Shown: one piece after another, positions 1 through 34,927 of the stretch
Numbering within the stretch: position 1 is the first letter of the stretch
Layout: every line of letters starts with the position of its first letter
IMG/VR virus record: IMGVR_UViG_3300031766_000029
Coordinates: 1 to 34,927 of that record
Reading direction: 5' to 3' (one strand)
Source of the DNA: a virus
Length of the DNA: 34,927 nt
Program-made: the position numbers and the translations under genes
The notes under the pieces: model-generated
What the model saw: the letters and a program-made list of their open reading frames with translations, nothing else
Database searches by the model: none
What the model was told of the DNA's origin: nothing

Positions 1-1647
1 AGTACAGCAACAGAAGAATATAACCGAGTAGTGAAATACGTAGGTGATATTGATATTGTAAACAATGTAGATAAAGCAGGTGAAGCTTATACAGAACTTT
101 ACATTAATGTACCAACTGAAGTAGGAGGAACTCCAACTATTCTATTTGATTCTATATCGGATGCAAATTATCAACCTAGTTTAAAAATTCAAGGTAAAGA
201 CGAATTTATATTAGGTCGTAATGCAAGCACAATTCAACCACAAGGATTAAGCATTAATGCATTTTATGATTACGATCAACCTTTATTAAACCCAACAGGG
301 CCAGCTGGTTATACTGATCCTAATGCAAATTGGATGGATGAATCAACTCCGCCAACGACAATAGATTCTTATTTTACTGAACCTAATACATTTACTAATC
401 CTACTAGTGTTTTTATACAAAAATACCCTGCTGATTATGGCAGTCCTATAGGATATAATGGAACTGCATATATTAGATCAGAATTGGATGGTATTTCAGT
501 TGACTTTACACCTAATGATTATGAGCAGATTATAACAGATCCTACTATTTCTACCATTGCACAATTTAATGGAACTGATTTAGCAAGTACATTTGAATTT
601 AATGCAGTATTGGTTTATTATGATTTAGTAGATACTAGCAATACCGCAAACACTGTAACAAATCTTTATGGTATTTTACTTGTAGACAATGTTACCCCAA
701 CAACAGATGGTGGCTATATTCAAAGATACCCAAAATATAAACCTAATAAAGTTACTGGGCAAAATGGAAACAGTTATGGATTTAAAATTAATTTACGATT
801 TGATGCTTCGCCAGGATCGGCCGGCATCGACACAATTGTTAATGACTATAATACATTTTCAATGCAGCTCTTCAGTGAAGCAACTGCACAGTTACAGGAA
901 TCGGCTAAAATATTCCAAACACAGCAATTAGAAATATCTACAATAGACCAAAAGGTTCAATCATTAGAAAATCAAATTACTAGTGTAGCGGATGTAACTT
1001 CACTTCAAGCGCAAATCACAAGTGTACAAAACCAATTGGACAATGCTAACTTGGCTTTTGCAAATGACACCGTTTTGTTAGATCTTATTGCAAAAAATTC
1101 GGATGAAATACAAGCATTGGCAAATGGCAATGTACCTATTACATTACAATACAATACTGATGTATTAAGACAAGGTACAGGAATCATAGTAAATAATAAT
1201 ATACCTAATTTAGTAACCATATCATTAGCCACACAAGAATATAATTTTATGGTACCTTTTAATACTAGTGAAGTTCAGGTCACATCTGCAAACCCATTAA
1301 ATTTAAATCAGGCTATACCGAGGGTGTTTGCTCAATTAGAGACTTATACTAACATGCTGAGATTAGATACTGTTAATGAGGCTGGTGGAGATTTAAATAT
1401 TTATATTAATGATACTGATATTCAATGGAGTACTGGACAAACATTAAGATTAACATTTAATAATGATTTAAATATAGGATCAAGAAACATTAGAGTATGG
1501 ACCGATGCATCTGACAGATTAAATACTGGAGTTTATGGTGTATCTATGGGAGTAATACCAAATGCTATTATTTCAACAAAACCCATTATTGAATTTATAT
1601 GTACTGAGCAGGGTGTGTTAAGTTTTGTATATGACTGTATTAAATAA
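1..1647 (+). CDS. Partial structural protein with central coiled coil (tail/fibre type)
   Basis: The frame is open from base 1, so the gene begins upstream; the GTG at 31 is only the first start-like codon inside the window. About 548 residues are visible. The first ~270 are Thr/Asn-rich beta-type sequence. A heptad-like Gln-rich coiled coil follows at about residues 280-350 counted from 31 (repeats such as QSLENQITS and SLQAQITSVQNQLD). A compact beta-rich C-terminal domain ends with CIK. This layout is common in trimeric phage fibre or baseplate-attached proteins, and the next genes are also structural. I do not recognise the family, so the role is inferred from architecture and context. 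Confidence 0.75.
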   Translation, partial: STATEEYNRVVKYVGDIDIVNNVDKAGEAYTELYINVPTEVGGTPTILFDSISDANYQPSLKIQGKDEFILGRNASTIQPQGLSINAFYDYDQPLLNPTGPAGYTDPNANWMDESTPPTTIDSYFTEPNTFTNPTSVFIQKYPADYGSPIGYNGTAYIRSELDGISVDFTPNDYEQIITDPTISTIAQFNGTDLASTFEFNAVLVYYDLVDTSNTANTVTNLYGILLVDNVTPTTDGGYIQRYPKYKPNKVTGQNGNSYGFKINLRFDASPGSAGIDTIVNDYNTFSMQLFSEATAQLQESAKIFQTQQLEISTIDQKVQSLENQITSVADVTSLQAQITSVQNQLDNANLAFANDTVLLDLIAKNSDEIQALANGNVPITLQYNTDVLRQGTGIIVNNNIPNLVTISLATQEYNFMVPFNTSEVQVTSANPLNLNQAIPRVFAQLETYTNMLRLDTVNEAGGDLNIYINDTDIQWSTGQTLRLTFNNDLNIGSRNIRVWTDASDRLNTGVYGVSMGVIPNAIISTKPIIEFICTEQGVLSFVYDCIK

Positions 1648-1654
1648 ATAATAA
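1641..1654 (+). promoter_or_regulatory. Late-promoter-like AAATAAATAA element
   Basis: A TAAATAAATAATAAAA tract overlaps the stop codon of the upstream gene and lies about 20-30 bases before the ATG at 1672. Similar tracts precede the genes at 5611, 14358, 16741, 30076 and 31684. T4 late promoters are TATAAATA, so a late-promoter role is plausible, but the genome is AT-rich and part of the motif is simply the stop codon. Confidence 0.3.
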
Positions 1655-1671
1655 AAGAAAGAAGATAACTA

Positions 1672-4600
1672 ATGGCTGAAAATAATTCAATATCAACAAT
1701 GTTACCAGAGCTTCTTAGACTTTTTAACAATTCTTTAGAGAGTTTTGAAAAGGTTAATCAAGCCATAACTTCCAGTAACGAGTCAGTTACAATTAACATT
1801 CAGAATAATGATGGTACTAATGCTAGAGTAACAATACCTAGCTTTGGGTATTTAAAAAATTCAGTAGATAGATTACAATCAAATATTGATACTATTACTA
1901 ATTTAAATGGAGCTGATAGTTCTATAAGATTAGCTGATGGGACATTTAGAAAGTTGGTTTTAGCTAAACTACCTACAGAAGCACCAGACCTATCTTCTAT
2001 TAATTCTATTAATACTTTTGATATTAAACCTAATTGGTTTTTTGAAGAATTAATTAATCCATTACTTTATGTATCTTTTGATTTAACTGGCCAAGTGCCT
2101 ATTGATACTGAAAGAGCTATTATACAAAGATACATTTTAAATACCAATACTCAGACTAAAATAAACTTTTTTAATAATTCATATGAAGGTAGGTCTGATA
2201 TTTCATTTAACACCTTTTTACAAGATATTGTAGAAAAAAATATATCTTATGTATTAGATGAAGCCGTTGTTGATTTACCACCGAGAGATAAAAGATACTT
2301 TGGTAACTTTAGTGTATTGAGAATATCAGACGCCACCGTTACAGAGGAAATAAACGGTGTTAGTGTCACTTCACAAAGAAAACAATATAAACTAAATAAG
2401 ATATTTTATACTGACACTGAAGCTGATTTTGATGATACTATACAGCTTGCGGTTGGTGATAGCTTAGAGGTAATTACAAATCCTATTAATACAAGATATA
2501 GAATTACTAAACTAGATTCTAGTACAAACACAGTTATTCTAGAATTAGTAGAAGGGTCTGCGCCAATAAGAATAGGTTCGGACATATTAAAAATATCCTC
2601 AGCATTAGAAGACAATATACAAGTTGATGTAACCGTTGGATTTAATGAAAGGTGTGTTACTTTTGTAAAACCTATTGACCCAGAATCAAAAATACCTTCA
2701 GTGAACTGGTCACCAGGTAGTGCATTTTACACGAACACTTTAACCACTATCAATTCAGGTGGAGTAGAACAGACATTATCAGAATTTTACCAACAGAGTG
2801 CAATAGATTTTGGATCTATGCTTCTTTCTTTTGCAAACGATAAGATACCTACAACAAGAGAAGGTGCTAAACCTAATCCGCCTACATTAGACGCAAGTGA
2901 CTTTGGCGTCAAGTTAATAAATGGGCAGGTTAGTAATTCTCCGGCTATTATAGAACTTACCGATTTAAGTAATCAAAAAAATACAATTGAAGCTACATTA
3001 AAAGAATTAGATGGCGCTATAGTACAGAGTAGAGCAAAAATACAAACTACCAACTATTCAACTAATGTTGAGCGAGATGCTGATAAAAATGCTGCACAAG
3101 GTTTAATAACAGAGAGATCTTCACAGGCCGAATTATATGCATCTGTAGTTAAAGAAATAGATGCAAAAGGACAAGATAATTCTGTTGCTAGTATATCACC
3201 TAAATATAGGGTAAGAGGTTTTTGGGCAATGCCTGAGGAAAGATCCACACCAGCAACTGGCCCACAAGCAGTCGTTAAATTTAAAACAAGATATCGCTAT
3301 TTGTCTAGTGATGGTGCCGCTAACCCGGTAGACCAATTTACTTTTGTTGATGGATCAGGCAAGAGCCAAGGTGCATTTTCTAATTATAATATTGTAGATA
3401 GTACCTTAAGACCTAGAGAAAAGAATCCTATCAATGGTACTTATCAATGGGTTGATATAAATGCTGATAATGCAGAAGCTGTAAATATTAATCAACTAGA
3501 CATACCTATTAGAAAAGGTGAACAAGTAGAAATACAAGTTAAATCTGTCTCTGAGGCAGGATGGCCATCGAATCCGTTAGAGAGTGATTGGTCAACTCCA
3601 GTTATAATTGGATTCCCTGCTGATCTTAGTTCTGATAACGCGGTAGAATCAATTATTAATCAAAATCAACAAGATAGAGCAAAGGTTGCATTAGAGCAAG
3701 ATTTAGGTGCTAAAGGAATAGATGAACATTTAAGTAGTTCGTTTACTGCAAATGAAACTTATTTTGCTCATTCATCACCAGTAATAGCATCAGGGTTTTT
3801 ATCAGAGAACCAAACCCCAATTGATTTGTTTACTAAATTAACTGAGATGCAAAATCAATTAGATTTGTTTTCAGAAATACTAGCAAATGCAAAAGGGAAC
3901 TTGGTGGTTACTTTAATTGATGATCAAGGAAATGTTACTAACCTAAAAAGAAATTCGGTAACTAAAATATTTGCTGGTTTTTATTCACAAGAAGTATCTA
4001 ATCTTGATGATCCTAGAGGTGCAATTATATCAAAAACATTCTTTATTAATTTAGCTAACAACGAACAAACAGGATTAAGAATAGTTTCTAGGATTGCTGG
4101 TAACAGAGGGAGAATGGTTAAACAATCAGAAAATCCTGGTTATACGGTGGTGGATGTTACTTCTGGTAATACCATATTACCTGCAACATATTCATGGCTA
4201 GATAATAGCGCGGCTAATCAATCAAACAGTAGAGCTACATATTCATCAGATGATACTGATTATAATACAATTAGAAAATACGACTTAACGCCAGAGCTTT
4301 TAACAAATCCAACAGTTGATTCTTCATGGCCTTATGGTCAAACTGTATCAACTCCGCCATTTCAATCTTCACAAAACAAAAACCAATTTATTTATAGTAG
4401 ATTTAGTGATGTATCAAATGAAGGTAATTTTTATAACTACCAAAGACCTAATGATGATTTTTACACTTTTAACTTAGATAGTATAGAAAATTTTTATGGT
4501 AGAACAAGTGATACTGGGGCGGTTGTATCTGGTGAATTTATTTGGGGTGGAGGTTTCGATAATGCTGGTGCACCTACTACAGCTACAGGATATCCACTAG

Positions 4601-5556
4601 GGGATCCTAATACATTAGAACTTCATACATCTCACCCATATTTAACTAGTTATGCTACATACAAAAAGGCATATGAGAATACTACTGGTGATACAGTAAC
4701 ATTACCACTTGATGCAACGGGTGGGGTTGATTGTACTAATAGTGGAAATGGTACTGCGGATGTTTTATTTAGACATTCTAGATTTATACCTTTACAATCG
4801 GATCAAGATAAAGGTAAACAGCAAGCAATTTATTTAAATGAAAATATTAATGATCTACAAGCACTAGGAACAACAGGGTTACTAAGTGGTGCAGCCTTTA
4901 CCTCTACTGGTCAAACGATTCAAGCTAGCCCGTCATTATATAATACTACTTTAGTAGAATTGCAGTCTGTTAATGGTGGTAAAGGTTATAGCAGAAATAC
5001 TAAAACTTCCTTTGAAAATTTTGACCAATACTTATTAGGTGAACAGACTTGCGGTTCATATTTATTTATGTCTTCTGATGATCACCAAAATATTCAAGTT
5101 AGTGGAGATTCTATACAGTCACAAAGAATAATACAGTTTGGGCAACAGAATTCTATAAATATACCTTTGGTGTTTCAATATAGAATGACTGATTATTTCG
5201 GTACTGGTTCTGGTGCCGCTGGTGGGCTAGGTAATATTGGAGGTGATTCGTCTGGTGCAACAGTAAACGTCACGTATGCTAAGAAAGTAGGATTTGATAT
5301 ATTTCCTAATAACACAGATGTATATCAATATGACATTGAGGTATTTTCTAAATATAGATCTGATAATCTTAATATTGATGTATTCCCTACACAAACAGTT
5401 ACAAAAGGTCTAAACGACCTAGAAAAGGTATTAACTAAATTAAGTCCATCAGTTACTGCTACAAGAGTAAATGAAATTGTTAGAACAGGTGGAGTCAACT
5501 CCCGTGGATCTGGTGGAGTTGATCGAGGTTTTGTTAGTGTTGATGCTAATATTTAA
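1672..5556 (+). CDS. Large virion structural protein (1294 aa) with fibronectin-III-like segment
   Basis: The ATG follows an A-rich leader (AAAGAAAGAAGATAACTA). The 1294-aa product has an N-terminal helical part, a coiled-coil-prone stretch near residues 425-500 (TDLSNQKNTIEATLKELDG onward), and then a segment around 510-655. That segment contains YRVRGFWAMPEE, KGEQVEIQVKSVSEAGW and SDWSTPVIIGFP, and it reads like a fibronectin type III fold. A long beta-rich C-terminal half is full of Ser/Thr/Asn/Gly and ends in a Gly-rich region. There is no signal peptide or membrane segment. Size and neighbours suggest a baseplate or tail-periphery protein; the exact family is unknown to me. Confidence 0.8.
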   Translation: MAENNSISTMLPELLRLFNNSLESFEKVNQAITSSNESVTINIQNNDGTNARVTIPSFGYLKNSVDRLQSNIDTITNLNGADSSIRLADGTFRKLVLAKLPTEAPDLSSINSINTFDIKPNWFFEELINPLLYVSFDLTGQVPIDTERAIIQRYILNTNTQTKINFFNNSYEGRSDISFNTFLQDIVEKNISYVLDEAVVDLPPRDKRYFGNFSVLRISDATVTEEINGVSVTSQRKQYKLNKIFYTDTEADFDDTIQLAVGDSLEVITNPINTRYRITKLDSSTNTVILELVEGSAPIRIGSDILKISSALEDNIQVDVTVGFNERCVTFVKPIDPESKIPSVNWSPGSAFYTNTLTTINSGGVEQTLSEFYQQSAIDFGSMLLSFANDKIPTTREGAKPNPPTLDASDFGVKLINGQVSNSPAIIELTDLSNQKNTIEATLKELDGAIVQSRAKIQTTNYSTNVERDADKNAAQGLITERSSQAELYASVVKEIDAKGQDNSVASISPKYRVRGFWAMPEERSTPATGPQAVVKFKTRYRYLSSDGAANPVDQFTFVDGSGKSQGAFSNYNIVDSTLRPREKNPINGTYQWVDINADNAEAVNINQLDIPIRKGEQVEIQVKSVSEAGWPSNPLESDWSTPVIIGFPADLSSDNAVESIINQNQQDRAKVALEQDLGAKGIDEHLSSSFTANETYFAHSSPVIASGFLSENQTPIDLFTKLTEMQNQLDLFSEILANAKGNLVVTLIDDQGNVTNLKRNSVTKIFAGFYSQEVSNLDDPRGAIISKTFFINLANNEQTGLRIVSRIAGNRGRMVKQSENPGYTVVDVTSGNTILPATYSWLDNSAANQSNSRATYSSDDTDYNTIRKYDLTPELLTNPTVDSSWPYGQTVSTPPFQSSQNKNQFIYSRFSDVSNEGNFYNYQRPNDDFYTFNLDSIENFYGRTSDTGAVVSGEFIWGGGFDNAGAPTTATGYPLGDPNTLELHTSHPYLTSYATYKKAYENTTGDTVTLPLDATGGVDCTNSGNGTADVLFRHSRFIPLQSDQDKGKQQAIYLNENINDLQALGTTGLLSGAAFTSTGQTIQASPSLYNTTLVELQSVNGGKGYSRNTKTSFENFDQYLLGEQTCGSYLFMSSDDHQNIQVSGDSIQSQRIIQFGQQNSINIPLVFQYRMTDYFGTGSGAAGGLGNIGGDSSGATVNVTYAKKVGFDIFPNNTDVYQYDIEVFSKYRSDNLNIDVFPTQTVTKGLNDLEKVLTKLSPSVTATRVNEIVRTGGVNSRGSGGVDRGFVSVDANI

Positions 5557-5582
5557 GCATTTAAATTTTCACAACCTTCATG

Positions 5583-5602
5583 GTGAATAAATAAAAAAAG
5601 TG
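5583..5602 (+). promoter_or_regulatory. Late-promoter-like 20-mer, copy 1
   Basis: The 20-base sequence GTGAATAAATAAAAAAAGTG occurs here, 9 bases before the ATG at 5611, and again unchanged at 30053-30072 just before the NMNAT-like gene. An exact 20-base match between two pre-gene positions is unlikely to be chance even in AT-rich DNA. The core GAATAAATA resembles the T4 late promoter TATAAATA. Confidence 0.4.
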
Positions 5603-5610
5603 AAAATTAA

Positions 5611-8600
5611 ATGGCTGAAAAACTTTTTGATAAAGCGTCTTATAGTATAATTAGAACTAATCCTAAATTAACAGGTAATGTTAAATTAGTTAGTAATGGT
5701 GAAGATTTATATCTAGAATCTTTTAGTGCTAATACTCAACTGGCAACATCTACATTTAAAGCATTTAAGTTAAGTGGTAAAGAAACTTATGATACTGATG
5801 TATTTAAGTTCTTTCAGCTTGGTAAATTCCCAACAGATTTAGCATATGAAGTATTTCAGGAATATCAAGATGTTTCTGTTTTGTCACAGTATCAAAATCA
5901 GTATGAAATGTTTTACTCAGCTGGTACTAGATCAGTAGCATCTGAAGCATATTCTGAAAACTTAGGTATGCTATCTCCACTTTGGCTAAATGAACAAATA
6001 CCTAACAAGTTTGTTATATTTAGAATAGATAACCCAGCAGCAGTAAATAACATAAACCAAAGTTTACAGAATGTTAATAGCGCAGATGCACAAACATCTA
6101 TTGCATTTACTAAGAATGTCTTAGAGAACTGTACGGCAATTAAAACATTTGACCTGTCTTCTAATAGCTTATTAGGATCTTATATTAGAAATTATAGAAA
6201 CCAAGATTCGTTTCCAACAACACCCCTTAATGTTAGCTGGAGGCAAGATGAGCCTATACAATGGAACGGCATAAATTATAATAGAGGAGGGTTTACTTCT
6301 TCTGGTAGTTTCTCGTATGATGATCTGGTGGTTAATGATGCTACCATAATCCAAAACGAGCATTTTTTTACTGAAGGGTTTCAGCGTAATAATATTCTTT
6401 TAGCAAATTTAATAAATATGGAATTTTTGTTTTCTGATACTAATGCAAAGGATTATTCATTAAATAGGTATTTCGGTTTATATGTAAATGAAGTAGAGGA
6501 GGGGTTGTTTGATATTTCTGGAGAAGGTTTTTATAAGAATACCGAAAAGACACAACTACCAAAAATAAAAACAATTACACAAGTTTCTGAAGAACTTAAT
6601 ACTCCGTTTGAGATGACTAATGAAAATGGTTTATTAATATATTTAGATCCTGCTAAAACAACTACAATAACAGGTTTACCTACACCACAAAGAGTTAATG
6701 AGGTTGAATCTATATTTTATATTAAGGATAAGAATGAACAGTTTCATACTGTTAAAAAAGGATCTGTTTGGGGAGAAAATCAAATTAGGTTATTTGATAC
6801 TATAATGGATATTTCAACTATAGCAGGATATAAACAACCTGATACTTTTGCTGATGCATCTATAATTTCAAGAAAAGGTAAAGCTATAAGTTATTTTAAA
6901 ATCTTAGAGGAATTGACTGATGGGTTTAAAATTACATTTTATGATGGTTTAGATTTAGTAGGGGAAGTTGCTGCATCTACTGCAACAGTACCTATACCTG
7001 GCAATCATAAGTCACAATTTTTTAATCCTAATGGTACACCTGAAGAAATTGCTAAATCAATAGAAGGAGCTATCAATAATGGAATTTCATTAGAAAAAAG
7101 ATTTTTTGAAGCTACTCATAATAATGATACTGTATATGTGCAGTCTAGGTTTTCTGGTAGCAGATTTAACAGATTAAATTTTGTTATAGATTATGCACAA
7201 TATCCACTTATGGTTAATAATATTACTTCATACCCTATTACTTCTATCATAGAACCAGGTAAACATTTTGTTGGTGGAAATGATGTTAATAATTCTTTAT
7301 TAAAAGTTAATAATGGCGACCAAGAAAGATTTAAAAAAGGTAATTGGGTTCAATCAAAAAACGGTTTTGCTGAAATTGGCGACTGGGTTCCTTATTTAGA
7401 TGAACCTATAACAAACCAAAACGGTACAGTGTTAGGCTATACAGGTGTAAATGAATATGCGATAATTACATTAGATGATAATCAAATAAACGTTACTAGG
7501 ACTGGTCAAGTTGCATTATATTCTGATTATAGACCTTCGTTTGGTAGATTTTCAATTTTTCCAATAAAGGATTTTGATTATGACTTTTATAGTAAGCTAT
7601 ACAGTCAAATGGGAGAACTGGAATATGAAGAAGATCAATATAACCAAACCGATGCGAGTGGTAGTTTTACGGGTATAAGTGCTAACCCTGAGGTTAGAGA
7701 ATTTTATAGGGATGGTGGATTTACTAGATTAATTGGTTTATTAAGATCAGCAGACCCTGATGAAAGTTTTGACTCTATAATAGAATCAGAATATGATAGA
7801 CTAGAAGAAAACTATTTAAAGCAACAGGCTGTAGCATCTAGAGTCATACCTTATATAAATAAATGGTCTTGGGTTAATGATGGTAAAAATGTTAGGAATT
7901 TACCTTATGGATTAAACTTAAGTGAAGCGTTTAGTCAAAATAACTTTGCGCCTTCCAAGTATTCAATTGGGCAAGAGCCACTGGGCTTTTCACATGAGTG
8001 GTATTACTTATGTGAATTTCCTTATTACTTTAATAATGAAGCAATTAAGAGTTCATGGAGTTATATTGATAATGCACCAACTGATACCATTGAAGAAAAT
8101 CCTTTTACTGGGGCTGTGTATACACCAGGAACATTCCAAAGAGTAGATAAAGATTATTTTAATGATTATTTTATAGTGGATAAGTTTACGACAGGTGGTA
8201 CTATTAATTTAGTTGATAGACAACTTAGATATGGTAGATTTAGTGGAGGCGATGAAAAGAATTTTGCTGAGGCGTTTTTGAGAGGAGTTAGAGTAATTGC
8301 TAAACCTAAAGCAGATGCTTTTGAAAAGCCTAATTTTAATGCTAGGTCAATTAAGTATGTTAATGACGGTAGGTTTAATGATTATAGATTTTCAGTTATG
8401 CTTGTTCCTAATGCACCAGATAAACCTGAAGTAGAGGTTAAGTTTATAAAAAATGATAAGTGGAGAACCGTAGTAATGTTAATCTTTTTAGATTTAAGCA
8501 ATGATTGTATAAATGGCCCTGGTGACCAGAGTATTGATCGTACAACCTTATATTCATTTGGAAGTGATTACAAAACACAGTTACCGCCTAATGAGTGTGA

Positions 8601-10245
8601 ACCTGAAATTAACCCTATTGATAATACTTTTATGTTTGAAGCCGGTGAAGTCCAAGGGGCAATAAATTTAGCTAATGTGTCATGGAATAGCACAGTTGGC
8701 GCTTATCTTTTTCAAGGGCAACCAGACGTAAATGGAATTCCTACAAGGTTTTTAAGAGATCTAACGAGAGGGGCAAACGGGCAGTTTAACAGAATTGAAT
8801 TTACTATAGGGTCTGATGTATACCAAATTGGTGGAATAGTAAGAATTGTTAGTGATACCGAATTCTTTGCAACTAGGATTACGGAAAACGGGTTGACTTT
8901 TATTCCAGGTGGACCTAACCCATCTCCGTTTTCACTGTTAACTGCAGATTATATTACTATTGGTGGTGGCTTTAACACTTATTCATCCAGGCTTTCTGAT
9001 GTTGGTTTTGCTACATTATTTAAAAATATTAATCAAGGTAATCCAACAATAATTTATGAAACTATAGATAAGGATGGGAATAGGGTTTTAGATAAAGATG
9101 GCAATCTAGGTCAAACGTTTTCAATAGAATTAAGAGCCCAGGCAGATATATTAAAATCTGTGTATATAGGTGTATTACCTGACCCTGCAAAACCAACTGC
9201 ATTTAACTTAACTGATATTATTGGATATGACTTGTCTTTGCAAACTAAACCAAGAATAACTCCTATAGGTAGGCATGCTGGTTATTATCAACCAACGGCC
9301 CTTGATGTTATATTTTTTAGAGATCCATATTTAAATATTGATTTTGATAGTGTGACAGGTGGAACTGGAATAACTGGCGGTTCTATTAATGATGAACTAT
9401 ATAAGATAAAGGTTAAAGAATTATGTAGATATGAGAATACTCAATTTAATAGTAGTGATTATGAAAACTTTGGACAAATAAAGAATTTATTTTATCATAA
9501 AGTAAATGAAGAAGATCCATCTACTATACTTGAACTTTCCACAGAAAGTGCATTCTTAAGTTTATACCCTCTTATTAATGAGGTAGGTATTGCAAGTAGG
9601 GACTTTTACGCGTTTTCGTCTAATTGGGAACCTTCTTATTTTAGAAAAAGTATTGATAAGTCTAAGATTGAATCTATTATAGGTACTAGGGCAATGACTG
9701 AAAAGAAGTCGTTCTTTGGTTCAAAATATTTAAAGGTACCTCAACTAATAGAATTAGAAACATTTATACATTCTCCTTTTACTGAAGGTGCTATAAAGCA
9801 GCCTAGTTTAATTGATGGGACATTTATTACGCGAGAAAATGAAACTAATGTTAGATTTTATATGTTCATACAAAAAAGATTAGAAGAGTTTTTGTTTGAT
9901 CCAATTAAAGAAGAGTTTAAAAAGTACATAAAACCTGAGTTTAGCTTTGGTGACATTGAAACGTTAGACGATGATGTGTTAAGGTATATTAGGCAAAATG
10001 TTTTACAATTATATAAAATAGAAAACGTAGATTTTTATGTTAAAACTTCTAGAGAAATTTCATTGTTGGATTTTTCAACAGCCGAATTAACTAATTCTGA
10101 AAAGGTTTTGGCTGGCCTAACAGTAAACACTGCAATAGGATCAAAATTATTAAATACTAATCCATTTGATCTAAGCCTAATATATAACAAAAGGAAAGGT
10201 TTTACTGAGTCTTTTGGTTTCAGTATAACCATAGTTAAAAAATAA
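5611..10245 (+). CDS. Very large virion structural protein (1544 aa)
   Basis: This is the longest gene in the window, starting at ATG after the leader AAAAAAAGTGAAAATTAA. The protein is rich in Asn, Asp, Tyr and Phe, has no membrane segment or signal peptide, and has no catalytic motif that I recognise. Aromatic-rich sequence runs throughout, with glycine-containing loops between beta-like stretches. The last 250 residues are more helical and charged (KKSFFGSKYLKVPQLIEL, MFIQKRLEEFLFDPIKEEFKKYI). The compact C-terminus may be an assembly or attachment domain. Position between two structural genes and sheer size fit a baseplate or tail component. No specific T4 counterpart can be assigned from sequence alone. 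Confidence 0.8.
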   Translation: MAEKLFDKASYSIIRTNPKLTGNVKLVSNGEDLYLESFSANTQLATSTFKAFKLSGKETYDTDVFKFFQLGKFPTDLAYEVFQEYQDVSVLSQYQNQYEMFYSAGTRSVASEAYSENLGMLSPLWLNEQIPNKFVIFRIDNPAAVNNINQSLQNVNSADAQTSIAFTKNVLENCTAIKTFDLSSNSLLGSYIRNYRNQDSFPTTPLNVSWRQDEPIQWNGINYNRGGFTSSGSFSYDDLVVNDATIIQNEHFFTEGFQRNNILLANLINMEFLFSDTNAKDYSLNRYFGLYVNEVEEGLFDISGEGFYKNTEKTQLPKIKTITQVSEELNTPFEMTNENGLLIYLDPAKTTTITGLPTPQRVNEVESIFYIKDKNEQFHTVKKGSVWGENQIRLFDTIMDISTIAGYKQPDTFADASIISRKGKAISYFKILEELTDGFKITFYDGLDLVGEVAASTATVPIPGNHKSQFFNPNGTPEEIAKSIEGAINNGISLEKRFFEATHNNDTVYVQSRFSGSRFNRLNFVIDYAQYPLMVNNITSYPITSIIEPGKHFVGGNDVNNSLLKVNNGDQERFKKGNWVQSKNGFAEIGDWVPYLDEPITNQNGTVLGYTGVNEYAIITLDDNQINVTRTGQVALYSDYRPSFGRFSIFPIKDFDYDFYSKLYSQMGELEYEEDQYNQTDASGSFTGISANPEVREFYRDGGFTRLIGLLRSADPDESFDSIIESEYDRLEENYLKQQAVASRVIPYINKWSWVNDGKNVRNLPYGLNLSEAFSQNNFAPSKYSIGQEPLGFSHEWYYLCEFPYYFNNEAIKSSWSYIDNAPTDTIEENPFTGAVYTPGTFQRVDKDYFNDYFIVDKFTTGGTINLVDRQLRYGRFSGGDEKNFAEAFLRGVRVIAKPKADAFEKPNFNARSIKYVNDGRFNDYRFSVMLVPNAPDKPEVEVKFIKNDKWRTVVMLIFLDLSNDCINGPGDQSIDRTTLYSFGSDYKTQLPPNECEPEINPIDNTFMFEAGEVQGAINLANVSWNSTVGAYLFQGQPDVNGIPTRFLRDLTRGANGQFNRIEFTIGSDVYQIGGIVRIVSDTEFFATRITENGLTFIPGGPNPSPFSLLTADYITIGGGFNTYSSRLSDVGFATLFKNINQGNPTIIYETIDKDGNRVLDKDGNLGQTFSIELRAQADILKSVYIGVLPDPAKPTAFNLTDIIGYDLSLQTKPRITPIGRHAGYYQPTALDVIFFRDPYLNIDFDSVTGGTGITGGSINDELYKIKVKELCRYENTQFNSSDYENFGQIKNLFYHKVNEEDPSTILELSTESAFLSLYPLINEVGIASRDFYAFSSNWEPSYFRKSIDKSKIESIIGTRAMTEKKSFFGSKYLKVPQLIELETFIHSPFTEGAIKQPSLIDGTFITRENETNVRFYMFIQKRLEEFLFDPIKEEFKKYIKPEFSFGDIETLDDDVLRYIRQNVLQLYKIENVDFYVKTSREISLLDFSTAELTNSEKVLAGLTVNTAIGSKLLNTNPFDLSLIYNKRKGFTESFGFSITIVKK

Positions 10246-10252
10246 GAATATA

Positions 10253-13200
10253 ATGGCAATAACTATACAAGATTTGATAGCCTCTGATACTATCTCTCAA
10301 GCTGTTGATAAAATAAATTTTAATTTTGATCAGCTCTTGTTAAATGGTGGAGGGCCAGTAGGTCCTAGTGGCCCACAAGGTACACCTGGCCCAATCGGTG
10401 GTAGAGGGGAAAGAGGATCTGATTGGTATGATGGGACGGTTAATCCTAACACAATTATAGTATCACCTTCACTCTTACCTGGTGATTATTACTTACAGAG
10501 CGATGGTCAAGTATGGGAATATAATGGAACTACTTGGTTTACGACACCAGTTAATTTAACAGGTCCTACTGGAACCCCAGGAACCTCTGATGGTTGGCTA
10601 TATATCGGTAATGATGGATCTGGTAATGTAATTCCTGCAAACAAAAATACATTATACCCTTCAGGTATGCCAGGTGGTGCTGGTGCTAATGCTTCTAACG
10701 AAGGTGTAGCTATGGTTTTAGTTGGAGGTGTTACTACACAAACCCCAACAGTAGGATATAGTTATTCAGCTGCATATGAATTAACTGATGATATGACAGC
10801 TTCTTTAGACTCATCAAGAGTTAGTATGCTCATACATCAGAAAAACACATCTGCTAGGGCTATTAAGTTTATGGGAGGTGATGCTCTTCCCGAAAATTTT
10901 GAACAAGATAATCTTGGTAACTTAGCCGAAATTTATTTAGGTGCCGATGATGTACTTAACATAAACATACCTAAAGTAACTACACCAACCAGCACATCAT
11001 CTGCAATTGGATTTAATTTATACAGTGGACCGCGCGGTATGAATTTTAGGTCTGGGAGAGGTGTTAAGTATGTAACTGGTGGAATAGGTAGTGGTTCTGG
11101 TGGATATGATATTGCGGATTATGAAATTGAAATAAATGAAGTTAATGCTGCGTTACCTCCAGCATTTAGTGTTAATGTTCTAGGTAATAAATCTGGATTA
11201 TTTCAATTAGGGCAGACTACCCCTCCTACAACTAATGCATTTAATGGTCTTGCTTATTTAGGGGCTGATGAAATTTTAATTGATGGTAGAACTTCAATAG
11301 AATTTAAATCTGATGCAAGTACATATATATTTGATGGATTAAGTAGTATTTCAACTGCACCGACAGGTTTAGTTGCATATACAGCTGGAGAATCTTTAAC
11401 TAAAATTGGTTTTGATGGGGGTGTTGTACCAGTCGGTCAGATATCTTATAATACTGTAAACTCAAATTTGGAAGGCTCAACCGGTACTGATAATTATCTA
11501 GTCTCATGGGGTGCTCAGAATACATTACAAAACCAAAATTGGATAATGTCTGGGGACGCAATATATCCTAATCAGACTGATACACAAAAATTAGGGTCGA
11601 CTTACGGCGGAGGTATTAGAGCCCTCCATCTTTCAGGTGGAGATAGTACTGGTAATAGTCTCTTGTCTTTTTATGATGATCTTGGTACATATAATAGAAA
11701 TACATTACAAATATCGGGTGGCAACTCACCTAGCACTGGGGTTGTGAGATTTGTACCAGGGGATGAGCTTTCCTTTCAACCACCACTCACTGGATCTACA
11801 AGGTCAAATACTAATACGCAATTTCAGCTTAATCTAACCTTTGCTGAACAAAATGAGGGAAGTAGTAGTGGTAGTTGGTATCAAGGAAAGCTTCCTGGTA
11901 CCGTAATGGTGATTGGTAGTAGAACCGTAAGCGGGAAGCTAAGGAATGGTACTACGAGCACAGTTAATTATGGTAAGATAGAAATTGCACCAAAGACCAA
12001 TTCTGCTGGGCAATGTACCGGAAAGGAAATGGCTGGTATATGGGCCAGGCCAGAGGAGACATCAACTACTGCAGGTGGTACTACCAACAATTACTGGCAG
12101 AATAAACCAATAGTTTTTAAAGGCTCAGATGGCTCAGAGACAACTACGTCTGGATCTAGACATTATGGTGGTGGTGCAGCTGTTCTTGGTGGTGATGGTG
12201 GAAATACATCAGGGCAAGCTGGTTGGGTTACTCTTTCACCAGGTGGTCAAAATCAGCTTGTCGCAACTGAATATGGTAAAGGTGTTCAAATTGGATATAA
12301 TCCATACTATGACTTACCTAATGGTGCATCTACTAGCGAGGAAAATGCTACTAGGAGATCTGCTGCCCAGATAACAATAGGACCGCCTCTTACTATGAAT
12401 AGCACATCATGGAATCCTAATTATAAAAAGGATGAAATATTTTTAAAGATTCATCAGCCGCCATCTATAATTAACATCGGTAATACTGATGAGGAAAGAA
12501 GAAATGAATCTAGATATGTAATGATGGTTAAAAGTTGCTATTCCGATGCGGATTCAGCTGGAGCAGTAGCTTTTTATAATAGAAACAATTCTAACGGTAT
12601 AGAATTCTACCCACATTTAGGAGCAAACGATTTTAACCCGCATGTTGAAGAGAATGATACTTTAATAATGCACATGAATAATGGAACAAATGGAGCTGTG
12701 CAAGTAGGAGCTGGTGAAGGTGGTTTAGTTATTGGTGCTAAAGATGGTTATTGGGGAGCAATGAGGATTAATCAGGGTGGTGATTATGATGGGCGAGTCG
12801 TTAATAACCCAAATGAACCTAAACTACAGTTTTATGGACATGGAAATTATTCTAGTGTAGACGACTTCCAAGATCTAGGATTCCAAGTTAGAAGTATTAA
12901 CAGTATAGTCGATCATCCTAATGTACTTTCCTGTGATTCAACCAGAAGTATTTTTGCGTCTGGGTGGATGAAAGCTAAACAGGCTGGTGGTATTGCTATT
13001 AACGTTAATAATTCATATATACATTGGCAACGAATAGGTAACACAATATCGTGTCATGGTAATATACAGTTTGGTAATGGTGTCGGTCAAAGAATTGTAT
13101 ATCTACCGGTTAAAGGAACAAGTGGTGGTGCCAATCTTGTTAGAGGACACTGTGATATAGTAAAAGGAGGAACTTTAGATGATGTGACTGGCCATGTTGT

Positions 13201-13300
13201 TCAAGTTGGTAGTGACAGATTTAGTTTTAGAAGAAATGCTGCTTGGGTAAGTTTAGCCAACTCAAATGTACACTTCTCATTTGCTTATATAATGCTATAA
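10253..13300 (+). CDS. Tail fibre-like protein with collagen-like N-terminal segment
   Basis: The start follows the previous stop by 7 bases. After a short helical N-terminus (MAITIQDLIASDTISQAVDK), residues ~32-55 are Gly-X-Y triplets (GPVGPSGPQGTPGP), with a second short set near 100 (TGPTGTPG). The remainder is Gly/Asn/Ser/Thr-rich beta sequence typical of trimeric fibres. The last ~95 residues (from SYIHWQRIGNTISCHG to the end) look like a discrete C-terminal domain, which could be the receptor-contacting tip. Collagen-like triplets are well known in phage fibres as trimeric rods. Host receptor binding is inferred. Confidence 0.8.
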   Translation: MAITIQDLIASDTISQAVDKINFNFDQLLLNGGGPVGPSGPQGTPGPIGGRGERGSDWYDGTVNPNTIIVSPSLLPGDYYLQSDGQVWEYNGTTWFTTPVNLTGPTGTPGTSDGWLYIGNDGSGNVIPANKNTLYPSGMPGGAGANASNEGVAMVLVGGVTTQTPTVGYSYSAAYELTDDMTASLDSSRVSMLIHQKNTSARAIKFMGGDALPENFEQDNLGNLAEIYLGADDVLNINIPKVTTPTSTSSAIGFNLYSGPRGMNFRSGRGVKYVTGGIGSGSGGYDIADYEIEINEVNAALPPAFSVNVLGNKSGLFQLGQTTPPTTNAFNGLAYLGADEILIDGRTSIEFKSDASTYIFDGLSSISTAPTGLVAYTAGESLTKIGFDGGVVPVGQISYNTVNSNLEGSTGTDNYLVSWGAQNTLQNQNWIMSGDAIYPNQTDTQKLGSTYGGGIRALHLSGGDSTGNSLLSFYDDLGTYNRNTLQISGGNSPSTGVVRFVPGDELSFQPPLTGSTRSNTNTQFQLNLTFAEQNEGSSSGSWYQGKLPGTVMVIGSRTVSGKLRNGTTSTVNYGKIEIAPKTNSAGQCTGKEMAGIWARPEETSTTAGGTTNNYWQNKPIVFKGSDGSETTTSGSRHYGGGAAVLGGDGGNTSGQAGWVTLSPGGQNQLVATEYGKGVQIGYNPYYDLPNGASTSEENATRRSAAQITIGPPLTMNSTSWNPNYKKDEIFLKIHQPPSIINIGNTDEERRNESRYVMMVKSCYSDADSAGAVAFYNRNNSNGIEFYPHLGANDFNPHVEENDTLIMHMNNGTNGAVQVGAGEGGLVIGAKDGYWGAMRINQGGDYDGRVVNNPNEPKLQFYGHGNYSSVDDFQDLGFQVRSINSIVDHPNVLSCDSTRSIFASGWMKAKQAGGIAINVNNSYIHWQRIGNTISCHGNIQFGNGVGQRIVYLPVKGTSGGANLVRGHCDIVKGGTLDDVTGHVVQVGSDRFSFRRNAAWVSLANSNVHFSFAYIML

Positions 13301-13322
13301 ACATAATATTAAATTTTTAAAA

Positions 13323-13565
13323 ATGACAAAAAAAGAAAAGAAAGAATTAACTGAATTTATTGACAAATACAAACAGATTGAAACATCTATTGATCTTATG
13401 CAAAAAAGTATTCTTAGCTTAGCAGAAAAGAGAGATGATCTATTTAATGATCTTGAAAAAATGAAAGTTAATGAAAAACAGTTTATGGATAAGCTAATAG
13501 AAAAATATGGAGAAAGTAATGTTACACCATATAAGTTATTACAGGTCTACGAAGAAGGATTATGA
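13323..13565 (+). CDS. Small coiled-coil protein (80 aa)
   Basis: The gene starts at ATG 22 bases after the fibre gene. Nearly the whole protein is charged helix with heptad spacing (KYKQIETSIDLMQKSILSLAEKRDDLF), followed by a short conserved-looking end (YGESNVTPYKLLQVYEEGL). There is no membrane segment. Its stop overlaps the next gene's ATG (ATGA at 13562), so the two are probably translationally coupled and may work together. Function is unknown; an adaptor or assembly-chaperone role would fit its size and position but is only a guess. Confidence 0.7.
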   Translation: MTKKEKKELTEFIDKYKQIETSIDLMQKSILSLAEKRDDLFNDLEKMKVNEKQFMDKLIEKYGESNVTPYKLLQVYEEGL

Positions 13566-14344
13566 TAATTATAAAAAACATAATACAAATACTAACTGAT
13601 CCTAAAAATACAAGAATGTTTTTATTAGGTGGTATTGTAGTGTTATTTATTTTATTATTTAGACAATGTGAACAAACAAATATAGCAAAAGGAGAAGCTG
13701 TTAAAATTAGCAATAATTGGAAAGCATCATTAGATACAATTGAAAATTATATTGATAAGAATGGTAATGCTGCCGCTGAAATAAGAGCTCTTAATTTATC
13801 TATAGAAGAAATAGAAGGACAGTTAGAATTTGAAAAAGAAAAACCACCTATAACTATTATTAAAACAGAAACGGTAATTAAAGAAGTTATAGTAGAAGTT
13901 CCGGTAGTTATATTAGATACAATTATAAATACCGTGGTTGGTGATTTTAATTCAGCCTTAACGTTTTCAGATAAAAAGGAATGGGGTAAAAGTTCTAGAA
14001 TTATTGATGCTATAATACCTTATAAAACTTCTGATAGTCTTATATCATTCGGTAATGCTAATATAGGATTAAAGCAAAATATATTTTTAACTGCATCATT
14101 AACAAGAGATGTTAAAACAAAAGAATTATTTGTAAATCTTTTAACCGATTATCCTGGTACTACATTTAATAGTGCCGAAGGAATATTAATTGATCAAAAG
14201 AGTAAAGCATTTAAAGGTTTACAATATGAAAACAGAAAAACCATAGGTCTAGGTTTACAATTAGGCGTAGGTTTAACTGGAAATCAAATTAGCCCATACA
14301 TAGGTATAGGTTTAAATTATACACCAAAGTTTTTACAATGGTAA
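13562..14344 (+). CDS. Membrane-anchored protein with periplasmic coiled region and hydrophobic C-terminus
   Basis: This 260-aa protein has one strong transmembrane helix at about residues 19-33 (FLLGGIVVLFILLF), followed at once by RQCEQ with a single Cys36. Next come a charged coiled-coil-like stretch, a Val/Ile/Thr/Glu-rich linker (IKTETVIKEVIVEVPVV), a beta-type domain, and a C-terminal tail with alternating Gly and hydrophobic residues (GLGLQLGVGLTG, YIGIGLNYTPKF) resembling outer-membrane beta strands. An inner-membrane anchor linked by a coiled region to an outer-membrane-like end would suit a spanin-like lysis protein. Its tail-gene context equally allows a structural role. The Cys is not in a good lipobox. 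The family is not identified. Confidence 0.7.
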   Translation: MIIIKNIIQILTDPKNTRMFLLGGIVVLFILLFRQCEQTNIAKGEAVKISNNWKASLDTIENYIDKNGNAAAEIRALNLSIEEIEGQLEFEKEKPPITIIKTETVIKEVIVEVPVVILDTIINTVVGDFNSALTFSDKKEWGKSSRIIDAIIPYKTSDSLISFGNANIGLKQNIFLTASLTRDVKTKELFVNLLTDYPGTTFNSAEGILIDQKSKAFKGLQYENRKTIGLGLQLGVGLTGNQISPYIGIGLNYTPKFLQW

Positions 14345-14353
14345 ATAAATAAA
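14341..14353 (+). promoter_or_regulatory. Late-promoter-like AAATAAATAA element
   Basis: GTAAATAAATAAAAAG overlaps the preceding TAA stop and ends 4-5 bases before the ATG at 14358. It matches the tracts before the genes at 5611 and 30076 over TAAATAAATAAAA/GAATAAATAAAA. It may serve as a late promoter or simply as the A-rich initiation leader; these cannot be separated by eye. Confidence 0.28.
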
Positions 14354-14357
14354 AAGA

Positions 14358-15743
14358 ATGGAATCATCTAAATTTATACAACTATCAGACGGTATATTAT
14401 TGGAGTATATTTATACTAGCCAATCAAACCCAACGGAGCTTAATACAGGTACTTATCCTATTGAGATAATGAGGGATGGGCATACTGGTGGAAGTTTTCT
14501 TTTTAATACAGAAGCAGTATCACCAGAAATGGGGAACTATAGAGATATATCTGCAGTACCTATTAACGAGAACAAAACACAATACGCGTATTTAGATACC
14601 GACGTAGGTGTACCTTATAACGATTTTGATCCAGAATTAACTGATAGTGTAAATTTATTACAATCCTTTAGCCCACAGCAAAACATTGCATATGATAAAA
14701 TAAGAATACATTTTATATCAGGATTTACATTCACTGGATATGACGGTATAATATTTGAAACTTTAATACCGAGAAGAGATGGTGTTTTGCTTAATCTTTC
14801 TTCTATTAATTTTTTAAAGAATGATACACCAGTATTTAACCCAGACCCAGTATTAATAAACGATAAGTTATTTGCAAGTTACATAGAATGGAGAGTACCT
14901 TCATTGTTCTTTATGAATAACACCTTTAATACAGGAGATCCTAACGGATTAGGGTATAGGTTAACTGAAGGTCAAGGATTTTTAAGTACACCTACAATTA
15001 CATTTAAAGCTACCGGTATATATGAAACTATAGTAGATAACGGATATAGTTATTATAATGTTGAAGAGATAAACGCAGCAACATTTGCAAGTAGAGATAT
15101 ATACGATAATCTTTACGCAGAAGTTAAGGAGGCTGATGGTGGAGACTATTTTGAATTGAGTGGTCAGGTTACCGGTTCAACTTTTGCTAATTTTATTGCT
15201 CAATTAAACTCTTCTTCTGGTGGTGCTGATAATATAGTATTTCATGAAATTAATGTAAGTGAACAAATAGGTACAAACTTTATAAAAACCAGCACACAAG
15301 TATTTACACAAACTACGAATTTTGATAACCCTATTTTATTTAGGCCTATTATTTTAAACAGTGCAGTTGCCGCGTCGTTTTCTATTAATTATATGTTAAG
15401 AATTTATAACCGAGCTGATAATACTCAAATAGTGAAAATTGCTAAATTGACTTCATTTGATGTTAATAAGTATGGTCGAAGATTAATGAAAATAAATTTA
15501 GGTGTAGTACCAACTGTTGCTAATGTTTATAATCAAGTAGCAGAAGATGATGGTAAAAACATAATTGTAAATAATGGCGGTGTTGGTAATAATCCAGGAC
15601 AGACGTCAGATCAAATAGTAGAACAGCTGGTAGTAAAGACAAAATATGTAACTTCATTTAGAGATAGAATAAATGTAAAGGCTGCAATTTCACCAGCAAA
15701 AATACAAACAATAACAGAAAACGATGGCAGCACAACAGAATAA
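14358..15743 (+). CDS. Virion structural protein of unknown family (461 aa)
   Basis: The protein is soluble and beta-rich throughout, rich in Asn, Thr and aromatic residues, with no membrane segment or catalytic motif. The C-terminal ~80 residues are more polar and include NNGGVGNNPGQTSDQIVEQLVV, ending in a short basic/polar tail. Its 3' end overlaps the next gene by 20 bases (15724-15743) in a different frame, which implies tight translational coupling. It lies between the fibre block and a tail-tube-fold protein, so a tail or baseplate role is inferred. Confidence 0.72.
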   Translation: MESSKFIQLSDGILLEYIYTSQSNPTELNTGTYPIEIMRDGHTGGSFLFNTEAVSPEMGNYRDISAVPINENKTQYAYLDTDVGVPYNDFDPELTDSVNLLQSFSPQQNIAYDKIRIHFISGFTFTGYDGIIFETLIPRRDGVLLNLSSINFLKNDTPVFNPDPVLINDKLFASYIEWRVPSLFFMNNTFNTGDPNGLGYRLTEGQGFLSTPTITFKATGIYETIVDNGYSYYNVEEINAATFASRDIYDNLYAEVKEADGGDYFELSGQVTGSTFANFIAQLNSSSGGADNIVFHEINVSEQIGTNFIKTSTQVFTQTTNFDNPILFRPIILNSAVAASFSINYMLRIYNRADNTQIVKIAKLTSFDVNKYGRRLMKINLGVVPTVANVYNQVAEDDGKNIIVNNGGVGNNPGQTSDQIVEQLVVKTKYVTSFRDRINVKAAISPAKIQTITENDGSTTE

Positions 15744-16737
15744 CGCGAAGACTACTTCAAATGCAAATACTAACATGCCGAATGAAACTACAACACCACT
15801 AGGAGTTCAAACTGATGTTGCAGTTACTGCTGAGAGTTATGAATATTTTAAAAAATTTACTTCTTTAAATCCTGGTGCAGAACCTTTACCTGAAGGCGAT
15901 GGGACTATTAGGATTTCCCCATTTGATGACTATATAATTTTTACATTATTCGATGAAACAGGCAATGATGGTGAGCTAGCAGATACTCCAATTGACTTAA
16001 GTAATGTTGGAACTTTAACATTAGTTTTTATTGGTGAAACCGATGAAATAAGAATTCCTAACTGGACACAAGTACAAGAGGTTGACCTTTCGCAAGGACA
16101 GGTGTTATTTAGAATAAGTAAAGAAGATTCCAAAAAGATCTTAGCTTTAGATAATAATATTTTTTATGTATCTACAAGAATGGAGAATGAAAGTGGAGTT
16201 AGTGACGAAAGTGCAATTTATTCAGGTACCTTTTTAAGTTTGCAAGATTCTGTACAAAAAAACATGACAGATAGATTAAATCGCCAAGCTGCAATATATG
16301 CTGCTGATATGGCAGGTAAGCAAAGAATCATAGATAATTATGAAACTGAACTACGTGAAATGATTTCGTTAGATGAAGATCAAACTGCAACAATAGCTGG
16401 ATTAGAAGCATCTAATTTACAATTAACAAATGAGTTAGCATTATTATCAGAACAGTTAGGAAGTACTGAATCTGAATTGGCATTAAAGACTTCTCAGTTA
16501 ATTGCACAGTCATTGGAAAGATTAAAAAGAAAAAGATCTCAGATATTTGCCATACAAAAAAATGCTAAAGCACAGGCTTCTAAAGCAAAATCTATAAGCT
16601 TTTATAAACAGGCCGCTAAACTTAATGAAGACTTTGTTTCCACTGCTAACCCAGTGTATGACCCAGAGCCTGGTAAAGGGGTTCTTATTGATCCGGACTA
16701 TAACCCAAACCAAGGCAGTGATTTTTTAAATAAATAA
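15724..16737 (+). CDS. Baseplate/tail-type protein with N-terminal beta domain and C-terminal coiled coil (337 aa)
   Basis: The ATG lies inside the end of the previous gene. Residues 1-30 are low-complexity Asn/Thr. Residues ~35-175 form a beta-type domain (DDYIIFTLFDETGND, PIDLSNVGTLTLVFIG, QGQVLFRISKEDSKK) whose pattern recalls the immunoglobulin-like N-terminal domains of phage baseplate upper proteins. Residues ~180-290 form a long heptad coiled coil (TIAGLEASNLQLTNELALLS), rich in Lys/Arg towards its end. The BppU-like reading is weak and based on pattern only. Position directly before the tube-fold protein supports a tail role. Confidence 0.7.
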   Translation: MAAQQNNAKTTSNANTNMPNETTTPLGVQTDVAVTAESYEYFKKFTSLNPGAEPLPEGDGTIRISPFDDYIIFTLFDETGNDGELADTPIDLSNVGTLTLVFIGETDEIRIPNWTQVQEVDLSQGQVLFRISKEDSKKILALDNNIFYVSTRMENESGVSDESAIYSGTFLSLQDSVQKNMTDRLNRQAAIYAADMAGKQRIIDNYETELREMISLDEDQTATIAGLEASNLQLTNELALLSEQLGSTESELALKTSQLIAQSLERLKRKRSQIFAIQKNAKAQASKAKSISFYKQAAKLNEDFVSTANPVYDPEPGKGVLIDPDYNPNQGSDFLNK

Positions 16738-16740
16738 GAG

Positions 16741-17295
16741 ATGATATTAAGCGCAAGAAATAATCAGTTTAAATTTGAATTTCCTAGAAATTTTATACCT
16801 AAGGAAATTTCAGATAAGTATAAGCCATACTTAAATAAGATGCCAGGCTCTATGATTAAAGAACCTATTGATTACTTTAATTATGGAATACAGTCAATGA
16901 ATTTACCAGGTCCTTCATTTGATCCAATATCGCAAAATGATTTTCCTGGAAATACTAGAAAGTTTAGAACTAGTTTACCTAAACAAGAATTGTTTGATAA
17001 ATCATTAACTATAACAATGCAAGCGTTTGATGGTTGGGTCAATTATTGGATGGCTATCGAGGTGTTTGATTATTATTATAAACAAAGTGGAAAAAATCCG
17101 TTTGTACCAGAAGGAGTAGGATTACAAATGATTGATGGTAATGGCAATATTTTTGTTACATGCCAATTAAAGGATATGATTTTTACTGGTGTTAGTGCAT
17201 TGGATTTAAACTTCTCAAGTAACACGATAGAATTTCAAACATTTGATATTGACTTTAGCTATAACTTATTAGAAACTGTAGTTAATCTTACTTAA
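16741..17295 (+). CDS. Tail-tube-fold protein (T4 gp19-like or tube-initiator)
   Basis: This 184-aa protein starts 3 bases after the previous stop. Its C-terminal half parallels T4 gp19. KSLTITMQAFDGWVNYWMAI aligns with the gp19 region containing DDWTVTVMND, and LDLNFSSNTIEFQTFDIDFSY aligns with the gp19 end LQLDWDSNNEIQTFEVTLAL. The order of elements is the same: strand, helix around the WMAIEVFDYY region, then an Asn-rich hairpin before the last strands. gp19 forms the inner tail tube; gp48 and gp54, which start the tube on the baseplate, share the fold, and the larger size here allows either. The alignment is from memory. Confidence 0.6.
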   Translation: MILSARNNQFKFEFPRNFIPKEISDKYKPYLNKMPGSMIKEPIDYFNYGIQSMNLPGPSFDPISQNDFPGNTRKFRTSLPKQELFDKSLTITMQAFDGWVNYWMAIEVFDYYYKQSGKNPFVPEGVGLQMIDGNGNIFVTCQLKDMIFTGVSALDLNFSSNTIEFQTFDIDFSYNLLETVVNLT

Positions 17296-17305
17296 TATAT
17301 AAACA
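17293..17305 (+). promoter_or_regulatory. AATATATAA promoter-like element
   Basis: TAATATATAAAC overlaps the end of the tube-fold gene and sits 15-25 bases before the ATG at 17319. The same AATATATAA core precedes the genes at 18928, 26587 and 33950, with close relatives before 18467 and 23153. The similarity to TATAAATA suggests a late promoter family, not proven. Confidence 0.33.
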
Positions 17306-17318
17306 AATAGAAACAGCA

Positions 17319-17675
17319 ATGAAAACATTTAAAGATTACCTTACTGAAAGCCATAATGAATCTATAGATATCCAAAATCTATTAAACGAATCTTATGATT
17401 TAACAGAAGAGCAAGAAACTGCAATTGATAATGCAGTAGATAGAATTATGGAGGAACATAATAACGGAAAAGACTTAGAGGTTATTATGGAGGAAATAAT
17501 TAATGAAGGTATATTAGGATCTGTTTTAGGTGGTCTTACCGGTTTTGCTTTAGGTAAATCTGTAGGAAAGGCTATTGCAAAAGTACTAGGTATTCAAAAA
17601 GGAGCCTTGTATGATTTATTAACCAGTCGATTAATCGGTGCTGCATTAGGAGCAGTATTAGGTAAAAGACTCTAA
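17319..17675 (+). CDS. Capsid-targeted small protein with glycine-zipper membrane-active C-terminus
   Basis: The N-terminus MKTFKDYLTE|S is almost the T4 internal-protein targeting sequence MKTYQEFIAE|A. Residues 12-62 are acidic helix. Residues 64-118 abruptly become Gly/Ala/hydrophobic with GxxxG spacings (GSVLGGLTGFALGKSVGKAI and LIGAALGAVLGKRL), the mark of glycine-zipper membrane-inserting peptides. The junction is I-N-E63|G64, a good site for a gp21-type prohead protease, and another candidate is LNE24|S. Inferred role: packaged in the head, processed, and ejected as a membrane-active peptide. No exact family is recognised. Confidence 0.7.
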   Translation: MKTFKDYLTESHNESIDIQNLLNESYDLTEEQETAIDNAVDRIMEEHNNGKDLEVIMEEIINEGILGSVLGGLTGFALGKSVGKAIAKVLGIQKGALYDLLTSRLIGAALGAVLGKRL

Positions 17676-17685
17676 TCCATTATAA

Positions 17686-18360
17686 TTGATTTACTCAGGT
17701 ATAGATTTTTCTCTTAATAGTCCAGGTACATGTACACAGGACCATAAAGGCAAATACACATTTATTACATTCTTTAATTACGGTAATAGAATATGGGATG
17801 AAGAAGGTAGAAAGATACCGAAGTCCTTTTCGGTTCATAAAGAATTAATGGACGATAAAACAATATTAGGGTTTCCTTATTATAGACAAGTAAAGGATAA
17901 GGACTTTTTACTTAGGGAAAGAGAAAAACTCACAGATGGTCAAAACATAGCCGACTTAATTTCAAATATTTTAATAACATTATATGGAACAGAAAACCAT
18001 AAGATTGCACTAGAAGGTTTTTCGTATGGATCAAAAGGGAATTCATTCATTGACATTGTTCAGTATAATACATTCTTAAGAAATGAAATTGTAAATTCTT
18101 GGGGTGTAGAAAATATTTCAATTTACCAGCCATCACATGTTAAGAAATTAGCAGGTAAAGGTAATGCAAATAAACATTATATGGTTAAAGCATTCCAAGA
18201 CGATGTTTTTAACGATAAAGATTTAAGGAAAACTAAATTATGGAAATGGACTCAAGGTAAAGACTTTACAGAAAAGATCCCTAAACCAATAGATGACCTT
18301 GTAGATGCGTACTTTATATTAAATGCAAATAAAGAAAAAGGGTGGTCATTAAAAACTTAA
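17686..18360 (+). CDS. RuvC-like Holliday junction resolvase
   Basis: The start must be TTG at 17686: an in-frame TAA lies directly before it and there is no ATG nearby. The protein (224 aa) shows the RuvC/RNase H-fold acidic residues in order: SGIDFS (Asp7 on the first strand), KIALEGFSYGSKGN (Glu110), a lysine motif VKKLAGKGNANKHYMV (~152-167), and KPIDDLVDAYFIL (Asp203/204 and Asp207). This matches the RuvC-type resolvases of phages and bacteria, which cut Holliday junctions and branched DNA. T4 uses the unrelated endonuclease VII (gp49), so this is probably the functional replacement that resolves branches before packaging. It heads the replication/recombination block. Confidence 0.85.
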   Translation: MIYSGIDFSLNSPGTCTQDHKGKYTFITFFNYGNRIWDEEGRKIPKSFSVHKELMDDKTILGFPYYRQVKDKDFLLREREKLTDGQNIADLISNILITLYGTENHKIALEGFSYGSKGNSFIDIVQYNTFLRNEIVNSWGVENISIYQPSHVKKLAGKGNANKHYMVKAFQDDVFNDKDLRKTKLWKWTQGKDFTEKIPKPIDDLVDAYFILNANKEKGWSLKT

Positions 18361-18429
18361 TACATAGAATACCACTAAATACTTTAATGACTAGTAATTA
18401 CATACTTCTCTTTCTTTAATTTAGTATAT

Positions 18430-18440
18430 TTTATATATAG
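18430..18440 (+). promoter_or_regulatory. TTATATATAG promoter-like element in the 106-base gap before the GroES-like gene
   Basis: The gap 18361-18466 holds no gene. Its most distinctive part is TTAGTATATTTTATATATAG, about 27 bases before the ATG at 18467, which fits a promoter -10-like position with a short leader. No terminator hairpin is seen after the RuvC-like gene. Confidence 0.33.
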
Positions 18441-18466
18441 AAACCAGAACTTAGTTTCAGAATATT

Positions 18467-18733
18467 ATGATAAAAGCGATAAAAAATAGAATATTTATTA
18501 AAAAAGATGAATTACCAGAAAAAATCGGTAACATATATGTCCCAAAAACAGAAGGTCAGTATGCACCACCATATTCAGGTACTATCATTTCTGTAGGCGG
18601 TGACATAGAAGATCCGGATTATAAAGTAGGATCACGAGTACTATTCCACGACTTAGCAGGCACAGAGTTTAAATATGATGGCAATACCATATTCAGCATC
18701 AGAGAAAATGATGTAACCGCTATTATACAATAA
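18467..18733 (+). CDS. GroES-like co-chaperonin (functional analogue of T4 gp31)
   Basis: At 88 aa it is close to bacterial GroES (about 97). The GroES layout is visible: IKNRIFIKKDE at the first strand (GroES: PLHDRVIVKRKE), a short mobile-loop region (LPEKIGNIYVPKT, ending where GroES has GGIVL), SGTIISVGGDI (GroES: RGEVLAVGNG), YKVGSRVLFHDLAGTEFKYDG (GroES: VKVGDIVIFNDG) and a closing strand SIRENDVTAIIQ (GroES: ESDILAIVE). T4 gp31 replaces GroES on host GroEL so that the major capsid protein can fold; the same role is inferred here. It lies next to gp32, as an independent unit with its own upstream promoter-like site. Confidence 0.85.
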   Translation: MIKAIKNRIFIKKDELPEKIGNIYVPKTEGQYAPPYSGTIISVGGDIEDPDYKVGSRVLFHDLAGTEFKYDGNTIFSIRENDVTAIIQ

Positions 18734-18740
18734 AAAAGTT

Positions 18741-18763
18741 CTATTTAGACTGAAACTAAATAG
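18741..18763. other. Perfect 8-bp hairpin after the GroES-like gene
   Basis: CTATTTAG (18741-18748) and CTAAATAG (18756-18763) are perfectly complementary around a 7-base loop. On the + strand it is not followed by a T-run, so it is not a clear + terminator; on the - strand it is followed by AACTTTTTTA, which is terminator-like. It lies at the head of the 194-base leader of gp32 and may instead stabilise or regulate mRNA. Confidence 0.45.
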
Positions 18764-18767
18764 AGAT

Positions 18768-18783
18768 ATGAATATATAATAAA
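18768..18783 (+). promoter_or_regulatory. AATATATAA promoter-like element for gp32
   Basis: TGAATATATAATAAAC lies about 150 bases before the gp32 ATG. If it is the promoter, gp32 mRNA would have a leader of roughly 145 nt, long for this genome and consistent with translational control. Confidence 0.35.
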
Positions 18784-18818
18784 CAAAGGAACTGATATTA
18801 TTCAGCGACTTATAAACA

Positions 18819-18921
18819 GGCATATAACAAGGCAAAGTATATTGGCAATACCCGGGCAAATTAAAAATAGGCAGAGCTGCGTTATATCCACAATTAATAA
18901 CAAAGTAAAAATAAAAAGGCA
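18819..18921 (+). promoter_or_regulatory. GGCA repeat array in gp32 leader, candidate autoregulatory operator
   Basis: GGCA occurs at 18819, 18831, 18844, 18855 and 18870, that is every 11-15 bases, and again at 18918 just before the gp32 start. This G-containing repeat stands out against A/T-rich flanks. T4 gp32 represses its own mRNA by binding an unstructured leader nucleated at a pseudoknot. A repeat array in the same place could serve a similar purpose here, but this is inference. Confidence 0.35.
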
Positions 18922-18927
18922 ATTAAA

Positions 18928-19848
18928 ATGGCAAATGAATTCGACATTTTCAGTGTAAGCGTCAAGGACCTTGACACTGGAGACAGACCCGCACCAAGTA
19001 GCGATCTGTACACACCAAAACCCGACCAGGGAACTGACGGTACTTACCGTTCACTAATTAGGTTTCTTCCTAATGTAAAAAACCCACGTAAACCTTTCGT
19101 TCGTAAATATGTCTATTGGTTAGAAGATAGAGATGGCAACGGCTTCTACGTAGATTCACCTTCAACAGTTGGAGAGAAATGTGCAGTACAAGACATGTTC
19201 TTTAAACTTAGAAATTCTGAATCTGCTGTAGATAAAAAGATGTCAGAAGGACTGAAGCGTAGAGAAGTATTTTATGCATTAGTGCAAATCGTAAAAGATC
19301 CACAGAACAGAGATTTAGAAGGACAAGTTAAAATCATGAAATTTGGTTATAAGATTAAAACCAAAATTGATGAGGAATTAAATCCACAATTTGATGAACC
19401 TACTCAAGTATTCGATCCGTTTGAAGGAAAGAATTTTGAATTAGTAATTTCTAAGAAAGGTGGTTATCCTAACTATGATTCTTGTAAATTTCAAGGAAGT
19501 AAATCCGCTATGACGATTAACGAAGAAGCAGTAACTTCTGATGACGCAGGTAGAACTGCAATTCTTGATTTTATTAAGGATGCACCAGAGTTAGCAAACT
19601 TTGATTACCGTCCTTGGAATGATGAACAGCGAAATAAAGTAATGGGTGTACTTTCTCAATTTAGTAACCCAGGATCTTCTATTGAAACTGTTACTAAAAA
19701 GCAAGACGCACCAGAACCAGTAAAAGTAGCAGCCGCTGTATCGGCGGTAAATGAAGCTGCAGGATCTGCTGCACCAACTGCAACTAAAACTGAAGATTCT
19801 TCTAAAGGAGATGATTTCGATGATTTCATTAATGGTTTAGATCTTTAA
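18928..19848 (+). CDS. 32: Single-stranded DNA-binding protein, T4 gp32-like
   Basis: The 306-aa size matches T4 gp32 (301 aa). The central OB-fold region has the gp32-type basic/aromatic pattern (YRSLIRFLPNVKNPRKPFVRK, then YVYWLEDRDGNGFYVDSPST), and FDPFEGKNFELVISKKGGYPNYD is typical of gp32 relatives. The last 70 residues are a flexible Ala/Pro/Thr linker followed by an acidic tip (KGDDFDDFINGLDL), the tail through which gp32 recruits replication partners. Only two isolated Cys are present (in GEKCAV and YDSCKF), so the zinc cluster of T4 gp32 is absent. Primase, UvsY and UvsW follow, all gp32 partners in T4. Likely strongly expressed and autoregulated through its long leader. Confidence 0.88.
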   Translation: MANEFDIFSVSVKDLDTGDRPAPSSDLYTPKPDQGTDGTYRSLIRFLPNVKNPRKPFVRKYVYWLEDRDGNGFYVDSPSTVGEKCAVQDMFFKLRNSESAVDKKMSEGLKRREVFYALVQIVKDPQNRDLEGQVKIMKFGYKIKTKIDEELNPQFDEPTQVFDPFEGKNFELVISKKGGYPNYDSCKFQGSKSAMTINEEAVTSDDAGRTAILDFIKDAPELANFDYRPWNDEQRNKVMGVLSQFSNPGSSIETVTKKQDAPEPVKVAAAVSAVNEAAGSAAPTATKTEDSSKGDDFDDFINGLDL

Positions 19849-19852
19849 TAGT

Positions 19853-20926
19853 ATGGCAACAGAAGTAATAATATCTTCTGAAATGAAAGCTCGGATCATC
19901 GATAAGGTGGTCCGAGTTCTTCATACTAACCATTCTCATCCAGAAAAAAGAAGATTATTAGAAAGTAAAGAAAGATTAAATTTTGCATGTCCATATTGTG
20001 GAGATTCAACAGATAGTCCTAGAAAGAAAAGAGGAAATTTATACTGGAGCAATTTACAGTTTCATTGTTATAACTGCTCTGCTCATGAAAGTTTAGATGT
20101 TTTTCTTAAAGATCATAATGTAAACTTTGAAGGTGAAGATCGTATAGATGTAATTAATTTTATTAAAGAAAATAGAAAAAACTTTTCTTTAGGAGAAAGT
20201 TTAGAATTTCATTTATTTGAAATGGCTAATAAATTAGCATTAACATTTGATGAGGTTGCTTTAGGCTTTAATGTGTATCCTATAAATAGTTTAACATACC
20301 GAGCATACCCTTATTTAAAAAGTAGATTACTTCATCATAAAACTGAAAGATTCGGTTATGACCCAAGAAGAAAAGAACTATATGTATTTAATCTTAATTC
20401 CAAAGGAAACATTATAGGTTTTCAAGTTAGAGCATTAGATGATAATAGCGGTCCTAAATATAAAACATGGAATATAGAAAGAATATATGACAGGCTTAAA
20501 AAACCTTTAAATATAACTGAAGAAGAACTAGATTCTTTAAACAAAATATCAATGATCTTCGGTATACTAACAACAGATTTGAGTAGACAGTTCACGGTAT
20601 TTGAAGGTCCTATTGATTCATTCTTTATGTCAAATACCATTGGTCTTACTGGTGTTAAAAAACAAATATTGGATTTTGATGATATACCTACCGTTAGATA
20701 TTTCTTTGATAATGATATTGAAGGTAAATCAAAAATGATCCAAAAACTAAAAAGAGGTAATACTGTTTTTATGTGGCAAAAGTTTTTAAAGGATTTTAAT
20801 ATTCCTTCAAAAAAGGTAAAGGATTTAAATGACTTAGTTAAGTATGAATTTAAACATAGAACAGGGTGCTTGCATGAGTTGGATAAATATTTTACAAACA
20901 ATCATTTAGATCTTATATTTATATGA
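19853..20926 (+). CDS. 61: DNA primase, T4 gp61-like
   Basis: The gene starts 4 bases after gp32. Residues 46-75 form a primase zinc ribbon (CPYC at 46-49, CYNC at 72-75) for template recognition. The middle contains the primase core (LYVFNLNSKGNIIGFQVRAL). TOPRIM motifs follow: EGPID (Glu251, Asp255) and FDNDIEGK (Asp286, Asp288), the metal-binding acidic residues for RNA primer synthesis. Length (357 aa) is close to T4 gp61 (342 aa). It would prime lagging-strand synthesis with a gp41-type helicase, which is not in this window. The stop overlaps the next ATG (ATGA at 20923). Confidence 0.87.
   Translation: MATEVIISSEMKARIIDKVVRVLHTNHSHPEKRRLLESKERLNFACPYCGDSTDSPRKKRGNLYWSNLQFHCYNCSAHESLDVFLKDHNVNFEGEDRIDVINFIKENRKNFSLGESLEFHLFEMANKLALTFDEVALGFNVYPINSLTYRAYPYLKSRLLHHKTERFGYDPRRKELYVFNLNSKGNIIGFQVRALDDNSGPKYKTWNIERIYDRLKKPLNITEEELDSLNKISMIFGILTTDLSRQFTVFEGPIDSFFMSNTIGLTGVKKQILDFDDIPTVRYFFDNDIEGKSKMIQKLKRGNTVFMWQKFLKDFNIPSKKVKDLNDLVKYEFKHRTGCLHELDKYFTNNHLDLIFI
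19890..19916 (+). other. Hairpin within the first codons of the primase gene
   Basis: CTCGGATCATC (19890-19900) can pair with GGTGGTCCGAG (19906-19916) over 11 bp including two G-U pairs, with a 5-base loop, followed by the T-rich TTCTTCAT. A smaller hairpin (CAGAAG/CTTCTG, 19860-19880) lies just before. Together they could lower read-through or translation from abundant gp32 into primase. This is structural inference only. Confidence 0.4.
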
Positions 20927-21138
20927 TAAAAAATTACAACAATTTTGTGACTGAACAATTTGATGATTTTTATAATGATTTAGCAATCTCTAAAAAGAAG
21001 CTTAAATTATTTACTAAATTTAAAAAGATTAAAACTGATGATGTAAAAACAACCTTTACATTACCGCAACCTAAGAAAAGGTTTCAGCCAAAGATTAAGC
21101 AGTACAAAAAGATTAATAACGATAAAGGAATATTTTAA
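20923..21138 (+). CDS. Small basic protein with capsid-targeting-like N-terminus (internal-head-protein candidate)
   Basis: This 71-aa protein begins MIKNYNNFVTE|QF, matching the T4 targeting pattern (aromatic, two residues, Phe-Val/Ile-x-Glu). The remainder is strongly basic (KKKLKLFTKFKKIK, KKRFQPKIKQYKK), like the small basic internal proteins of T4 heads. It overlaps primase by ATGA and uvsY by TAATG, so it is translated within the replication operon. T4 has no such protein here. A packaged DNA-binding or host-directed protein is inferred; alternatively it is a small replication accessory factor. Confidence 0.65.
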   Translation: MIKNYNNFVTEQFDDFYNDLAISKKKLKLFTKFKKIKTDDVKTTFTLPQPKKRFQPKIKQYKKINNDKGIF

Positions 21139-21587
21139 TGGCATTTGATGATACACAAATAAAAGAGGCTAATGAACAATTAGAACTTAGATTAGGTTCT
21201 GATAGGAATGATTGGAAAGCAAAAATCAAAGATCTTGTTTCTAAGCTAAAAAACATGAATGAATTAGCAGAGTGCCAAGTAAGAATGCTTTCATACCGGC
21301 AAATCTTATTAGACAAAGTAACTGATTTTAAGACCACCATATATAAAAGGAATGCTACTTGGGACAGGTATTATAAGAACCAATATCGAGAGTATTCAGT
21401 TAACTATGATGTTAAACTAACTAATGGCGAAAAGCATCAATTTATAAAAGCCGATCTGTCTTCTTTAAAAACTCAGATTGACATGTTACAATCACATATA
21501 GATTATTACTATGAATGTATTAAGACTTTAGATAACATGGCATTTGCAATAAGAAACAGAATAAACTTAGATGATAAGGAATTTTAA
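21138..21587 (+). CDS. uvsY: Recombination mediator, T4 UvsY-like
   Basis: At 149 aa it is close to T4 UvsY (137 aa). It is mostly helical and charged, with a UvsY-like middle and end: a polar strand region (YSVNYDVKLTNGEKHQFIKAD), then a long helix with YYYECIKTLDNMAFAIRNRI, matching in place the T4 end where a helix precedes the IKSRGFAIKHI segment. UvsY loads the UvsX recombinase on gp32-coated DNA. Adjacency to UvsW, gp32 and primase strongly supports the call. It shares TAATG overlaps with both neighbours. Confidence 0.75.
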   Translation: MAFDDTQIKEANEQLELRLGSDRNDWKAKIKDLVSKLKNMNELAECQVRMLSYRQILLDKVTDFKTTIYKRNATWDRYYKNQYREYSVNYDVKLTNGEKHQFIKADLSSLKTQIDMLQSHIDYYYECIKTLDNMAFAIRNRINLDDKEF

Positions 21588-23089
21588 TGGAACTATCTCT
21601 GTCTGAAAATAAAAAGTTTTTAGTAATTGATTCATGTACCGAATTGGAATATGAACAGTTAAAATCTAGTCTTACTAAGAAAATAGAAGGTTGGCGGTTC
21701 CACCCTTTAGTAAAGAAAAAGGTATGGGATGGTAATATTTCGTTTATTAAAAGAAATAAAATTCCGGCAGGGTTATGGAAAGAAGTTATAGACATCTGTA
21801 AACAATATGATTATCAATTTACACTAAATGGCATAACTGATATTTTTGATACTTCGATAGATGAAGATATGTTTAGAGGTTGGGTAGATGAATTTTTTGC
21901 AAAGTCTGAAATTAAACCTAGAGATTATCAGATTGATGCTGCAATTAAAATTTTAAAATATAGAAGGTGTTTAGCTGAATTGGCAACGTCTGCAGGTAAA
22001 ACTTTAATTTCATTTATGGTGGTTGCTTATATGATGGAACAATTAGGCAAAAAGAAAATCTTAATGATCGTGCCTAATGTAAGTTTAGTAGTTCAGGCGA
22101 GTGGAGATTTTGAAGAATATAATAAAGGCAGAGTACCTATTAAGATTCAACAAATTTATGCAGGAGTTAAACTAAGAAAGAGTTCTAATATAGTTATAGG
22201 TACTTATCAATCATTAACTAAAAAAGACGAGGAATACTTTAGCCAATTTGATGCAGTATTTGTAGATGAAACTCATAAAGCAAAAGCAAATTCAATCCAA
22301 AAGATAATGGATAAATGTTGGCACTGTGATTATAGATTTGGTTTAAGTGGTACTATACCTAAAAGAGGAACTGTAAATAGACTTAGTTTAATGTCGGCAA
22401 TGGGCCCACTAGTAACTCAAGTAAAGGCTGCTCATTTACAGGAAGAAGGTCATATTGCAAAATGTAAAGTTTTACAGATCCACATGGAATATGCAACCGA
22501 TGCACAAAAAGAAGCATTCTCATCTCTGTCTAAAAATCCGTATGATAGACAAAAGCTATTTAGTTTAGAACAAAACTTTATTAACGAAAGTGAAAAGAGA
22601 CTAGACTTCGTTTGTCAGGTAATTAAAAAATCAACATCCAACTCATTAGTCTTATTTCATAAAATAGCATACGGTGAAAAACTATATCAAAAGCTTAGAA
22701 CAATAACAGATAAAAAAGTCTATTATGTTGACGGTTCTGTTAAGTCTGATTTTAGAGAAGAGTTTAAAAAGAGAATGGAAAAGAATGATGATGTTATTAT
22801 TGTAGCATCATACGGAACATTCTCAACAGGTATTTCAATTAAAAACATTCATAACATTTTCTTTACTGAATCATTTAAATCAGAAGTAATTATCAGACAG
22901 TCAATAGGTAGAGGTTTAAGAAAACATGAAGCCAAAGATGTTGTAAAAATATATGACTTCATTGACGATTTTAGATATAAAGTAGATGATCATGACTGGG
23001 TAAATTATATCTATAGACACGGTATGGAAAGAAGAAAAATATACAAGGAAGAAAAGTTTCCTTTTGAGGTACAAAATGTAAGGTATTAA
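21587..23089 (+). CDS. uvsW: DNA/RNA helicase, T4 UvsW-like (superfamily 2)
   Basis: The 500-aa length equals that of T4 UvsW (about 503). SF2 motifs are in order: a Q-like region PRDYQIDAA (111-119), Walker A ATSAGKT (133-139), motif Ia IVPNVSLV, motif II DETH (227-230), motif III SGT (254-256), motif V around SYGTFSTGISIKN (408-420) and motif VI RQSIGRGLRK (437-446). The N-terminal ~100 residues form the small UvsW-specific DNA-binding domain. UvsW unwinds branched DNA and R-loops and switches T4 from origin- to recombination-dependent replication. It follows uvsY with a TAATG overlap and is the last gene of the replication block. Confidence 0.92.
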   Translation: MELSLSENKKFLVIDSCTELEYEQLKSSLTKKIEGWRFHPLVKKKVWDGNISFIKRNKIPAGLWKEVIDICKQYDYQFTLNGITDIFDTSIDEDMFRGWVDEFFAKSEIKPRDYQIDAAIKILKYRRCLAELATSAGKTLISFMVVAYMMEQLGKKKILMIVPNVSLVVQASGDFEEYNKGRVPIKIQQIYAGVKLRKSSNIVIGTYQSLTKKDEEYFSQFDAVFVDETHKAKANSIQKIMDKCWHCDYRFGLSGTIPKRGTVNRLSLMSAMGPLVTQVKAAHLQEEGHIAKCKVLQIHMEYATDAQKEAFSSLSKNPYDRQKLFSLEQNFINESEKRLDFVCQVIKKSTSNSLVLFHKIAYGEKLYQKLRTITDKKVYYVDGSVKSDFREEFKKRMEKNDDVIIVASYGTFSTGISIKNIHNIFFTESFKSEVIIRQSIGRGLRKHEAKDVVKIYDFIDDFRYKVDDHDWVNYIYRHGMERRKIYKEEKFPFEVQNVRY

Positions 23090-23102
23090 TATAGAATATC
23101 TT

Positions 23103-23130
23103 TCTCATGAGAGATGGATATATAAAAAAA
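23103..23130 (+). promoter_or_regulatory. Palindrome plus GATATATAAA promoter-like element
   Basis: The 63-base gap before the acidic gene contains the perfect palindrome TCTCATGAGA (23103-23112), followed by GGATATATAAAAAAAG (23115-23130), 20-35 bases before the ATG at 23153. The second part belongs to the ATATATAA family seen before other genes. The palindrome could be an operator, but no regulator is known. Confidence 0.33.
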
Positions 23131-23152
23131 GAATCAAAAAAAGATAATTATA

Positions 23153-24685
23153 ATGAAACCAATTAAAAAGTTTTCACTGATGGCTAAAGCTGATGATTCA
23201 ATTAATGAATCGGCTGACCCAAATCATGATGCTGTAATGGATCTAGTTAAAAAGATGGGTTACGAAAGTGTCGAAGAATTAAAGAAAGAAAAAAATCTTT
23301 TAACTAAATTAGAAGGTTTATTAAAAGATGTTTCACCAAAGGACGATATTTCTGAGGATGAACTTGAAGAAGATAGAGCCGAAGATATAGCTGATGAAGT
23401 TAAAAAGAAAGGTGAACCTAAATCATTAGAATCTGAAGAAGATAAAGATGAAGATAAAGTTGGTACCGATGGTGAAGTTGCTGAAACTGATGAAGTTGAA
23501 GAAGACTCTGCAAAAGATATTGAAGATGAAGTATTAGCTAAAGGCGAACCTAAAGATGTAGAAGATAAGGCAGGTGATAAGGTATCTGATGATCCTGAAA
23601 TTACCGCTGAGGTTCCTGCTGAAGCTGATGAAGTTGAAGATGAGGAAGGTGTTGAGGTTGCTGCTGAAGAAGAGGAAACTCCGGCTGCTACAAAAAGAAT
23701 TATGGCTTTCGAAGATTTCATTAAAGAAAAAGAAGTTACAATAAATAAGAATGTCAAATATCACGATGATGATGAAGAGAAAGAAGACTATTCTGTTGTT
23801 GCTGCATCTGCCGATGCTATTTCTGAGGATGATGAAGATAAAGGAATGGAAGATGAAAAAGAAGGAGATGAGTTAGAAGACAAAGGTGATAAGAAAGTTG
23901 ATTCTGAAGATGACAAAGAAAAGGCTGACCATTATAAAGGAGCTGTAAAATCTGATGACTCCGAAATTGATGCATTAAAGAAAGATGCTGAATATGATGA
24001 AGAAGAAGAAAAGAAAGATGAATCAAGAATTATGTCTTTTTCAAATTTTGTAACTGAATCGTATGATGAAGAAGAAGTAGAAGAAGAAGAAGAAATAGAG
24101 GCTGAAGAAGAAGCTGTAGAAGAAGCGGTAGGTGAAGTAATTACTAAAGTTACCGGTGATGAAATTGCTGATGAAGAAGCTGGTGATGATGGCCTTGCTA
24201 TTCCTGCAGAAAAAGGCGACGGTTCTGAAACTGCTGCTGGTATTGCTGGTGATATAATGGATATGGGTAAAGTAAAAGTACAACCTGAATCAAAAGGCGA
24301 AGAATTAGTTACTAAAGACCAAAAGATTACAACTGAAGTAAAAGGTGAAGCTGATGATCTTAAGGATGCTACTGAAGTTCCTGCAAAAATGGGAGATGGT
24401 TCTGAATCTGCCGCAGGTATTGCTGGAGACATAATGAATATGGGTAAAGTAAAAGTTCAGCCAGAAGCAAAAGGTGCTGCATTAGTTGGAGAAGCTAAGA
24501 TTACAGAAAAAGAAATTACTTCTGCTGATGAATTTAAAGAATATGCAATGGCAATTCTAAAAGATGCATTCGGAGATGATTTTGATGAAACTAAAGCAAC
24601 TGAAACTGCTGATGGATTAATTAAGAAGTATGGTGAAGATTACGGCGCAATGGTCGGAGCTTTACAATCTACTATGGGATCATAA
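23153..24685 (+). CDS. Very acidic repeat protein with internal targeting-like motifs (prohead core-like)
   Basis: The 510-aa protein is dominated by Glu, Asp, Lys and Ala, with long acidic runs, as in T4 prohead core proteins (gp22, gp67). N-terminal MKPIKKFSLMAKADDSINES weakly fits the targeting motif. Two better copies are internal: RIMAFEDFIKE (about 182-192) and RIMSFSNFVTE|S (292-302). Repeats: residues 72-93 versus 116-137, and 354-386 versus 413-445 (GDGSE-[ST]-AAGIAGDIM core). A compact end (residues ~456-510) looks folded. It may be a scaffold or a polyprotein cut by the prohead protease into several internal fragments. No catalytic motif is present. Confidence 0.78.
   Translation: MKPIKKFSLMAKADDSINESADPNHDAVMDLVKKMGYESVEELKKEKNLLTKLEGLLKDVSPKDDISEDELEEDRAEDIADEVKKKGEPKSLESEEDKDEDKVGTDGEVAETDEVEEDSAKDIEDEVLAKGEPKDVEDKAGDKVSDDPEITAEVPAEADEVEDEEGVEVAAEEEETPAATKRIMAFEDFIKEKEVTINKNVKYHDDDEEKEDYSVVAASADAISEDDEDKGMEDEKEGDELEDKGDKKVDSEDDKEKADHYKGAVKSDDSEIDALKKDAEYDEEEEKKDESRIMSFSNFVTESYDEEEVEEEEEIEAEEEAVEEAVGEVITKVTGDEIADEEAGDDGLAIPAEKGDGSETAAGIAGDIMDMGKVKVQPESKGEELVTKDQKITTEVKGEADDLKDATEVPAKMGDGSESAAGIAGDIMNMGKVKVQPEAKGAALVGEAKITEKEITSADEFKEYAMAILKDAFGDDFDETKATETADGLIKKYGEDYGAMVGALQSTMGS
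23366..23563 (+). repeat. Direct coding repeat in acidic protein (22-aa unit, two copies)
   Basis: Residues 72-93 and 116-137 share the pattern EED-x-A-x-DI-x-DEV-x-x-KGEPK, encoded at 23366-23431 and 23498-23563. The copies are diverged at the DNA level, so this is an old duplication. Confidence 0.7.
24212..24487 (+). repeat. Direct coding repeat in acidic protein (33-aa unit, two copies)
   Basis: Residues 354-386 and 413-445 (24212-24310 and 24389-24487) match at most positions, with the shared core AAGIAGDIM-x-MGKVKVQPE. The strong conservation suggests a functional unit, for example a packing or interaction motif in the prohead core. Confidence 0.8.
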
Positions 24686-24705
24686 TAAAAACAAAAACTA
24701 AAGAT

Positions 24706-25140
24706 ATGGGTAATATAAAAAAGTTTGCGGATTTCGTAAATGAAAACTTAAATGAAGCTGAATTACCATCATGGGTTGAAGGCGGTCCTTATGACTCCCT
24801 CAAAGATATGACAGGTAATATTGATCTTGATGGAATGACAGTAGCGGATATTAATAAAAATTACCAACCAGCTTTAAAATATTTAGGAGTAAAATCTATT
24901 GCTGATATGGGATATCTTTCAAGTACTGCTAATGATGATGAATTGTATGATATTGTTTCGCCTCAAATGAAAGGTTCCAACCTTCTTGGTAATGATAGAG
25001 GGAAAGGAATGGATCCATCACCATACACAGCTGCTTATAAAGGAATGCTAGGAGACGTAAAAATAATTATAGTACAAGATATTAATCAAGAAAATAGTTA
25101 TGCATACGCTGCGGTTGATTCTAGAGGAAACCTTAAATAA
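24706..25140 (+). CDS. Small protein with capsid-targeting-like N-terminus (144 aa), unknown function
   Basis: The start MGNIKKFADFVNENLNE|AEL carries the aromatic-x-x-F-[VI]-x-E pattern, then L-N-E17|A18, a good gp21-type cleavage site. The remaining ~127 residues look like a small folded domain with an acidic helix and a final beta pair (DVKIIIVQDINQENSYAYAAVD). It has no membrane segment or recognised motif. It sits between the acidic core-like protein and the first ligase-like gene with gaps of 20 and 8 bases, so it is probably co-transcribed. Inferred to be head-packaged; activity unknown. Confidence 0.68.
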   Translation: MGNIKKFADFVNENLNEAELPSWVEGGPYDSLKDMTGNIDLDGMTVADINKNYQPALKYLGVKSIADMGYLSSTANDDELYDIVSPQMKGSNLLGNDRGKGMDPSPYTAAYKGMLGDVKIIIVQDINQENSYAYAAVDSRGNLK

Positions 25141-25148
25141 ACATAAAC

Positions 25149-26420
25149 ATGAAACATATAAAATTGTTTGAACAATGGCTGGCCGACAAAAGCCAGCCAT
25201 TTCTTTTTGAAGGAGGTGCCGCTGGTCACATGGCCCATCCATTTGACGATAAAGATTTAACCTTTGGTGATTTTAAGGCAATGATAGATGCTGGTCTTAG
25301 AGGTGAATTAAACTTTGAAGAAGATGCTACTGAAAAGACCGATGGCCAAAATGCATTTGCTACTATCCAAGACGGTGAAGTTAAATTTGCAAGAAACAAA
25401 ACAGAGTTAAAGAATCCAATGACTCTTTCTGAATTTAAGAATAAATTTGAAGGGCATCCTAGTAAATTAGTACAAGATACTTTTCAATTTGCTGCACAGG
25501 ATTTAGCTAGGTTGCTAATGGCTCTTTCTCCAGCTGACCAAGAAAAATATTTTAAGAATGGAAAAGACTTTATGAACATGGAGTTAATCTATTCACAAAA
25601 CCCTAATGTTATTCATTATGATACAGATGTAATTCAATTTCACGGGATAAAGGAAACTGATGGTAACGGTAACATTACAGGCACTAATAATAAACCTGCA
25701 AAAGAAATTGCAGATATACTTAAAAAGGTACAATCAGATATTGGTAAAACTTTTAAAATAATTCCACCTAGAGTTATTAAATTACAAAAAGATTTGGATT
25801 TTACCACAAACAAGAAAAGATTTATAAACCAAGTTAACGCATTAGAAAAAAGATACGGTTTAACTGATAGCGATGAAGTTGCTAAATATCACGAAATGTG
25901 GTGGAGAGAATTAATTGATAAACAATTCCCTACATTATCTCAAGATGTAAAAGAAGGTTTACTTAAGAGATGGGCGTACGGCGATAAGAAGAGTTTAAAT
26001 ATGAGATCTCTTGCTAAACAAATTGGACCTAAAGAAGCTGCACTAGTTAAAAAGTTTGACAAAGAAGATGTTGCTAAAAAGTATAAAGAAAACATTAGAC
26101 CTTTTGAAGATCTGTTCTTAGAATTAGGATCTGTGATTCTTAAAAACGCATCTGACTTTTTAGCAGCTAATCCATCCGATGAAGCACAAAGGCTAAGAGC
26201 TCAAATACAAACAGCAGGAAGTAAAATTAAAAAGACTGGTGGGGCTGATCAAGTAAGAAAGGTAGAAGCTGAACTAGCAAGGCTTGATAGAATTGGTGGA
26301 ATAGAATCTATATTTCCAACTGAAGGAATAGTATTTAAATACAAAGGAAAGATTTATAAACTTACTGGTACATTTGCTGCAATCAATCAATTGTTAGGTA
26401 TCATTAAGTTCGGTAGGTAA
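25149..26420 (+). CDS. Polynucleotide ligase-like nucleotidyltransferase with capsid-targeting-like N-terminus
   Basis: Ligase-superfamily motifs are visible in order in 423 aa: motif I EKTDGQN (Lys63 would carry AMP), RN-containing FARNKTEL (80-87), motif III-like FMNMELIY (141-148), motif IV TEGIVFKY (391-398) and motif V YKLTG (403-407, Lys404). A ~240-residue helical insert separates III from IV, which is unusual. The N-terminus MKHIKLFEQWLADK resembles the targeting motif and is followed by LFE21|G22, a possible prohead-protease site that would leave the enzyme intact. Substrate (RNA, DNA or other) cannot be told. It may be a packaged repair or end-sealing enzyme. A terminator follows the gene. 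Confidence 0.75.
   Translation: MKHIKLFEQWLADKSQPFLFEGGAAGHMAHPFDDKDLTFGDFKAMIDAGLRGELNFEEDATEKTDGQNAFATIQDGEVKFARNKTELKNPMTLSEFKNKFEGHPSKLVQDTFQFAAQDLARLLMALSPADQEKYFKNGKDFMNMELIYSQNPNVIHYDTDVIQFHGIKETDGNGNITGTNNKPAKEIADILKKVQSDIGKTFKIIPPRVIKLQKDLDFTTNKKRFINQVNALEKRYGLTDSDEVAKYHEMWWRELIDKQFPTLSQDVKEGLLKRWAYGDKKSLNMRSLAKQIGPKEAALVKKFDKEDVAKKYKENIRPFEDLFLELGSVILKNASDFLAANPSDEAQRLRAQIQTAGSKIKKTGGADQVRKVEAELARLDRIGGIESIFPTEGIVFKYKGKIYKLTGTFAAINQLLGIIKFGR
25175..25209 (+). terminator. Terminator-like hairpin inside the 5' end of the ligase-like gene (possible attenuator)
   Basis: ATGGCTGGC (25175-25183) pairs perfectly with GCCAGCCAT (25192-25200) over an 8-base loop, followed by TTCTTTTT. Six of nine pairs are G-C, exceptional in this AT-rich genome. 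It has the form of an intrinsic terminator yet lies in codons 9-20 of the coding region, so it would act as an attenuator if active. Confidence 0.5.
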
Positions 26421-26435
26421 ATAGTAGATACACCT

Positions 26436-26503
26436 ATACAGCTCACCTGTATTAAGAGATAACATTTACGGTATTTGTATATACTCTGATTAGTACAGAG
26501 TAT
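26436..26503. other. Two perfect hairpins ahead of the terminator
   Basis: ATACAG/CTGTAT (26436-26441 with 26447-26452) and ATACTCTG/CAGAGTAT (26481-26488 with 26496-26503, 7-base loop) form stems in the 166-base gap. With the terminator they make three tandem stem-loops, which could be a 3' stabilising structure or a small RNA. Confidence 0.45.
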
Positions 26504-26506
26504 GAT

Positions 26507-26535
26507 AAAGGATAGGTATATACTATCCTTTTTTT
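26507..26535 (+). terminator. Intrinsic terminator after the 423-aa ligase-like gene
   Basis: AAAGGATAG (26507-26515) and CTATCCTTT (26523-26531) form a perfect 9-bp stem with a 7-base loop, and the T-run continues to 26535. It is the clearest terminator in the window and separates the preceding run of genes from the 1149-aa gene. Confidence 0.8.
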
Positions 26536-26553
26536 ATATAGCTATTTAATCAA

Positions 26554-26566
26554 AGAATATATAAAT
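26554..26566 (+). promoter_or_regulatory. AATATATAA promoter-like element
   Basis: AGAATATATAAATTG lies just after the terminator and 20-30 bases before the ATG at 26587. Its position between a terminator and the next start makes this one of the better promoter candidates; the same core precedes the genes at 17319, 18928 and 33950. Confidence 0.42.
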
Positions 26567-26586
26567 TGACAATATAAAATAAGCAA

Positions 26587-29500
26587 ATGAAAGAGTTAAC
26601 TCAAATTTATAAAGATGCAGGCCAACAATTAATAGAAGATCTTTTTAAGGATTATCTTATAGTATCCGAAAAACTATCAGGTTCTTCATTTTCATTTAAA
26701 AAAGACGGTGAAGGAATTACTTTTTATAAAGGTGGAAACCAAAAACCTATTAACTTAATTGATAGGACTATAATGGTTTATTATGAAAAGCCTATTAATT
26801 TTATAAAATCTGTAACCAGCAAAAATCTTTCTTCCATTCCTGAGAATTGGAAGTTCTGTTTTCAATATTTTGTAAATACTAATCCTGGTATTATTACTTA
26901 TGATAGGCTACCTAAAAATAATTTAGTACTTACTCATATTAAAGTAATGACACCAGCTGGTAAAGTTACAAAGGTTATAGAAGATCCTAGGGTAATTAGA
27001 GACTGGGCAAACGCACTAGGTGTTACTCCACTACTTCCATTATTTAAAGGTTACTTAACAGAAGATCAAAAGAAAAAGATTAAAGAATTTTTAGAAACGC
27101 CAAAAGAAGATCATGCTGAGATTTTTAGTACTAATTCATTTGCTGAATATTTACTTAGAATTCTAAATCCTAATATTCAATCAACGACTTTACAAAACGA
27201 TCTTAAGAAGCCTATAGAATCTATTGTATTTAAATTTTACAAATCTGGTACTAAACAAGTTATTGCTGCTAAGTTAATAGATCCTTATACAATTAATTTA
27301 ATGAAAGAAAAGGAACCTATAGATATGAGAAAGGCTCCTGCTGATATTAATGAAATTATTTTATTGGATCTTTTAGCATTTATAGAAGAAAGAGGAATTA
27401 AGAAGCATGAGATTTTAGGGGATGGTGAAGATATGAGATACATAGAATTAGTTTCAAATATATTTAATGACTATGTAACTAAAAGAGGGAAAGATATTGC
27501 AAAGATTGATATTGAAAAAGCTGAGTTTGCTAAAGGTAAAGAATTTGATTTAAATGTAGAATTAATACCAAGCCAAAGAACTAAAGATATCCTTAACAGT
27601 AACCCTAAGCTAAAAGACTTGTTTAAAATAATGTTAGGCTCTTTAAAAAAGAAAAGAAAGAACACTGGTAATATTATGACGCCATCAGTTGTTGAAGATT
27701 TTAATAAAATGGTAGATAAAGTAACCGATGTAATTCAAACAAAAGATGATGGTAAATTTAAAACCTTTGATGATTACTTAAAAATCAAATCAACCAATGA
27801 ATCTCTTTTACCTAACGCTGAAGAACTATTAATTGAAGATAAAGTTTTAGACTATAACAACTTTATTAATTTAGGTAAAGTTATTGTAGAAGATAATAGA
27901 AAGAGTGGTGAAATTTGGAAAACCTCAACAGGGTTTAGAGGACAGGATGCTAACGGTGATAGAAAAACATTTAAGTCTAAAGAACAGACTCAATCGTGGA
28001 TAAAAACCGGAAGAGAGGATGTTGATAAAGAACCTACTGAGAAAACTGAAGATTTTGATATTTCTAAAATTGATAAAAAGAAAAGTCCTGCTGCTTTTGA
28101 TATAGCAAAAGACATAGATAAAATTGAAGATCCAAAACAAAGAGAAGAGGCTAAATCATTTGTTAAGAATTTAACAGATTATGAAATGGCTGAACCGGGT
28201 TCACCTGAAAGAAAAAAGGCTTTAGAGAAATTCTTTGAAGAAGGTGGTATTAATAGAAATGCGTTAGGAACTGATACAAATAAATTTTATGTAGGCCAAT
28301 CTGATGAGTATGAAGGTTCAGGTAGAGGTAATAGGTTTAATAAGAAAACAGGTTTATCATATAGTAAAGCTTTTACTAAAGGCCAAACTGCTAAGATGAT
28401 GGCTGATGCTGAAGAACTAGGAGTTTTAATTCCTATGCAAAATGGAATACCAAGAACTAATGGAAAAAGATTAGCACCTACAAATGTTCATACTGATTCA
28501 AAAGGAAAAAAACCTAAAGCAGTTGCTGTAAAGGTTTCTAAAATAGAACCTAAAGGAAAACCCGGTGATAAAGACTATGATCCAGGTGGTGTTAAGATTG
28601 GTGGTGAGAATGGTGTAGAGATGAAAAACACTCCTCCTATGACTGAAGGCCAAAGGGCTGACCTAAAAGAAAAATTTAAAAAGGCAAAACCTAATGCAAC
28701 AGAAGAAGAGATTAATAGATATGTTGCTATTAATGAAACTTTTAGAGAACAAAATAATCAAAAGATTAAAGACATACAAGAAAAAGAATTAACTATAATT
28801 CCTATTTTGGACGAAAATGATCAAGAGATAGATGTTTTTACAAAGGACGGTCAAAAGAAAGCGGTTAAGGCTGTTTCTAAAAATGTAACAGGTAAGGTTA
28901 AAGAAATATTAAATTCTCCACCAAAGATAACACCGTCACCAGATTTACAAAAAGCTTTGGATGATTTTGATACAGCTGCATCTGATTTTGCAGATGGTAA
29001 AATAACACAAAAAGAATTTAAAAAACAAATGGATGATACTTTATTAGAAATGATAAATGATCCTCATACTAGGCCAGGTATGCCAGACTTAGTAGAAACA
29101 TTTGCTATGATGGAAGATTTGAGCGAAGGTAGAGCATCAGTTTCTCCAGATGCTGCAAACTTTGCATTAGCTGATATAATAACATTTGATCCTGCTGAAC
29201 TACCACCAAACGCCACACCTGAAGAAGTAAACAAACATATTAATGTTATGACAACTTCAAGTGGTAGTCGTTCAATTAAATTTGAAGCAGGTGGAGCTAG
29301 CCAATCAAGTAATAAAATAGATGCAACAGAATATGCTGACTTTAATGATAAGATTAAAGGCGCAGAAATAAAATCAGATTTACAAGATTTAACAAATAAG
29401 CAATATGATGACATTTACAATGTACAAGAAGAGCCGCCGTTTAAAACATTAGAAGGAGTAACTAATAATGCCAAAAGCTTAGCTAAAAAATATGATGTAG

Positions 29501-30036
29501 ATTTAGAAGGTTTAGATCCACTTAGTGATAAGAAGAGGGCGGTTTATGAAAAGCGTGCTGATAAGAAAATGGTAGGTAATGTTATTAAAGAATATAAAGA
29601 AAAAGGTATTGACTTAAGTGAAGATGATGCTAAAGATTTATTAGTTAGGAGATGGACTGCAATGGATATGAATGGTAAAATAATGCAAGAGGTTAATAAC
29701 AAACAACAGATGTCTCAATCATTTACCAACCGTTCTTATAATACTGATCCTGCTGATGCAGGTACATCTAATCCTGATAATCCAGAAGTTATGAAAGATG
29801 AAGATGGTAAGCCAATAGTAATTTTAGACATGGAAGGTAATCCTAAGTTAAAGAATGGAAAGAAACAGTATAGGAGAAAACAGAAAATGAAAATAAAAGA
29901 AACAAATGGAGTTTCTGATATGGCTTGTATGAATTATGCTGATAACCCAGGCTTTAGTAAAACAGGAAAGCCTACAAATAAAATGCCAGCCAGAGTTGTT
30001 AATTGTAAAGATAGCAATAAGTGGCTAGGTTCTTAA
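26587..30036 (+). CDS. Large multidomain protein with N-terminal RNA-ligase-2-like nucleotidyltransferase domain
   Basis: The N-terminal ~300 of 1149 residues look like a ligase-type domain. SEKLSGSSFSF (Lys29) parallels motif I of T4 RNA ligase 2 (EKIHGTNFS), CFQYFVNT (91-98) sits where motif III should be, ESIVFKFY (211-218) looks like motif IV and AAKLIDP (Lys229) like motif V. Motif III lacks the usual acidic residue. An internal targeting-like FKTFDDYLKIKSTNES lies at 391-406, followed by LLIED. The remaining ~700 residues are Lys/Glu/Asp-rich, helical and low-complexity, and they read as several modules. It could be a polyprotein or giant head-core protein carrying an enzyme. Catalysis is uncertain; the C-terminal part is unrecognised. 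Confidence 0.7.
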   Translation: MKELTQIYKDAGQQLIEDLFKDYLIVSEKLSGSSFSFKKDGEGITFYKGGNQKPINLIDRTIMVYYEKPINFIKSVTSKNLSSIPENWKFCFQYFVNTNPGIITYDRLPKNNLVLTHIKVMTPAGKVTKVIEDPRVIRDWANALGVTPLLPLFKGYLTEDQKKKIKEFLETPKEDHAEIFSTNSFAEYLLRILNPNIQSTTLQNDLKKPIESIVFKFYKSGTKQVIAAKLIDPYTINLMKEKEPIDMRKAPADINEIILLDLLAFIEERGIKKHEILGDGEDMRYIELVSNIFNDYVTKRGKDIAKIDIEKAEFAKGKEFDLNVELIPSQRTKDILNSNPKLKDLFKIMLGSLKKKRKNTGNIMTPSVVEDFNKMVDKVTDVIQTKDDGKFKTFDDYLKIKSTNESLLPNAEELLIEDKVLDYNNFINLGKVIVEDNRKSGEIWKTSTGFRGQDANGDRKTFKSKEQTQSWIKTGREDVDKEPTEKTEDFDISKIDKKKSPAAFDIAKDIDKIEDPKQREEAKSFVKNLTDYEMAEPGSPERKKALEKFFEEGGINRNALGTDTNKFYVGQSDEYEGSGRGNRFNKKTGLSYSKAFTKGQTAKMMADAEELGVLIPMQNGIPRTNGKRLAPTNVHTDSKGKKPKAVAVKVSKIEPKGKPGDKDYDPGGVKIGGENGVEMKNTPPMTEGQRADLKEKFKKAKPNATEEEINRYVAINETFREQNNQKIKDIQEKELTIIPILDENDQEIDVFTKDGQKKAVKAVSKNVTGKVKEILNSPPKITPSPDLQKALDDFDTAASDFADGKITQKEFKKQMDDTLLEMINDPHTRPGMPDLVETFAMMEDLSEGRASVSPDAANFALADIITFDPAELPPNATPEEVNKHINVMTTSSGSRSIKFEAGGASQSSNKIDATEYADFNDKIKGAEIKSDLQDLTNKQYDDIYNVQEEPPFKTLEGVTNNAKSLAKKYDVDLEGLDPLSDKKRAVYEKRADKKMVGNVIKEYKEKGIDLSEDDAKDLLVRRWTAMDMNGKIMQEVNNKQQMSQSFTNRSYNTDPADAGTSNPDNPEVMKDEDGKPIVILDMEGNPKLKNGKKQYRRKQKMKIKETNGVSDMACMNYADNPGFSKTGKPTNKMPARVVNCKDSNKWLGS

Positions 30037-30052
30037 TATTAATTTAATAAGA

Positions 30053-30072
30053 GTGAATAAATAAAAAAAGTG
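30053..30072 (+). promoter_or_regulatory. Late-promoter-like 20-mer, copy 2
   Basis: This is an exact copy of the 20-base element at 5583-5602, 3 bases before the ATG at 30076. The same element before a structural gene and before the NMNAT-like gene suggests both are expressed in the late programme. Confidence 0.4.
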
Positions 30073-30075
30073 TAC

Positions 30076-31446
30076 ATGGATAATCTAAAAAATATACAAG
30101 ATTTTATAACAGAAAAAAGAGTTACTGTTAAGAGGAGATATACTGAAAAGCATCCAGCTAAAAATGTATCTACTGCTGCCAGGGTTCGTTCTGCTATTTT
30201 AGATGCTGTTGCTGATGGACATTTAACTGAAGATGAGGTTAACAATATCTTATCTGAAATAAAGGCTCACAAAAGATGGCTTAAAAGAAATGTAGGATTA
30301 TTTAATATCAGTGAAGATGAGACTGGGATTAAGAGATATTCCTTATCTCCTTATGGTCATAGAGTAAGAACTGCAACTGCTCCACTTAATGAAGCTTTAA
30401 AAGTTCCTCATAAAGAACAAGGTAAGAAAAAGGTTAATATGTTTGTTGGTAGATTCCAACCTTTTACATTAGGTCATGTTAAAGTATTTGAAAAAATGTA
30501 TAAAGAAAATGGAAAACCTGTAGTTGTATTTTTAGTTAGAGGAAAAAACAACGATCCTGAGAAAAGACCGTTTGATGAAGAAATGCAACAAGCAATGTTT
30601 GCTAAGATGGCAAAACAATATCCATTTTTAGAAACTGCTATTGTAGTTCCTAATGGTTCAATTGACACGATGTTTGCAGCAGCAAGGCCAGCATATGAAC
30701 CTGTGATGTGGGGATATGGAACGGATAGAAAAAAATCATACGGTGCAATGATTGACAAACAATCATACCGAGATCAATTAGGAGTAGATCCTGATTTTAA
30801 AGGTTTTGAGATTTTTAGAACTGATGATAACATTTCAGCATCTAAAGTTCGTAATGCATTAAAGATAGATGATGAAAAGACTTTTAAGAAAATGACTCCT
30901 AAAAGCATACATAGTTTTTATAAACCATTACAAAATATATTAGAACCAATAAAAGAAAATAACAATATGAAAAATTTAAAATCACTAACAAGTTTTAGCA
31001 TTGACGAATCTTTGAATGAAGGTAAAAAAGCTAAAGCAAAAAACCCTAATAAAGTAAACACTATAGATGTTGATTTATCTGGAGACGATTCAGATATAAT
31101 GGATGCAATTAAATCATTTAATCTAAAGGTTAAATCTAACGGAGCCAATAAAGGAACTGGGTATGATATGACAGGTAAAAATAAAGATATTCTTGATTAT
31201 TTACAAAGTGACTATTATGCATTAGATGCTAGAGATATTGAGGATATGTTTCCAGAATTATTAGAAGGTGAAATCAATGAAGAGTATATTGAATTAATGC
31301 CTGGGATGGAAGAAGGGTTAGAACAAATAGTAGAAGGTTGGATAGAATGGAAAGGCGGCCCTGCAACAGAAAAGACTGACATTGCTCCAGCAAGAAAAGA
31401 ATTATTAAACTTTTGTACAACTTATTTAAAAAAGAATATTAAGTAA
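30076..31446 (+). CDS. NMNAT/HIGH-superfamily nucleotidyltransferase with capsid-targeting-like N-terminus
   Basis: I chose ATG 30076 over the in-frame GTG at 30070, because it gives MDNLKNIQDFITE|K, fitting the shared motif. A basic helical pro-region is followed by L-N-E106|A, a likely protease site, then the catalytic domain. GRFQPFTLGH (125-134) is the HxGH-type nucleotide motif and ISASKVR (253-259) the ISxTxxR motif, as in NadM/NMNAT enzymes that make NAD from NMN and ATP. Residue 298 begins a second targeting-like copy (MKNLKSLTSFSIDESLNE|G) leading a separate C-terminal domain that ends in acidic helices. The reaction is inferred from family; related cytidylyl- or adenylyltransferases share these motifs. 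Confidence 0.8.
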   Translation: MDNLKNIQDFITEKRVTVKRRYTEKHPAKNVSTAARVRSAILDAVADGHLTEDEVNNILSEIKAHKRWLKRNVGLFNISEDETGIKRYSLSPYGHRVRTATAPLNEALKVPHKEQGKKKVNMFVGRFQPFTLGHVKVFEKMYKENGKPVVVFLVRGKNNDPEKRPFDEEMQQAMFAKMAKQYPFLETAIVVPNGSIDTMFAAARPAYEPVMWGYGTDRKKSYGAMIDKQSYRDQLGVDPDFKGFEIFRTDDNISASKVRNALKIDDEKTFKKMTPKSIHSFYKPLQNILEPIKENNNMKNLKSLTSFSIDESLNEGKKAKAKNPNKVNTIDVDLSGDDSDIMDAIKSFNLKVKSNGANKGTGYDMTGKNKDILDYLQSDYYALDARDIEDMFPELLEGEINEEYIELMPGMEEGLEQIVEGWIEWKGGPATEKTDIAPARKELLNFCTTYLKKNIK

Positions 31447-31673
31447 TGTCTAAAGACGTAAAGGAAAATGAAGCAGGTACTGTTGGCCTAAATCCTAATA
31501 TGAATGTACAGGGCATGGGAGCAGTTGAGCTTCCTGGCGATCCTGGTTCTGCAAATTCTTTTGCTACACAAAAGGTTGGCAGTGGTGATGATCCTGAAGG
31601 AAAAAAGAAAAAGAAAAAGAAAATGTTACTTCTATCATTTGATAAGTACATGGAACTTTTAAAATCAAAATAA
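31446..31673 (+). CDS. Small protein with Lys-run and targeting-like C-terminus (75 aa)
   Basis: TAATG overlaps the NMNAT-like stop. The first 50 residues are Gly/Pro/Asn-rich and probably disordered (GMGAVELPGDPGSANSFATQ, GSGDDPEG). Seven lysines follow, then MLLLSFDKYMELLKSK, whose SFDKYME resembles the targeting motif (F-x-x-[FY]-[ILM]-E) but sits at the C-terminus. The layout suggests a head-core or cargo-adaptor peptide rather than an enzyme. The A-rich Lys codons include A-AAA-AAG in frame, a classic slippery heptamer, discussed separately. Function is unknown. Confidence 0.65.
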   Translation: MSKDVKENEAGTVGLNPNMNVQGMGAVELPGDPGSANSFATQKVGSGDDPEGKKKKKKKMLLLSFDKYMELLKSK

Positions 31674-31683
31674 ATAAGGTATA

Positions 31684-33918
31684 ATGGCAATACTACCAAA
31701 ATATCAATTAGAGGCTCTTTTTGAAGCTGGTGATTTAATGACTGAAACCACCTTAGGCGACTTTATTGATTCGGCATATAATCCTGTTCTTCAAGCAGGT
31801 GCAAACATAATATTAACTACCGTATCTACCTCATCTGGTGATACTATAACAATATCATCAACTGGTGGCGGTGGAGGTTCCCCAATTATAGAAGGCCCAG
31901 GTATAGACATTACAACAGTAGGCTCTGATGAGAAGGTATCTGTTGATTTAGATAATAGCCAGACTAATTTAATATTTAATGGTAGCAATAAATTAACATT
32001 TGCAGGTATTCATATAAAAGACGAAGGTTCAGTAGTAGGTACTTACCCAACAATTAATTTTATAGGTATTGATGTATTAGCTGAAGATAGCGGCAGTCCA
32101 GGCCAGGTAAATGTTTATATACCAACACCAACATTCGCTTCTCACTTTAATACTACAGATGGTACTACAAATGGTATTGTTGCAGAGAGTGGCTTCACAA
32201 GAAGTATAGTAAGAATAAGTGACCCAACAGACGAAGCTAACGGTATTCCATTTAAAACAGGTGGTTGGGCAGGTACTAATCGATCTTCATATAATAATAC
32301 AACAACAGCAGTTAATACATTTCAAACTGCACAACAGGTTACTGGCTTTAGTGTTGATGCTACTGGTGATGCAACAATAACAGTTGCAGTACTCGATGCA
32401 GATGGTAGTACAGCGATGCAGTCATTTACAACAGGAACTATTTTTGCCGATGGAACTCAATCATTAAATGACATAAGTGTAAATATTTCTAGTTATGCTA
32501 ATGATACTTCTAAAAGAAAAGGTGTTGTTACAGTTAATGTAAACATGGCATCTCTTTTTTCTAATGCAGGTAGGAGCGGTGGTAGATATCATGTCGTTGT
32601 AAGAATGGACACTGATACTGCAACTGATGGTGGTAATATTTACGTATATACACAATCAGATGTATTTTGGGATATTAATAATGAAGGTGGGTATCCAGCA
32701 ACTCCTATAATTAACGGAATTGTAGCAATACAAGAATCTGCAGTACCTGCAAATATAAAAACTAAACATTTAAGTGGTATTGAGTATTACATATTAGATT
32801 CAGAGTTCGAAATTGATGTTACTGATATAGATAATCTTAATGCAAATACACAAGGTAGAAGCTTAGGTGCTGGTTATAATTTCTTAGCACAAGCTAGTGA
32901 CTATGGTTTAACTGATTTACAGCAATCTGCATGGAGTCCTACGTTAGGTACTTTTGCAGGTTGGACTAATTTATGGAATTGTAATGATATTAATTATTCT
33001 TATGATAATTGGGATATAACTAATACTTTTTACAGGTTTAGGGGCGATGATGCAGTATGCACATCAACTGTTTTTGATCCATGGAATTCATCATTACAAG
33101 AATTATCAGGTACTAATTCTATTTTAATTGATACTTACCCTAGTAGATCTACTAATTTAGGAGAGGCATTTGCTGATGAGACTGAAAGGCTTTATAGAGA
33201 TACTGTAACTAGTTCATATGTTGCATGGGATTCTACTAAATCATTATCTGATGTATCACAACCGCCTAACGGAACAGGGCCTGCCGGTACATTTAATAAT
33301 GGGTGTATAGTAGGTAGCTATTTAGTACAAGGTTCTCAATTCTTTAAGGATAATGGTGATTCTCCATTAATAGGTTCTTTAATACCTAACCTGGCACCAT
33401 ACAAACCAGACAAATCAGGTACTAATCCTAATTATTCAACATTAACCAATATACCGGTATATCATAGAAGTTTTTATACGGCATCACCTCTAGCTATATC
33501 CAATGTAGTTTTAGATTTTAGCGGTTCGTTTGGTGTTAGTGGTAATGCAACAACAGCATTATCAAATTCTCAAATGAAAATTTATATAAGGAGAGAGGGT
33601 ACTAATTCAGTTGGTGATACTGGCTTTAGTGCTAATCCATTAGCTGTACATGGAGGATTATATAATTCAGGCTCACCAGGTAGTCCATTTGATGATGGTA
33701 TAAGTGGTGTTGATTCACTAGGATCATTAATAAGAACTGGTGCAAGTTCAGGAAATAGTGTAGAATTTACATTTGGTCCTGGTACTTATTTATGCACAGG
33801 TGGTTTCTGGATAGAAATACAATTAGTTGCAACAGATATTAAATTAGATACTATTAATGCGACTCTAAAATTTAGTAACGGAACAAGTGAGACTGTGAAT
33901 GCATCCACTCCAAACTAG
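31684..33918 (+). CDS. Fibre/appendage-type structural protein (744 aa)
   Basis: It starts 10 bases after the previous stop. The N-terminal ~60 residues (MAILPKYQLEALFEAGDL, then TLGDFIDSAYNPVLQAG) look like an attachment domain that I associate with fibre proteins of Bacteroidota phages. A poly-Gly hinge (GGGGGSP, about 62-68) follows. The rest is Ser/Thr/Asn/Gly-rich beta sequence with two or more domains; residues ~600-744 form a jelly-roll-like end (VVLDFSGSFGVSGN, FTFGPGTYLCTGGFW). There is no membrane segment. It could be a tail fibre or head fibre; placement after the cargo genes does not decide. Confidence is high for structural, low for exact part. Confidence 0.75.
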   Translation: MAILPKYQLEALFEAGDLMTETTLGDFIDSAYNPVLQAGANIILTTVSTSSGDTITISSTGGGGGSPIIEGPGIDITTVGSDEKVSVDLDNSQTNLIFNGSNKLTFAGIHIKDEGSVVGTYPTINFIGIDVLAEDSGSPGQVNVYIPTPTFASHFNTTDGTTNGIVAESGFTRSIVRISDPTDEANGIPFKTGGWAGTNRSSYNNTTTAVNTFQTAQQVTGFSVDATGDATITVAVLDADGSTAMQSFTTGTIFADGTQSLNDISVNISSYANDTSKRKGVVTVNVNMASLFSNAGRSGGRYHVVVRMDTDTATDGGNIYVYTQSDVFWDINNEGGYPATPIINGIVAIQESAVPANIKTKHLSGIEYYILDSEFEIDVTDIDNLNANTQGRSLGAGYNFLAQASDYGLTDLQQSAWSPTLGTFAGWTNLWNCNDINYSYDNWDITNTFYRFRGDDAVCTSTVFDPWNSSLQELSGTNSILIDTYPSRSTNLGEAFADETERLYRDTVTSSYVAWDSTKSLSDVSQPPNGTGPAGTFNNGCIVGSYLVQGSQFFKDNGDSPLIGSLIPNLAPYKPDKSGTNPNYSTLTNIPVYHRSFYTASPLAISNVVLDFSGSFGVSGNATTALSNSQMKIYIRREGTNSVGDTGFSANPLAVHGGLYNSGSPGSPFDDGISGVDSLGSLIRTGASSGNSVEFTFGPGTYLCTGGFWIEIQLVATDIKLDTINATLKFSNGTSETVNASTPN

Positions 33919-33930
33919 AATATATAAAAC
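33916..33930 (+). promoter_or_regulatory. AATATATAA promoter-like element
   Basis: TAGAATATATAAAAC overlaps the end of the preceding gene and lies 20-33 bases before the ATG at 33950. It shares AGAATATATAAA with the element at 26554, an exact 12-base match at a similar distance from the start. Confidence 0.42.
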
Positions 33931-33949
33931 AGTAAAAGAAAATTAAATA

Positions 33950-34927
33950 ATGGGATTTACTAAAGAAGAAGTAAGGAAGTTAAATTTTAAGGTACAGGCT
34001 GGTAATGTTATTGATGCAGACTCAGGTAATTTCTGGTATCAGTCTAGGCTTGAAAATCAACCTGCAGTAAAACCATCAAGAATACTAAATCAATATTCTA
34101 CTGTAACAGCCAATCCACCAACTAGCCTTGCTAACTTAATTACAATGACACAAGGTGGTGGTGCACTAAGTGGAATAGTAGGTGATGAGTATACTGGAAT
34201 TTCTACAAGACTAAATAGATTAACTCCAGGTTTAGATAATACATGGATTTCTTATGATAATTATGCAACTGGGGCATCATCTGGTAGAAAAGATTTATGG
34301 ATAAATCCTTCAAGTGTACCTGATTCAAATGGGGATCCTTCAACTTCATATACTATTTCATTATATAGTGGAGATCCTGCGGCTGGTGGTGTTTTTATAT
34401 CAACCTCAACTGGGCAAGGCTCAGGTGCTGATGCAGAAGTCGGCTGGGTATGGAATTATGACCAAGGTTTATTATTTTTAGCAAATGACCTTGTTTCAAC
34501 TATTGACGGTAATCTTGCAACATATCCTGATGGTTTAGATTTTTATGTACAGGGTTTTAGATATATTGGAACTACAGGTGGTGGTGGTGGCGGTGGCGTC
34601 CAAGGAGAACAAGGACCACAAGGACCAACTGGTGCGGCATCAACCGTATCTGGACCACAAGGACCACAAGGACCAAGTGGGCCTGCTGGTACTGGAGCAC
34701 AAGGACATCAAGGACCACAAGGACCACAAGGGGAACAAGGCCCTAGCGGACCTGCTGGTAATACTGGTATACAAGGACCGCAAGGTAATACTGGTGCCGT
34801 TGGACCACAAGGAGAACAAGGTCCTAGCGGACCTGCTGGTAATACTGGTATACAAGGACCGCAAGGTAATACTGGTGCCGTTGGACCACAAGGAGAACAA
34901 GGTCCTAGCGGACCTGCTGGTAATACT
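33950..34927 (+). CDS. Collagen-like fibre protein, 3' end beyond the window
   Basis: The ATG follows AAAAGAAAATTAAATA, and 326 codons are open to the last base, so the gene continues outside. Residues 1-210 form a globular domain ([16 protein letters not shown] to [10 protein letters not shown]), followed by a seven-Gly hinge and then Gly-X-Y triplets from about residue 216, mostly GPQ, GEQ, GPS and GPA. Such rods are trimeric collagen-like shafts in phage fibres. The shaft is built from 27-residue (81-bp) units repeated with almost no DNA change. The receptor-binding tip, if present, lies downstream. The partner is probably the adjacent 744-aa fibre-type protein. Confidence 0.82.
34742..34927 (+). 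repeat. 81-bp tandem repeats encoding collagen-like 27-aa units
   Basis: CCTAGCGGACCTGCTGG recurs at 34742, 34823 and 34904, a period of exactly 81 bp (nine Gly-X-Y triplets). The two full units are almost identical in DNA, including third codon positions, and the third is cut by the window end. This indicates very recent duplication and a likely length-variable shaft. Confidence 0.9.

Follow-up and report, generated by a model that had tools for sequence, protein, structure and literature searches.

A probable T4-type capsid-targeting leader on candidate packaged proteins of an uncultivated phage and its relatives

Several proteins of an uncultivated virus begin with a short motif that is very likely a capsid targeting sequence (CTS) of the T4 type, addressing packaged cargo; for this phage we infer packaging, cleavage, ejection and an early action on repair and defence. 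The window analyzed is the whole 34,927-nucleotide stretch of IMG/VR record IMGVR_UViG_3300031766_000029 (G000). An initial annotation, made from the sequence alone, had placed the named genes at the correct coordinates and in the correct frames, and had proposed that they form a co-packaged cargo set, larger and more enzymatic than that of T4. This proposal is upheld by recovery of the T4 internal proteins, by the protease of relatives, by recombination between leader and body, and by tagged enzymes in cyanophage virions.

Leader proteins of the window

The consensus leader is aromatic-x-x-[FYW]-[ILV]-x-E inside the first ~13 residues, and this lineage has a longer form, MKxIKxFExF[IL]NE. The scoring profile was built from 52 leaders of relatives, with T4 and the window kept out of training. 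These seeds were 52 of the 59 regular-expression matches in records W02, G002, G003 and G004, retained if Lys, Arg or His lay near the start; since they were chosen by the four key columns, those columns are conserved in them by construction. The expression itself came from window N-termini that had been listed with T4 in mind, so recovery of T4 proteins is independent of the training but not of the idea. Genes were taken as the longest ATG ORFs, uncurated. The cut-off for calling an ORF leader-positive (7 bits) was fixed after the scores were known, as was that of 3 bits for the S-CREM2 enrichment test below. The features are as follows (scores from the relatives-only profile; a slash marks a predicted cut).

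17319-17675, plus strand: 118-aa protein with leader MKTFKDYLTE (17319-17348), 16.2 bits
20923-21138, plus strand: leader MIKNYNNFVTE (14.6 bits) on a 71-aa protein encoded upstream of UvsY; less certain member
23153-24685, plus strand: 510-aa protein, 32% Asp+Glu; its N-terminal leader is degenerate and two internal copies are conserved
23708-23728, plus strand: internal copy FEDFIKE in the 23153 protein, by profile score; kept in close homologs
24038-24058, plus strand: internal copy FSNFVTE/S in the 23153 protein, by profile score; kept in close homologs
24706-25140, plus strand: hypervariable slot occupied by a predicted cargo cassette of 144 aa, with leader MGNIKKFADFVNENLNE before Ala (24706-24756), 10.1 bits
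25149-26420, plus strand: ATP-dependent ligase-like enzyme with leader MKHIKLFEQWLAD (25149-25187), 20.3 bits
26587-30036, plus strand: 1149-aa protein with an RNA-ligase-like N-terminal motif EKLSGSSF (by eye), in the putative cargo module without a leader of its own
30076-31446, plus strand: cytidylyltransferase/NMNAT-like enzyme (PF01467) with weak leader MDNLKNIQDFITE, -2.3 bits
31446-31673, plus strand: 75-aa protein with a worn C-terminal leader (31635-31655), -6.8 bits

Four of the five N-termini originally named (17319, 20923, 24706 and 25149) thus exceed 7 bits. The fifth, 30076, is not significant alone because 2% of internal stretches reach its score. The surest members are 17319, 24706 and 25149; 20923 and 30076 are less sure. 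According to the available text on T4 mutants, CTS positions 4 and 7 matter for targeting and 8 and 10 for processing, the residues needed at 4, 7, 8 and 10 being Y, F, I and E, and Asp in place of the leader Glu stops cutting but not targeting (PMC9026906). These key residues are present in 17319, 20923 and 24706, and in 25149 with Asp for Glu; they are also kept in the family alignments.

In 17319 the leader is followed by a variable spacer and then by INE/G (17499-17507), immediately before a conserved glycine-rich hydrophobic domain; its 79 leader-positive homologs retain the leader and the NE/G junction while the spacer varies. The 20923 protein has 49 leader-positive homologs, and its counterpart at the same place in LR756500.1 has a degenerate N-terminus. 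In relatives the 24706 slot is empty or holds unrelated bodies after similar leaders. In 25149 a spacer leads to LFE/GG (25203-25211), where conservation starts, and the motif residues of EKTDG, EGIVF and KLTG are invariant or nearly so (18 sequences; the search for ligase relatives retained 80 out of 564). Structure gave no confident ligase identity: the predicted model has a mean pLDDT of 73 (below 50 for residues 1-27), its best fold matches are RNA/DNA ligases but at E 0.08 or worse, and there was no PDB profile match. A likeness by eye between Syn9 gp183 and this enzyme is not significant (E 0.11). The cyanophage cytidylyltransferases are distant homologs of 30076 with strong leaders, and LR756500.1 has a fused ligase-cytidylyltransferase without one. 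It is of note that the window leader genes stand among replication genes (UvsY, UvsW, gp32).

Are there also copies inside proteins, as the initial annotation held? For 23153 there are: its two copies score 18.1 bits (residue 186) and 8.0 bits (residue 296), and are conserved in close acidic homologs although the surrounding protein diverges, but are missing or different in more distant ones. The 23153 protein is a candidate core or internal-peptide precursor. The copies claimed in 26587 reach only 5.8 (without the Glu), 0.5 and -5.4 bits, and that in 30076 scores -4.4; neither claim is supported, and 26587 was rejected as a leader protein. Another stretch of 26587 (residue 168, 8.8 bits) lacks the second aromatic of the motif; homologs of this protein in the phage collection come from only six uncultured records of 462-735 kb. 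The C-terminal copy in 31446, poor in itself, corresponds to a better preserved one in relatives and is worn by comparison: G002 has 24.4 bits, W02 17.2, G003 13.8 and L026 10.0 at the corresponding place, L035 only 6.2, and L041 and L005 none, so that four of these seven homologs show it at 10-24 bits. Residues 4-50 of this protein match the N-terminal arm of the major capsid protein of relatives (the gp23-like proteins of W02 and G001, with 57% of 47 residues identical).

Spread of the leader and diversity of the bodies

A profile search over phage proteins found a clear excess of leaders. In the window 4 of 27 ORFs are leader-positive against 0.06 expected from the internal-stretch rate, and in seven records together 84 of 1493 against ~2.3 (W02, 35/687; G002, 14/223; G003, 12/155; G001, 8/217; G004, 6/101; G006, 5/83; G000, 4/27). 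Training records G002, G003, G004 and W02 contribute 67 of the 84; the window, G001, G006 and T4 were held out. W02 (462 kb) thus has 35 leader proteins in one genome, including a UvsX-like protein (245619, 11.8 bits) that is probably a chance match. Mel-JY01, which has the protease, has few leaders (1 of 250 ORFs, 0.29 expected). At the DNA level the long-leader pattern gave 47 matches, spread over six (G001-G004, LR756500.1 and LR756504.1) of the 17 phage records covered, against one for the reversed-pattern control, and was absent from the other 11, among them three huge phages. The short T4-type pattern gave 14 matches in 8 of the same 17 records (control, 3). Neither pattern matched phiKZ.

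The same profile ranked gp61.1, IPIII, IPII and IPI as the top four of 263 T4 ORFs. The probability that all three internal proteins fall in the top four by chance (here ranks 2-4) is 1.3e-6, although IPI, at 6.0 bits, is below the cut-off. The analysis suggests that gp61.1 and UvsW.1 may be further tagged proteins in T4.

Behind the leader the bodies are diverse. The 340 leader proteins from the seven records and the ORFs of loci L001-L081 (locus proteins of at least 10 bits with alternative Met starts were included) fall into 69 body clusters between which BLASTP at E 1e-3, the level of homology covered, shows no similarity. Cluster representatives that carry the leader span 49-683 aa, and among them are acidic proteins as well as enzymes. 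Few bodies have Pfam or PHROG names; those named in relatives include an Acb1-like anti-CBASS protein (no PDB sequence match), a metallopeptidase, leucine-rich-repeat proteins (nine similar ones in W02) and an AAA_33 ATPase that weakly resembles polynucleotide kinases. PNK3P, RNA ligase and HNH domain matches, whose carriers are unassigned, were given no weight. At the DNA level leader and body recombine separately, as in the T4 internal proteins, and in hypervariable slots many small bodies sit where relatives have an empty slot. Leader genes of W02, G001, G002, G003 and T4 showed no upstream excess of the T4 late-promoter sequence TATAAATA (in W02, 1 of 35 vs 22 of 648).

Protease, head genes and tagged virion enzymes

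The position following the leader Glu is occupied by Ala, Gly or Ser in 33 of 69 cases against a background of 19% (p=6e-8). The initial annotation had also placed LxE or IxE sites shortly after the motif. Such sites occur at 17319 (INE/G), 24706 (LNE/A) and 25149 (LFE/G), but as a general feature a second LxE/[AGS] site downstream of the leader fails, enrichment being weak: within 30 residues after leaders there are 8 [LI]xE[AGS] per 2070 residues vs 24 per 9775.

The head genes lie outside the window. In relatives the gp21-family protease (PF03420, S77) was found in 4 of 14 fragments and in all three named relatives. Of five head clusters, three encode an acidic leader protein flanked by portal (PHROG 213) and protease (G002, 19.2 bits; G003, 29.6; G004, 24.4); in G001 and W02 there is none at this position. 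The long protease resembled a new fusion, but PHROG 207, a head-protease family of 519 positions, covers residues 7-469 of the G001 enzyme and 2-365 of that of G003, making it at least partly a known form.

Published virion lists supply tagged enzymes. The T4-GC190 cytidylyltransferase was found in S-SM1 virions (PMC3037559, in the text available), where its N-terminus is MKKFSAFLNE/A, and the available mass spectrometry reports add S-SZBM1, S-CREM2 and S-SCSM1, in which it is also leader-tagged. In the S-CREM2 virion list as available, all four non-lytic enzymes are tagged (13.1, 9.1, 9.5 with the leader from residue 19, and 8.8 bits from the annotated GTG start). Of the S-CREM2 ORFs reaching 3 bits or more in the first 34 offsets, 6 of 8 were detected, compared with 50 among all 211 (p=0.003; 50 or 51 of the 52 virion proteins were matched to ORFs). 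For S-SZBM1, the published list as available includes one of the three leader-positive ORFs. Tagged proteins are few in cyanophage genomes (at the 7-bit cut-off, 2 of 210 ORFs and 3 of 240). In the accessible text the S-CREM2 authors note that such enzymes could be carry-over from CsCl purification. The literature texts covered, in the parts available, describe no packaging signal for virion-associated cyanophage enzymes, and a search for capsid targeting in connection with cyanophages led to PMC9026906 alone, in a corpus with few subscription papers and no bioRxiv preprints. The papers PMC9602691, PMC7824862, PMC9391042, PMC9146016 and PMC10665884 were also drawn on.

Alternative readings and proposed role

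The acidic leader proteins that three head clusters encode next to portal and protease, and the repeated copies in the acidic 23153 protein, would fit a tag for the prohead core only. Its bearers would then be assembly factors or core components, broken down or kept in place rather than delivered. We consider this unlikely, given that the named bodies are mostly enzymes, that many small bodies occupy slots empty in relatives, and that cyanophage virions, from the lists available, contain tagged enzymes. Still less probable is an intracellular localization or partner-binding peptide (for a replication compartment, for example), with the virion detections due to contamination. The UvsY, UvsW and gp32 neighborhood, the carry-over raised in the available S-CREM2 text and the lack of late-promoter enrichment speak for it; however, the same profile picks the T4 internal proteins, the E/A or E/S preference is that of a protease site, and four virion proteomes, as published and accessible, include the tagged enzyme.

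Shared ancestry, with the leader as no more than the N-terminus of a single gene family that has spread, is the most improbable reading: some clusters are indeed large families, such as the nine leucine-rich-repeat proteins of W02, but the 69 dissimilar body clusters and the separate recombination of leader and body argue against it. A narrower cargo, of 24706, 25149 and 17319 only, with 20923 and 30076 resembling the motif by chance, is a possibility to be taken seriously though we doubt it. The negative score of 30076, the degenerate LR756500.1 counterpart of 20923 and the leaderless fused protein of that phage favor it, whereas the cyanophage homologs of 30076 are strongly tagged virion proteins (in the reports available), and 20923 has 14.6 bits and 49 leader-positive homologs.

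We accordingly prefer a T4-type CTS on a broader cargo. As far as the T4 texts available describe them, IPI, IPII and IPIII share with the present set an N-terminal propeptide of 10-19 residues whose key positions are the same (PMC9026906, PMC3012670), a gp21-family protease, acidic core neighbors and a constant leader before diverse, exchangeable bodies. Unlike in T4, up to 35 proteins per genome are tagged, several are enzymes rather than small basic proteins, the leader is longer, internal and C-terminal copies occur, and the phages are unclassified or huge. Cyanophage virion enzymes (cytidylyltransferase/NMNAT, SAM hydrolase, APH/ChoK-like kinase and Cas9-like nuclease in the lists available) carry the same leader, but on few proteins per genome. 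Giant phages of the phiKZ/SPN3US type, from the accessible accounts, likewise have a prohead protease that cleaves head proteins, and eject proteins with their DNA, but phiKZ has neither leader pattern.

In the proposed mechanism tagged proteins would dock onto the acidic prohead core during head building; the gp21-family protease would then cut after the leader Glu, preferring Ala or Ser next, and the freed cargo would be sealed inside and delivered along with the DNA. The tag would be modular (usually N-terminal, sometimes internal as in 23153 or C-terminal as in the 31446 family) and swapped between unrelated bodies in hypervariable slots. For this lineage the predicted cargo includes the ligase-like nucleotidyltransferase together with the cytidylyltransferase; for relatives it includes the Acb1-like protein, AAA_33 ATPase, metallopeptidase and leucine-rich-repeat proteins. 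Soon after infection begins, such cargo may influence repair and defence. Because they share a T4-like tag, and relatives with tagged enzymes have these in published virion lists, phages of this kind probably bring an enzyme kit into the cell together with their DNA.

More broadly, we lean towards a single packaging code, readable in sequence from coliphage T4 through cyanophages to huge phages of 460-640 kb, that preloads swappable repair (ligase-like) and anti-defence enzymes (Acb1, SAM hydrolase, Cas9-like), such that counter-defence would precede phage gene expression; a subset of the same cargo in LR756500.1 would bear a second tag, NADDFGFxDN, at the C-terminus. The recurrence of metabolic enzymes in cyanophage virions, a puzzle in print, would then become a testable rule in which the tag predicts the packaged proteins, and the tag would offer a simple way to list delivered effectors, anti-defence proteins included, in uncultivated and huge phages.

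Gene content and the leader profile

The window takes up the whole 34,927-base IMG/VR record; judged from its gene content it is a fragment, and no head genes were seen within it. The genes below, like all window genes here, are named by start coordinate.

T4-like genes assigned in the window
16741, tail-tube protein
17686, RuvC-like
18467, GroES-like
18928, gp32
19853, primase
21138, UvsY
21587, UvsW
30076, cytidylyltransferase

Within the phages collection the window comes closest to LR756500.1 (W02), a 462-kb uncultured phage with the same gene order: UvsY, UvsW, leader protein, ligase, fused ligase-cytidylyltransferase and more leader proteins. By leader we mean an N-terminal peptide resembling the T4 capsid targeting sequence (CTS). 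A position-specific profile was made from 52 leaders of W02 and the relatives G002, G003 and G004; the window, its close clade and T4 were excluded. Seeds were picked by aromatic-x-x-aromatic-[LIVM]-x-[ED], so conservation of those columns is by construction, but the unconstrained columns before and between them are also informative (Lys, an aromatic or basic residue, Ile/Val and Lys ahead; acidic residues between the aromatics; Asn preceding Glu). The consensus is MKxIKxFExF[IL]NE.

Among the 263 ORFs of T4, which was held out, the best four were gp61.1, IPIII, IPII and IPI, the last with 6.0 bits, equal with 46.2. The initial annotation placed the motif at the N-termini of five window genes and proposed a profile search; that search recovered the T4 internal proteins together with 25149, 17319, 20923 and 24706, while 30076 failed, its motif being weak by this relatives-only profile. 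In leader-bearing records the N-terminal frequency is about 23- to 86-fold above the internal rate; in Mel-JY01 leaders occur at 1 of 250 N-termini (expected, 0.29). A long-leader DNA pattern gave 47 matches in 6 of the 17 phage records scanned (the reversed pattern, 1) and was absent from phiKZ, crAss001 and nine others.

Copies away from N-termini had also been claimed. Two in 23153 are retained while the surrounding acidic protein diverges; those in 26587 and 30076 are not supported. The C-terminal copy in 31446 is clear in relatives (L026, W02, G002, G003) but worn in the window. The 31446 family joins a stretch resembling the N-terminal arm of the relatives' major capsid protein (57% identity, 47 residues) to a C-terminal or following leader; the window member (31446-31673, 75 aa) has the arm copy, a lysine run and then the worn leader.

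Two stretches of T4 itself resemble tagged proteins: gp61.1 (L202:18966-19130, 18.4 bits) and, at 23 bits, the end of the reading frame annotated as uvsW (L204:14677-16440). The latter goes by a gene name of its own, UvsW.1.

Leaders, bodies and candidate cleavage sites

According to a review of work on T4 (PMC9026906), 10 N-terminal residues suffice as the T4 CTS. Targeting depends on positions 4 and 7, processing on positions 8 and 10; with Asp at position 10 the protein is still targeted but no longer processed. The leaders here have corresponding residues at the same spacing. In the window ligase 25149 the final position is Asp (WLAD), and a second site, LFE then GG, lies where the conserved enzyme part starts; the predicted model has pLDDT under 50 over residues 1-27. 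Relatives of 25149 keep this [LIV]xE-GG junction behind spacers of variable length, about 5 to 17 residues. As a second cleavage site it is suggestive only: it may instead be a piece of the ligase fold, since the fused Mel-JY01 protein, which has no leader, retains IAE-GG and LR756508.1 is without the junction.

In relatives, the slot between 23153 and 25149 is empty or filled by up to three small genes. These are leader-bearing, the exceptions being the first gene of L051 and, in L011-L014, overlapping frames of 50 residues; of the small genes between 25149 and 26587, about half carry a leader. Pairs with bodies, the portions behind the leader, no more alike than chance (22-39% ungapped) show 67-94% identity over the 51 bases of leader DNA, reaching 90-94% for L002 or L005 against L006 or L014 and for L006 against L014. 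The reverse is seen between the window and L002, with bodies identical over 99 bases and leaders 82% identical. Passages of PMC3012670 describe the T4 internal proteins as a highly diverse set with the CTS as the sole conserved part.

The 340 leader-positive proteins (at least 7 bits) fall into 69 body clusters (BLASTP, E 1e-3). Ala, Gly or Ser follows the leader Glu position in 33 of the 69 representatives, against 19% after [LIVM]xE elsewhere. Most representatives scanned singly gave no family; domains were found in these:

Domains in leader-positive representatives
G002 3684, Acb1 anti-CBASS
G003 19114, AAA_33 ATPase with weak polynucleotide-kinase similarity
W02 200318, DUF2201 metallopeptidase
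W02 254760, ATP-grasp
W02 13446, leucine-rich repeats

The window's 25149 shows ligase motifs, and its fold matches are RNA/DNA ligases, below significance.

Other features of these proteins deserve mention. In 17319-17675 the roughly 55 residues past NE-G form a conserved hydrophobic domain rich in glycine, which could insert into a membrane upon delivery. Mel-JY01 has a cytidylyltransferase domain fused to a ligase-like one, and LR756500.1 joins such domains in a different combination (L127:11243-13162, L128:9298-11259), hinting at joint action. In W02 (e.g. L168:13446-14282) a C-terminal NADDFGFxDN-like tag is found on 12 of 35 leader-positive and 0 of 652 leader-negative proteins (p=4e-17, but the tagged proteins make up only 3 body clusters); by a looser pattern one leader-negative repeat protein, ending YADDFGLI, also matches.

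Head genes of relatives and cyanophage virions

A test for a gp21 homologue encoded elsewhere had been proposed; S77 (gp21-family) protease domains are present in 4 of 14 relatives' fragments and in 3/3 named relatives. The five head clusters read, those of G001-G004 and W02, each include a PHROG 213 portal. In G002, G003 and G004 an acidic leader protein (113-123 residues, 25-32% Asp+Glu; in G002 the leader has Ser replacing Glu) is flanked by portal and protease, a place occupied in T4 by gp67 and gp68. No leader protein lies between portal and protease in G001 or W02; G001 has one directly after gp23.

Two loci (L091:18182-19903, L114:17458-19458) encode prohead proteases of 573-666 residues, 17-23% of them acidic; PHROG 207 spans much of this length, and no separate scaffold gene was seen ahead of gp23.

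T4-GC190, a cytidylyltransferase of cyanophages, is distantly homologous to 30076 (Syn9: 28% identity, 159 residues, E 3e-8 against a set of 24 proteins), with leader scores of 15.9 (P-SSM2), 12.8 (Syn9) and 14.9 bits (S-SM1). Portions of published virion analyses report T4-GC190 in S-SM1 (PMC3037559) and a cytidylyltransferase in S-SZBM1 (PMC9146016, Table 1; leader MRFRQFIIE, 10.8 bits), S-CREM2 (PMC10665884, Table 3; 13.1 bits) and S-SCSM1 (PMC9602691; 17.9 bits). The virion-detected enzyme has a leader in 4/4 phages examined (S-SM1, S-SZBM1, S-CREM2, S-SCSM1); PMC9602691 names S-CBWM1 as well. In S-CREM2 the best two of 210 ORFs by the leader profile are the cytidylyltransferase and a SAM hydrolase, both virion-detected; the kinase has KRFDAFLTEE at its annotated GTG start (8.8 bits), and in the Cas9-like nuclease residue 17 opens the stretch LRFASFMAEA (9.5 bits). 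Among its six non-structural virion proteins the motif is on 4/4 non-lytic enzymes and 0/2 endolysins. Section 19 of PMC10665884 suggests encapsidation and also raises carry-over. As evidence to the contrary, ORFs 191 and 192 of S-SZBM1, the top leader scores in that phage, are absent from its virion list (PMC9146016).

A run of neighbouring virion-detected genes in S-CREM2 (L224:7704-13331) encodes the Cas9-like nuclease, a small protein, the kinase and another small protein. Each shows a leader-like peptide at its start or close to it, though the match is weak for both small proteins (3.2 and -9.7 bits); the genes are possibly a cyanophage cargo island.

Because of these published virion data, the likeness to T4 targeting is more than resemblance, and they back the co-packaged, enzyme-rich cargo set put forward in the initial annotation. 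The evidence supports a strongly expanded form of the capsid targeting known from T4, richer in enzymes than T4's own, in the window phage and its relatives; for the window phage, packaging, cutting and ejection are predicted.
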